Below, one piece after another: positions 1-64,000 of a stretch of 64,000 nucleotides of DNA. The translations under genes were made by a program, and so were the position numbers. The first letter of the stretch is position 1, and each line of letters opens with the position of its first letter. Source of the DNA: Parachlorella kessleri (taxonomy: Eukaryota > Chlorophyta > Trebouxiophyceae > Chlorellales > Chlorellaceae); NCBI GenBank assembly GCA_001598975.1, contig BBXU01002174.1, positions 1 through 64,000 of the forward strand, given 5' to 3'. The notes below the pieces were generated by a model. That model was not told the DNA's origin, searched no databases, and saw only the letters and a program-made list of their open reading frames with translations.

Positions 1-80
1 CCCCCCACCCCCCACCCCACACACACACACAACCACCACCACCACCCACCCCACCCCCTTCCAACCCCCCTCCCCCACCC
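1..80. repeat. C/A-rich low-complexity tract
   Basis: This is a run of CCCCACC and CACACA simple sequence. It ends just before a TGCAG acceptor at about 100-104, so it is most likely the 3' part of an intron of the UFD2-like gene and serves as a long pyrimidine-rich tract. Confidence 0.7.
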
Positions 81-104
81 CACCACCACCTTGCTGGCCT
101 GCAG

Positions 105-3100
105 GTCCAGGAGAGCGAGCGGCTCATGGCCAACCCTGCAGCCTTTGCCGCGCTGACCGCTGAGGAGCAGGCGGACGCGCAATCGGGCCTAGCCACGAAC
201 GAGCGCATTCTTAGAGCCGACTTCCAGCTGGCGTCAGTGTGCATTAAGACCATGCAGTACACCTCGGTGAGTCTCCCTGTTTTGTATTCCGCTCCCTCAA
301 GCCGTCCGTGACCGCCCTGTTCTGGGACTTATCACCACTATCAATCTCCATACCCATGTCTGTCTTGTGTGAAGGTGACTGGACGTGACTGCCTGTGCAG
401 GAGGCCCGCATTGTGGCGGCCCTGTTCTTCAAATACCAACACTAGGGAGCTTTATGACAGTATGAAGGTGATTGGACATGCCCTCCCCCTCCCCCTCCCC
501 ACGCAGGAGGACTGTGTTGTGGCGGCCCTGTTCTTTGACCCCAACACTAGCCATCTGAAGATGACTAAACATGAATGCCTGTGCAGGAGGACCGCGTTGT
601 GGCGGCCCTGTTCCCTTGGATTCCGAGCACCTGCCACCTGAAGGTGACTAAACATGACTGCCTGTGCAGGAGGACCGCATCGTGGCCGCGCTGTTCTTTG
701 AGGCGGAGGTGCGCGACAGGATGGCGCGCAACCTGGACTTCTTCCTCAAGTACCTAACGGGTGAGTCACCATGCTCTCACCCCTTGCTAATCCGTCTTGC
801 CCATGGCGCGGACCCTGGACTTCTTCCTCAAGTACCTAACGGGTGAGTCACCCTGCTCTCACCCCTTACTAATATGTCTTGGCCATATGGCACGCAACCT
901 GGACTTCTTCCTCAAGTACCTCACCGGGAAGTCACCCTGCTCTCACCCCTTACTAATCCGTCTTGGCCATATGGCACGCAACCTGGACTTCTTCCTCAAG
1001 TACCTCACAGGTGAGGCACCCTGCTCTCACCCCTTACTAATCGGTCTTGCCCTTATGGCATGCAACCTGGACCTTCTTCCTCTAGTACCTCACCGGTGAG
1101 TCACCCCGCTGTCACCCCCTACTAATTTGTCTTGGCCATATGGCACGCAACCTGGACTCCTTCCTCAAGTACCTCACCGGTGTGTCACCATGCTGTCACC
1201 TCTTACCAATCCGTCAAGTACCTCACCGGTAGTACCTCACCGGCAAGTCACCACGCTCTCACCCCCTACTTCCTCCCCAAGTACCTCACAGGTGAGTGAC
1301 CCTGCTGTCACCCCCTACTTCCTCCTCAAAATACCTCACCGGTGAGTGACCCTGCTGTCACCCCCTACATCTTTCTCAAGTACCTCACCGGTGAGTCACC
1401 CCGCTGTCAACCTATATTAGGTGACTGAGGGCTGCAAGACCCTGTGGAGTACTGCTGGGCCAGCAGAGAGTCCCTCGATTCTGTAGCCATAGCCATGACT
1501 ACATCCCCCCCCCTCCCCCAAACACACACCACCCCTCTTTCCCTTGCAGTGCCCGAGGAGCGCAGGCGGCTGCGGGTGCGTGATCCCGAGAAGTACAGCT
1601 GCCTCACCAGGGCCCTCCATTACATATCCGTTCTTAGTCTTGGATTACGGACTAAGGTCCCCCCCCCTTCCCGCCCTTGCAGTGCCCGAGGAGCGCAAGC
1701 GGCTACGTGTGCGTGACCCGGAGAAGTACAGCTGGCACCCCAAGGAGCTGATCAGCCAGCTGGCGCGCATACACCTCAACCTGTACCGCACCAACCCCGG
1801 ACAGTGGGCAGAGGTGAGAAGCTGCGGGGGATGAGTTGTTGCTCTCAAGGGGGCGAGGGGTGGTGGCTAGTCAGCTGGCACGCAGGCACCGGGCCCAGCG
1901 ACGCTCCTAAGCATCGCAAGGCGGTTGGCTGGGGCGAGGTGTGTGCTGAAATCAGGTGCGTTGTACTTTGGGGGCAGCTGTCAGTGTGCAGGGGTTGGGT
2001 TGCCAGCTGGCATGCTGACACGCCAAACATTACCGCTTTCTGTACCGCGCCTTTCTGTGGCAGTACATCAGTACATTGAAGCGAAGCAAGGGCATGGTAT
2101 GTGGGTCCTTTGAGCAAGCCAGCATCTGCAGCATACACCACCTGCACACACAGCAAGGCAGGGGCATCCCCCCCCACCACCACCACCAGCTGCGTGGCTG
2201 CTGCGCCTGCTGCACCCTGGCGTGACTCATTTCTGTTTTCCACTTTCCTTGTCGCCCAGGCCGTGGTTGCAGACAGAACTCCTACTGCAGGAACCTTGGC
2301 TGTGGAAGAGGTACTGGGCGTGCTGGCAGGACCAACATTCCTTCTTCCTTCCATCCAACGCCCAGGCCGCGGTGGCTGACGAGACCTTTCACAGCAGGAA
2401 GCTTGGGTGTGGAAGAGGTGCTGCGCACGGGGCATGACTTCTTCCCTCCTTTCTTTCTTCCCGCCCAGGCCGTGGTGGCTGACGAGAACTACTACGGCAC
2501 CACCCCCCAGATGTTCCCGGAGCTGCTGGGCGTGCTGCGCACGCTGGGGCTGGCGGACGCGCAGGACGTGGCTGACCTGGAGCGCATGGTGGCCCAGGTG
2601 GAGCAGGCGAGTCATGGGGGTCTAGTCATGGGGGTAGGGAGCGTGCTGCGCATGCTGGCGATGTGGTAGAGTGCCTTTTGAAATGTTTGCTGACCTGGAT
2701 CGCATCTTGTTACTTGAGCAGACCCCCTGCCAACTCGTTTGAGATGGAAATGCCCGTGACATGAAGGGGTCAGACAGCAGTTTGGCGGGTGCCAGCTGCA
2801 TCAAAGAGCAGGCAGCATTGGAAAGGGGGAACAAGCTGCAAGCACTTTGCTGCCCTCGCCTGCCCCCCTCCCCTGCAGACTAAGGCGGCGACTGCTGCGG
2901 AGGAGGAGGCCTTTGGCGAGATCCCCGACGAGTTTGAGGATCCGCTGCTTGGGGGCATCATGCGGGACCCTGTCAAGCTGCCGTCGGGTGAGTCATTGGT
3001 TAGCAGGGGGTGACTCAACCAGCAGATGCATGAGTTTGAGGACCCGCTGCTGGGTGGCATCATGCGGGACCCCGTCAAGCTGCCCTCGGGTGAGTCATGG

Positions 3101-4070
3101 GAATGAGTCAGCCGGCAGGTGCAGGAGTCGCCAGGGTGAAGTGCACTGAGACAGTGTGGAGGCCTGCTGCTGGGCGGCATCAAGCGGGACCTGGTCTAGC
3201 TGCCTCGGGTGAGTCTTGGGGTGAGCAGGGGATGAGTCAGCCGACCAGTGTACGGTTTCAGGTGAGGTGCCCTAAGACAGAGTGGGCATTCGCTGCTGGG
3301 CGGCATCTCGCAGGGGCCTTGCGAAATGCCCACGGGGCAGCACTTGGTCTGGCCGTGGGGGATAGTGATTCAGGTCAAAATCTTACTGTGCGGGCAGGCG
3401 CCATGTAAAAGCATTCCTAAGCTCCCTCTCAGCACAGCATGGACCAGTGAAGGTGCTGCTGGTGGGCAACTGTTTGATGATAAAGTTCCCTCGGCTATTT
3501 GGTAGTGGTGCATACAGCATAGCCAAGCCTGGGAATCATATTAGCAAGGGTGGCAGGTAGTGCGAGCAGGGTGTAAGAGTTAAGCTGGACGTACAATCAA
3601 ATGCCTGGCAGGAACTGTTTGCAGCGCGTCGCTTCTTGATGATGATGGCAACATCGTGGGTTACAAGGGACAGTGCTTGCCAGATTCTTGCTGTATGCAT
3701 TGACAAACAGTTCACAGCCCCCTTCCCTCCTTGGGCTGTGAAGGCACCAATGTGGCCGGCAAGGCCTGTGTGCCGGCAGCAGTCGTATGATTCTGTGGTC
3801 TGCGTTGCAACCATCTCCACCCAACTCCGCCACCTACCGTCCTTGATGCAAGCTGTCGTGACTAACTTGACTAAGGCCCGCCTCGTCTCCACTCTTGCAG
3901 GCAACATTGTGGACCGTAGGACAATTGTGCAGCAGCTGCTTAACGACCCACGGGATCCCTTCAACCGGCAGCCGATGAGCGAGGTGGATCTGGTACCCCA
4001 GCCGGAGCTGGCTCAGAGGATACGTGACTGGGTGGCACAGCAGCGGGCGGCCAGCCAGATGCAGGAGTAG
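105..4070 (+). CDS. UFD2: Ubiquitin conjugation factor E4 (UFD2/UBE4 type), C-terminal exons
   Basis: This is an E4/E3 ubiquitin ligase that extends ubiquitin chains, acting with E2 enzymes and CDC48-type segregases in the family. The exons I join are 105-266, 670-760, 1683-1813, 2469-2606, 2879-2987 and 3901-4070. They total 801 nt, or 266 residues, and phases agree at every junction. The first four match the conserved Ufd2 core, with landmarks FFLKYLT, RDPEKYSWHPKELI and AVVADENYYG. The last two make the U-box, from IPDEFEDPLLGGIMRDPVKL through NIVDRRTIVQQLL to DPFNRQPMSEVDL. A TAG stop closes the gene at 4068-4070. U-boxes lack zinc ligands, and no Cys/His pattern is seen. The family is usually about 1000 aa, so roughly three quarters lies upstream of the window. 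The intron at 2607 appears to use a GC donor. The introns are packed with copies of exon edges. Confidence 0.92.
395..669 (+). repeat. Tandem copies of the 5' edge of a UFD2 exon
   Basis: Three diverged copies of the acceptor plus first ~35 nt of exon 670-760 lie in the preceding intron, at about 395-430, 500-535 and 580-615. Each keeps the core TGTGCAGGAGGACCGC-like sequence followed by GTGGCGGCCCTGTTC. Spacing is about 80-105 nt. Each copy retains a usable-looking TGCAG acceptor. Confidence 0.85.
761..1410 (+). repeat. Tandem copies of the 3' edge of the same UFD2 exon with its donor
   Basis: This is a minisatellite-like array in the following intron. The unit is the exon tail CTGGACTTCTTCCTCAAGTA, then CCTCACCGG, then a GTGAGTCACC donor and a CTGCTCTCACCCC spacer. 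At least eight diverged units are present, at about 805, 885, 970, 1060, 1140, 1210, 1270 and 1320-1400. Most keep a GTGAGT donor. Units shorten toward the 3' end. Only the first unit (670-760) is preceded by a complete exon. Confidence 0.88.
1550..1612 (+). repeat. Partial copy of UFD2 exon 1683-1813 with its acceptor
   Basis: TTGCAGTGCCCGAGGAGCGC followed by the next ~45 nt duplicates the start of the real exon at 1683 with only a few substitutions. It even keeps the same reading frame (VPEERRRLRVRDPEKYS) before diverging. Only the second copy continues into the conserved WHPKELISQL segment, so I take the first as a decoy or an alternative short exon. Confidence 0.8.
2257..2440 (+). repeat. 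Two partial copies of the 5' edge of UFD2 exon 2469-2606
   Basis: GCCCAGGCCGTGGTTGCAGA (about 2257) and GCCCAGGCCGCGGTGGCTGA (about 2360) repeat the acceptor and first codons of the real exon, whose first residues are AVVADENYYG. The period is about 104 nt, and each copy is followed by a similar TTGG-GTGGAAGAGG spacer. Confidence 0.8.
2745..2850 (+). repeat. Dispersed repeat shared with 61590-61690
   Basis: This segment lies inside the last-but-two UFD2 intron. It has a core GGGGTCAGACAGCAG, a GGCGGGTGCCAGCTGC block and an ACAAGCTGCA end. The same order of blocks occurs 59 kb away at 61590-61690 in the same orientation. No coding potential is seen. Confidence 0.7.
3026..3330 (+). repeat. Tandem copies of the U-box exon 3' edge with donor
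   Basis: The sequence encoding EFEDPLLGGIMRDPVKLPS plus its GGTGAGTCAT donor (real exon 2879-2987) recurs at 3028-3100 almost intact. Increasingly degraded versions follow at about 3160-3215 and 3275-3330. The first copy would encode the same U-box loop residues. Confidence 0.85.
3536..3600 (+). repeat. Dispersed short repeat (GGTGGCAGGTAGTGCGA type)
   Basis: The core GGGTGGCAGGTAGTGCGA followed by GCAGGGTGTAAGAG matches a short interspersed sequence also found at 7466, 8830, 12299, 13400, 41715, 44780 and 59175. It sits in the last UFD2 intron. Function is unknown. Confidence 0.7.
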
Positions 4071-4299
4071 CATAGAGGATCTGATACCCCAGCCGCAGGA
4101 CAGGGATGTGGTTCCCCGACTAGCTACTTGTTCCTTGCCAGGGCTAGGTTGAAACCCTAGGGTTGCATGGCACAGTAGGGTGACTCGCTCTGTTCCCGTC
4201 GCCTGCCATCAGCAATCTAAGCCTTGAGCGGGACTGAGTGCTGCCGTCACAAGTTGAAGAGGGGAACCAGCCTATGGAAAGGCGACAGGTGACAGCCTA

Positions 4300-6813
4300 C
4301 TAGGCAGCAGACTCTTTGCTATCAGCCCCCGCCAGCCGCTGCTTCCTGCGCGCTGCCACCCGCGCCTTGCTTCCCTTCTGCCTGGCTGCCTGGAGTTTTC
4401 CTATGCTGGGCTCCCGGGCCTTATCCAGCCCATACTCCCTGGCACGCTCGCTCCGCAACCACTGCGCCTCCCAGGCCTCAAACTCCGCAAGGCTGTACCC
4501 GTACCGCTGGCAAAACTTCTCGTCTGCGTCTTTGATGAAGGTGAGGGTGGCCTTGTAGTGGGTGTCTCCCTTGTGCTCCATGAAAGACACCTGCACAGAA
4601 TGTGTCAGCACTGTGCACTTAAACACAGCCAAGTGATGACCCGGTCAGCAACAGGTGTACAGAGCAAATAGGAAAATAGCAACCATGCCAAGCAATTCAC
4701 AATACTCGACCCAGGCTGCTTCTTTGTCTTGAAACACATGGATGTGTTGAGTAACAAGTGCCCCTCTTATGACAGAAAAAGCCATGGCCGCCGGAGGCGG
4801 GCAGCAAGCATGCAGTATCAGAGTTCTCATGCACAACAAGCACTTAGCCAGCTTACTCACTTTGTAGTCGATTCGCCTCAAGCTGCTCGTAAGGTAACTA
4901 GGATACTGTAAAAGCATCTGCCGCGCAGTCCTACCCAGCACGGTATCAGAGTAGCGCAGGGTTCCTTGGAATTCTGCCGAACCCATTCTAAATGCTAAGA
5001 GTTTTGGCTGACGCGCCGCCAGCTGCTGCACTTCAATTTCTGACAGACCCAACTGTTGCAGGGCACGGAAATTGTCTCTGATAGTGTCCAAGGCTGTGAC
5101 CAGCAAGTCAGGGGCCTTGCTGGCTGCTGCCACCACTGCCTGCCGGCTGCCCAGTTTACCCTCCAATGTCGCTAACATGGGCTGCAGTTTGCTGTCCAAG
5201 GAGCACACCAGGATCATGGGGGTTTTTAGTATCATCTTGCTGAGCTCATTTTTGCTGAAGCCTGCATGCATATTCAATGCTGTAACATATATAGGAAGAG
5301 CCGCACAGACCTTGCTTGACTGATGAAAGCGAACTCTGATTTGTGAATGCCAGATGTCACAATGCTTGTTGACAGTACTATGGGAACTGCTGCAAGACCG
5401 AGGAAAGCGTAAGTTGCCAGGATTTGCAACTCACCATACTGCAGCAGAGAGGAAGTTTTGCCAAGGAGAGCCTCCGTTTCGAGGCTCAACACTGACCCGC
5501 CAAGCACCAGCAGCCTGTCCAGCCGTGCCTCAAGGCCCGGCAGCTCCGCTACCAAGCTGTCCAGTTTGGCCAGCAGACCCGCGCAATCAAGCCACAGTAA
5601 ATTGCTATTCCCACGCATGAAAGACCGTAGTTGCTGCTTGCTGAGGGGGCACCGGCTGAGCAGCCTCTGCAGGTTGTTATGCAGTGTAGCAGCAGGTGTT
5701 CCAAACAACTGTGGGTTGGACCGCCAGAGCTGCGCGACTTCTGCCCTGCTGAATCCCAACGGCTCGGCCTCAAGCCAGGCAATGACACCATCCACCACCT
5801 CTGGCCGACCGGCAAGCCCTCCCCGCTGTGAAGTGAGAGCCTCCGCCCACTGTGTGTCTGTCAGTCCGAGACACTCCTGGACATGCTGCTTGCAGCGCTG
5901 GGCTGATCCCACATCAAACGACCACAGCTGATGGTTACTCAGGGTTGCTATCTGGAGCTGGTTGTTGGTGACCTGCTGCGACCGCAGCCAGGCAAGCAGC
6001 TGCTGTGCGCCGTCCAGATCAAAGTACAAACTTCTTGTGTATTGCCTGTACCTTGCCCGTATGTGGTCAGCCGTCAAGCCAACATCATAAGCCAGGAAGC
6101 AGATGCGCGCCATCAGCTGAGCTGGATCCAGACGCAGGCTGCGTTCTTCTGCTGCAGCCCTGGCCAGTCGGTCTGCATGCACCTCTGCCAGCACCCGGGC
6201 CAGAGGGACCGTCAGCAGGGTGTAGGCAAGAGGGTGGTGCCGCTGCAGCTCCGCTGGATCCAAGCCGGCGCCGGCCAGGATGGACTCAAGCTTGGCTTGG
6301 CTGCTGCTGCGGCCTGACGTTCCCTTGCCGCCCCCACTGCCGCTGCCGCTCCTGCCATCAATCCCTTTGCTGTAGCTCTCGCTGCTGCTGCTGGTGCTGC
6401 CGCCGCCCCCCGCCTCGCTTCCCTGTCGCCCAGCTGCCGCTGCTGGCGCTCCCAGCCGCCGGCAAGTGCTGCAGGCTGACCTCCACCAGCGCCGAGGGGT
6501 GGGCTGGACCGCGCTGCTGCACGCACAACCCCACGTGCAAACATGGAGTGTCGCAACAAAAAGGTTGCAGCAATGGTGCCATAGGGAGGAGCGACCGAGG
6601 AGCGACCCAAGGCGTGGGGTCATGCTTTTTGCTGCCCTGGCTGCATTTTGTGGACTACACTAATGTTCACTTAGCTCGAATCCCTTCACGGCATATCCTC
6701 AGCTCGCTCAGAGGAAGGTCGAAAGTGCAACAGCTGTCAAGGTCCCACCTGCGCAGCTGCCATGTGGGTGGGTAGGAGAAAGGTTGGGCTCTGCCGATAC
6801 AGTAGGTCCCCAT
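4300..6813 (-). CDS. mTERF-family protein, array copy 1
   Basis: This is a member of the mitochondrial transcription termination factor family: organelle-targeted nucleic-acid-binding alpha-solenoids that control organelle transcription, splicing or ribosome assembly. Exons in transcript order are 6813-6749, 6516-5435, 5261-4861 and 4590-4300, totalling 1839 nt or 612 aa, with phases 2, 1 and 0 matching. Residues 1-50 are basic and poor in acids (begins MGTYCIGRAQPFSY), which fits a transit peptide. Residues ~50-100 are a Ser/Gly linker. From ~100 come repeated helical mTERF motifs with the Pro-leucine signature (KTPMILVCSLDSKLQPML, QYPSYLTSSLRRIDYK). Exon 4 holds the last motif (FCQRYGYSLAEFEAW) and a Lys/Arg tail. 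The target nucleic acid is unknown. Its 3' end faces the UFD2 3' end, only 230 bp away. Confidence 0.85.
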
Positions 6814-7282
6814 GTACCTCCCTGCAGGCGGACACCCCTGAACAGGTCGTGCAGGCTGGAACCCATGGCGTGTGCCTAGCCACGACAGGCGGGCCCCAGT
6901 GTAAAGTCAGTGGCAACCTTAGCTAAGCGGGTGGCCCCACGTTGTAGTCAGTGAGACCAGAGGATCATGAAAGCTGCGCAGTACAAAGATGGCAAGTGGA
7001 TTGGTACCTTACTCGCCCCTTTCCCGATATTGAACAGAGTAGTGAGACAGGTCAGTGCTGGGCAGCTGACTGCGCCTTAGAGAGCTGCTTATTGACTACC
7101 AAGTACCGCCTAGATCCTCACACACTGATCGCTCAGGGCGGGGTCTGCACATCTGCTGGCATCGGATCCAGGAACCTCGTGGTATTCCGCAGTACTGGGT
7201 CGACTAAACTGCTGAGTTGACACCAAGCGCGCGTCGCGCCTGATCCAGAGCAAAAATTCAACTGTTGGTGCACGTTTTTGTG

Positions 7283-7304
7283 AGTCCAAGGTTCTCCTTG
7301 GACT
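7283..7304 (-). promoter_or_regulatory. Conserved hairpin upstream of mTERF copy 1
   Basis: This is a perfect 9-bp stem AGTCCAAGG / CCTTGGACT with a TTCT loop, about 470 bp upstream of the copy 1 start. Homologous hairpins precede copies 2, 3 and 5, and a split one precedes copy 4. Its role (DNA cruciform, transcript hairpin or passive passenger) is not known. Confidence 0.6.
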
Positions 7305-7465
7305 GATGGGTTTTGGAACTAGGACTATATTGTCACTGCGAGATCCGTCCTGGAATTCTTTCCTGCCACTCTCGCGGCTAGGGTTAAAGTGCTTATTGGG
7401 GGTGGCAGGTGATGCGATCAGAGAGGAGGTACTGGGTTAGGGGCTGACAGGAGTATATGCAGTTA

Positions 7466-7540
7466 TTAGCATGGGTGGCAGATAGTGCGAACAGGGAGTG
7501 AGAGCTGGGCTGGTCTGGACTGACAGTTATGCTCTGTGCT
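7466..7540 (+). repeat. Dispersed short repeat
   Basis: GGGTGGCAGATAGTGCGAAC followed by AGGGAGTGAGAGCTGGGCTG matches the family whose copies lie at 3536, 12299, 41715 (reverse) and elsewhere in this window. Confidence 0.7.
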
Positions 7541-8083
7541 TACATTGGTTTCCAATAACAACGGAGCAGTGGTGGTTAGCAGCCTCAACCTAGACATGGC
7601 AGCGTTGGTTGGGCCCCACCAGGGTCCTGGCCCGGATACACCCTTGATGCACATGAAATTGGGCATGTTGCTGAGCGTTCAGACTTTCTGCTACAGCATG
7701 CCGCACCTGGATGTCGCTAACCAAAGTAACATATGTAAAGTAAACACGGGTATATGCAATACTGAAAGTTTAGCAACTGAAGGCAGCTGAGGTGGCTCAG
7801 GGCGTCTCGCTACACGATTTGAGCAGATACAGCCACACCAGGCCAACACCAACACTGCACCACCGGTCGGGCCTTGAGGGATCACTTACACTCAGGTGGA
7901 CTTGCGACTGCAACAGTCCCATGTCCGATGGTTGTGGGCATGGAGACCCAGGGGAAACAGCCGCGTGCACTCTAGGCTGGCGTTTGTTCGCGGCTCCAGT
8001 CAGGCAGAAGTCACGAGCGGGACGGAGTGCTGACATTTGAACTTGGTGAAGGAACCAGCCTTCAACAAAACGAAATGACAGCC

Positions 8084-11000
8084 CTAGGCAGCAGCACCAT
8101 CTTTGCTGTCAGCCCCCGCCAGCCGCTGCTTCCTGCGGGCGGCCACCCGCGCCTTGCTTCCCTTCTGCCTAGCTGCCAGGGCCCGTTCCATCCCAGACAC
8201 TCGGGCCTTGTCCAGCCCATACTCCCTGGCACGCTCGCTCCGCAGCCACTGCGCCTCCCAGGCCCTGAACTCCACCAGGCTGTACTTGTACCGCTGGCAG
8301 AACTTGTCGTCGCTATCAACCATCCAGCTCAGGCTGGCCTTGTAGTGGGCATCTCCCTTGTGCTCCATGAAAGACACCTGCGCAGAATTGGCGACACTGT
8401 GTACCTTACAGAGCAACGTGTACTCCGAGGCTTACTGACCCCGGGCACTTATCAGTGCAAGAAGCGGTTAGATCAACACAGACCATGCCACACCAACTTT
8501 CGTCCCCGGTCCTAACTGCTAAACCTCCTCCAAGCAATGTAACCCCATGTGCTGGAGTATCAGTATTGTTCACCCCTCCTTCTCTTCACTTTTGCGCTGC
8601 CTGCCACTAGTTAATGTTCCACAGAAACCAATGTTGTACAGAAACCGACACTGCCCCATGCAAGGCAAGCGAGACATGACCTTGCCCTGGGCGTTCATGG
8701 CCGCATAATTGCACACCACCTGCAGCAAGCAGCAACAATCTAGTGGCCATAGCTTATTCGGGAAGAGGACTACTGGATCAGAACTCAGGCAAGCCCCAGC
8801 ATAACTGCATCTCCCCTGTCACCACAGTTTGCGTTCAGCTCTGTTCGCACGACCAGCCACCCTGAATATATCTAGCATACAACCCTATCAGCCAGCATCC
8901 CCATCCCTCCTCTCTGGCCGGCTTTGCATGCCACCTTTATCAAATCGAGTGCCAGTTGACTGCAGTCTTGGGCGTCCAAGCGAGATTACAATAAAACTAG
9001 AACATCTGATAGCGGTAGATGATCTGAGTGAGTTTGGTGTTACAAGTTGAACAATATTCGGCCCTGCGCGCCACCACTCCTTACCTGGTCACAAGGACAT
9101 CCTTGTGAGCACCTAGGGGCGAGCACCCAAATGCAGCCAGGCACGCTGCTCATGACCCACCTGGTGGCCCATTCCTTGCGAAGATCCAGGGGGGTAGCAC
9201 CCAACAGTAGCCACACGCCCCTGCCCATCACCCACATGGAGGCCCACCAAAGCCTTCCATGTGGAGATCTAGGGGGTTAGCTCCAAAATGTAATCACGAG
9301 CGCTGCTCACCACCCACCCACGTGGAAGCCCACCAGGGGGCTGGGCCCGGAGCCCACCCGCAGGTCCTGGTACTGCAGCCCAGAGGCGGTGCTCACGCGC
9401 TCCTTGCCAGCCAGCTCCTCAACACAGGCCGCCTCACACAGCAGCTTGTGCTCCTCCTCTATCGCCGCCGCTGGGGCCGCCCTGCTAGAAAGGTTAGAAA
9501 GGCTCGAACATGGGCCAGCAGCACATGCAGCTCCAAGCCCCCTGCACGTGCCACCAGCTTACCCACCCTGAAGTCTATTCGTCGTAAGCTACTCCTAAGG
9601 TAGCTAGGATATTGTAGACACATTTGCTTTGGGGGTCTCCCCAGCACGGCCTCAAAGTAGCGCAGGACTGCCTGGAAGTCCGCGGAGCCGAGTCTGTATG
9701 CTAAGAGGATCGGCTGTCTGGCTGCCAAGCACTGCACTTCACTATCTGACAGCTCCAGTTGTTGCAAAGCACGGAAGTTGTCTTTAAGAGTGTCCAAGGC
9801 TGTGCTCAGCAGTTGGGGGCCCTTGCTGACTGCTGCCACCACCGCCTGCCGGCTGCCCAGCACGCCCTCCAATGTTGCTAACATGGGCTGCAGTTTGCCG
9901 TCCCAAGAGCTCGCCAGGATCATAGGGTTTTGAAGTATCATCCTGCTGAGCTCCTGCTTGTGGAAGCCTGCATGCACGTTTAGGTCATCACCCATAATAG
10001 GGAAAGCCGCAGAGCTATTATCAGGGGTGCACGACCTACTATTGAGCCCTGCCAAGGTTCCGCATCAAATGTCGACATGCTTGCTGGACAGTGTACAGGA
10101 ATGACTCAGCTGGAAGGGCCATGAAAGCACATGTTGACAGGATTTGTAACTCACCGTATTGCAACAGGCAGGAAGCCTTGCCAAGGTAAACTTCAGTTTC
10201 AAGATTTAAGGTCGCCCCGCCAAACACCAGCAGCCTGTCCAGCCGTGCTTCAAGGCCCGGCAGTTCTGCAACCAAGCTGTCCAGCTTGGCCAGCACACCC
10301 TCAGGGTCACAGAGGAGTGATTGGCAAGGCCCACGCACAGAGGCGCGCAGCTGTTGCTGGCTGAGGGGGCAGCGGCTGAGCAGACTTTGCAGGTTGTGCT
10401 GCAGCGTAGCAGCAGGGTATGCAAACAGCTGTGGGTTGGACCGCCACAGCTGAGCGACCTCTGCCCTGCTGATTCCCAGCGGCTCGGCCTGAAGCCAGGC
10501 AATGACGCCATCCAGCACCTCAGGCCGAGCGGCAAACCCTTTCGTCTGCAGGACGAAACCCTCCGCCCATTGCTCGTCGGTGACTCCCAGGCGCTGCTGG
10601 ATGTGCTCCTTGCTGCGCTGAGCTGTTCCCACATCAACTGACCACAGCTGAGAGTTCGACATGGATGCCAGTTGCAGTCGGCTGCTGCTGACATTCTGCA
10701 ACCGCAGCCAGGCAAGCAGCTGCTGTGCGCCATCCAGGTCAAAGTGTAAACTGTCTGCGCTTCGCTGATACGTTGACCGTATATGTTCGGCCGTCAGCCC
10801 AACATCATAGCCTACGAAGCAGATGCGCGCCATCAGCTGGGCTGGCTGCAGCACCAAGCGAGCCTTGGTGGTGAGTCGGTGTGCGTGCACCTCTGCCAGC
10901 ACCTGGGACAGAGGTACCGTCAGCAGGCTGTAGGCGGTAGGGTTCTCCCGCTGCAGCTCCGCTGGGTCCAGGCCGGCGCTGGCCAGAATAGTCTCAACCT

Positions 11001-11532
11001 TGGCTTGGCTGCTGCTGCGGCCTGACATGCCGCTGCCGCTCTCGCTCCTGCTCTTGCTGTCGCTCTCAATGCTTCTACTGTTGCTGCGGCTGCTGCTCCT
11101 GCGGCTGCTGCTCCTGCCGCTGCTGCTAGGTCTGCTGCCATCCCCCGCCTCGCTTTCCTGCCGCCCCACTGCCGCTGCTGGCGGTGCCAGCTGTCTGCGA
11201 GCGCTGTGGGCTGACCTCCACCCACGCAGCGGGGCAGGCTGGACCATTTTGCTGCAAGCAGAACTCCAGGTGTGAAGGTGCACCAACGGACCACGAGGAC
11301 GGATTGACACAAGGCAAGAGGCGGGCAAATTGCCTTGACATTCAAGCTTGCACCCAGCTGATACATGCATCACAACACTGTCCGCAGTGCCCTTGAGGAG
11401 GCCAAGGTATAGCCTCAAGCCACTCAGAGGGAGGCCAGGAGCGTGCAATAGCTGCCAAGTGGCTCACCTGCACAGCTGCCATGTGACTTGGTAGGGGAAA
11501 GGTGGGGCTGTGCCAGTGCAGTGAGTCCTCAT
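8084..11532 (-). CDS. mTERF-family protein, array copy 2
   Basis: Exons are 11532-11468, 11251-10155, 9967-9567 and 8377-8084, totalling 1857 nt or 618 aa. Splice phases are the same as in copy 1. The leader exon begins MRTHCTGTAPPFPY, and exon 2 continues SKMVQPAPLRGWRSAH, an Arg/Ser-rich organelle leader. It is followed by a long Ser/Arg run (about residues 60-100) and the mTERF repeats (LWRSNPQLFAYPAATLQHNL, QNPMILASSWDGKLQPML, QYPSYLRSSLRRIDFR). Intron 3 is unusually long (8378-9566, 1189 nt against 250-420 nt in other copies) and contains a reversed dispersed repeat at ~8775-8885. The donor after exon 3 is GTGGGT instead of GTGAGC/T. Confidence 0.85.
8775..8885 (-). repeat. Dispersed short repeat, reversed, inside mTERF copy 2 intron 3
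   Basis: The blocks ACTCAGGCAAGCCCCAGCAT, AACTGCATCTCCCCTGTCA and TTCGCACGACCAGCCACCCT match, in inverted orientation, the sequence at 44775-44850. Partial copies lie at 13360-13445 and 41655-41780. This helps explain the unusual length of this intron. Confidence 0.75.
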
Positions 11533-11914
11533 CTAGCTCCCTGCAGGCAGACAGCAGAGACGAGGTCGATGCAGGCTGTTATAGGGTACTAATAGGCTAG
11601 GGCAAGACAGGCGCGGAACTCAGTGTCGCAGTGGCCACCTTGCTGAGCGCGTACCTGCACGTTGTGGTCAGTGGGTGGGTACAGCGAAACAAATTGCGCA
11701 GTACAAAGGTGGCAAGCCTGTATCTTACCTGTGCCTTCTGAAGCCGCTTGATCCACTACCCATGCATCTAAAGATTCTCACAGCCTCATCAGGCGGGTCC
11801 TGCAGGCATCGGATCAGGAGGTACCCCGCAGTGCTGGGTCCCAAACAATCGGAACAAGCGTACCTCGAACCTGATCAATAGCAGAAGCTAAACTGTTGGG
11901 TGCACGTCTTTTGG

Positions 11915-11936
11915 AGTCCAAGGTTGTCCTTGGACT
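11915..11936 (-). promoter_or_regulatory. Conserved hairpin upstream of mTERF copy 2
   Basis: The stem AGTCCAAGG / CCTTGGACT has a TTGT loop and lies about 385 bp upstream of the copy 2 start. It is followed by the same GATGGGTTT block as the hairpin at 7283. Confidence 0.6.
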
Positions 11937-12293
11937 GATGGGTTTACAACCTAGTACTAGACTGTCACCGTAAGTTTTGCACTGGAGTTATTCCTGCTCC
12001 ACTCACGGCAAGGACGTGCACTTGCCCCTGGCTGGGTCAACAGTTGGGGAGCCCTGCCAGCAGAACTAGGGACGTGCAAGCCGTAGTAGGTGCACCAGAG
12101 CAGTAGGCATCCTTGTGTAGCGATTTGCATACAAGAACCAGCTCAAGGGTGCTGTTCACCACACAAGCACAAGCAATCCAGTAATTCCAATTTGCACCCA
12201 GCCAGAGTTAGTTGGATACATGAGCTAGGCAATAGGGAGGCAGAAGCCCAGCTTCTTGGCTTGTTACTCTTGTCAGTAGTCATAGTTCGTACT

Positions 12294-12345
12294 AGTATGG
12301 GTGGCAGGCAGTGCGAACAGGGAGTGAGGCCTAGTTGCTACAGTT
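12294..12345 (+). repeat. Dispersed short repeat
   Basis: GGGTGGCAGGCAGTGCGAAC then AGGGAGTGAGG is the same core as at 7466, with the same downstream order of blocks up to about 12540, so here it is embedded in the duplicated spacer. Confidence 0.7.
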
Positions 12346-12758
12346 ACTTGACTGGCCCCTGGTTGTTGAGTGACCACCAACGGACCAGTTGTGGTTGGCA
12401 GCCACAACCCAGACATAGAGCATTGGGTGGCCCACCAGGGTCCTGGCCCGATCCCACCCTTGTTGCAGCGAGAAGTTGTAAAAGCTGCTGAGCGTTCAGA
12501 CCGGCTGCTGCAGCATGCCACACCTGGACATCGCGTATTGGAGCAAGGGATATGGGGAGCTTGAAGGTGAAGGGTACTTGCAACAGCGTAAAGTTTGCCT
12601 TGAAGGCAAGTGAGATGGCTCGAGGCTTCCTGCTGCACCCCTCAACCATAAATAGCCACACCATGCCAGCACCCACGCTGCACCACCGGTCGGGGCCTCA
12701 TGGGTCACTTAGGTGGACTCGCGACAGCAACAGTCACGTGCTGAGCGAGCTGGCAACC

Positions 12759-15447
12759 CTAGGCAGCAGGCTCCTTGCTGTCTGCTCCTGCCAGCCGCTG
12801 CTCCCTGCTGGCGGCCACCATGGCTTTGTGTGCTTTCTGCCTGGCTGCCTGGGCACGTTCCATGCCGGACACACGGGGCTTGTCCAGCCCATACTCCCTG
12901 GCACGCTCGCTCCGCAGCCACTGCGCCTCCCAGGCCTTGAACTCCGCCGGGCTGTACTTGTAGAGCCGGCAAAACTTCTCGTCGCTGAAGGTTACCCAGC
13001 TCAGGCTGGCCTTGTAGTGGGTGTCTCCCTTGTGCTCCATGAATGACACCTGCAGCAGGGACAGCACACGTGTCGCAACTGCCACTCACTGCCTAACAGC
13101 ACCGAGCCATATGCACACACACCATGTTATGGTCCGAGGTTTGATGAATCCGTGCGCCTAAAAAGTGTGTAAAGAGAGACGACACGTCATCAATGTAAAC
13201 TACTCCACCCTCACTGCAGGTTGTGACAATTGTTCTCTGCAAGAAGTGATGTATTGGCGTAACACTGCCCACACGTGACAAGCAAAGGAGGGCACAAAAC
13301 GTGGGCAGCAGCAAGCCCTGCCCTGCAAAGCCCTCTGGCCGGCATATACCGGCATATACAGAGCATAACTGCATCGCCCCTGTCAGTCCAGTATACCCGT
13401 CCCTACTTCCTGATCGCATTACCCGCCACCCTTAATATATACCCTGGCAGCAGGGTCAGTTGATGCACCTTATAGTCTATTCGGTGTAAGCCAGACATTA
13501 GGGTGCGAGGGCTATCCACAAACAACTGCTGTGGGGTCCTCCCCAGCACGGCGTCAAAGTAGTGCAGGGTTGCCTGGAACTCTGCCGCATAGAGTCTGAC
13601 CGTCAAGAGCACTGGCTGTCTATCTGCCAAGCGCTGCACTTCGTCTCTTGTTAATCCCAACTGTTTTAAGAAAGAAAAGTTGCGCTCAATGGTGTCCAAA
13701 GCAGTGCCCAGCAGCTGAGGGGCCTTGCTGAGCGCTGCCACCACTGCGTGCTGGCTGCCCAGTGTGGCTTCTAATGCCTCTAACATGGGCTGCAGCTTGC
13801 TGTCCCAGGAGGACGTCAGGACCATGGGATGTCTAATCAATACCTTGGCTAGCTCCTCCTTGCTGAAGCCTGCACGGCATGTTTTAAGTTCACGCCAAAT
13901 TGTAGCATGCTCGGTAAGCTGCACAGCCGCTGCTTAGCTTGCAGGTTTGATTTTTGCTGCCATGTTGAGTCAGATGACACTGTGCTTGCTCAACACGAAT
14001 AGGGAGAGGTTCCAAGGGCTCAGCAAATCATTTGCGGAATTGATTCTTTGACTCACCATACTGCAACAGACAGGCAGTCCTGCTGAGGAGCACTTCTGTA
14101 TCTAGGTTCAATGCCGACCCGCCAAGCACCAGCAGCCTGTCCAGCCGCGCCTCAAGGTCCGGCAGCTCTGCTAACAAGCTGTCCAGCTTGGCCAACAGAA
14201 CCTCATTGCTTTGAACCAGCAAAGAGCAAGGCCCCCGCATGAAAGACCGCAGCTGCTGGTCGCTGAGGGGGCAGCGGCTGAGCAGCCTCTGCAGGTTGTG
14301 CTCCAGGGTAGCAGCAGGGCTTGAGAAGAGCTGTGGGTTGGACCGCCACAGCTGAGCGACCTCTGCCCTGCTGAATCCCAGCGGCTCGGCCTCAAGCCAG
14401 GCAGCGACGCCATCCAGCACCTCTGGCCGAGCGGCAAGCACTTTCGTCTGCAAAAGGAACGCTTCCACCCACTGCACGTCTGTGACTCCCAAACGCTGCT
14501 GGACATGCTGCTTGCTGCGCTGGGCTGCTCCCAAATCCACTGACCACAGCTGAGGGTTAGACATGGAAGCTATTTGCAGCTGGCTGTTGCTGACCTGCTG
14601 CGCCTGCAGCCAGGCAAGCAGCTGCCAGGCGCCATCCAGGTTAAAGTGCAAACTATCTGTGTTTTGCCCATACTTTGCCAGTATGTAGTCAGCCGTCAGC
14701 CCGACATCACAGGCCAGGAAGCAAATGCGAGCCATCAGCTGGGCTGGGTGCAGCAGCAGCCAAGCCTTGGTGGTAAGTCGGTCCGTGTGCACCTTTGCCA
14801 GCACCCGTGCCAGAGGCAGTGTTAGCAGGCTGTAGGCGGTGGGGTCCTCTCGTTGCAGCTCTGCTGGGTTCAGCCCAGCATTGGCGAGGATGGACTCAAC
14901 CTTGGCTTGGCTGCTGCTGCGGTCTGGCATCTTCCTGCTGCCGCCACTGCTGCTGCTGCTGTCTCTCTCAATGCTTCTGCTGTTGCTGCTGCTATAGTGC
15001 CTGCCGCTGCTGGTAGGGCTGCTGCCATCCCCCGCCTCGCTAACCTGCCACCCCTCTGCCGCTGCTATCACTGCCAGTTGCCGGCTAGTGCTGCAGGCTG
15101 ACCTCCACGCACGCCGAGGGCCGGTCTGGACCGCCCTGCTGCAAGCACAACCCCAGGTGCCAGTTTGGACTGCCGCAGTTCATAGGTTGCACCATCGGAC
15201 CACAAGGCGGCAAGCCGGCCCGAGGCAAGAAGTGGGTATAACAGTTTGACAATAAAGTTTGCTTGCAGCTAGATAAAGACTGCAGACTACATCACTTTTC
15301 ATGTAGGCCTGAAGGAGCCCACGACATAGCACCAACTCGTCCAGAGGAAGACCAGAAGCGTAACGGCTGGCAAGCGTCCCACCTGCGCAGCTGCACTGTG
15401 ACTCGGTGGCAGAAAGCTGGGGCTCTGCCAAACGAGTGGATTTCCAT
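12759..15447 (-). CDS. mTERF-family protein, array copy 3
   Basis: Exons are 15447-15383, 15138-14057, 13869-13469 and 13049-12759, totalling 1839 nt or 612 aa. Without the leader exon (MEIHSFGRAPAFCHR...) exon 2 has no upstream ATG before its conserved AVQTGPRRAWRSACSTSRQL segment. The two-exon start is therefore needed to keep that segment. The mTERF repeats are intact (LWRSNPQLFSSPAATLEHNL, RHPMVLTSSWDSKLQPML). The end of exon 3 is the most diverged of the array (VDSPRTLMSGLHRIDYK) and its donor is GTGCAT. No stop or frameshift is seen, so the gene looks functional. Confidence 0.84.
13360..13445 (-). repeat. Dispersed short repeat, reversed, in mTERF copy 3 intron 3
   Basis: AGCATAACTGCATCGCCCCT, then TCCAGTATACCC and GCATTACCCGCCACCCTTAA. 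These blocks resemble 8775-8885 and 41655-41780. The element occupies the same intron as in copy 2, just upstream of the exon 3 donor in sequence coordinates. Confidence 0.65.
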
Positions 15448-15744
15448 TTAGCTCCCTGCAGGCAGATACCACCAACCAGGTGGACAGATATGGACGACAC
15501 CCCCCCTCCCCACCTGACCTGTGGCTAAGCCAGGCGGGCATGCTTGGCAGTCAGTGAGGCTCACGCGATCATAACGAGCTGTGCACTACGAGAGAAGGCA
15601 AGGACAAAAGTTAAGTACCTGTATTGGAGTTTAGAGTAGTAAATAAGTAATAGCCAGCGCTCAGCAGGTGTGCGCGCCTTGCAGAGGCCGCTTGATTCCC
15701 TACAGACTACAGCCTCAAGCAGGAGGAGTGTCGTTTCTCGCACG

Positions 15745-15845
15745 AGTTGAGTGCAGAGAAGAAGAAGAAGAAGAAGAAGAAGAAAACTCGACAAGGAGTG
15801 ACTTAGTTCGATCAGTACAAAGTGTACCGCTACACAGTTGAATAG
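15745..15845 (-). mobile_element. SINE-like element end with (CTT)n tail, minus orientation
   Basis: Read on the minus strand, this is AACTGTGTAGCGGTACAC, TTGTACTGATCGAACTAAGT, CACTCCTT, CGAGTTTT, then a long CTT repeat. About 70 nt match the 3' end of the insertion at 19899-20153 nearly identically, in opposite orientation. A simple-sequence 3' tail is typical of non-LTR retroposons and SINEs. The 5' parts of the two copies do not match, so this copy is partial or differs. Confidence 0.6.
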
Positions 15846-16067
15846 ATCGCAACAGCGCTGCGGCCGCATGCGGGTCTCTGAGGCACCGGATCCGGTATCC
15901 AGGAGATACCAGCCCAATTGACCTCGACAAAACCTGGACAAAACTATCACAGACTGCGGACCTCAATCGCATAGTGTCATCAGTATCATCATCTTCTTCT
16001 TCTTTCAGAACAAGCCCCCATTATAAGGCAGTTCACGAGAGAAACTAGCTGGAAAATAGAAAGTAAA

Positions 16068-16092
16068 CCGTCCAAGGGTTCTCCTTGGACGG
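16068..16092 (-). promoter_or_regulatory. Conserved hairpin upstream of mTERF copy 3
   Basis: The stem CCGTCCAAGG / CCTTGGACGG is 10 bp with a GTTCT loop. Compared with copies 1 and 2, the outer A-T pair has become C-G on both arms, a compensatory change that preserves pairing. Confidence 0.65.
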
Positions 16093-16679
16093 TTGGGGCT
16101 CCTAGACTGCCATAGTCAGAGTTACCATGTGACCCGTCCTGGGTTGGTTGCCTGCTTCTCACGGCTAAGTCCATGCACTTGTCCTTTTTGACGTTGTAAG
16201 GTTTGGTGTCTGACTCAGACACCTGGAGCACCTATGAGGGTGTCCTAGTCAGTGCGGCCTAGGCTGAAGGCCCCTGGTGCAAGGCTCCATGTTAGTCGCT
16301 CCGCAGGGCTTGTGGTCCCTGTGATGCAGGCATCGGTGAGAAAATGCACACTCTATGGCAACCGCCTGACTCCTCCCTATACACATGTACAGTAGCCTGC
16401 AGGGTAGATGCAACACGAGTGACTTGATCTGGCTGTTCCAACAGTTGGGGAGTCCTGCCAGCTCAACTTGGGGTGTGCAAGCCGTGGAAGGTGCACCGCA
16501 AGAGCGGAAGGCTCACTTGACAGGCTTCGTGTTATGTGCAGGAAGCAGCTCACTCAGGGTTGCTATCTGGCACACAGGCAAAACCAGCTCAGGACATTGC
16601 ACCCAGCTATGCTACTTGAACACATCAGCTGGGACAGTAATATGGCATACGAATGCCAAGCTTATTTGGCATTCTACTG

Positions 16680-16890
16680 ATGTGGGCCAGACTGGGTGGT
16701 AGAGCCAGCCAGACGCAGGAGTAGTTAGGGATTTGGTACCATGAGGATCCGGGCTTCCCCACGCACCTCTCATTGTTGCCAGAGGTTAGGGTCTCGATTA
16801 TGGGGTTGCATAGCTGAGCAGGGTGACTCTCCTCTACTCTACTGCATTGCCTGAGGCCTTTGCGGGACTAGGAGCTGGCATAACAAGTTT
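16680..16890 (+). pseudogene. Fossil of the UFD2 last-exon end and 3' flank
   Basis: GACTGGGTGG, then GCCAGCCAGACGCAGGAGTAG (split here as two blocks), matches the final codons and stop of UFD2 at 4026-4070. It is followed by matching 3'-flank blocks: GGGTTGCATRGC, CAGGGTGACTC, then a GCGGGACT block 35-40 nt before the mTERF 3' end. It lies in the same position relative to the 3' end of copy 4 as UFD2 does to copy 1. Only ~10 codons survive and an internal part is missing, so it is not functional. Confidence 0.75.
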
Positions 16891-16928
16891 ATGAAGGAAC
16901 CAAGCTTCAACACAACTAGCCAACAGCC

Positions 16929-19482
16929 CTAGGCAGCAGGCTCCTTGTTATCGGCTCCTGTCAGTCGCTGCTTCCTGCGGGCTGTCACCTGAGCCTTTCG
17001 TCCCTCATGCCTGGCTGCCTGAAACCGTCTCACGCCCGGCTCCTGGGCCTTATCCAGCCCATACTCTCTGGCACGCTCGCTTTGCAGCCACTGACCCTCC
17101 CAGGCCTTAAACTCCGCCGGGCTGTACTTATAATGCTGGCAAAAATTCTCGTCGCTGAAGGTCACCCAGCTCAGGCTGGCCTTGTAGTGGGTGTCTCTCT
17201 TGTAATCCATGAAGGACACCTGCAGCAGGGGCACGACATGTCAAGGACTGTGCACTGTACATTGTGCTACGAGGCTGGTAAAACGGGCACCTAGTAGTGC
17301 AAGAAGTGGTCAGTACAGAACCCACCATGCCAAGCCAAACTTTTCCCTTGATCACAGGCTGCCACAGCTGGCCTCTGCAACATAACCGTGTTTTGGAGAT
17401 GGGTGATGTTATTGAAAGTAACCAAACGCTCCCCCATGCAAGACAAGCAAAACGAACTTGAATGTGGGCCAGCGGCAAGCATGCAGCTCCAAAGCCCCAA
17501 TGCATGCCACAAACACCGCCAGCTCTGCTAATTCACCCACTTTGTAGTCAATACGCCGTAAGCTGCTCTTAAGGTAGCCAGGATATTGTACGAGCATCTG
17601 CCGCGGGGGCCTCCCCAGCACGGCCTCAAAGTAGCGCAGGGCTGCCTGAAACTCTGCCGAGCCGAGCTTAAATACGAGGAGTTGCGGCTGGCGTGCTCCC
17701 AAGCGCTGCATTTCACCTTCCGTCAGGCCCAACTGTTGCAGGGCCCGGAGGTTGTCCCTGATGGTGTTCATGGCTGAGACCAGCAGCTGGGGGGCCTTGC
17801 TGACTGCTGCCACCACTGCCTGCCGGCTGCCCAGCACGCCCTCCAATGTCATTAACATGGGCTGCAGCTTGCCGTCCCAGGAGCACGTCGGGATCATGGG
17901 GTTTCTAGTCACTATCGTGGTCAGCTGCTCCTTGCTGAAGCCTGCAGACATGTTTCAGGAAGTGACGCAGATCAAGGAAAGCCGCATAGCCGTTACTTGG
18001 GTAAATACAATCCAAATGGAGCCCCACCCCCAGGCCGCATGAGACATCAACATGCTTGCTGGAAAGTACGGGGATGGGTCGGCTGTAAGGGCCATGAAGG
18101 CACACAATGACATGAACTGCAACTCACCATACTGCAACAGACAGGAAGCCTTGCCCAAGAGCACCTCCGTTCCGAGGCCCAATGCTGTCCCGCCGAGCAC
18201 CAGCAGCCTGTCCAGCTTTGCTGCAAGTCCCGGCAGCTCCGCTACCAAGCTGTCCAGCTTCGCCAGCAAACCCGCGGGGTCGCACATTAGCAAAGAGCAG
18301 TGCCCACGCATGAAAGACCGCAGCTGCTGCCTGCTGAGGGGACAGCGGCTTAACAGCCTCTGCAGATTGTGCTGCAGTGTTACAGCAGGCAACAAAAACA
18401 GCCGCGGAGTTTTGCACCACAACTGTGTGACCTCTGCTCTGCTGCATCCCAGCGGCTCGGCCTCAAGCCAGGCAACGACACTACCCAGCACCTCTGGCCG
18501 AGCGGCAAATCCAGTCGTCTGCAAAAGGAAAGCCTCCCCCCACTGCGCGTCTGTGACTCCCAGATGCTGCTGGACATGCTGCTTGCTGCGCTGGGCTGCT
18601 CCCACATCAGTTGCCCAAAGCCGAGGGTAAGAAATGGATGCAATTTGCAGCTGGCTGTTGCTGATATGCTGCGACCGCAGCCAGGCAAGCAGCTGCTGTG
18701 CACCGTCGAGGTCGAAGTACAAACACTTTATATCTTGCCCATACCGTGTCCGTATGTGTTCAGCCTTCAACCCAACATCGTAGGCCAGGAAGCAAATGCG
18801 GGCCATCAGCTGGGCTGGGTGCAGCAGCAGCCAAGCCTTGGTGGTAAGTCGGTCCGTGTGCACCTTTGCCAGCACCCGTGCCAGAGGCACTGTAAGCAGG
18901 CTGTACATGGTGGGATTCTCCCGCTGCAGCTCTGCTGGGTCCAGGCCGGCGCCAGCGAGGATGGACTCAACCTTGGCTTGGTCGCTGTGGCGGCTGCCTG
19001 ACGGCTCCCTGGCGCCGCCTGCTTGCCTGCTGCTGCTGCTGCTCCCGCCGCGGCCGCTGCTCCTGCCGCTGCTGCTGCCATCCCCCGCAACGTTTCCCTG
19101 CCGCCCCGCTGTCGCTGCCAGCTGTCTGCAAGTGCTGTGGGCTAACCTCCACTCACGCCGAGGGGCAGGCTGGACTGCCGTGCTGCAAGCAGAAACCCAA
19201 GTGCCAACTGAGGACTGCCACAATGCGGAGGTTGCTCCAACGGACCGCAAGGATGGATTGATCCAAGGCGAGAGGCGGGCATACCACTTGACAACCAAGC
19301 TTGCACCCAGCTGAAACATGCATCACAACACTGTCCGCAGTGCCCTTGAGGAGGCCAAGAATTAGCCTAAAGCCCGTGTAAAGACAGGCCAGGAGGCGAT
19401 AGTGTCAAGCGTCCCACCTGCGGAGCTGCACTGTGAGTGGATAGCGGACTGGCGTGGCTGTGCCAGTGCAGTGAGTCTTCAT
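16929..19482 (-). CDS. mTERF-family protein, array copy 4
   Basis: Exons are 19482-19418, 19182-18128, 17941-17541 and 17219-16929, totalling 1812 nt or 603 aa. The leader exon starts MKTHCTGTATPVRY, and exon 2 opens STAVQPAPRREWRLAHSTCR. The linker is Gly/Ser/Arg-rich with GREPSGSRH before the first mTERF motif. Distinct substitutions lie in the central repeats (LWCKTPRLFLLPAVTLQHNL in place of LWRSNPQLF...). Exon 3 carries RNPMIPTCSWDGKLQPML and QYPGYLKSSLRRIDYK. The reading frame is intact throughout. It is flanked on its 3' side by the UFD2 tail fossil. Confidence 0.85.
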
Positions 19483-20373
19483 CTGGCTCCCTGCAGGCAG
19501 ACAGCATGAACAAGGTCGACGCAGGCTGCAAATTGGTGGTATGGCTAGGCAACACAGGCGGAAGTCAGTGTCGCAGTGGCCACCTTAGCTAAGCGGGTAC
19601 CTGCACGTTGTGGTCAGCGAGACCAGCGGGTTACAAACAAGCTGCGCAGATACACCGACACCTATGAGACCTACAAAGATGGCAGGTCGACAGGTATCTT
19701 AGAGATTACCCTAATACCGTCATTGTAACAGAAGCATGGTAACCTTTAGCGCTGAGCGTTGAGTGCGCCTTCTGAAGCCCCTGACAAGTTCGACTGATCG
19801 AAACTGATCCCGGGCGCGGGTCCTGCAGGCATCGGATCCAGGGCCACGAGGTACCCCGTTAGTGCAGGTGGCAGTGCTGGGTCGATGTCCAAGGTTGTTC
19901 AGCATTCAGCAAGCAAAAGGGGCAGGGGTGGACCACCTCCCTACAGGGAGCCCCCATGATACACACCGTGGTCTACCTCTGGGAATAGGGCCCTTTCCGC
20001 CCATCTCAAATATGCGTTTGCCTCTGTATGATTGGGTCATTGGGGGGTTATTAGGTACCCGATTCTTTCTTTCAGTGCAACTGTGTAGCGGTACACATTG
20101 TACTGATCGAACTAAGTCACTCCTTTCGAGTTTTCTTCTTCTTCTTCTCTTGTCCTTATAGTGATGGGTTTAGAACCTAGTACTAGATGATGAATATAAC
20201 AGGCACGTAAGCTGAGCGTGCTGCTGAGTGTTCAGACTGGCTGCTACAGCATGCCGCTACAAGAGGTTGCTAACAGGAAAGGGAGTTCACCCAAACCTCT
20301 CCTCAATCTACGTTGCCTGCAACTTTATACAAGAATCTCTAGCGAGCTGGCATTATAAGAACTTAAGCCCTAG
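19483..20373. other. Intergenic spacer between mTERF copies 4 and 5
   Basis: No gene is seen. The spacer is homologous to the 11533-12200 spacer but is interrupted by the 19899-20153 insertion. The 3' flank of copy 5 follows from about 20210. Confidence 0.7.
19899..20153 (+). mobile_element. SINE-like insertion with (CTT)n tail and TTGT target duplication
   Basis: In the other spacers, GTCCAAGGTTGT runs directly into CCTTGGACTGATGGG. Here GTCCAAGGTTGT is followed by 255 nt of foreign sequence and then TTGTCCTTATAGTGATGGG. The insert thus splits the conserved hairpin and is bordered by a 4-nt TTGT duplication. Its 3' end is a CTT repeat, and its last ~70 nt match 15745-15845 in reverse. It is too short to code for its own proteins, so it would be non-autonomous. 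A tRNA origin is not proven. Confidence 0.65.
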
Positions 20374-22892
20374 CTAGGCAGCAGTATCCTCGCTCTCAGA
20401 TCCTGCAAGCAGCCGCTTCCTGTGGGCGGTGACCTGCGCCTTGCGTCCTTTATGCCTGGCTGCCTGAAAACTCTTCACGCTGGGCACACGGGCCTTGTCC
20501 AGCCCATACTCCCTGGCACGCTCGCTCCGCAGCCACTGCGCCTCCCAGGCCTTGAACTCCACAGGGCTATACTTGTAAACCTGGCAAAACTTCTCGTCGG
20601 TGAAATTCACCCAGCTCAGGTTGGCCTTGTAGTGGGTGTCTCCCTTGTGCTCCATGAAAGACACCTGCGCAGGGGCGGTGCACTCTACTGACCTCCAGCT
20701 CATCACAGCCCAGCTTTTATCAGTACTATGCACTCCCCATACGAAATTGTGCGAGGCTTGGCGACCTGTGCACCTGTCAGTGAACAAGCAGTGTGGACTA
20801 CAGCAACTGCCTAGCAAAGTTTCGCCCTCGGTACAGGCTGCCACAGCTGTGCTCTGCCACAAATGGTGTGTTGAACTGCCCCACACAAGAATGCAAGATA
20901 TAGCCGCGAGCTGGGCACCAAGCATGCATGCCACGCACACCAGGCACCCTGCTCACTATGCCAGCTTGTTCACCTTGTAATCGATTCGCCGCAAGCTGCT
21001 TTTAAGGTAGCCAGGATAATGTACAAGCATCTGCTGTGGGGACCTCCCCAGCACGGTCTCAAAGTAGCATAGGGTTGCTTGGAAGTCTGCCGAGCGGATC
21101 CTATGTGACAAGAGTTGCGGCTGACGTGCTGCCAAGCGCTGCACATCACCTTCTGTCAGGCCAAACTGTTGCAGGGCTAAGAAATTGTCCTCAATCGTGT
21201 TCAAGGCCGTGCACAGCAAGTCAGGGGCCTTGCTGACCGCTGCCACCACTGCCTGCCGACTGCACAGCACGACCTCCAATGCCGCCAACATGGGCTGCAG
21301 CTTGCCTTCCCAGGAGCACGTCAGGATCATTGGCATTCTCAGCACCACCTTTGATAGCTCCTCCCTGCTGAAGCCTGCATGCATGTTCAATGCTGTAACA
21401 CTGTGCAAAGCAGCATAGGCCTTGCTTGGGTGCGAGATGTGGGTTTTAACTACCACGGCCCAACATTGTCACCAAGCCTGCTTGCCAGACTTTTGGAATT
21501 TTCTGTAAGGGCAAGGAAAGCACATGGCGACAGAAATTGTAACTCACCATACTGCAACAGACATGAAGTCTTGCGAAGGAGCACTTCACTTTCAAGATTC
21601 AATGCCGTCCCCCCGAGCACCAGCACCCTGTCCAGCCGTGCCTCAAGGCCCGGCAGCTCTGCTAACAAGCTGTCCAGCTTGGCCAACAGAACCTCATGGG
21701 TTTGAAACAGCAGAGAGCAATGCCCATGCATGAAAGAGCGCAGCTGCTGCTTGCTGAGGGGGCAGCGGCTGAGCAGACTCTGCAGGTTGTGCTGCAGCGT
21801 AGCAGCAGGTGTTGCAAACAGCTGTGGGTTGGACTGCCACAGCTGTGCAACCTCAGCCGTGCTGAATCCCAGTGGCTCGGCCTCAAGCCAGGCAATGGCG
21901 CCATCCACCACCTCGGGCCGAGTGACAAACCTTCCCAACTGCAAGCAGAATGCCTTCGCCCACTGCGTGTCTGTGACTCCCAGACGCTGCTGGACATGCT
22001 GCTTGCTGCGCTGGGCTGCATCCACGCCCAGTGACCACAGGTGAGGGCAAGATAAAGACGCTATTTGCAGCTGGCTGTTGCTGACCTGCTGCAACTGCAG
22101 CCAGGCAAGCAAGTGCTGTGCACCGTCCAGGTCGAATCGCAAAGCGTCTGTGTGTCGCCCATACCGTGCTCGTATGTGGTCAGCCATCAGCCCGACATCA
22201 TGCGCCAGGAAGCAAATGCGGGCCATCAGTTGGGCTGGCTGCACAACTACGCAGGCCTTGGTGGTGAGTCGGTGCGTGTGCACCTCTGCCAGCACCCGGG
22301 CCAGAGGCACCGTCAGCAGGCTGTAGGCGGTAGGATTCCCCCGCTGCAGCTCTGCTGGGTCCAGGCCGGCGCCGGCGAGGATAAAGTCAACTCTGGCTTG
22401 GCTGCTGCTCCTGCTTGACAACTCGCTGCCGCCGGAGCTGTCGCTCCCGCCACGGCTGCTGCTCCTGCCGCTGCTGCTAGGTCTGCTGCTATCCCCCGCA
22501 ACCGCTGCTGGAGCTGCCAGCTGCCTGCAAGCGCTGTGGGCTGACCTCCAGCCACGCAGAGGGGCAGGCTGGACCGGCGTGCTGCAAGCGGAAACCCATG
22601 TGCCACCTTGGAGTGCCGCGATGCGGAGGTTGCTCCAACGGACCACAAGGACGTCGACCCAAGGCGAGAGGCGGGCATACCCCTTGACAACAAAGCTCGA
22701 ACCCAGCGGAACCATGCACTACAACACTGCCCGCTGTGCCCTTGAGGAGGCCAAGGTCTAGCCTAAAGCCATTCAGAGGAAGCCAGGGGCGTGCAATAGC
22801 TGTCAAGCGTCCCACCTGCGGAGCTGCCCCGTGAGTTGATAGCGGATTGGTGGCGCTGTGCCAGCGCAGTGAGTCCATGAGTGAGTCCTCAT
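20374..22892 (-). CDS. mTERF-family protein, array copy 5
   Basis: Exons are 22892-22816, 22581-21548, 21374-20974 and 20664-20374, totalling 1803 nt or 600 aa. The leader exon is 12 nt longer than in the other minus-strand copies because a short THSW-type segment is duplicated (MRTHSWTHCAGTAPP...), and the frame is kept. Exon 2 opens STPVQPAPLRGWRSAHSACR. The Ser/Gly linker is the shortest of the minus-strand copies. The mTERF repeats are intact (LWQSNPQLFATPAATLQHNL, RMPMILTCSWEGKLQPML, HYPGYLKSSLRRIDYK). A 180-nt intron separates exons 2 and 3. Confidence 0.85.
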
Positions 22893-23258
22893 TTAGCTCA
22901 GGTACACACCCACGAACACCCAGGTCGTGCTGGCTAGAAACAGATGGCGTGGCTAGGCACGACAGGCGGAAGTCCATGCAAGTCAGTGGCAACCTTAGCT
23001 GAGCGGGTGGCTGAACGTTGTGCTCCGTGAGACCAGTGGATCACAACAAGCTGTGCAGTACAAAGATGGCAAAGTGGATGGGGTGGAGTGTCGTCGGATG
23101 GGTCATATCGCGAGTATAGCACGCGGATCTTGGAGGCACAGGATCCAGGACCGATGGGTACCACTGCTGAAGTTTGACAAGTGCTGAAGGTCCAGACAGG
23201 CGTGCGTTGAACTAGATTGATACAATGGAAGCGCAACGCTGGTGCACATAATTTTGAA

Positions 23259-23277
23259 TCCAAGGGTTCTCCTTGGA
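23259..23277 (-). promoter_or_regulatory. Conserved hairpin upstream of mTERF copy 5
   Basis: The stem TCCAAGG / CCTTGGA (7 bp) has a GTTCT loop, about 370 bp upstream of the copy 5 start. The next pair outward is broken (A opposite C), so it is slightly shorter than the others. Confidence 0.55.
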
Positions 23278-23344
23278 CTGATGGGGTGGGTTCTTTCCTG
23301 CTTCCATAGCTAAGACCTGCACAATCCGTTTGGGCGCTACATGG

Positions 23345-23689
23345 TCAACACAAAAAAGACCAAGTTAGACAAGAGACTAGTGCCCGGGCCACCGAAGGTG
23401 AAGGCCATACCTGTGGCATATGGCATGCCATGGCCCCCAAAAACGACGGATTAGGAGAGCGCTGCTTGCTCATGTCACCAGCGCTTGACCACTGCCACCC
23501 GCCACGAGCTGCCAGCGTAAATTGCAGTGCAGAAAAGGGTACGCAAGCAGCAAGGGTGCCCCAGGGGTATACAGCTTCAACAACAACACACAAACAAAGC
23601 AGTGATAATTCCATACTCCGAGAAACCAGAACAAGGATGGCCAGCGCGCTGACAACGATTGTCACCCAGCCAAGGAGCTCCGAGAACAC
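23345..23689 (-). other. Weak open frame encoding two hydrophobic segments
   Basis: This is a 114-codon frame with two likely membrane helices (WVTIVVSALAILVLVS and LSLLCLCVVV...). It has no ATG at its start (the first start-like codon is GTG). No homologous family is recognised. It could be a single exon of a small membrane protein, part of the 3' flank of the APP1-like gene, or chance. Confidence 0.2.
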
Positions 23690-23898
23690 CGCACCCGCTG
23701 ATGGGTCAAAATATAGAAGTCTTTGTCATACAACAACAAGTCTTGTATCACCATGAGGATAATCCATCTAGGGCAACGCACAGGGCTCCTCCAGGAGAAC
23801 ACACTGACGGCGTCTAACAGGTGTATAATACACTATCCTGCTCAAGACTGCCAAAAGCCCTCTATGCATACACCACGATTGCAAATTCTAAGGAGGGC

Positions 23899-26800
23899 TC
23901 AGAGCGTGCTTGTCACGCCGCTGATGTCCGACCACCCTGCGTCGGACTTTGCGGGCGACAGCGGCCGCCGCAGGTGCGCGGAGTACAGCCCGCCGCTGCC
24001 AACGCCGCTGCTGTAGCCCGCCTGCAGCTCGGAGCTGTTCCCCACGCTCAGCTGCTCTGGCAGCTCCTGCGACAGTTGGTGGCGCTGGTAGTGCTGCTGC
24101 TGCTGCTGCTGCCCTGCCGCCTGCCGCTGCCCCCGCAGCAGCTCCTGCTCGCTCGGCCGCCTGGCCGGCGGGCCGGGCAGTGGCGGCAGCTGCAGATGAG
24201 GAGGGAGGCAGGCGTTGGCGGCGGCTATGTCGGCGCTCAGCTGCTTCCAGGCCTTTGCCAGACCCTTGCCTGCAGACAGAAGGTTAGAAACCCATGAGAA
24301 AAGTGGTTTGGCAAGTGTCGTGTGCCACACTCAAACCCAGTCAGGTAAAGATGCTGTCAGGACTGACGAGAAAAGAGGACGGGAGCAGGTTGCTGCAAGG
24401 ATTGACGCGACATAGCCACCGCCCTGTCTTATATTCTCTTCTCTCCAAAAATGGTTTCAGGTGCTCAGTAATGACAGGTGCCAGGTGCATGACAGGTGCA
24501 TGGCACGGTTCAGGCATTGCAACACATGCTGTCCTGTCCACAAAAAACAGACACCCCAGCCCACATGCTGTCACACTGCACCCAATCAATCCACTCTCCC
24601 AACCCCATCCCACACCTGACCGCCTGCCCGCAAAGCGTGCGCAGATGCGACGGAAGTCGGAGGCGGCTGAGGAGGCCACCTTGCTCAGCGCCTCCTGGTC
24701 CAGCAGGCCCATTCCGTAGGCCTGCAGCACATGCTAGTGACTGGGGTGTGGATATGGGCAGGGACAGCAATGAAGGCACCAGAGAACCAGCTTCTTCAAA
24801 GCCCTTCCTGGTATATCAGGCCCATCTTGCAGGCCTGCAACAGTTGTCACATACAGGAGTTGGACCCGGCAGAGACACAGATGAGGCGATAGAGACCCCA
24901 GCTTGCTCACCGTCTGCTGGTCTCGCAGGCTCAGGCCGTAGCCTGGCGCACAAGGACATGGCCAGGCCACCTTGCGATGCATTGGTGGCCTGGTGACCTT
25001 GCCTGGTGGCCTGGTGACCAATGCCCTGCAAGCGACTCCATGCTGTCAAATGCGTACTGCTCAGTCACAGCGCAGCTTACCTGCAGCGCCATGCCGACGT
25101 GCGTCTTGTTGAAGTAGATGTCGCGCTCCTCCCAGGCGGCTCGCCACGAGTCCTTGGTGCCCTTGGGTCTGGAGGCGCAACATGAAGAACTGGCAATATG
25201 ATGAAATAATTCTTTACTTGGTGAAACATTCCTCCAATGACAGCCACCCGTTCTAACAGCGCCAAGTTCACAGCATGCTACAGGGTAGCCGATGTCTTCT
25301 GATGGCCAACGATCAGCCTAAAATGCAGCAGAGAGACCACCAACCAAGGATCACCCACCTCAGCAGCAGCATGGAGTAAGTGTAGGCGGCAATGGCTTCT
25401 GCTGACTACAGTGCGTACCAGCATGCACAGCGAGACCATCAACCAAGGATCACCCACCTCAGCATCTATGGCACATGCTTATGCTGCTGCTGTGGGAAGC
25501 GAATTGATTGATTGAATAATTGACCCACCTCAGCAGCATGGAGTAGGTGGCTCCCAGGGGGACCACCTTGTGTATGAGGCAGGCCACGAGGCGGCTGGGA
25601 ACAGGGCAGTCGGCCCCCGCCACCACCCCCTGCCGCATGGCGGACCACAGCACCTCAGCGCACAGCACATCCCCCTGTAAAGCACAGGGCGCAAAGCATG
25701 CATGCGTTGTTCCAGCACGACAAATTGTTGCCTTGCGCCCGGCCTCCCACAATCCAGGCACAGCACCCTGACCGGTAAGGCCAGGCAATCTCGGGCCTAA
25801 CATTTTTTAAACCTACATGGCCATTTGATGCCACAGAGAACAAGCAGGTCTGCTGATGAGTTGTGTGAGGTACACATAGACCCTCGTGCGTCCAGCATTA
25901 CCCCTCCTCACCTGGCCGCTGTCCCCGATGAACACCAGGCAGACAATACTTAGCATCACTCTCCGCATCACCCGGCCATTGTCCTAAACATACACCAGGT
26001 ACACGATATACAACAGCCCTCCAACCCACCTGGCCGTTGTCCCCGATGAACACCAGGCAGGCCTCCGGGTAGATGGCCGCGTACTCCCGCGCCCGGCTCA
26101 GCTTCTTGGCCGCCAGCGTCTGGAACAGGGCGGTGGCGGCCGTTTGGGGGGCGGCCTCCGAGGCGGCAGCCCACAGGCCTGCTGTGAGCTTGTGCTTAAC
26201 GATCTTGGCGATGGCGCGGGGGCCTGCAAGCAAGCAACAGTGTCAAAGGAGGGCTGCTCAGAAGCCTGATGGGAGTGCTAAGGCTCTTACTGGCTGGCAG
26301 ATTTCAAACAATTGGGCCAAGAGCGGACACAGCCAGCCAGCAATCCTGCTCCTAACTTGTACTTGATGATCTGTACTTCATTGGTAACCCAGCTAGCTTA
26401 CTCTCATCGCATGCAGCCCGTCTATCACACCCCAAAGCACTTGCCTGCGCCCAGTGAGCCCAGGAGCAAGATGGGTGATAGACCCAGAGCCGCTCCACCC
26501 CGTGCAACCAAGAACACCATCACACCACAGCCATGGGGCGCTTGCCTGCATCCAGCGACCCCAGCAGCATGGTGGGCGAGGTGTCAAGGATGCCCCGGGT
26601 CACCATGGGCTGGAAGTACTTGCGGTACGCCTCGTTCTCGGTCAACCCCTGCACAACAGCCAAGGCAGGTTAAGGCTGGGTTTCGGGTTGAGGGAGTGCA
26701 ACTAGTTCAGCAAATCAATATGCACTGTAAGTACTTGAAGCATAGCTCGATCTCGGTCAGGCCCTGCAGAAGCCCAAAGCTTGGGGTGCCACGGGTAGCA

Positions 26801-29800
26801 TGGCAATTTGGACCAGGTTTCTAGGGGGCTTGTGCTGCACCCTTGCACTTCCCACTTAGCCGTCACCCACTTGGCCAGCCTGGGCAGCCGCTGGGCAGTG
26901 CAGGGCTTGGCACTCCTACTGTGGACTTCCAAACAGGCGCTCCTCTGCACCACCTTGCCTGTCTGCACCCTGGTGGGTCCCTTCCTAATACATGGCCATG
27001 GTGCCTATTTCCTCCTCTTCCTACATCAATGTGGGGAACCCCCGGCCCACCTTGTAGGACTCAGGCCGCGCCGACAGCAGCACCAGGTTGCTTCCCTCCT
27101 GGTGCCGCCCCTTCACGTCCAGCTCAGCAAGCACCCGCCTCGTCAGCGTGGGCAGCCGCTGGGTAGCCCTACTGCTGCTGCTGAAGGAGGGGTGCAAGTC
27201 TTGCTGCTGCCCAGCCGTGGAGCTGCTGCTGAGGCTGCTCCTCAGGGGCTGCAAGTCCCGCTGTCCGGTCCTGCACGTGCTGCTCAGGCTGCTGCCAGCG
27301 CTGCTGTCGCTGCTGCTGCGGCTGGCGGCGGCAGCGGCGGCCGAGTGGCTGCGGCACGCCTGCTGCTGCTGCGGCTGGTGCCCCTGGGAGCATCTGTGCT
27401 GCGCCTGCTCGAGGCCAGTGCCGTGCTGCCCCGCCACCGCCGCACGCGGCGCTGTAGCAGCAGAGGAGGAGAGGTCCAGGAAGGGCGAGACGGGGACCTC
27501 GCCGCCGCGCCCCGCGCTCACCTGCTGCACCTCAAAGTTCAGCACCTTGGCCTGCTGCGCTGCCCCATCCCCTGAGCCCTCGCCTCCACCGCCTGGCCCT
27601 GCAAGGTGTGCGGCTGCTGCCCCTCCCGTTGCCTCCCCTGCTGCCACAGCCGCTCCCGCCCCCGCTGCTGCCAACCCGCCTCCTCCACTGCATGCCGCCT
27701 GCTGCTGAGCATCCTCTTGCTGCTGCTGCTGCTGCTGCGGCTGCGCCCCCGCGCCACCCTGCTGTGCGAGCCCACACGCTGGGTCACCAACCCCACTCTG
27801 CTCCGCCTGCTGTGCTTCCTCCTCTGCCCCCTGGTCCAAGTCTCCCATCACACTCACACCCTCTTCCTCCCCCGCCTCCTCTTCCTCATCCTCGTCCTCT
27901 GGCAGGTCCAGAGAGGGTACAGTGGGCAGTACCGGCCGGCTGGGTGACTCCCTACTCAGCCGCCGGGGGTGCATGGGCGGCACGCCTGCAAATGTGGTTG
28001 TTAGCAAACTCACCTACCTATCTGTAATGATGCATGATGCACGTTAGTGCACAAACTAGGCCAAAACGATAGCCTTGCCGTTTGGGTTTGAAAACGCACC
28101 TTACACCATGAATCTCCTGTAGACGGCCTGTGCGCTGCAATCTGGTATGCCCAACTGGCTGGCAAAGCACTTTGGCTTCGGCTCTGAGTTTTAACTTATC
28201 AAAGTTCCATGGGCACAGTGAGGACAGCCCCCTATGGTGAGCCCACATGGCTGCAGCCAACACAAGTACAGCACCTCCAATTGCAGCTGCGCTAAAACAC
28301 CCAGTCGCGCGGAGCTGGAGAGGAACCCTCAAGCACTCACCTGCGCGGAGGGTGCGAAGTGTCGCGCTGTGTCGCTTAGCAAAGCAGCGGTCCAGCTCAG
28401 CATACAGCGCGAGAGCGCCCGGGTAGAAACACTTCCTGCAGCAGCACACCAGGTAGGATATAAACAGCAGGATCGCTGCACTCAATCCCTTTCACTCCCA
28501 GGAGGTTTTGACCCCTAAGGCAACAGCATGCACCACCACGGTGCCCAAGAAGGGTACCCTTTGGAAGCCGGCAGGCGCCAGAAACGGTGGAGAAGGGGAT
28601 GGAGAAGGGAAACACAAAGAAGCATGATAGGAACAGGGTATGGGCCAATCCGCAGGCCTTACCTCAACATATACTTTAAGGAGCTCAAAGGAGGTAATTT
28701 CGTTCCAATACACGGGGATCAACCACGCACCCGCCACCTAAGGATGCCAGGGAAGCTATGTCACGGTCCGTCGTATTCCAGTACCACACTACTTACTTGG
28801 GGTACCGCTTGTCGGTCCCTGCAGGGAACGCTCCCCCAGAGCAGAACAGCGTGTCATCGATGTCGCTCAGTATCTTGAGAACCACCCCTGGCGGGCACTC
28901 GCCCACGCTGTGCCGCCCGCAGCCATGCTGCCCCTGCTGAGCCGCGGGTGCCCCTGCTGTCCATACCCCCTCGCCACTCTCTGCACCTCCTGGATCAGGG
29001 CCAACTTTGCCTCCGCCCTGCTGCTGGGTCCCACCCCCGGCAACGCCCAGCGTACCGCTGGCGTCCCGCGGCTGGGCACCGCCATCACGCTGCGCCTGCT
29101 GTGTCAGCTGCCATTGCGTGTAAGGCTCCGGCTCCGGCGCCGCGGACGCCAGGTGGTGCTGCTGGTGCAGCTCAAAGTCGGCCAGCACAGCGTGCCCCTC
29201 GCGGGTGATGTGCTCCAGCACCTCCTTCTGCACCGACCCCTGCGCCAGGCACAGCAGGCGAAGCATGGCAACCTCAGCAGGCATGACGGACACCCGCATG
29301 CCGTGGCAAACCAGCGGGTGCCTGGCAGTAGTCCATACACCGTCCGTCTGCAACTCGTAATATACCCGTCGTAACTCAACCAACTAACTTAACCGCACAA
29401 CTCCACCCGTCCACACCACATACACCAGCAGAAGTCCGGACCAACCTGCAGGTCATGGTATGCCAGCTTATACATGGTGTGGTAGTCCCCGCCGTCATCC
29501 AAGTAAGCCTTCAGGTACGTCAGCTCCAGGCCCTTGGTAGATAGCAGCACGGACTTGCACCAGAGCTGCCGAAGGGAGCGGTACCGCAGGCCCAGCTTCT
29601 GGAGCGCGTCTACTAAGACCGCCCTGCACATCATGTGGGTGGTATTGGGTTGAGGTAGCTGCAGGACCAGCTTCAGGAGCGCGTCTACTAACACCGCCCT
29701 GTTTTAACATGCAGCAGTGGAAGGAGTTTGAAGGCAGGGCACTGCCTTGGCGTCACTCCTGCCTAGGCAGCCGGCAGGGCACCTGGAAGGCATCCCCCAA

Positions 29801-31859
29801 AATCACAGCTGGTTGCCATTTGAGTTCACTGTCACACGGGCACTGCGACCAATCCCACCGACCCTCCTACAACATTAGGTCACACAGTAGGTCTAGGTCT
29901 GTGTACCTGGCCACCCTAAACAGTCATCGGGTAGTAGCATAAGCCATAGGACGATGCCATCGCCCGCACCTAATGTCGATAGCCAGCTCCCCGACCCTCC
30001 TTTCACACAGCAGGTTCAGCGTGTATCTGCTGGCCACGCTAACCAGCCATTGGGCAACAGCGACATCTTCCGCACCTGCTGACAGTTGCTAGCTCGGCGA
30101 CCCTCCTTTCACACAGCAGGTCCACTGTGTGCCCATTCGCCACCCTAAACAGCCTTTGGGCAACATTGACATCCACCGCACCTGCTGACGGTAGCTAGCT
30201 CGGCGACCCTCCTCTCACACAGCAGGTCCAGCGTGTGCCTGCTGGCCACCTCCAGCAGGGCGGGGGCATTGACAGCGCAGAGGATGTAGTTGAGCTCTGT
30301 CCCGCCTGCGCCCTCCAGCACAGCGTGCAGGGCGCGCTGGAGGCGCCGGCGGGTGCCCGACACGCGCAGCAACAGCTGCTTGGTGCCTGCTGTGTAGCCC
30401 TGGCCCTGCGACGCACAGTAGCAGAGGACGCCAGTTCAGTCGCCAAGGGTGCCAAGGGGGCAGGCACGTGTCAAACGCACTTCCCCGTCCCAGCACCACT
30501 TTCTCACCCAACCCCCGCCCTGTCGCACCCTGTTAATGGCGTTCAGGATGTTCATCAGCCGCTCCGCTCTGCCCTGTGCCACTCACTTCCGCGTCCCAAG
30601 CCTATTCGCACCCACCCCTTGCCCTGGCGCGCACCCTGTGGATAGCGCTCACAAGTCCATCAGTCGCTCCGGCCTGCCCTGCATTACACCCTCAGCAGTC
30701 ATCCTCTTCCACCCCTTGCCCTGCCGCGTTCACCCTGCTGATGGCGTTCACTATGTTCAACATTGATTGTTCGCTTTGTCCCGCCCAGCATAACAAATCC
30801 AAGGGGGTTACCCTGTTGATGGCGTTCACTATGTCCATGAGCCGCTCCGCCCTGCCCTGCGCCTCGGGGGTGTGGCACGCCGCTAGCAGCCGCTTGGACG
30901 CGTCGATCTCCAGCGCAGTCAGCCCCAGGGCCTTGCGCACCTCGTCCTCAACCACGCTGGCTGCCAAGACCTGCATGCCATGGGTGGGCCACCCAGGAGC
31001 CGCTTGGCCGAGCGCTCACAGGCATCAGTTTTGCCATGTGTGCCTCTGTCCGTAGCCGCCAGGCCTGGCGCATGCTGTTCACTTCCACGCTTGCCTCCTG
31101 GACCTCCCCATGGGATGGAAGGAAGCAGTGCGCAGAGGCAACAAGACAGCTGCTGCCCTAGGTGCAGAGAAAGGCTGGCAGAAAGCCCAGCTGGGCTGCC
31201 ACGCAACTCGCCAAGGGCACGCTGGCGCTGCCCCGCGCATACCCAGGCCTCCCAGTTGCTTCAAAAGCCATGCAGCAGGTGGACAAACCTATTAACCTAA
31301 ACAAACTATATACACCAAGTTGGTGCGAAGACTGCCCACGGCAGGAGGAGGGGTTGCTCACCGCTGACAGCACCACCCAGACCATGGAGAAGCCTTCCAG
31401 GCTCTGCAGCACCCGCACCAGCGAGAGCCCAAACGCGCACGACAGCAGGTACCAGAACACACGGCGCGCGGTGCGGCTGCAGGGCAGAGAAGGAATGGGT
31501 TCCTAAGGAACGGATTTGCAACACGCCCAGGTACCTCTTGCACGTAGCCCTGTCAGGCACAGACCGTCCACCAACACCACATCTACTGTACTATGTGCCA
31601 CCGCTGACAGACTCAGGACAACCCTCAACTACAGAATAGTGAGTCCACCAGCAGGAAAGCCGTCAGCTGAAACCTGGCACGGCTTGGGAGCGCAGTGGGA
31701 ACGGGGGCTGGGGACAGAGGCATGCACCTCTATTTGGCAGCCTTGTTGAGGAGCAACTGTATGCAAGCAGTGAGATGCCTACCTGACGTGCACGAAGGAC
31801 TTCTCTGCCAACAGGAACAGCACCAGGCACATGAACACGGCTGACAGCGACAGAAACAT
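23899..31859 (-). CDS. Membrane-anchored APP1-like (DUF2183) phosphatidate phosphatase-domain protein
   Basis: App1-type enzymes are HAD-superfamily phosphatases that turn phosphatidate into diacylglycerol. Exons in transcript order are 31859-31783, 31476-31362, 30970-30812, 30405-30182, 29623-29446, 29347-28797, 28435-28341, 27985-27051, 26648-26546, 26223-26030, 25674-25529, 25168-25081, 24721-24616 and 24269-23899. They total 3342 nt or 1113 aa, with every phase consistent. Residues 1-64 hold two membrane helices. The catalytic domain begins at the DxDxT motif SDIDDTLFCSGG (about 412-423), continues with YPGALALYAELD, LLSARPESYK (about 778), GSLDAGPRAIAKIVKHK and FIGDNGQGDV (about 877). 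A ~310-residue acidic, Gln/Ser-rich insert splits motif I from motif II. The C-terminus is Pro/Gln-rich. The exon at 26546 ends in a GC donor. The first exon could instead be internal, since an acceptor lies at 31880 and the frame is open upstream. Confidence 0.85.
24722..24990 (-). repeat. Copies of the 5' edge of an APP1-like exon
   Basis: The exon start at 24721 (plus-strand CAGGCCCATTCCGTAGGCCT then GCAGCAC) recurs at about 24812-24845 and 24915-24950 with the acceptor region. The copies are diverged, with a period of about 100 nt. Confidence 0.7.
25340..25528 (-). repeat. Copies of the 3' edge of an APP1-like exon with donor
   Basis: CACCCACCTCAGCAGCAGCA, the reverse complement of the exon end plus a GTGGGTG donor, occurs at about 25350 and again at about 25447. 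The real exon edge is at 25529. Each copy is preceded by CCAACCAAGGAT. Confidence 0.75.
25905..26029 (-). repeat. Copies of the GDNGQ-encoding exon edge with donor
   Basis: The exon end encoding VFIGDNGQ (plus-strand CACCTGGCCGTTGTCCCCGA then TGAACACCAGG) is present at 26028 onward in the real exon. It is copied at about 25911-25945 (nearly identical) and about 25968-26005 (diverged). Confidence 0.8.
29880..30181 (-). repeat. Tandem copies of an APP1-like exon 3' edge with donor
   Basis: A block of about 105 nt contains GCTAGCTCGGCGACCCTCCT, then TCACACAGCAGGTCCA and a CCGCACCTGCTGAC donor region. It recurs three times (about 29870-29970, 29975-30085 and 30085-30185) before the real exon (30182-30405). 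Confidence 0.85.
30530..30811 (-). repeat. Copies of the MDIVNAINR exon edge with donor
   Basis: The end of exon 30970-30812 (plus-strand CACCCTGTTGATGGCGTTCA then CTATGTCCATGAGCCGCTCC) is repeated at about 30528, 30630 and 30735 with increasing divergence. Each keeps the donor complement next to CCTG. Confidence 0.82.
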
Positions 31860-32371
31860 GGCTGCGTTTCTGTCTCGTGCTGCAACAGAATCAGCGGGTA
31901 AAAGTGCTCTGGAAACTTATGCCTCCTGTAGCAATTCAGACTTATATAACAAAGTAGTCGAGCAACTCCGACACCAACACCCCGACCAGCACATCGGTCA
32001 AGGAAGGCACGATCGTGCTAAGCAACACTATTAGGTCCAAAGCAAGTGCTTGGGCGAGCCATAGCTGGTGAATTGAAGGCCTATCAGGTTAGGTTTGTTG
32101 GGGGATGTGGCATCATGTCACACGCAGCACGGGACGCGCAGGGTCTTCTGTTTGCTCGCCCTTCATGTTCCCCTTTCACCATGCCATCCACACTTGCTGC
32201 ATATCCTAGCACAAACGATTTGTATGCACACGGAAGGCATTTAGTCGTCATCGGTTGACTAACAGGAGTTGGTCCCGCAACGGAAGAAGGTATAGACAGC
32301 AAAGAAGCCAGAGATATGTGACAGCTGTCAACAAGGAAAGCTGGGCAAGCCTGCGAGGCAAACCCGAGCGC
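31860..32371. other. Spacer upstream of the APP1-like gene
   Basis: No gene is supported. It should hold the APP1-like promoter if the start at 31859 is right. From about 32170 it is homologous to 33655-33840, the 3' flank of the intact ankyrin-like gene, and so belongs to the segmental duplication. Confidence 0.6.
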
Positions 32372-33612
32372 TCAATAGGCCGCCCCCTCCTCCAAGCATA
32401 CTGGGCACTGCGGTCGTTTCCGCAAGCAGAATCCGCAGGTGCAGCGCAGCATGCGGGCCATTATGCGGCTGATGTCCCTCGTCATGCCTGTCACCCTCCT
32501 CTCCAGCAGCGCTACACCCCTGATGGCAACGTGGAAACCGTGGCTCCGGTGCCGCTTTGCCAGCCCCAGGTGGCCCTCCAGCAGTAACCTGCACAACTAT
32601 ACCGGGTGCGATGGATGGCCAGACCTCACCAAGAAGCACCTATCTATCATGCGGCACATCCAGCAGTGATTGCACACATGGTTAACACTGCGGGTTTTGG
32701 AATATGTCCACCGACAGCCACTTCCACCTACCCATGCCCGTCTGCTAAGTGTCAGGTCTCTTCCCATACTTCTGTGCATGACGCGCGAACGCCCTTCAAA
32801 GCTATGCAGGGCGCCCCATCAACAAATGCTGGTGAGCATCGTCAGCAAATGAAGTCCACATGCATACCAGCTAACCCACACCCATTCGCTATGTGTGTCG
32901 CTTAGCAAGCGCTCTACCTCCCTCCTGGCTGCCCACCCACCAGACGTGGCGGTGATGGCGGGAATACTTGACTACAGCCTGTTCCGCTTGGGGGAGCAGG
33001 TAGGGGTTCTGGGGCACTGGCACCCCCGCGCCTAGTAATGCTTCTACCACACGCCACATGCCCTGCAACCATGCCCAAAGCCAGGTTGAGCATGCAGATC
33101 TATGTGAGATGTGTTGCAAGAGACAGCATGAAACAGCCAGCATATGGTCGGCCGTCACCTGGGCAATCCTTGCATCACAATGTAAGCCAAGTGTACAAGA
33201 TCATATCGTGAACACCTGGGTGGAGTGGCAGAGAAGTGGTCGCCTACAAGTAATTCATCATCAGCCCAGCAGGGGCGCTGATGATTGGGACTCACTCCCT
33301 TTGACAGCATTGCAACCATGCAGAGGTAGTCCACAAGACTGCACTGCCCTGAATGCAGCAACCTGGCTGTGGGCTGAAGCCCTTACCTGGTGGACTGCCA
33401 GCTCCAGCGGTGTAATCCTCTCCCCATCCTGCACAGCCATGTAAACGGCTAAGGACTTGCTGGTGGAAAGAGGCCTCCTGCTTTTTGCCGCAGACCTTGT
33501 GCAGATGGAGTGTCGGTGCGGGGCATTGCTAACGACAGAGCGCAAGCACATGCTGCAGCTTGTGGGACAGCAGCTTGTAAATACTCACCAGCGTGCCTAG
33601 CCAAACTTGTGC
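32372..33612 (-). pseudogene. 5'-truncated duplicate of the ankyrin-like gene
   Basis: It retains counterparts of exons 2-4 at 33428-33387, 33062-32941 and 32588-32372, with identical lengths (42, 122 and 217 nt) and intact splice sites. Of exon 1, only the last ~20 nt and its donor survive (33589-33612). Beyond that the sequence becomes a GAAGAGCACA repeat unrelated to the parent. There is no start codon and the N-terminal ~200 residues are missing. The frames are still open, which suggests recent duplication or capture of another start. It ends in TGA rather than the TAA of the parent. Confidence 0.75.
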
Positions 33613-33654
33613 TCTTCTTCCTGTGCTCTTCTTCTTGTTTACTCATTTATCGAT

Positions 33655-35030
33655 TTCACCATGCCCTTCAAACTCGCTGCCAATCCTAACGAGTTGTATG
33701 CACCTGGAACGCATTAGTCGTCGTGGGTAAGGTGTCAGACCCGCAACGGGAGAAGGCATAGACGGCAAAGAGGCCAGAGATAAGTAACAGCTGTCAACAA
33801 GGGAAGCTGGGCAAGCCTGTGAGGCAGGCAAACCCGAGCGCTTAATAGGCTGCCCCCTCCTCCAAGCATACTGGGCACTGCCCTCGTTGCCGCAAGCAAA
33901 ATCCGCAGGGGCAGCGCAGCATGCGGGCTATTATGCGGCTGATGTCCCTCGTCATGCCTGGCACCCTCCTCTCCAGCAGCGCTACACCCCTGATGGCAAC
34001 GTGGAACCCGTGGCTCCGGTTCCGCTTTGCCAGCCCCAGACGGCCCTCCAGCAATGACCTGCACAAGTATACTGGTTGCGATGGTGGCTAGATTAAGAAG
34101 CACCTCGATCATGCAGCCCATCCAGAAGGGACTGCACACTTGGTTAACACTGCGTGTCGTGTAACATTGCCATTGGCAGCCACTTCCGGCTTCCAAGGCT
34201 CCATTGCCAAGTGCCAGTTTTCTTCCAATACTTCTGTGCATGGTGCTCGTACACCTGTACACCTCTAAAGCATCGCAACGCGCCTAACTCAACAACTGCA
34301 AACAGCCATCTTCAGCAAACGTCCAAATGCACTCCAGCTGCCTGCGCCCACCCACCAGACGTTGCGGTGCTTGCGGGAACACTTGACTAAAGCCTGTTCC
34401 GCTTGGGGAAGCAGGTAGGGGTTCTGGGGTACTGGCACCCCCGCGCATAGTAGTGCTCCCACCACTCGCCACATGCCCTGCAGCCATGCCCAAGGTTAAG
34501 GTCAGGTTAAGCATGCAGATCTATGTGAGAGGTGTTGCATTGAGGCAGCATGAAACAGCCAGCATACCGTCAGGCCCTCACCTGGCTAATCCTTGCATCA
34601 CTGCGCAAGCCAGCTGTACAAAATCATATCGGTAGAGTGGCAGAGAAGTGGTCACCTACAAGCAAGTCATCATCAGCCCAGCAGGGGCATCCATGACTGA
34701 TACGTACTCCTTTTGACAGCAGAGCAACGCAGATGTTGTCCACAGGACTGCCCTGCCCTGAATGCAGCAACTTGGCTGTGGGCTGCAGCCCTTACCTGGT
34801 GGACTGCCAGCTCCAGCGGTGTGATCCTCTCCCCATCCTGCACAGCCAAGTAGACGGGTAAGGCCTTGCTGGTACAAAGGGGGCGGCCCCTCTTGCCGCC
34901 AAATTAGAACAGAATCCTTGTGCAGATGACCTGTCCCTGCGGGGTACCACTAACGACAGAGCGCAAGCACGTCCTACAGGACAGCAGCTTGGGAATACTC
35001 ACCAGCGTGCCCAGCCAAACTTTATTGCGG
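33655..35030. repeat. Segmental duplication, copy 1 (paired with 32170-33612)
   Basis: About 1.4 kb, including three exons, introns and the 3' flank of the ankyrin-like gene, is duplicated in direct orientation. Landmarks include GGCAAACCCGAGCGCT at 32360 and 33829, and GCGTGCC(T/C)AGCCAAACTT at the far end. Confidence 0.85.
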
Positions 35031-35614
35031 TAGCGCAGCGCTTCGGCTGCGCTGAGAGGGTAATGGGGCCAACCATTGCCATCTGGAACCTCCTCTGGGT
35101 GTGGCAGCAGGACGTGGGCCCTGGAGTGTAGCCAGCCCTCATCACAGTCACTGTTGGGCTCTTCATCACTGCATGCGCCTCCAAAACTGCTCTCACTATC
35201 AAGGCCGTCGTCGCCGCACAGAGCGGCATCTGCTGCAGCCTCCTCATCACTTGTCGTGGCCGCCTCCGCCGCAGCATCTGCCTCTGCCTTGGCATTTTGC
35301 ACCAGCCATAGGGCTGCTGCCTCTGCTTCCAGCACTATTGCCAGGCCAAGCAGCGAGACCCAGGCACAGGTGCGGTCGACAACAATACTGGCCTCAACAC
35401 GGGTCAGCGGCCCTGGCCGCCCCGCTGCGCTGTCCTCTGCAAACTGCTGCAGCGCCCCAAGGTTGCAGTCACGTACTGCGGCCACCGCGGCTCGGTTCCA
35501 GACTGTAATGAAGCTGACGACTGGCGCAGGTGCGCTCTTCCTTGCAGCATTGGGGCAAAGTGAGCGCGGCGGGCCGGGTGTGTGCCTCACTGGTGTGGAC
35601 TTGCTCCTAGCCAT
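33842..35614 (-). CDS. Ankyrin-like protein with a Cys-rich C-terminal end
   Basis: Exons are 35614-35003, 34837-34796, 34477-34356 and 34058-33842, totalling 993 nt or 330 aa. Residues 1-204 have an ankyrin-like helix pair (SLLGLAIVLEAEAAALWLV), an Ala/Glu run and an acidic stretch (SDEEPNSDCDEGW). Exons 2-3 give a better ankyrin match (DGERITPLELAVHQGMWRVV then GALLCAG). The C-terminus has a compact Cys cluster, CPCGFCLRQRGQCPVC, which could bind zinc. The partner or substrate is unknown. Exon 2 may instead start 27 nt upstream at an alternative AG with the same phase. The gene is divergent to mTERF copy 6. Confidence 0.6.
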
Positions 35615-36364
35615 TTAGTTCTTCTGCACCACTTGTCCTGAACGGGAACGGTATTTGCTCGACGCCCTGCAGCCTAGCTCGAGCTTTTATTCAAGCCAGT
35701 CGCATGACATGCGATGGTCCAGCTGTGGACTAGCTGTGCCTAGTGACTTGTTGCAGTGATATGAACTCCAAAACAAACGTTGCTGACAGTTGTGTCAATT
35801 TTAACTTACCTGGGCGCGCATGCTGTGCCCTGTCATCTCTCTGGCATAGTGCCCAGACACTGGCTATCCTACGACCAGTCTGTGTGACGGCGTCTTTGAG
35901 CTCAAGCTGTGCTTGCTGAAGAGCAAGCGGCTTTCACATTCCGACACACCTACCAACTCCTCAATCAACCTCTTATTGGTAGTGGCAGGGATAGCGAATA
36001 CAAGAGAAGGCTGGGGTGAACTGTAGTGAAGATGGTTTGTGCAGATATGCTTGAAGTCTTGTCTGAGTCCTAGTTCAGAAGGTCGCTCCCCAAAACTAGC
36101 TAAGGTCACTGGAACAGCAGGTGAAGCTGGAAGCGAGAAGGGGCAGTAGAGCTAGTCCATCTGTACAAAACCTTATTTAAACATCCTCCTTGCCCTCCCT
36201 TGTCAGTCTATGAAGGGCGCTGCGCTCACTGGACTGTGTTGTGTACTCCCCTGCCGGGCAGTGCTTTTGGCAGTATGTGCGTCGTGCCCGGTCGATTCCA
36301 CCAGTTTCAGCCTGCACTGGCCCGGTGAGGCCTCAGTGGTTGGCACCTGTCTGCAGGGAGCTAG
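35615..36364. promoter_or_regulatory. Divergent intergenic region
   Basis: This 750-bp region separates the starts of the ankyrin-like gene (minus) and mTERF copy 6 (plus), so both promoters should lie here. I see no clear TATA box that can be assigned. A diverged dispersed-repeat fragment (GTAGTGGCAGGGATAGCGAA) lies near 35980. Confidence 0.5.
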
Positions 36365-36738
36365 ATGGCAGCCTACTGCTTTGGCAGAGTCCCACCTTTC
36401 TCATATCAAGCCCCATGGCAGACGCAGTCGGGCAGGTAGGACATGCAACAGCTACTGTGCTCGTGGCCTTCCTCTAAAAACTGTGTGTGTGTCTAAATTC
36501 AATATAAATAGCCGCTTGATCACCTAAGGACTGGGTTGGCACCGTCCTTGTCATTTGTTGGCCGTCCAACTTGGCACCTTGGGTTGTGCATGCAGCAGGA
36601 TGATCCAGCCTGCCCCTCTGTGTGGCTGGAGGTCAGCCCACGGCACCTGCAGGCAGCTGGCACCTGCAGCTGGGCAGCAGGGAAGCATAGCGGGGGATGG
36701 CAGCCGATCTTGCAGCGCCGGCAGACGTGGCAGCAGCA

Positions 36739-36777
<39 letters not shown>

Positions 36778-38837
36778 GCAGGAACACGTCAGGTCGCGGC
36801 AGCAGCCAAGCCCAGGTTGAGTCGATCCTGGCCAGCGCCGGCCTGAATCCAGCAGAGCTGCAGCGCGAGAATCCTACCGCCTACAGCCTGCTGACAATGC
36901 CTCTGGCCCGGGTGCTGGCAGAGGTGCATTTGGAGAGACTTACCACTAAAGCTTGGTTGCTACTTCACCCAGCCCAGCTCATGGCCCGCATTTGCTTCCT
37001 AGCCTACAATGTCGGGTTGACGGCTGACCATATATGCGCAAGGCACCGGCAAAGCACAGACAGCTTGCACTTCGACCTGGACGGCGCTCAGCAGCTGCTC
37101 GCCTGGCTGCGGTCGCAGCAGGTCAGCAACAGCCAGCTGCAACTGGCATCCATGGCGAACCCTCTGCTGTGGACAATTGATGTCGAAGCAGCCCAGCGCA
37201 GCAAGCAGCATGTCCAGCAGCGTCTTGGAAACACAGACCAGCAGTGGGTGGAGGCTTTCAGTTCGCAGCCTAGAGGGTTTGCCACGCAGCCAGAGATGCT
37301 GGATGGCGTCATTGCCTGGCTTGAGGCTGAGCCGCTGGGATTGTGCACGTCAGAGGTTGCACAGCTGTGGCGGTCCATGCCGAAATTGTTTGCAGCACCT
37401 ATTGCGACACTGCAGCACAGCTTGCAGAGTCTGCTCAGCCGCTGCCCTCTCAGCAAGCAACAGCTGCGGTCTTTCATGCGTGGGCGTTCCTCACTGCTGT
37501 CCCGTGATTGCGGGGGTCTTCTGACCAAGCTGGACAGCTTGGTAGCGGAGCTGCCGGGCCTTGAGGCACGGCTGGACAAGCTGCTGGTGCATGGCGGGAC
37601 AGCATTAGCCCTCGAAAAAGAAGTGCTCCTTCGCAAGACTTCCTGCCTCTTGCAGTATGGTGAGTTACACATCCTGTGGACATGTGCTTCTAAATGCCTC
37701 ATAACTGATCGCTCCCTATGATACTGTCCAGCAAGCATGTTAGCATCTGATCCCCGTGGTCACGCGGCGCAATGGCAGAGTGTACAGCCCAAGTACTGCC
37801 GTCCGGCTTCCCTTACTATGTGTGATGACCTGCAAACATGTATGCAGGCTTTAGCAAGAAAGATCTCAGCCGGATGATACTTCAGACCCCCATGATCCTG
37901 ACGTGCTCCTGGGACGGCAAGCTGCAGCCCATGTTAGGGACACTGGAGGGCGTGCTGGGCAACCGGCAGGCAGTGGTGGCAGCAGTCAGCAAGGGCCCCC
38001 AGCTGCTGGTCACAGCCTTGGGCACTCTTAAAGACAACTTGCATGCTCTGGAGCAGTTGGGACTGACAGACGTCGAAGTGCAGGGCTTGGCAGCTAATCG
38101 GCCAATCCTCCTCACGTATAAACTCAGCTCGGCAGAGTTCCAGGCAACCCTGCGCTACTTTGAAACCGTGCTGGGGAGGCCCCCGCGGCAGGTGCTTGTA
38201 CAGTATCCTAGCTACTTTACGAATAGCTTGCGGCGGATCGACTACAAGGTGAGCAAGCTTACGAGGGATGTTTGTCTTGCATGAGGGCTCCAGGCTGCAC
38301 CCTACTCCCCCAAGGTTGTTGCACTATTGTACTTGTCAACCCGGGGCCACTCTTCCTCAAGACAATCGTTCGTATAGAGAACAGCTGTGGCAGCCTGGAT
38401 TGAGGGCTTGTGGGTTGGACTAAGTAGATATCGTGAGTCAATATGTCGGTTCATCTCTCTTCGTAGCGCCTTGCACTCGGTTGGCCCTTATTTTGGTTTT
38501 GTAATGTGTAGAGCTGCAATACTAACATGCAGTGCCCCTGCCCCAGGTGTCTTTCATGGAGCACAAGGGAGATGCCCACTACAAGACCAGCCTAAGCTGG
38601 GTGAAATGCAGCGACGAGAACTTCTGTCAGCGTTACAGTTACAGCCTGGCGGAGTTCAAGGCCTGGGAGGCGCAGTGGCTGCGGAGTGAGCGTGCCAGCA
38701 AGTATGGGCTGGACAAGGCCCGGGTGCCTGGCCTGCTGAGGGCCCAGGCAGCCAGGCAGAAAGGGCGCACGGCGCGGGTGGCAGCTCGCAGGAAGCAGCG
38801 GCTAGCCGGGGCTGACAGCGATGAAGCTGCTAGGTAA
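36365..38837 (+). CDS. mTERF-family protein, array copy 6 (plus strand)
   Basis: Exons are 36365-36435, 36596-37659, 37848-38248 and 38547-38837, totalling 1827 nt or 608 aa. Architecture and phases match the minus-strand copies. The leader exon gives MAAYCFGRVPPFSY, and exon 2 opens SRMIQPAPLCGWRSAHGTCR. The linker contains a run of GGC codons (36739-36780) that encodes polyglycine. The mTERF motifs are intact (LWRSMPKLFAAPIATLQHSL, QTPMILTCSWDGKLQPML, QYPSYFTNSLRRIDYK), and the C-terminal exon carries FCQRYSYSLAEFKAW. It is in opposite orientation to copies 1-5, so at least one inversion or transposition separates it from them. An internal ATG at 36600 would be an alternative start. Confidence 0.86.
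36739..36780 (+). repeat. (GGC)n trinucleotide repeat encoding polyglycine
   Basis: About a dozen consecutive GGC codons lie in the linker between transit peptide and mTERF repeats of copy 6. The other copies have Ser/Arg-coding repeats here, so linker length differs between paralogues only in multiples of three. Confidence 0.9.
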
Positions 38838-39729
38838 GGCTGTCAGCTGGTCTTGTGCAGGGTTTTGTTGCAATGGGACGTGGTGACCAGCAGTGTGGCG
38901 CGCTGCTCTGCCGGGAGGGTTTAGGACAACAGTGAGATCAGAGCCCATGGTGGTACTGTTTCTCGTCGGCACATATATATATATATGCTGTCCGGCCTTC
39001 GATGATACTCCTGTCGAACTTGGTAAAAACCAGCGTAGGCAATCGACCACTGCTATATGAGCGCCCGGACCAGAAGTTGTCAAGTTGCTGGTCTGCTAGT
39101 GCAGTATTTGAAGGCATCCACAATTCTTGGCAAGCTTTGCAGTCCGGACGCTAAACCGACTGTTTGAGCGAGCCTGTTTGTCTCTGGTGGCATGTCGTCC
39201 TGTCTGCGGGGGTGGTTTATCTAGTGTCTGACATAGTGGCGTGGCCAACGGTGGGGTGTCAGTAGGACACCTAAATCAGTAGATCGCTTTTGGGTCTGTA
39301 CAGGAGGGGAGAAGCTGGTGCCTGACCAGGCCTAGACTCGAAGTCGAACACCAAGATCCAGAATTAGCAGCTCTCTGCCTATACATAGGCGGTTGCTAGC
39401 CATCATCAAGATCAACATTGAGACCTACCACCTACCAGCCATATTCAGTGGGGGGCACATGAGCTGGCAGGGCCTCGTGCCCCCCACTGAATATGCCATC
39501 CATCTAGAAGCCAGCACAAAAGCATTACCTGCTTACCATTTTTGGGGCAGGAGCCCAGGTCCAACATGCTGACTGAGGGGGGTTGCAGAGCCATTAGCGT
39601 ACAACATGCATGCCGCTTGAATCCTTAGCACGCTCCGCAGTGCGCGTCCACGCGTCATCGTCGTTGCGCGTTGCCGCAATCAACACGGGAGATCCACTTC
39701 AGCCGTCTTTGGTTGTTAACTAGGGAGTC
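38838..39729. other. Intergenic region with an AT dinucleotide run and a long hairpin
   Basis: No gene is seen. An (AT)n run sits at about 38972-38987 and a 19-bp perfect hairpin at 39440-39495. The promoter of the F-box-like gene presumably lies in the last few hundred bases. Confidence 0.6.
39440..39495. repeat. Perfect 19-bp inverted repeat with 18-nt loop
   Basis: The left arm CATATTCAGTGGGGGGCAC (39440-39458) is the exact reverse complement of the right arm GTGCCCCCCACTGAATATG (39477-39495). It could be a hairpin element, the end of a MITE, or a transcript 3' structure. It is not found elsewhere in the window. Confidence 0.85.
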
Positions 39730-41539
39730 ATGTCCGCTTCAGGTGCAGTGGCACTGGCCGGCTCAGATTGGGGCCAGCTGTCTGCAGACATCTTGAGGCT
39801 CATCCTCAAGCACTTCACTGAGCAGCTGCATGGAATGACAGTGGAGCATGTTGCGGAGCTGGTTCGAGGACCTCTGCTTGTGAACAGGCACTGGCGGGCT
39901 GCAGCTATCTCCCAGGCAAGGTTGTATTCACATGTCCTTTAGACCGAACATACGCGGCTCGGAAACATAGTGCTTTGAGGAAAGGTGCTTGTATATAGTT
40001 TCGAAGACTTTGGCACAGGGCGCTGTAGTGTGACGACTGGGTGGGTGCCTTGCTGTAATGGCAGCTTACCTGTCCTTGCAGCTGGAGCTCCACCTTGTTG
40101 GCTTCGGTGAACAGCAGGAGCTCCAGTTGCTGCGAGGTATGGCTGCCACCTTCCCGCTAGTGTCCCTTGAGTTCTGCTACGGATGCAACAGCCGTGGTGG
40201 ACAAGCCGTCACGGGTCCCAATGAAGCAGCACCCAATGCTGCAGCAGCGCCCGCTGCTGTCATCGGACCTGCAGCTCCTGACGCTGCACAGCGCTCACAG
40301 CGGGTGTTTGAGCTTCTGGAAGACGAGTGCTTCCAGCAGCAAGTAGCTGGCACGCTGAGGCATGTCAGTGGCGTGCCTTGGAGGCGAAGCGTCAAGACAC
40401 AGGGTGGCCGCAAAGTGGCCATGAACTTTGAGCTAACTGCTTACCCACAGCTACGGAAGCTGCAGGCAAGAGTGTGTCCCTTGCCGCTGCAGGAGCTCAC
40501 CCTTGTGGCCTGCTGTGGTTCAGGCATTGTTGGCAGCTCACTACCCTGCAGCTCAACGAAGGATCACATGCCTTTGCTGACATTTGCTGCCTGGTTTGGC
40601 CACCGCTGTCTGGTTCAGCCATCATTGTCTTACGTGTTTGGTCCTACTTTTGTCTGCTGCAGTTGTCGTGGCTCAACCGCGCTACAATTATGCTTGACAA
40701 AGCCTTCTGGCAGCACCACAGCTGCTTGGAGGAGCTGGTGGTGGAGGTTGGCCCTTCCTACGGGGCAATACAGGTATGGTTGGCAAGCGGTGACAGCATG
40801 TTTGCTCCCTGCTTTGGAGCTGGTGGTGCAGGTTGGCCCTACCTACGGGGCAATACAGGTACCGCAGCTTGCTTGGGATTGCCTCGATCCCAGGCAGATT
40901 CTGGTTGAGCTAGTCCCTCTCTGTCCTATCGGGCAATGTATGTAATGAGACTCCCATACCCAGCACACCTGCAATACTGGCATATTCTCAACATGAGGGC
41001 CTGACGATCTGCAGGTGGAGTCGCGTCCACCCCAGCTCCAGCGCCTGACGATGCTTGGCCACACATCCTACCTGGCAATCCACCTGCCCACCCTGCTGCT
41101 ACGGCCTGGGCTTGTAATCTACCACACCTCCAGCGGCTGTGGCGGCAGCAGCACGCTGCACCTGCTGACACCTGTTGAGGTCCAAGGGAGAGACTATGGT
41201 GGCAGGGAGGCTCTGAAGCACCATGTGCAAGCGCTGGCGGAGGCGGCAGCAGCAGTAGCAGCGGCAGCGGTGGAGGATGTAGAGGGTGCACTTGGCCTGG
41301 GCGCCTGCCATGCTGTGTTTGACAAGCTGTGCTTTGCTGACGTGGCTGGGCGCTATCACAGCATAGTGGCAGAGAAGCACGAACATGGGGAAGGGTGCAG
41401 CTGCTGCCTGGGCGGCGTGCATGTCAGTATCACATTTGAGCAACACAGCTGCCGGGCCAACCCCGAGGGGGCTGGAGCTTGCCTTGTAGGAAGGCTTGTG
41501 CTTGAGTATCGAATGCTGGAACCAGCTATGACATGTTGA
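39730..41539 (+). CDS. F-box/LRR-like protein
   Basis: F-box proteins pair a substrate-binding region with SKP1-cullin ubiquitin ligases. Proposed exons are 39730-39915, 40082-40465, 40537-40773 and 41015-41539, totalling 1332 nt or 443 aa, all in phase 0. The N-terminus resembles an F-box (DWGQLSADILRLILKHF then VNRHWRAAA). Leucine-rich segments follow (LTAYPQLRKLQ joined to LTTLQLNE, CLEELVVEVGPSYGAIQ, LQRLTMLGHTSYLAIHLP). The C-terminal part is Ala-rich, then Cys/His-rich (HEHGEGCSCCLGGVH). Two introns (after 39915 and 40465) appear to have GC donors. Part of exon 3 (about 40570-40662) may be an additional intron. The F-box call rests on pattern only. Confidence 0.5.
40805..40865 (+). repeat. 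Copy of an F-box-gene exon edge with donor
   Basis: GAGCTGGTGGTGCAGGTTGG followed by CCCTACCTACGGGGCAATACAGGTA repeats the exon end at 40730-40776 with few changes, including the CAG/GTA donor. Confidence 0.85.
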
Positions 41540-42644
41540 AGACCGACAGTTAGCAACGGGACACTGCTGCACTGAAAGGAGGGATAGGTAACCCAATCAT
41601 AATTACCACAACTGCAATCAGACATATCCAGACATTATCCAGACATTCAGAACTACTGGCTCAGAACTCAGGCAAGACTCAGGCGCACTCTGCATCCTGT
41701 CCTGTACGTCCAGCTCACCTCTTACACCCTGTTCGCATAACCTGCCACCCATGCTAATATCCAGTATGCCCCTACCTCCTCTCTGATACACACTACCTGC
41801 CACCATCACTGAAGACATGTTAACAGGGGTATCAGATTCGGTGCCTCCGTTGCCAAGGAACACATCTGCCCAGGAATAACCCGCCATCCCACACTGTACA
41901 AGCTTTCACCACTCCTGCATCAAGTGTACTTGTCATGATCAAGCCCCTTCTCCAGGGCGCACCAATCTGCTGAACCCTTGCTAATACCGGTAGTACTGCT
42001 TGCTATTGTATCACGTCGCGTGCCTTCTTGTTTGCGAAAGGTATAATCTGAGTGGGACTTCCTGCTTGCAGTCCTCCCTATTGGCCTGGCATCGGCAACA
42101 CGATCACTGACGTTTGTGTGCAGGCTGAATGTTGTTCCAACCTAGTACCCTTGCCAAGGGTTTTGGGAGCTCTGGATCACTGGGCACCCTGCTGTCTACC
42201 AAGTTCCACTCTCTACAGCTTGGCGGCAGCCTGCGGCTGTTCCAGGCTGCCATGGCAGGCCTGCTGGTGACAGCCAAGGAGAACGGCAGCTACATAGACA
42301 AGCAGCTTACAAAAGAGTGGCCAAGGGGGCCTGCCTGTTCCCAGCTGGATGCCCACCACTTTGGCAATGCCCCACCTTCAGCCTGCCAACCCACAGGACA
42401 GAGGCAGCAGCGCAGGTGAGGCACTTGACAGGTAGAGCACTCCTGGCCTTCCTCCGAAGAAATTGGAGTCATCCATTGCAGCTCTTGTGCACTGGACAGC
42501 CTATGCTCTGCACAAGTTGTATTGATCCTGGGCAGGGTGCACGCAATTGCCTTTGCAGAGTAACCCCCTCACTCAGTCCTTGACTCCGTGTTCTTGACTT
42601 GTGTTGCTAGTAGGGTAAGCAGACCTTCCCTGCCCTCACGGTCG
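41540..42644. other. Intergenic region upstream of mTERF copy 7
   Basis: It contains a reversed dispersed repeat at about 41655-41780. At 42349-42415 it holds a sequence homologous to the leader exon of the other mTERF copies, ending in a CGCAG/GTGAGG donor. This exon carries an ATG but ends in phase 1 instead of phase 2, so it cannot join the downstream frame by any acceptor I can see. It may now be a 5' untranslated exon. Confidence 0.6.
41655..41780 (-). repeat. Dispersed short repeat, reversed, longest copy
   Basis: ACTCAGGCAAGACTCAGGCG, then CTCACCTCTTACACCCTGTT, CGCATAACCTGCCACCCATG and CTAATATCC. This is the best preserved copy of the family with cores at 3536, 7466, 12299 and 44780. 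Confidence 0.75.
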
Positions 42645-44730
42645 ATGGCAGCGCAGCGCAGTTATTGGCATCTTGCAGCACCAGCGCTGCCAACGGGACA
42701 GCAGGGACGCGTGCCAGCGGGAGCCAGCAGCGGCGTCAGGAACAGCAGCCAGTCAGCTTGCAGCAGCAGCCCAGCCAGCGGCAGCCAAACCTACATTGAA
42801 TCCATCCTGGCCGGAGCCGGCCTGGACCCAGCAGAGCTACAGCGGGAGAACCCTACAGCGTTCAGCTTGCTGACACTGCCTCTGGCCCGGGTGCTTGCAG
42901 AGGTGCAAGCAGATCGTTTGACCAGGGGTGCTGGGCGCATCCTGCGCCTGCATCCAGCCCAGCTGATGGCCCGCATTTGCTTCCTATCCTACGATGTTGG
43001 GCTAGTGGCTGAACAAATAAGGGCAAGGTACGGGCGAAACACAGACCTATTGCGCTTCGACCTGGAAGGCGCACAGCAGCTGCTTGCCTGGCTGCAGTCG
43101 CAGCAGGTCAGCAACAGCCAGCTGCAAATAGCAGCTATGTCTTACCCACGGCTGTGGACAACTGATGTGGGAGCAGCCCATCGCAGCAAGCAGCATGTCC
43201 AGCAGCGTCTGGGAGTCACAGACTCGCAGTGGGCGGAGGCTTTCACTAGGCAGACAAATGTGCTTGCCGCTCGGCCAGAGGTGGTGGATGGCGTCATTGC
43301 CTGGCTTGAGGCCGAGCCGCTGGGATTCAGCAGAGCCGAGGTGACACAGCTGTGGCGGTCCAGCCCACAGCTGCTTGCAACCCCCGCTGCTACGCTGCAG
43401 CACAAGCTGCAGAGGCTGCTCAGCCGCTGCCCCCTAAGCAAGCAGCAACTGCGGTATTTCATGCGTGGGAATAGCAATTTGCTGTGGCTTGATTGCGCGG
43501 GTCTGCTGGGCAAGCTGGACAGCCTGGTAGCAGAGCTCCCCGGCCTGAGAGCACGGCTGGCCAGGCTGCTGGTGCTTGGCGGGACGGCATTGAACCTCGA
43601 AACTGAGGTGCTCCTGGGCAAGACTTCCTGTCTGTTGCAGTATGGTGAGTTACAAATCCAGTTCACATGTGCTTCCATGAGCCTTGCACCTGAGTCAACG
43701 TCAAAGACACCGTCCAGCAAGCATGTTGATATGCATGCGGCGCCATGGCAGGGCTCGATAGTTGGTAGTGCATCCCTAGTAATGGCTCTGCGGCTTTCTA
43801 CTATGGGTGATGACCCGAACATGCATGCAGGCTTTGAGGAAAAGGAGCTCAGCAGGATGATACTTCAAAACCCCATGATCCTAACATGCTCCTGGGACGG
43901 CAAGCTGCAGCCCATGTTGACGACATTAGAAGCCGTGCTGGGCAGCCAGCAGACAGTGGTGGCAGCCGTCAGCAAGGCCCCTGACTTGCTATGCGCAGCC
44001 TTGGGAACAATCAAGGACAACTTCCGTGCCCTGAAACAGTTGGGACTGTTAGAAACTGAAGTGCGGCACGTGGCAACACGTCAGTCGCAACTCTTAAAAT
44101 ACAAGATTGGCTCGACAGAGTTCCAGGCAACCCTGCGCTACTTTGAGGTCGTGCTGGGGAGGCCCCCGCGGGAGATGCTTCTCCAGTATCCGAGCTACCT
44201 CAAGAGTTGCTTGCGGCGGATCGACTACAAGGTGAGCAAGCGGGGCGTGACTGGCAGGGTGTCGAACATGAGGGCTTTGGAGCTGCACGCTTGCTGAGGG
44301 AAGAGTTGTGGGAAAATTAAAGTCATACCACTTGTAGAGTCCTAGCGCTTCTTTCGCCGCTAGATGCCCGGGCTGCCGGGCCTCGGAGCACACATTCCAC
44401 TCTCAGTGCACAGTTCACACTTCTTGCGCCGGTGTGCAGGTGTCCTTTATGGAGCACAAGGAAGGCACCCACTATAAGGCCAGCCTGACCTGGGTGAATT
44501 TCAGCGATGAGAAGTTCTGCCAGCATTATAAGTACAGCCTGGTGGAGTTCAAGGCGTGGGAGGGTCAGTGGCTGCGGAGCGAGCGTGCCAGGGAGTATGG
44601 GCTGGACAAGGCCCGTGTGCCCGGCATGAGGAGGGCCCTGGCAGCCAGGCAGAAGGGGCGCAAAGCTCAGGTGGAAGCCAGCAGGAAGCAGCGGCTGGCA
44701 GAGGCTGGTAGCAATGATGATCTTGGGTAA
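42645..44730 (+). CDS. mTERF-family protein, array copy 7 (plus strand)
   Basis: Exons are 42645-43644, 43831-44231 and 44440-44730, totalling 1692 nt or 563 aa. The start is taken at the ATG of MAAQRSYWHLAAPALP because the leader exon has lost its phase. This leaves a shorter, still basic N-terminus plausible for organelle import. The mTERF motifs are intact (LWRSSPQLLATPAATLQHKL, QNPMILTCSWDGKLQPML, QYPSYLKSCLRRIDYK, FCQHYKYSLVEFKAW). The 186-nt intron 43645-43830 has no stop and is a multiple of three, so its retention would add 62 residues without breaking the frame. It is the most diverged copy in the N-terminal region. Confidence 0.84.
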
Positions 44731-45601
44731 GGTTGTCATTCAGCCACATCCAGGGTTGGCCTTTTGGCATTTAGTCAGGGTGGCTGGTCGTGCGAACACA
44801 GCTGAAGGCAAGTTGTAGTGACAGGGGCGATGCAACTATGCTCTGGGGCTTGCCTGAGCGCTGACCTTTTGGTATTAGTGGCTGGCAGTGCGGACGGAGG
44901 AAAGGTAGGGCAGAACTGTACTCCCATTTATAATGAGCCAAGGCTAGCTGCTGTGACCCTGTTGCCAGCAGAAGGGCCCCACTGCTGACTTCCTGCCTGG
45001 CAGGAGTGGTCAAGATGGGTGAGCTTATGGGTTGATGCGGCCGTCTCTGGGTGTTCTCCACATGTCCAACGGGCCCCTTGACCGTAGTTTTGTCAGCCCT
45101 TGTAACTCCCAGGCCTCATAGGCGCGGCCACAATGTGGCTGCATGGCCGAGCTGTAGGGCTGGTGTCTGCCAGCGCACAGGTCTACATGGGCGGTTTTTG
45201 CATCCAAGCGACTACCTTTGCAGCTTTGACGGCAACGTCACGGCTAACATGAACCCTACATCAGCGTCAGGACTAGTGACGTCCAGTTGGGGCATAGACC
45301 AGTGCACCTCTGGTTGGTACCCCTGCCTGGCCCCTGGCATCATCACCAACCCTCCAGCCAAGTGGGGAGCCGGGTAGGGCGCATATTGTCCAGCTCGCTT
45401 TTCTCCGCTGTCCCACAGCAGTGCACTTCTGGTACAAACTTAGGAGTACCCCTCCCTGGCCCCTCACATCTTCAGTGGCCCTCTAGGTGGCGGGTGCCTG
45501 GTAGGGTGCCCCCTTGTCCGCCTCGCCAAACTCTTTATGCCACAGAAGTGCACGTCTGGGGCAAACCTCGCAAGTACCCCTGTAGCGCATCAACACGTCC
45601 T
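44731..45601. other. Convergent intergenic region between mTERF copy 7 and ENR
   Basis: Two dispersed-repeat copies lie at about 44775-44850 and 44860-44935. From about 45290 the sequence is a tandem array of roughly 110-nt units resembling the terminal exon and 3' end of the ENR gene. No gene of its own is seen. Confidence 0.65.
45290..45601 (-). repeat. Tandem copies around the ENR terminal exon
   Basis: Units contain GTGCAC-TCTGG, AGTACCCCT and CCTGGCCCC, and at 45480-45535 a near copy of the terminal exon and stop (CTCTAGGTGGCGG, GGTGCCCCCTTGTCC, CTCGCCAAACTC) found for real at 45600-45660. The 3' end of ENR has thus been duplicated downstream. Confidence 0.7.
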
Positions 45602-48600
45602 CTAGGTGGCGGTGGCCTGGTGGGGTGCCCCCTTCTCCATCTCTCCAAACTCCTTCTCCAGGGTCTTGCTGTCGGTCGCCAGGCCCATCACTGCAGCAAG
45701 GCGCGGGCAATGCATGGATTACTCAATCGCACCGGGCACTTGACATTCCAAAGATGAAATGAACACTACCGCATGCGCTAAACGTTTCTACCAATGTCTC
45801 AAGCCCTCTATTGGGTCCTCTGGTGCCAGGTTGTCAATGGCTGAAGGCAGGCGGCAATGAGTGTGAGGGCAGCAGGGATAAGCATGCACAATCACATGGT
45901 CACAGCTAAGACCCTTGATAATTCCAATCCATGGAAGGTTGGTAAGCTGGGCAGATAGCACCCTGCTCTGCATTGTATGTGCTCAGGGATAGCCCCTGAT
46001 CTCAACGGTACACCCTTACACACAAAATAAAACCATGGGTAGTTTTCCAACATCCCAACAGCACCCAACAGGCCAGCACCAAGTTGGGGCAATCAGCTTT
46101 TGTTGGAGGTCTTTGGAGACACATGTGGTACCCTTCACGAGCTAGGCAGCACTCACCAGACAGTCCGTTGTCGCACCAGCACACGTGGCCGGTCACTGCA
46201 AGACAGGCGCCAGGAACTCTCCTTGAGAGAAGAACAGGATGAGACACCTGCGATGGCGGAATGACCCGCTGCCATGCGCTGAAGCTAGGCACAGCAATGT
46301 CCCTGAGGTTGTGTTGTGAATTTTGAGCCGAGACAAAGATCAAGGAAGCACAGAGCTGCCACAGCTCGTCCACTCGTTTGCTAAAGCCAGTCGTGTGCAT
46401 TCACCTGCTGAAGCCAGTGGTGAGCACAGGAAGGCTGCCAGGGCGCCCACCTCCATGGCCCGCATCTCCTTGTGGATGGGAGCATTGGCATGGGAGTAGC
46501 TGCAGGCGTGGGGAGGGTAGGAACGGGGGGAGAAGACCAGCATTGGCATGCCGGGGGCGGTGCCTGTCAGCTACGCTGGGTGTAGGGGCACGCTGACCGA
46601 CCAGGGCTGCCAGGGCTCCACTACTGGTGTTGTCGGACCAAGGGGCCCACCCCCCCAGCCAGCCCTGTTAGTGCAGTTTGCTCTTACCTTTCTCCACGCT
46701 ACCTGCCACCCTTGCCAAAACCCAGGTACTCCCAGATAGGTAGCACTGCTTACTTGATCATGTCATCAATGAAGCCGATGGCCTTGGCGGCCCGGCTGCC
46801 CAGGGGCCCAGCAGAGATGGTGTTCACCCGCACGCCCCACTTGCGCCCCGCCTCGTAGGCCAGCACGCGGGTATCACTTTGCAGGGCAGCCTGCTTGTAC
46901 GCAAACGAATTGACGGAATGGCATCAGAATGGGTGGAACCCCCACACCCTCTACGCCAGCCTGCAGGGTACTGCCTCTGACAGGTAGCATGCAGTTATGT
47001 GGGAGAGCCCACTAGCCCAAGCTTGGGTGAGCCCCGCTTGCGGCCAGCCTCGTGTCCAGGCCAGCACATGTGACATATGAGCACGAGCCATGCTGGCCTG
47101 GGGTGGGCACTGACTGCATGCAACTGTGGCAGCCTTCAGCACCTTGCAGGGACACGCCACTATGGCAAGTCGCTGGAAGGAGGACTGGCACATGCCACCA
47201 TGGCGCCTGGATCCTTTGCAAGCCTGGGGCATGGCTTGGTTCTGTAGCTGTCTCTTACCTTGGCGCTGCTCATGCCGCCTCCATAGCCGGGGATGACCCG
47301 GTCGGCGGCCTGGTAGGTCATAGACACCACCGCCCCACCCTCATTCATGTTGGGCCCAAAATGCTGCATGATGTGTCATAATGGGGCGGGGTTAGAAAAG
47401 CGGGGTTTATCCAATGCATTCCTGGCCTGGTCGGTCATGGACACCATGCCCCGCCCACTTTACGGGAAAATAATTGTCAGTCAGGGATCCTGACAATATC
47501 ACTATCGGTGTGTCAACAAGCAGCCGGGGCAGTAGGCTTTCAACCCTCATCACCGGCCCCCACCACCCTCCCACCCACCCACCCGCATCCTGAGCACCAG
47601 CGAGTAGGCAGACACCGCCACAGTTGCCAGGCGGCCCGCCTGGGACGTCTCCAGACTCATGGACACTCACCTACCTGCCCATGGTCACCCACCTGCATCA
47701 ACCCACCTGCATCATGGGCAACTACTTGCACCCACCCACCTGCATCATGGATACCAAGGAGTAGGCGGAAGCTGACACGGCTGCCAGGTACCCCGCCCGC
47801 GACGTCTCCAGCAGCGGCTTCTTCACCTCGGGGCCGTTGGCAAGGGAGTGCACCAGCACATCTATCCTGCCCCACTCGCTCCTGACCTGCAGTCAGGGAA
47901 GCCGGGGTGGGCATCCTGGGGTAGGTGTGTCGGTATGCAGGGAGTGACTAGGGGGCAGCCACCTGTGGGGATAGTCTGTCTGTAGCCCCTCTGCATGGCA
48001 GCGGCGTCCACCTGGCAGGACCCTCCCCAGTCAGGCTGGGATGGAACACCAGCAAGCACCCTTGAGGGCTGTAAATTAACAATTACGCGCAGGCCTCAAG
48101 GGCACAAGTGCAGCCTTGAGGACCTGAGTGGTGCCCAGCGAGTCCCGGAGGGTCCAGCAGGCAACATACGTGCGCACCTGCTCGGGCCCCTTCACTGCTC
48201 TTCACTGCCAACGAAAGCAACTGTGCTCAGAGGCAGCAGTCGGGCAGTGTTTGGGCTCGGGGCCGCTGGGGACACCATTTACACACACTTCCCTCACCTT
48301 CTCAGCTGTTTCCGACACTGTCCAGCCTGTGATGCCGGCATAGCGCTTGTTGCTTGCCACCTGAACAGGGAGCAGTGGGAGCTGGCTGACCAGCAACACA
48401 AACAGAAGCATGCATAATAGCCAGCTGCTGGATGGCCAGCAAGGCGGCAAGTCAAGTTGTGATTTGAAAGTCTACTGCCAGCTAGCTGCGGTCAGCACCA
48501 TTGACACCGTTCTGCAGGGGTTTTGCAAGGCATGCGCGAACCTCTAGGCAAGCTCTATCCTATACAGCCACACCCACATCAATGCTTGACGAATAGCCTT

Positions 48601-50743
48601 GTTCCTTGCACAGCCTGACCATATGTTTACATCTGTTAGCTTTGGCATTGCCACCAGGGGGATGACTCACATGACTCAACCTCACCTCCCCCTGACTCAC
48701 CTCCTCCGGCACATCCTCCCTCCTGTCAAAGACCGCATCCATGGGCATGATCTTGGCAAACTCCATCATGCGGCCGTCCAACAGCTTGCGAGAGCCGTCA
48801 AACTTGCCCTGCCGCATGCTGGTCTGGAAGATGCTCAGGGCGGGAGGCTGCAAGACAGGATGATGAGGGTGAGCGGATGTGTGTGTGGTGGGGGTGCAGG
48901 GGAGGGGTGGAGTGGAGTGGAGAAGGGCTATCGATTTGTGGGGTTGCGCGAGAAGTGCTGCTGGCGGGTGGCTGCAGAGTTGATAAGCTTGGCCATGACA
49001 CATGGGGCTTAAAGTGACACTTCGGGCGGGGGGGTGCGAAGGGGGTGGACAAGGAGTGTTCAGTTGAGAGGGCAGACGTGCACAGCTGGTGGTGACTTAC
49101 CCACACTCCCAAGGCTATCTCGGCCCCCGCTTCCGCCAGACACTTTGCAATGGCCCAGGCATAGCCCTGGTCGTCCGCCACGCCAGCGATGAAGGCCTTC
49201 TTGCCTGCACGCTACAGAGGCGTGAAGCTGATGTTGCTAAGGGCATAGGCTAACCCAGGTGACTACCAGGTCAGCGTTTAGTCTAGTCTAGTCTAGTCTA
49301 ACAGCGTACCGCCACCTGACCATGCTGCCGTGAGTCCCCCAAGTGGGGCCAACAAAAAGCCAGGATGTACTATGCCCACAAACCACAAGATCCAAGTACC
49401 ACTTCTTGATTGCATGCACCACCCCGTCCGGATGGGGAAACCAACAAAAAGCACAAAGGTCTATCCCACCAAGCTCCTCCATGTGTCCTTCATAGCAGAA
49501 GCACTTAGCCAAATGAAGGCAACCCGCGAGCCGCCCTTAGCGTTCATTTTGTCCTGATGCTGCCGTCTGGCCCCACTCAAGTCCAGCTGCTTCAGATGCT
49601 CCTCATAGACCTGGGGTAGCAAAGGGTTGGCAAGCCCCCACCCCCCGCCGCCCCACCCCGTCTGGCAGAGTGGCCCACAAGATGCACTTAGCTAAGCGCG
49701 ACTCAGGCATACGCCCCAGGTGCCCAACCGCAATGACCGGCGCCGCCAGTGGACTACAACACTATCGAAGGGCTTGTCCTCCTGCCCACACTGCCTATAC
49801 AGCTCCTCATCACTGATGTGGTCCCTCCATCTCAACCCTAGCATCCGGCGCATGCAGCCCTTGACAAAGACATCCAGACGGTGTTGCTGAGCACAGGTCA
49901 GCGTCAGTGACCCGCAGCTATACAGCACTACCGACAGCACTAGCACCAGGTCAGCGGTTAACAAAGTTTTCTCGTGCCTGCAATGACAAGCATCGGCTGA
50001 CGGCAGGTACTACCACAGGCCCACGTGGGGAACCCACGGCCCAGATACTTCCTACGTAATTGCATTATAACCATGCAGCATTATTGCAAGGATATAACTC
50101 AATAACATCAGTGATGTCATAAGCTGCCTACTTGCAAGCTGTCAACGAATCTGAACCAATGAACTTGGACCTGCCAGTGTGTGCTGGTGAGAAGTCAGAC
50201 TATTGAAACTCAGCCCCCAGGCAAGAAGGCGTATTATGATGTTAACATATCGTGAAGGCATCACAGTATGTTGAGGCATACCTACGATATACAGGCTGTA
50301 AACAAAGACCTACGATATACAGGCAAAGCTTCAAAAGGCAGAAAGGCTGTTGGGTCTGTTGATCACTACGCTATTAGCAAACAAAGCACTAGTACCGGCC
50401 TTGGACAGGAAGACATCAACAATTGTTGCCTTGTTTGTCAGTGCGTCTTTCTTGTATCAGGTAGGAATAGCCCTCGAACCCTTGCCAACTCAGGTTGACC
50501 CTGACCGCAAGCCCGCTCACCTCTCAGGTCGATGGCAAGCCCTCCCTGCGCTTGCGCACTACAGGCCAGCTTCCGGTGCTGCCTTGCAGCTCCAGGCCTA
50601 CGGAACCCTAACTGTGAGCGGCGTCCGACGTTTGTCCAAGGCGCACGCCGTGCTGTGGCGGGCACTGCCTTGTTGTGCAGCCTCGGGACGCGCCTGCACT
50701 CCGTGCGGGCGACCCCAGCCAATGAGAAGGTCAGACACGCCAT
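45602..50743 (-). CDS. ENR1: Enoyl-[acyl-carrier-protein] reductase (NADH), chloroplast
   Basis: It catalyses the last reduction of each cycle of type II fatty acid synthesis in the plastid. Exons are 50743-50521, 49204-49101, 48847-48701, 48360-48298, 47886-47740, 47363-47259, 46890-46754, 46499-46405, 46195-46157 and 45690-45602, totalling 1149 nt or 382 aa. Residues 1-~65 are an Arg/Ala/Ser-rich transit peptide ([13 protein letters not shown]...). The NAD site is [13 protein letters not shown] (from 82). The active site is Tyr245, Tyr255 and Lys263 in [20 protein letters not shown], matching the plant/apicomplexan spacing. [31 protein letters not shown] and NAPIHK are also conserved. The C-terminal tail (from [16 protein letters not shown]) is alga-specific. 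An earlier ATG at 50797 is in frame. Intron 1 (1.3 kb) holds a retroelement remnant. Confidence 0.96.
47580..47700 (-). repeat. Copy of an ENR exon 3' edge
   Basis: CACCAGCGAGTAGGCAGACA, then GCCAGGCGGCCCGCCTGGGA and CGTCTCCAG, resembles the real exon end at 47740-47825 (CAAGGAGTAGGCGGAAGCTG...). It lies in the next intron. A shorter copy of another ENR exon edge is near 47420-47465. Confidence 0.7.
49279..49301. repeat. TAGTC pentanucleotide microsatellite
   Basis: Four to five tandem TAGTC units lie in ENR intron 1, next to the retroelement remnant. Confidence 0.85.
49430..49985 (-). mobile_element. Degraded non-LTR retrotransposon (LINE) reverse transcriptase C-terminal region
   Basis: The minus-strand frame has the usual LINE ORF2 tail: [20 protein letters not shown] then [19 protein letters not shown] and [11 protein letters not shown] shift of frame near 49735 leads into the expected [20 protein letters not shown], and then [12 protein letters not shown]. 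Only the last ~180 codons remain and the frame is broken, so it is inert. It sits within intron 1 of ENR in the same transcriptional sense. Confidence 0.8.
50273..50330. repeat. Short direct repeat
   Basis: CCTACGATATACAGGC occurs twice, 36 nt apart, within ENR intron 1. No function is apparent. Confidence 0.7.
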
Positions 50744-52001
50744 TGAGATCGGAGTATGCGGCGTTGAACGAGGTTGGGGAGCGGCGTATAGGCGCATTTT
50801 CACCTTGGACGGCGAAGCTGCAGCATCCGACCTGGCATCCACGTGTCAGCCTCATTGGACCTTGGCCTTGCCGCTGCTGATGTATTGCGATTTAGTGTTT
50901 CGCATCCATGGATTTGCGCCCGTTGACTCAGACAAGCAGTGCCAGCAGCACCTGGAAGTCCAGTAGCTGCACTGTCAGGGCGTCATTGTTGCTCTGTCAG
51001 GGCGTCGGAGCAGCAGCTGTAGTGCTTGCTAGGTCCATAAAGAAGCTGGTGGAAGAGGGTAAGCAGCCCCATGGGCTGCCCCTGATCTCGACGCAGCTGC
51101 AGACAAGCTGGGGAAGGCCCGGGCCAGCCGCTGGGACTTTTCCTCTAGCCTGTCCACCTTCTGCTTCCCAGACTGGCATGGGTTGTTCGGGGCCATGACT
51201 TGGTGCAACAGGTTGGTTCTTTGCCCGAACAAAACCCATGCCAGTCCAGGAACCAGAAGTTTGGAAAGCTGAAGTAGAAGTCCCAGCGATTTAGCTCCGG
51301 CCTTCCCTAGCAAATCTACAGCTGCGTAAGGTTTGGGTCAGCCAGTGGCAGCCGATGGGGCTGCTTGCCCTCCTCCTCCTGCTTCTGTTGGCTCTGCCAA
51401 GTCAAGGCTATAATGATGTATGAGCTAGGTGCCTGGCTCCGAACAGGCTCACAGGCTGACGGTATTTTGCCACTGAGAGTCCCTGACGCCCATCAAAGTA
51501 TGAATCAAGCCACACTAAAATCAGCTGCTTGCAAGGGCCAAACCCAAGGCGCTGCCCGCATTGCACACGTCCTTACATGCTGGACATGTACTTGAAACAT
51601 ACAATATGCTGTCAAGGCACGCAATAGCGTTAACCACTTTCCAAAAAACTCTTAGGCATCACGCAGGCATAGCGCATAGTGTATCGGGGTATCAGTCACG
51701 GGAGGATTGTGCACAACCCAGGTACTGTTCTACAAAAAGCGTGTGTCAGCAACATCACGGCAGCACTGCTCGTAAGTAGCCTTTGAAGGCAGCCCCAGCC
51801 CACCCACCACTCAGCAGCCACCTAGTAAGACCTACCCACGGCTGCAGCTGCCCAGAGCCTCACCAATCACCCACTGCCAGTATCAGCCGGCGCACTCCGT
51901 TGCTGTCTGGAGTCCAGATATGTATACACGCACCTTCGCACCGCTGCCGACATTAGCTTGGCAGCCGCCAGTCAGATCCGACAGCAGGGCCAGCTTGCGC
52001 C
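50744..52001. other. Intergenic region upstream of ENR
   Basis: This 1.26-kb region separates the ENR start from the 3' end of the RRM gene, both on the minus strand. It should contain the ENR promoter and the 3' flank of the RRM gene. I see no gene, tRNA or recognisable element in it. Confidence 0.6.
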
Positions 52002-55000
52002 TCACACCTGCAGCTTGAACTTAATCCCAGGCGCAAACTTGGCCGCCACATCGTTGGTCCCTGCGTGGCCGGGAGTTGCATTGCCTGCGGCGCCTTCCTT
52101 CGTGTTGCCCCAGCCGCCCTCTGGTGCCTCACCTGCTGCGGCAGCAGCACCAGCAGCACGGCAGGAATAAGTGCGGAAAATAAAGAGCACTGCCTGCCAG
52201 GCTGCTGTACACACTTGCGTGACCACACAGCATCCCAGTTGCCTCTGCCACCTGCCCCTCCCCTATAACCCGTGAATCTAACACCCTTGCAATTGCTTCT
52301 GCTACGTGTACGCCCAGCTGGCCCCTCACCTGCTGCCGCCGCAGCGCCATCCTCGTCCACCGCGTACTGCATGGCCTCAGCCAGCTGTGCCTCGTCGGTG
52401 CCATGGTGCTCCGCCTCCGCCGCGGCCTGCTCGTAGCTGTGCACCATCTCGTCATAATCCAGGTGCTGCAGGGGGCAGTGCGCCTATGAGGTCAACACAA
52501 TGAGTTTGGCAGCCATCTGCGAGTGAATGATGCCACTGCCTGCTTGTAGCTGTGCACCATCTCGTCATAGTCCAGGTGCTGCAGGAGTTCCGCTCGAGAC
52601 GTCAACACACCCTTGAACCCCAACAATTCACTCTGCCCAGTGAGTAGGGCCCATGCTAGCAGACACATAGAAAGCAGCAATCTCTTCAGATCTCTTCAGC
52701 CTGCCCCACCTGCTGCCCGTCTTCCTCGCCTTCTGCAGGGGCAGGGGTGGCAGCTGCGGCCGACCGCTCCTCCCGCCTTGCGCGCCGGCTGCTCAGGCGC
52801 TCCTCCCTGCGGTCAGTGACCACCTTTCCTGCCAGTGGGTTGCGTACTTTGCAGGCATAACCTATTTCAGTAAACCCTTACTCATCACCCACCTGGCCTT
52901 GCTCCTGAAGGCGCCTACCTCCTCTTTCAGCAGCCCCAGGTCAGCCCACCATTATGCATCCCGTTCAAGCTGTCCTACCAAGCCCTTAGTCATCACCCAC
53001 CTGGCCTTGCTCATGAAGGCGGACACCTCCTCATTCAACAGCACCATGTTAGCCCTCCACCACGCATCCCGATCCAGCTGTCCTACCAAGCCCTTGGCCA
53101 TCACTCACCTGGCCTTGCTCATGAAGGCGGCCACCTCCGCGTTCAACAGCGCCAGGTCAGACCAACAATATAAATCCTTCTTGAGCTGTTCCACTGAATC
53201 CTTAGTCATCACCCACCTGGCCTTGCTCATGAAGGCCGTCACCTCCTCGTTCAGCAGCGCCAGGTCAGCGCTACGTTGTGTATCCCTTATGAGCCGCTCC
53301 AAGACTCTCATCATAGTCAACACCCACCTGGCCTTACTCATGAAGGCGGCCACCTCCTCGTTCAGCAGCGCCAGGTCGCCCTCGCGCTGCTTGACCTCCG
53401 CCTCGGCGGCCGCGGCAGCGGCGCGCCCCGCCGACAGCTTGGTGGTGCACTCCAGCAGCGCACCCAGCCACTGGCGGTACTTCCTGATTGTCTCCTCCTT
53501 GGTCTACGGGGCAGTTTCAGCGACAGTAGGTAGTGCTTGGAACGGATGACAGAGTGGCAGGTGTTCTGAGCAGACCTAGCAGGCAAGGTGCCCACTGCAG
53601 CAGGTGGCAGTCAGTGACTGACGGCAGATTTCAACCGCGCCCTCGTTGACCCAATGGCGTGCTGCTCTTCGAGTTTGAGCTCACAGCGTGCAGCCACCTT
53701 CTGCTGGCTCCCAGCCACGGGGCTGCTCCGCAAGGGTCCTTCGCGAGGGGCGCACTTCAAACGAAAATTGGAACTGCCCCGCCTCCTCCTCCTCCTGCTG
53801 GCTCACCAGCTGGCCCCTGTGCCCCGTAGAAGCCGCCTAACATGCCTGCCAAAACCTCATTTCACCTAACAGTTGTAGTGCGTCTCACCTTGAGCTGCCC
53901 TGCCGCCTCCTCTTGCTGGCTCTCCAGCTGGGCCTCCAGCTTCTCCCGGGACGCCTTGCCGGCCTTGAGCTCATTCTCCAATGCCTTGACCTGCTTCCAA
54001 TGCAGGCACAATGATAATTGCATCCATGCCCGCTGCTCTGGCCTTGATCTCATACTCCCCTGCCTTGCCCTGCAATAGCACATGCACACTCCTTCTCGGC
54101 TTCGTCCGCAGACCACAGGATGGCTCAGTTAACAGTCGACTCCACAAAACCCCTCCATAACGCGTGATGCCTGCTACGTCCCACCCTAAGTGTCACTTCT
54201 GCCTGGCGCAGCCATTGACTCAGATGGTTGCACAAACCATGACAGAGGACGACTCACCCTGAATGTGAGCTCCGCCTCCGCCTTGCGCAGGCGCATCATC
54301 TCCTTCTTGACCGCCTCGCTGGAGGGCGGCTGCTTGGCTGCAGCAGGAGAACCAAAGGTTCATCACAACCTGGTCACGTGCTGTGGCCATCTCTATCCCT
54401 TGGATAGGTGACGAGGTCATGGAAGAGCGTGACGAGGTCATGGAAGAGAAGACTGTTCGGGTGGCGCACCAGACACCTGTGCTCTGGCCGGGCAGCTCTG
54501 GGAGCTTCCGCCCGCCTAGAGTGCAGATAGGACCGCTGTGCAGCATCTCCAGACCAAACGCCTGGGCCGCCCCGCCATCTGCCTGTGGTACAGTCCCGCT
54601 CCTCCTGCGCCCTGCCCCTCCCCACCCGGAAGAACTATCAGATACACGCTATATATTACAGACCGACCCTGCAGGCAGCCAGCCAGCAGGCAGGCGGGCT
54701 GCCCTACCTGAGCCGCCTTTAGCCTTGTCGGCGGTGCCCCGCTCCCGCTCTGCTCGGTGCTCCTCGCCGGCAGAGGACTCAGAGGGGCTGCCACTAGAGT
54801 AGGAAGGCGAGCGCTCGCCGGAGGAGCTGCACGCAAAGCCGCCACTAGAGAAGGATTGCTAGGGTTGCAGGAGAGACTGCCGAAGGGGGTGGGAAGGCGG
54901 GCGCCCGCGGCACACATCCTGGTGGCGAAGGGAGCTTGGGGGTTTTCCAACTACCTTGCAACATAGGCTCAACGATCTAGGGCAGAAACAGGAACACGGC

Positions 55001-58000
55001 ACCATGGAGGCGGCCTGCTAGTCATCCATGACTCACCGAGACTTGGAGGGCGAGGGCGACGCCCGGCGGCGGCGCTTGGTCCCGCCCTCGGCGCCCTTGG
55101 GGGCCCCTCCCTCCTCGTCATAATAGTCATCATCACGATGATCACGGTCGTGCTTGCCGCCCCTGCACAGTCGGAACACGGGACTACAAATCAGGCAGAA
55201 TCACGATGCACCACTCTCCATGGTATTTCTCCCATGGCGTTCACAGCACCGAGCAGCATAGCACAGCAGGCTCCAATGCTGGACGCGGCGGCATCCTTGG
55301 CCTGGCACCCCTCCAGGGGCTTTCCAACCCCCTGCTCATGACAACTTAAGGGAACAGTCGTGCTGCATTCGCCTCACCCCCCACCTCTGTGGTCACCAAG
55401 AGCGCCCTGGGGAGGCAGTTCCCTGTGCCAACTTCCGGCAGTCTCCCCTCCCTATCCCACACCCTCTGCTTGCACAAACCTAGCACGTTCTCTCTAACAC
55501 ATCCCGCCACCCCCTGTCCCGCACGCTGTGCTTGCGCAGCCTCCACCCCTTCACCTGGGCGGCGACCGGGAGCGGCGCGGCGAGTACCTCTCCCTGTCCC
55601 GCTCCTCCGCGTACTCCCCGCCCCTGCCCCCGCCGCCCTCGCCATAGTGCTGGTACCCGCCCCGGCCGCCGTAGCCGCCCCGGCCATACCCGCCGCCGCT
55701 CCGGCCGCCGCTGCCGTAGCCATCCCCGCGACCGCCCACATACCCGCCCCTGCACCGTGCCAGCAGAATGGGCTGCTTACAACCACCGCGATTATGGTTC
55801 ACACCAGCTCCCAAGGCAGGCATTCTTCACTGGGTCAAGGGCCCCTGCTGCAAGTACCTGGCCTGGTCGGCCCCGAGGGTACTGCCAGGTTGGGCCCCCA
55901 GTGACCCGAGCACAGTAATGCACGCCACCGTCCTGGCCCAGCAGTACCAAGCACTGCGGCAGCCAACCACACCCCCAGCAGCATGCAGGGAGTCTCCACC
56001 ATACACCTCCTGTCCAAAAGCATCATCCACAAGCAATATATGGCACAGACCCACATCTCCTAAGATGCCCCTGCCATAAGGAGGGCAACCCAGTTGGGAA
56101 GCTGGGAGGCGCCTTGCCCTGGCGCAGCTCCCATCTCCACACAGTCACATTCAGCCCCGAAGGGCACCCAACTTGCCTGCCGCGAGGGGGCCCGTCAAAG
56201 GAGCGCCTGCCCGGAGGGAAGCTGGGCGGCCCCCTGGCATGGTTCACCCGTATAATGCCGCCGTCCAAGTCCCTGCAGCCCAGCGGTCGACAGCAACAAG
56301 GCTCCAGGCAGACATAAGAACAGCGCGTCAAGTGTAGGACCCCACAATGACACTAGCAGGCTACATTGCTGTGGCTGCTGTGTGAACAGTGGCGACTTCA
56401 GCGGATGGCAAAGGTTCCAGCTAAAAAGGGCCGCAGAAGAATACGGACGAAAGCATGCATGTCTAATGTTTTACATGCACTCACAGCTGCACAGCAACTT
56501 TGCTGACACAAGTGGCATGACCCGAACCCTGTACTGCGGCGGGCACCTGGTTGCACAGTTCGTATGCAATGCTCAATGTAGACAAAGTAAGAAATGGGGG
56601 AGACGAGGCCATAAGAAATCACATATTGCCGCCCTACTCCCTCCACAAGTCCCGGGAGTAACAGAAAGATGTGTTTGTTCCCTTGGTGGTTGAAGCAGAA
56701 TAGAGGGTCATATTCGGTGCCCCGATTGGCATGGCCCTTGGAAAGCCGGGCGACCTTTGCAGCACCACTGACGGTGCGGCAGGCGCTAATGCCAGCCAAG
56801 AAGCCGATTGGCCTGGAGAAGAGGACCCGTGGCCCAGTGTAGGAATATATAATGGTGAGCTTGTTCGAGTGCAGAACCAAACTTATGAGGCTCTAATCAT
56901 AACAGTGGTAATAGGTGAGTAAATGGGTGGGACGGCAGGGCCGCTTAATGCCACCGCCTTGCTGCACAGGGGATAGAAGCAAAGGCCAATACTCATCAAC
57001 GAGCTGCACGCATTTGGATGTCCACTCATTGCTGCAAGGGGTTCCTGCCAAGCTTCCTATTGGCTGCACCGTCCTGCTCTGCAAACTTGCTCACGCCCCA
57101 AGCGGTACCTTTGCAGCCAGACGGTGGTGAGACTGTGCACAAAAAATGCCCAGCAGCCACCCTGAGAGGACAGGTGGCTCGCTGCTTACAGAGGCCAAAG
57201 GCATTCTTGCTCACCTGCCAGTCTCCATGGCAATCCCCAAAGAGGCAGAAATACGACGAAAGAATGCGTTCGTGGCCGCCAACCACACTAACGCTGGGCA
57301 GGGCCAAGAAGCTGGGATTGCGGGTCCAGCTGAGCTGAGCCGGGCGCCGCTGGCTGCCCCACACGGGAGACGACTGGTGGAGTTTCCCCAAGACAACCTG
57401 CTGCCGCTCAGCGGCACTGTGGGTGATGTTGCGGCCCAGAAGGTCGATTGGGACCACCACCCACTAGTCCGGGGGGCAGCGCCGTCTCACGCGGCGCCCC
57501 AAGGGGTGTCACACCTGCCGTTGGAGTCGTTGAGGGCCTCGGTGGCGTCCTGTTCGTCCTCGAAAGACACAAAGCAGAAGCCCTTGGAGCGGCCGGTCTC
57601 CTTATCGTAGATCATCTGCAGGGCGCAGCAGCCAGCCTTCCTGGTTAGCTTGGCCGCGCAAGGAGTATAAACAACTATTTCAAAGTGCAAGTGAGCTGAG
57701 GGTAGCTACAGCGCTGGAAGGTTGGCTGGGCAACTGTTGGCTGGGCAGTTGTTGTAAGTAACTATGAATAAAGGAACGATATGCGAATAAGCCGGTTTTT
57801 GAGAGAGAGTAAACACCTGCAAACGCGCATCAACAGCTAAGGTCAGATGATACTTCCCTAGTAGAGCCTAGGTAAGGTGCTAGTTCCCGAGGGCAGGATC
57901 AGGCAGGGTTTGCACACCTTGACGTGGGAAACTGGGCCATAATACTTCTCGAACCAGTCGTGCACCGTCTTCTCCTCCGTATCATATCTTAGGTTGCCAA

Positions 58001-58082
58001 CGTAGATGGTCTTGTTGACATCTGGCCTGGGCGGGTAAGTGCGGGGAGAACGGTAGTCATCCCCGTTGTATCTATCCCCCAT
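52002..58082 (-). CDS. RRM, RGG and RS-rich RNA-binding protein with coiled-coil C-terminus
   Basis: This is probably a nuclear RNA-processing factor of SR-like type. Exons are 58082-57918, 57615-57515, 56272-56177, 55749-55555, 55162-55037, 54793-54708, 54337-54258, 53990-53889, 53503-53328, 52806-52710, 52465-52330 and 52132-52002, totalling 1491 nt or 496 aa with all phases consistent. The RRM (about residues 25-105) has RNP2 (IYVGNL) and RNP1 (KGFCFVSF). A Gly/Arg/Tyr-rich segment (about 125-175) ends in SPRRSRSPPR. Then come an acidic-basic RS-like stretch (RRRRASPSPSKSR), charged coiled coil (VKALENELKAGKASREKLEA, KEETIRKYRQWLGALLECTT) and a Gly-rich end (KFAPGIKFKLQV). The intron after exon 3 starts with GC. 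No exact orthologue is recognised. Confidence 0.83.
52490..52600 (-). repeat. Copy of an RRM-gene exon 5' edge
   Basis: TAGCTGTGCACCATCTCGTC then ATAGTCCAGGTGCTGCAGGAG duplicates the start of exon 52465-52330 and its acceptor, about 110 nt upstream of it in the transcript. Confidence 0.85.
52880..53327 (-). repeat. Minisatellite made of an RRM-gene exon 3' edge with donor
   Basis: Four tandem copies (starting about 52890, 52995, 53103 and 53212) of the exon end at 53328-53385 each contain CATCACCCACCTGGCCTTGC, then TCATGAAGGCGG-CACCTCC and TTCAGCAGCGCCAGGTCAG. The period is about 105-108 nt. Every copy keeps the reverse complement of a GTGGGTGATG donor and would keep the frame of LALLNEEVAAFMSKA. 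Confidence 0.9.
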
Positions 58083-58879
58083 GATGCGAAGAAGTCAGTG
58101 CGTCCAGGCTAGATAAATGCGGTCCAAAAGCTGTGCAAGCAGCTATGCTCTGTGTTAAACACTCCTGTCAGAGGCAAAAGTGCGGAAAGGAGATGAGGAC
58201 AAGGAACAGCTTGATCAGAATATGGGACTCCAAACCTAGGGCGGGTAGTTAACAGCTGTCCCGCCTAGTATTGCCCACGTAGGTAGGCCATGAAATGCAT
58301 CCAGACAACCTGTGTGTAGCTGCTATGATCTAGTTATTTCCTCTTCTGGCACATGGTCCCAGCGGATTTCATGCGTCTCTGAACGCTGCTTGTCACCTTG
58401 ACCTCAGCGTTGGCAGCCCTTTAGAGGCCTGGGCTGAGCCTGAGCAAAGCAGTGGTACACACTGGCATACCGGACCCGTTGACGTTGGGTTAAGCGTGGG
58501 TGTTTTCTTGTCGGGTTGTCCACTCAAAGGCTTGATCCTGCTGGCTGCAAGAAACCCTTCCGGCATGCACGTACCTTATACAAAAGCCACTGCACAGCAC
58601 CAGTTGAGCTGATGTGTTGACCTACAAAAGGCATCCAGAGCTCATCTGCACCCAGCCAAGGGCAGCCAAGGACCAGCCACACTGGTGTCTGACGTCCTCA
58701 AGATTATTTTGGCCTCTTGACGAGGCCTAGTGGTGCAAGGATCCCTGGCCTAACCCTCTACAAGGACTACAGTTACTCGCCTCGTGCAGACTAACCAGGG
58801 CTGCACATGCAGCTGTCTACTGCTTGCAAAACTCTAAACATGGGGTGCTGCTGCACCACACCTTCACACGTGCTAACTG
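58083..58879. other. Intergenic region
   Basis: This is the promoter side of the RRM gene and the 3' flank of the Tim17-like gene. No gene or repeat is recognised. Confidence 0.55.
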
Positions 58880-60970
58880 CTACTGCTGCTGCACTGTCGG
58901 CTGCCCCACTGGTTGTTGTTGCTGCTGCTGTAGTTGTTGCCTGTTAGACAGGCTTGCCTCAAGCTGGGCTAGAACAGCTGTTGCCGCTGGACTGCTGCTG
59001 CCTTCAGCACCTGTAGAAAAGGAGAGTGGGCAACAATGCAACGCATGAAGTGTGCGTGGATATGTCACTCACTGGGTAGTTGGACAGCTGGATGGGGCTC
59101 CATCCTCCGCCACAGACATACCAGGGCTCACAGCCGCGCAGAAACTATACAAGGCAACTGTGAAGGACCCTCCCTCCTCTGCGTTCGCACTGCCTGCCAC
59201 TATCTTCACGATATACAAGGCCCCTGTGAAAAGCCATATCACATAGATACCAAGGTGAACATGGTATCTGTGATATATGGTGACATCCCATGGGGTCACC
59301 ACCACAGCTTACGCTTCGGCTCCCTCTCATGCACCCAAATGGGCCTATCATCCCGCCGCACCCCCTCGCAAGCTCGAGTAACACCTGATCATGCAAGCCT
59401 GGCATACCTGCAACCAGCCTCCACTATTGACATCACATAGGGGCCCCCCAAACACACCAATCCCCGCACCACTGATTTCCTTGGTCACACCTGTCTTTTG
59501 GAGCTCTTCTCTAGACGAAGGGAAGATCTCTGCCGTGGTCTCCAGCCGCTCGCCAGGCAGCCAGCTGCCAGACCTGTCCCAAAGCAGCCCTGTGGGCACG
59601 CCCACCGCTGCGCCTACGGCAGCCCCCAAGGCCGCCCCGCGCAACCCGCCCACTGCAGGATGAGGGACCATATGTGGGGACGGGCATAGGTGGTGAGCAC
59701 TGGTGTGCTTTGCCGGGGGTGGCCCTGCCCAGCAGGCACCGATTACCAGTGCAGCAGCTGCTGCAAGCCTTGCACTATTGGCACGCATCCAAGAGGCGGG
59801 CTGCAGAGGAGAAGGGCGCCGACAGCTAGGGAGCACAGGCAGCATGAGGGAGCTCGGCCGTCAGCATATCTGCGGTGCTCAGCTACATAGAAACCCAAGC
59901 ATCTGCTACACTCTGCATGCGCTCCCAAACCAAGCACCTCCCAGGATAGCCCAGTGGGAAACCAGGTGGAGCCTATGCTAAATAGCAGAGAGGTTGCAAA
60001 GTACAGGTCACACAGCTTCTAGGAACCATACATGTGTAGATAGCTTCCTGTGCTTACATGAGAAGCCCAGTAGGGACGCAGCGCTGGCGGCGCCAGCTGT
60101 GTGGGAGACCACATTATAGTGGTTGTGGTACACGGCGGTCAGCATCCCCACCCCATAGTATACGGCTGCCAGGCCGCCCAGCCTCAGGCCGCCCCTGCGT
60201 GCATCAAACTGAGGGCTTTCTGAAAGCACGCTGCTGCTGGTTTGTTAAAGCAGGTAGTACTGTGGTGCACGGAAGCATTTCATGTTAGCGAAGAACAGAC
60301 AGCCATGAGAGCCAGAGATGACAGCTTGGCACATAAGTGCGGGGGAATATGCCTCTCAGCATCTTGGAGGCCGTCGAGGGTGTAGTGATACACACGGGGA
60401 CACAGAACTTATGGTAGCATGAAAGCGCAGTAGCAGGCTTGGTGCTCACTTGAGCGCAGCGGATCGCACACGCGACAGCTCCTTGGCTGTCTGAACCCGG
60501 GCTGCAGCCTCACTCTTAGGGGCATCTGGAATGACACACCAGTGGGTTTTTAAAAGAGGCAAAAAATGGGTCACAGGTTGGGCTCGCAGGACCAGCAACG
60601 CAGCTCCCAGATAATGGAAGTCATGGCGAGGCCCCTTGCACACTGGCTAGCCATACAGCGCGAATCAAGCGTGTCCTCGTTTCCACCTTCCATTAAAGGC
60701 TGGGCAGTAACCAAGCAGGCTAGGGCTGAGGCAGTGACCAGAGCCTTGGCAGTGCCTTACAGAGCACCACCTCTGCGGGACGAACGCTGCAGACACTTCA
60801 CAAACCCAGCACACGCACTAGGAGTTGGCGTCAGGCTGCCATGACCAGCAACGCCCACCTGACCCCGCCTTCCCCACCCACTGATATAGTGCTGCCATGG
60901 CTGCTCCAGTGCCTGCTGCCAGCATGGTGTCTGTAGCCCACCCTCTCAGCTGCTGGTGAGCGATTTTTAC
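58880..60970 (-). CDS. Tim17-like multi-spanning membrane protein, TIMMDC1-like (5' end not found)
   Basis: Exons are 60970-60859, 60525-60450, 60215-60058, 59652-59491 and 59010-58880, totalling 639 nt or 212 residues with phases consistent. Glycine-zipper membrane segments are seen: ATDTMLAAGTGAAMAALYQW, GLRLGGLAAVYYGVGMLTAV then NVVSHTAGAASAASLLGF, and GGLRGAALGAAVGAAVGVP. This order, with LRG and a short charged tail after the last helix, resembles TIMMDC1, a mitochondrial complex I assembly factor of the Tim17/22/23 family. Other members of that family remain possible. The C-terminus is Gln-rich (NRQQLQQQQQQ). The first exon is open at its acceptor, so an upstream coding exon is expected but was not identified. 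Otherwise translation would begin at MLAAGTG. Confidence 0.5.
59160..59215 (-). repeat. Dispersed short repeat, reversed
   Basis: CTCCTCTGCGTTCGCACTGC followed by CTGCCACTATC fits the core of the family seen at 41715 and 8830. It lies in an intron of the Tim17-like gene. Confidence 0.6.
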
Positions 60971-62467
60971 CTGAAATCAAAACTACAAGAACGGGTGAGC
61001 AGCCTCTGTAGCTGCAGGGTTCAGTGCTTTGGGTTACGAATGTAAGAAGGCGCCAGGAACGCAAAACAAGGAGAGTGAGGCTCGGACTGCAACGAAAAGT
61101 TGAAACCCTGTCAAGAAACACAGGCAAGGCTTCAAGGACAACAGTTGATGAGTCTGTTTGGTCACTCACAGCCTAGCAAGGCAGACACCATAAATATGCC
61201 ATGGGCTAAATACACTGTGGTCAGGCAAGAGACACACCGTGGTCAGGCAAAGGGTGCAGCCCCCGCACCTGCTCGTCTGTGCCGCCTGGTTGACTGAATA
61301 GCAAATTTACGCGACTCCAACCGGCTGACGAATTAAAAGCGCTGCTGCTGGGTTGAGACATGCTGTTGGTGATGAGTGTTCCTTCACGCTATATACGTGG
61401 CGCACAAATTGAATTTGATCAGCAGTGGATGCTAAGACAGGTCGCAGTTGTTTAGGTTTCTTGTTCAGGAAACAACCCGACCTGGTTCCTGGGGAGGTGC
61501 GGTATCTAGATCCATTTTCGGGTTTTGCGCAGACGGTGGCAGGCATTGCAAACAGAATAGGGGTGATGTGAACTGCACTAGATTTAAGAGGGAAATGCAA
61601 GTGACAGGAAGGGGTCAGACAGCAGTGTGGCGGGTGCCAGCTGCGTCATTAAGCAGGCAGGATAAGAAGGGGGGGCAACAAGCTGCACTAGATTTGTGTT
61701 CCCTTGGAAGTCAGCCTTTGCATGTCCCTGTTCAGCCGCAAGTGCAGACACATTCCATAACTGCCTTCTGCCTAATTGTTCTTCCGAGCCGAAGGCACAA
61801 TGCTCTTTAACAGGGTTTTCACCCTTGCATGCGGTTTGAGTCCCAACCTCCCTGTTCTTTCATGTCCTGTAACACGTCAGGAACATGTCACAACGAATGC
61901 GCTAGACACGGAGGCCGTCTAGTGTTCCGCCACCTCCCCCAACAACACACCAACCGACCGACAAGTCTATCTCAAGCACTGCTATCTGGGATGGACCTCA
62001 CATGACAGCCAAAGACAACAGTTTGCCAGCTGCCAGCTGCGTCAAATTGCAGAGCTGAGACTTCCGAACATCGCCACTTCAAAACCAACAGCACTTCCAG
62101 AAACAACGCTGGACACCCTGCACTGTCCTGGCTCTCCAGCCACGTTTGCCGGTCAAGGCGGCTCACCAGTCGGTCATTCCTCCATTAGTTTCCCCTCGGC
62201 TGGCAGTTGCGTAGTCAAGGTAGGGGACCTGCAGGCAACGTCAGCGCTGTTCATCAACATTAGGACACCCCTGGCCCGCCACCCTCACAGGTGTTTTTTG
62301 GATCAGAAGCAGGGCATCCCCAGCCAGTACACCAAGGGGCCAACCAAGACAAATGTTGGCGACGAGCAGGCAAACCTGACAGCGGGAAGTATAAAACGGC
62401 CTAGGCCCAGCAATCTATCCCACTGTAGACTAGCTACTGCTAGGTGCGTCCCTTGAAGCGTACCTGA
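60971..62467. other. Region without a supported gene
   Basis: It probably contains the missing 5' exon and promoter of the Tim17-like gene. A dispersed repeat at 61590-61690 matches 2745-2850. Otherwise only short frames are seen. Confidence 0.5.
61590..61690 (+). repeat. Dispersed repeat shared with 2745-2850
   Basis: The blocks GGGGTCAGACAGCAG, TGGCGGGTGCCAGCTGCGTC, AGCAGGCAG and ACAAGCTGCA appear in the same order as in the UFD2 intron. A further partial block (GCCAGCTGCGTCAAA) is at about 62030. Confidence 0.7.
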
Positions 62468-63987
62468 TCAAATGTCATTAGCACCACCCCACAAAGGAAT
62501 TGACCGCAGTGCTGCGAGCTGCTTGGCTGTCAGCGGAGCCGCCCTCCTCTCCATGCCCCTGTGGCGCCGCAACTGACGCTTGACCCAGTTCCCCAGCTCG
62601 TGTTCCCCATCCAGCAGCGGCTGCTTTTGGGTGGCCTGCCTGCGTGGCATGCGCCCATGCTGCCGCACAAAGGCCTCCAGCTGCTGTCGCCGCTCCTCCC
62701 ACCGGTCAACCTCATACCAAAACCAGCCAGGAACAGCGGCTAGAGCTGCCAGTTGCTCTGCTGTCAGCGGCGGCTGTTTGGAGGTGCCCCTGCCGCGCCG
62801 CCGCTGTGCATGGCACCACACGCCGAGCTCTCTTTCATTTGGCTGGAAGGGCATAACCTTGCTCTCCTGCGCCCGAGGGAGCCTGCCATGCTGGCGCACA
62901 AAGCCCTCGACCTGCTGGCAGCGCAGCTCCCAAGCAGCCAGGGACCGCACTTCCAGAACCACCCTTGAGTGGCATCCAAGGCGGCAATTTCATCAGCTGA
63001 CAGGGGAGGCTGCTGCTGGCCCTTGTATCTTTGACGCTGCCGCTGAACCCACTGGCCCAGCTCCTGCTCACAAGGCAGCATGGGGTTGCCCAAGCCTGCT
63101 TCTGACCTTGGGAGCCTGCCGTGCTGCTGGCAAAAGGCCTCCACCTCCCCCCGCCACTGCTCCCATGCTTGCTGTGACCACTCTTCCCAGCACCAGCCAG
63201 GTATTCCTTGCAAGGCTGCAATCTGATCAGCTGACAGCGGCGGCTGTCTCTTCCCCTTATAGACCTGCCGCTGCGTATCCACCCACCCACCCAGTTCCTT
63301 CTCGCCAGGCAGACCAGAGTCGCTGCGGCCAAGGTTCACTTTTGGCAGCCCGCCGTGTTGCCGCACAAAGTCCTGGAGCTGCTGGCAGCGAATTTTCCAA
63401 GGTGTTGTCAAGTAATCCCCCCAGCTCCACCCAGGGGTGCGCTCCAGAGCTGCAATACGCTCAGCTGACAGCGCGGGCAGTTCATGGCCCCTGAACTGTT
63501 GTCGTTGCCTGTTCACCCAACGACCGCGCGTCTGCTCGCCTGGCAAGAAAGGACTACTCTTGCCAGCAGTTTTGCGGGGCAGCCTGCCATGCTTCCAGAA
63601 GAACTCCTCCACATCCTGCAGCCGCTCCTCCCAGGGCTTAATAACGGGCTTAGAGGCCCACCACCTCCAGCCAGAAACGGCCTGCAGGGCTGCCCGCTCC
63701 TCAGCTGTCAGTGGCGGCCCCTTGCTGCCCGCCTTGCACCGCTGCTGCTCTGTGCACCACAACCCCAGCGCTTGCTCGCCTGGCAACAGCGGGCCCTGTG
63801 CATCGGCAATGGCACAGGGCACCCGGCCGTGCTGCCGCTGGAAGTCTGCAACCTGCTCACATGTTTGCCACCAGCTTTCGTACCGCTGCTGCTGCTGCTG
63901 CCGCCGCTGGCGCTGCTGCTGTACTGGCGGCTTATTATGGGAGCTGACAGGCTCAACAGACCTGCCACCTCCTCCTGCCAAGGCCAA
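62468..63987 (-). pseudogene. Six helicase-associated (HA) repeats, frameshifted, 5' end outside window
   Basis: Six repeats of about 67 residues carry the HA pattern: W-x5-QL-x2-F-x2-HG-LP, E-LG-W, QR-x-YKG, PPLSAD-x-AAL and a closing GW-W. Examples are VRQHGRLPRAQESK and PGWCWEEWSQQAWEQW. HA domains occur singly in bacterial helicases and as tandem arrays in algae, and may bind nucleic acid. Repeats 1-4 are in one frame down to about 62950. Repeats 5-6 are in another, and one missing base within the GWFW sequence restores continuity. No helicase domain is visible. No ATG lies at the upstream limit, so the gene continues past 64000. An assembly error or a small intron could also explain the shift. 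Confidence 0.75.
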
Positions 63988-64000
63988 CTGAGGAGGACGG

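What the first reader, a model, noticed from the sequence alone, without database searches (positions are those of the whole stretch)
369..53330. Exon edges with splice sites are tandemly copied into neighbouring introns in most genes of the window
In the UFD2, APP1-like, F-box, ENR and RRM genes, the terminal 30-60 nt of an exon plus its donor or acceptor is repeated one to eight times in the adjacent intron, with a period near 80-110 nt and growing divergence away from the exon. Both 5' and 3' exon edges are affected. The mTERF genes seem spared. This creates ranks of decoy splice sites. It could arise from slippage seeded at splice junctions, from reverse-transcribed splicing intermediates, or from a selected splicing or regulatory role. 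I know of no standard name for such a genome-wide pattern.
Basis: partly seen in the sequence, partly recalled or inferred. Interest (0 to 1): 0.85.

Follow-up and report, generated by a model that had tools for sequence, protein, structure and literature searches.

The report
Exon edges repeated inside algal introns
In several genes of a green alga, the ends of exons together with their splice sites have been copied again and again into the neighbouring introns by short tandem DNA duplications, which lengthens introns and fills them with look-alike splice sites that the cell apparently has to ignore.

Summary
The repeats are real. In UFD2, the APP1-like and F-box-like genes, ENR and RRM, 17 of 39 introns carry tandem copies of an exon edge with its splice site (12 donor edges, 9 acceptor edges); 14 mTERF introns carry none. 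Spacing is mostly 50-130 nt. Units run from exon into intron in genomic order: genomic tandem duplications, not reverse-transcribed splicing products. Copies decay like neutral sequence (mismatches 8.9, 11.6 and 20.0% at codon positions 1, 2, 3). Four tandem oxidoreductase paralogues on the same contig, outside the window, show 10 edge duplications and no interior-only ones in 24 introns, six of them in one paralogue only. Random placement plus loss of exon-disrupting duplications predicts 54-56% edge events, so junction-spanning duplications look over-represented in these genes. Twenty other loci with ab initio exon models show no clear excess (9 edge, 5 interior gapped; 3 and 8 ungapped), so a genome-wide rule is not established. 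Best reading: short tandem duplication, probably by break repair, sheltered by splicing, with an unexplained gene-specific bias to junctions. A selected role is not supported; use in RNA was untestable.

The parts
369..705 (+). UFD2 intron 1 acceptor-edge array: exon-edge copies begin at 401, 507 and 587; real exon begins at 670
721..1412 (+). UFD2 intron 2 donor-edge array, about 8-9 copies, period 82-85 then 49-50; real junction 760|761
1541..1745 (+). UFD2 intron 2 acceptor-edge copy (TTGCAG ending at 1549, exon-like from 1550) and real exon start at 1683, offset 133
2253..2492 (+). UFD2 intron 3 acceptor-edge copies at 2260 and 2366; real exon at 2469
2930..3335 (+). UFD2 intron 5 donor-edge copies, offsets 102 and about 221, with a further decayed unit; real junction 2987|2988
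24616..24960 (-). APP1-like intron 12 acceptor-edge copies (offsets 113, 222), diverged
25329..25550 (-). APP1-like intron 11 donor-edge array (GAGGTGGGT sites)
25909..26062 (-). APP1-like intron 10 donor-edge copies (offsets 58, 118)
26437..26580 (-). APP1-like intron 9 donor-edge copy (GC donor copied as GC), offset 101
26610..26771 (-). APP1-like intron 8 acceptor-edge copy, offset 115
26840..27166 (-). APP1-like intron 8 old donor-side copy, offset 268, splice site lost
29586..29701 (-). APP1-like intron 4 acceptor-edge copy, offset 75, 93% identical segment
29955..30251 (-). APP1-like intron 4 donor-edge array, offsets 106, 212
30526..30865 (-). APP1-like intron 3 donor-edge array, offsets 78, 177, 283
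40731..40861 (+). F-box-like intron 3 donor-edge copy, offset 85; real junction 40773|40774
45317..45655 (-). ENR last exon: coding end with stop codon copied into the 3' flank (45480-45536 is a copy of 45599-45655). Edge of a coding sequence, but not a splice site
   Evidence: sequence read
47307..47446 (-). ENR intron 4 acceptor-side copy, offset 117, splice site lost (ungapped call only)
47572..47811 (-). ENR intron 4 donor-edge copies, offsets 33, 157
52419..52585 (-). RRM intron 10 acceptor-edge copy, offset 113
52862..53381 (-). RRM intron 9 donor-edge array, four copies, offsets 111, 219, 327, 435
53785..53934 (-). RRM intron 8 donor-side copy, offset 118, splice site lost
53961..54073 (-). 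RRM intron 7 acceptor-edge copy, offset 79

Best explanation
Short stretches of genomic DNA, mostly 50-130 bp, are duplicated head to tail (shown). When the stretch straddles an exon-intron junction, a copy of the exon edge with its splice site ends up inside the intron. The mRNA is unchanged as long as the cell keeps using the outermost donor and outermost acceptor (inferred; no RNA data). Splicing therefore shelters these duplications, whereas ones inside exons are lost. The copies then drift nearly as neutral sequence (shown by codon positions), can be re-duplicated into arrays, and lengthen the intron. The likely source is fill-in repair of staggered breaks or paired nicks, or replication slippage (inferred from published mechanisms). 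On top of this, in the five window genes and four neighbouring paralogues, junction-spanning duplications are more frequent than my random-placement model predicts (statistical; cause unknown).
For: In 10 of 17 arrays at least one pair of units matches in the intron half (z of 2 or more). In the 10 real-copy pairs with z above 3, exon halves average about 89% and intron halves about 78% identity (my averages), near the two-fold divergence ratio expected when one partner is frozen. Mismatches at codon positions 1/2/3 are 34/384, 44/378 and 75/375 over 26 copies. Periods show no preference for multiples of three (12 of the 31 listed, counted by hand). The same kind of duplication occurs in intron interiors and intergenic DNA elsewhere, with offsets mostly 43-130. 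The ENR stop-codon edge was copied too, so a splice site is not required. Four paralogues (mean exon identity 0.78-0.89) differ at homologous introns: the 113>84 intron is 172 nt without copies in P1, 594 nt with a donor copy in P2, 388 nt with an acceptor copy in P3 and 896 nt with a donor array in P4. Whole-genome searches with the UFD2 unit and an RRM exon hit only local copies.
Against: The edge excess is not predicted by random duplication: 54-56% expected. The window's ungapped count is 21 edge families, and its one interior call turned out to be the far end of the UFD2 intron 2 edge array; the strict gapped count is 21 edge and 2 interior. In 9 of 17 events the intron half of the nearest pair is unrecognisable although 2.4 were expected, so simple decay is not the whole story. 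mTERF genes are spared although their intron 1 has diverged to a mean of 61% between paralogues. No RNA evidence shows that the outermost sites are used.
Confidence: 0.72

Rival explanations
1. A duplication process aimed at splice junctions: something tied to transcription or splicing (R-loops, stalled polymerase, spliceosome or nucleosome edges) makes breaks or template switches there, so exon edges are copied preferentially.
For: With an expected share of 0.56, 21 of 21 edge families (ungapped) has P about 5e-6 and 21 of 23 (gapped) about 3e-4 (both by hand). The paralogues, not chosen for the feature, show 10 edge and 0 interior-only families; the model gives 0.011-0.015 for at least 10 of 11. 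If two pairs shared by two paralogues count once, 8 of 8 is about 0.01 by hand.
Against: Twenty other loci show 9 edge and 5 interior (gapped) or 3 and 8 (ungapped). Five chaperonin genes show 2 edge and 3 interior, two of the latter starting 3-5 nt before the junction. The ENR stop-codon edge is also copied. Centring of the unit on the junction is seen with ungapped extents (sd 0.11) but not with gapped extents (sd 0.21). The gapped and ungapped methods share only 15 of 27 window edge calls.
Confidence: 0.35
2. Nothing but random short tandem duplication plus purifying selection and slower decay of copies whose partner is a constrained exon; the window is an extreme draw.
For: The other loci and chaperonin genes fit the null: at least 16 edge of 27 has P 0.07-0.86 across settings (counts pooled). 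Interior and intergenic duplications of the same size exist. The window was picked because it is striking.
Against: For the observed ages three decay settings give an expected edge share of 0.54-0.56; at single ages up to K=0.20 it is 0.28-0.69, and only at K=0.25 does it reach 0.81. The window and the paralogues both exceed it.
Confidence: 0.3
3. Selected role: the ranks of extra splice sites act as decoys or switches that tune splicing or expression.
For: 24 of 26 copies keep the splice dinucleotide, slightly more than the 19-21 that 10-15% divergence would leave (by hand). Copies score only a little below real sites: donor 5.1 (n=23) against 6.2, acceptor 5.4 (n=10) against 6.4. Exon halves are better kept than intron halves in part of the events.
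Against: Copies differ at codon positions 1 and 2 about half as often as at position 3, as expected for a neutral copy of a frozen exon. The copies counted were found by similarity across the junction, which favours kept sites. Paralogues lack many of each other's copies.
Confidence: 0.08
4. Reverse transcription of splicing intermediates or RNA fragments, reinserted next to the exon.
For: Some events copy the exon edge and splice site with an unrecognisable intron half (F-box-like intron 3, APP1-like intron 10).
Against: Direct tandem position and genomic order across the junction; intron halves alike in 10 of 17 arrays; the UFD2 unit and RRM exon searched have local copies only.
Confidence: 0.03
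5. Assembly artefact.
For: The reads are not available; the contig is one of 1642.
Against: Exon halves of copies differ from the real exon by about 3-32%, in many introns on both strands, while exons stay open; similar duplications appear on other contigs.
Confidence: 0.02

Closest known systems
Tandem genomic duplication across an intron-exon boundary in a potato RNA-dependent RNA polymerase gene (PMC4974935; abstract and passages seen)
   Same: A genomic tandem duplication that crosses an intron-exon boundary and copies the acceptor with its context.
   Different: There one event created a new intron that is used. Here many introns hold unused-looking, decaying copies, at donors as well as acceptors, often in arrays, with no new intron inferred.
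Rogers model of intron gain by duplication of an AGGT-containing exon segment (as described in PMC4974935)
   Same: Tandem duplication supplies extra GT and AG sites.
   Different: The unit here includes intron DNA and an existing junction, and the copies lie inside an existing intron.
Small tandem duplications from staggered-break repair (PMC8355091; PMC5730883; passages seen; rice and Arabidopsis cases are cited there)
   Same: Short head-to-tail duplications made at breaks.
   Different: No enrichment at splice junctions is described in the passages I saw; here the event itself was not observed and the bias is gene-specific.
Long introns of Chlamydomonas and relatives (PMC8226300, passages seen)
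   Same: Median intron lengths 198-343 bp, with the reason for lengths above the minimum left open there; the median of 308 ab initio introns here is 282.5.
   Different: The passages seen do not mention exon-edge duplications as a cause.
Introners and other intron-creating elements (recalled; PMC9860276 seen only as a listing with the start of its abstract)
   Same: Repeated sequence with splice sites inside genes.
   Different: Introners are dispersed copies of one element; here each copy derives from its own neighbouring exon.

Membership tests
Short tandem genomic duplication | Head-to-tail direct repeat at the same locus | tested here: met
   reverse complements of donor-side exon ends match introns in 0 of 308
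Short tandem genomic duplication | Unit copies contiguous genomic DNA, both sides of the junction | tested here: met
   Met in 10 of 17 arrays; in 9 of 17 the nearest pair is unrecognisable in the intron half
Short tandem genomic duplication | Presence/absence at homologous sites in relatives | tested here: met
   Four tandem paralogues, 24 introns, 10 edge events, 6 of them in one paralogue only and 4 in two pairs that may be inherited
Intron gain by tandem duplication (Rogers/potato type) | A new spliced intron arises between the copies | not testable with these tools
   No RNA data; ENR homology fits the ordinary introns with no extra exon included
Introner or mobile intron | Related copies dispersed over many genes | tested here: not met
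   UFD2 unit and RRM exon match only locally, ENR exon only itself; other arrays were not searched
Retrocopy of spliced RNA | Exon-exon junctions or loss of intron sequence in the copy | tested here: not met
   The copies stacked run from exon into intron or intron into exon; no systematic search for joined exons was made
Functional alternative splice-site array | Copies constrained in sequence | tested here: not met
   Mismatch pattern fits neutral decay
Functional alternative splice-site array | Copies used in transcripts | not testable with these tools
   No RNA data held

The most novel reading that the evidence does not exclude
Splice junctions themselves are hot spots of tandem duplication in this alga: a process tied to transcription or splicing copies about 100 bp around the junction over and over, in certain genes, and this is a main way their introns grow. 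Introns would then carry a fossil record of their own exon edges, and every such gene would live with ranks of credible decoy sites that the spliceosome must pass over.
Probability: 0.35. Interest if true: 0.85.

Novelty: new variant of a known kind. Interest (0 to 1): 0.62.

Why it matters
It offers a concrete, datable route by which introns lengthen, a point left open for Chlamydomonas-type genomes. It also gives a natural experiment on splice-site choice: close copies of real donors and acceptors lie mostly 50-130 nt from the real ones and are apparently ignored, the real site being the outermost. If the junction bias holds genome-wide, it would link splicing or transcription to duplication mutagenesis, which becomes directly testable in an alga.

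Tried and rejected
Centring of the duplicated unit on the junction: strong with ungapped extents (sd 0.11 against 0.22-0.25 simulated), weaker if at least 37 nt of intron must remain (P 0.02-0.04), absent with gapped extents (sd 0.21). I do not rely on it.

First simulations with one age and short indels only were followed by gapped detection with large indels and the observed age mixture.

Counting limits. The one 'interior' family in the window genes is part of the UFD2 intron 2 edge array. The two gapped 'interior' calls (APP1-like introns 3 and 11) are arrays whose units include the exon edge by the ungapped and stacked views. Ungapped and gapped window edge sets are 21 each, 15 shared, 27 in union; six gapped-only calls include weak ones such as ENR intron 1 at 64%. 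The gapped count also drops introns where one alignment runs from exon to exon, as in L038 8354-8893, and skips introns over 1300 nt. It therefore undercounts edges outside the window too. Introns with a flanking exon under 40 nt were not counted.

Exon halves kept better than intron halves first looked like selection; codon positions argue against it, and loss of intron halves by larger indels may explain it. Left out of the codon-position count: UFD2 intron 2 offset 335 (out of register), UFD2 intron 5 offset 221, one APP1-like intron 3 copy, the near copy of APP1-like intron 10, APP1-like introns 11, 12 and 8 (donor), UFD2 intron 3 far copy, the further UFD2 intron 2 copies, and the ENR offset-33 and acceptor copies.

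Haematococcus as the source: ENR is 73% identical there against 76-77% in Chlamydomonas and Edaphochlamys. PMC7617258 (abstract and passages) does not mention exon-edge copies in what was shown.

Haplotigs for polymorphism: none found with the UFD2 unit, one RRM exon and one ENR exon. Tetranucleotide profiles of 23 loci correlate 0.92-0.98 with the window, so a foreign contig is not indicated. Two early attempts at a training set for the gene model gave too few or too biased genes, and one alignment script failed and was replaced.

Nine of the ten allowed paper searches listed no paper whose title or abstract start describes recurrent exon-edge copies in introns; subscription papers are not held.
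Full report
What is there. The window is bases 1-64000 of a 119,630-bp contig in a 50.9-Mb, 1642-contig genome. Donors (CAG|GTGAGT) and acceptors (TGCAG|G) from a self-trained gene model and the ENR protein, 77% identical to Chlamydomonas reinhardtii over 291 aa without a gap, suggest a chlorophyte green alga. None of the 120 listed ENR relatives exceeds 78% identity, so the species is probably not in that collection.

Local self-comparison shows 93 repeat pairs covering 7.3% of the window against 0-5.6% in 20 other loci; 85 of the 93 lie in the five named genes. On curated exon models the pairs are exon edges: the last 20-70 nt or so of an exon with its donor, or the first 20-60 nt with its acceptor, repeated one to about nine times in the adjoining intron. 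Over 42 introns (39 in the five genes, 3 in a Tim17-like gene) the ungapped count is 12 introns with donor-edge, 9 with acceptor-edge and 1 with interior families, the last being the far part of the UFD2 intron 2 edge array. So 17 of 39 introns are affected. Fourteen mTERF introns give 0, 0 and 1. The gapped count over the same 42 is 11, 10 and 2; the two are arrays in APP1-like introns 3 and 11 whose units reach the exon edge in the other views. The two methods agree on 15 edge calls of 27 in union. A 21-nt interior repeat in RRM intron 6 lies below the smallest offset counted. Shuffled controls give 0 of 42.

What the unit is. Stacked and aligned copies show intron sequence duplicated together with the exon edge in 10 of 17 arrays, for example those of UFD2 introns 1, 2 (donor), 3 and 5, RRM intron 9 and APP1-like intron 4 (donor); in APP1-like introns 3 and 11 the intron halves match between copies but not with the real unit. 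In 9 of 17 nearest pairs the intron half is not recognisable, more than the 2.4 expected from the exon-half divergence. The copies sit head to tail and point the same way as the exon; reverse complements of donor-side exon ends score above threshold in 0 of 308 introns. Searched over the whole genome, the UFD2 unit and one RRM exon hit only local copies and one ENR exon hits only itself. These look like genomic tandem duplications, not retrocopies or mobile introns.

How the copies evolve. Over 26 copies, mismatches to the real exon are 34 of 384, 44 of 378 and 75 of 375 at codon positions 1, 2 and 3. If the copy is free and the real exon can change only at silent sites, positions 1 and 2 record one lineage and position 3 two; the observed ratio is about two. 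Splice dinucleotides persist in 24 of 26 copies, a little above the 19-21 I would expect by hand, and copy sites score a little below real ones. I read this as nearly neutral decay that leaves credible decoy sites. The real donor is the most upstream and the real acceptor the most downstream of its rank, by construction of such a duplication.

Is the edge preference real? If duplications fall anywhere and only those that spoil an exon are lost, many will span a junction anyway. I simulated that on intron templates with the observed periods. The expected edge share among detectable events is 0.28-0.69 at single ages up to K=0.20, 0.81 at K=0.25, and 0.54-0.56 for the observed age mixture, also when decay is strong enough that about half of the intron halves become unrecognisable. 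Against 0.56, 21 of 21 (ungapped) has P about 5e-6 and 21 of 23 (gapped, disputed arrays counted as interior) about 3e-4, by hand. The window was flagged for this feature, which weakens such figures.

Independent material. Contig positions 64-94 kb hold four tandem copies of a zinc-type oxidoreductase gene (Pfam ADH_N and ADH_zinc_N in copy P4, the one scanned; the exon sets joined for the four copies have no stops). In 24 comparable introns there are 3 donor and 7 acceptor edge families and no interior-only one, with 0 calls in 24 shuffles; one intron has an interior pair beside an edge array. Six of the ten are in one paralogue only; the other four form two pairs (donor of 113>84 in P2 and P4, acceptor of 84>92 in P3 and P4) that may be inherited. 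Two of the ten are weak, about 71% identical. Duplications were thus gained repeatedly after gene duplication. The intron between the 113- and 84-nt exons is 172, 594, 388 and 896 nt long in the four copies, and the three long ones are those with duplications.

Against a genome-wide rule. In 20 contig-start loci, 247 ab initio introns give 2 donor, 1 acceptor and 8 interior families ungapped and 4, 5 and 5 gapped (243 were short enough). In five chaperonin genes located by Pfam 49 introns give 2, 0 and 3, two of the three starting 3-5 nt before the junction. These fit random placement. Exon models there are weaker than in the curated genes, and the gapped count misses some edge arrays (L038), so the difference may be partly technical. 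Density also differs sharply: 17 of 39 introns in the affected genes against a few percent in the other loci, and no edge copies in mTERF genes, whose first introns have kept 173-188 nt while diverging to a mean of 61%.

Likely mechanism. Duplications of this kind are known products of repair of staggered breaks with fill-in synthesis (PMC8355091; PMC5730883; passages seen). Splicing then hides junction-spanning copies. This accounts for both edges, direct tandem order, lack of a frame preference, the ENR stop-codon copy and near-neutral decay. It does not by itself account for the excess at junctions or for the choice of genes; that part is open and is the novel element.

Prior work. The nearest precedent found is a single junction-spanning duplication in potato that made a new intron (PMC4974935). 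Nine paper searches listed nothing that reads as recurrent exon-edge arrays. I therefore rate it a new variant of a known kind.

Noticed in passing
window 4300-22580 (-), 36697-44730 (+): Seven mTERF-like genes of one three-exon design in two orientations (Pfam was run on one), with first introns of stable length; a local expansion.
   Followed up: partly
window 32174-35020 (-): A block of about 1.4 kb is repeated once at an offset of roughly 1.41-1.48 kb, pieces 76-96% identical, with exon-like parts; possibly a duplicated gene fragment.
   Followed up: no
window 15757-15850 and 20085-20160: A pair of inverted segments around AGAAGAAG/CTTCTTCT repeats, about 4.3 kb apart, flanking an mTERF gene; seen by eye only.
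   Followed up: no
window 49500-50020 (-): Broken reading frames reminiscent of a retroelement reverse transcriptase end (impression from the translation; no search was made).
   Followed up: no
window 62488-63978 (-); L037 and L038: Genes made of coding repeats of about 76-79 aa; the stretch 62488-62963 matches the helicase-associated domain (PF03457), and L037/L038 hold long exons with 222-240-nt repeats.
   Followed up: partly
L029-L031 (contig 64-94 kb): Four tandem zinc-type oxidoreductase genes with the same exon plan, a natural series for dating intron changes.
   Followed up: yes
L038 8253-9080: Another gene with a donor-edge copy, an acceptor-edge array (period 93-99) and a further donor-edge copy; the gapped count missed this intron because one alignment spans both exons.
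   Followed up: partly
window 2607, 26224, 55750, 39916, 40466: Several introns start with GC; the GC donor of APP1-like intron 9 (26224-26545) is copied as GC.
   Followed up: no
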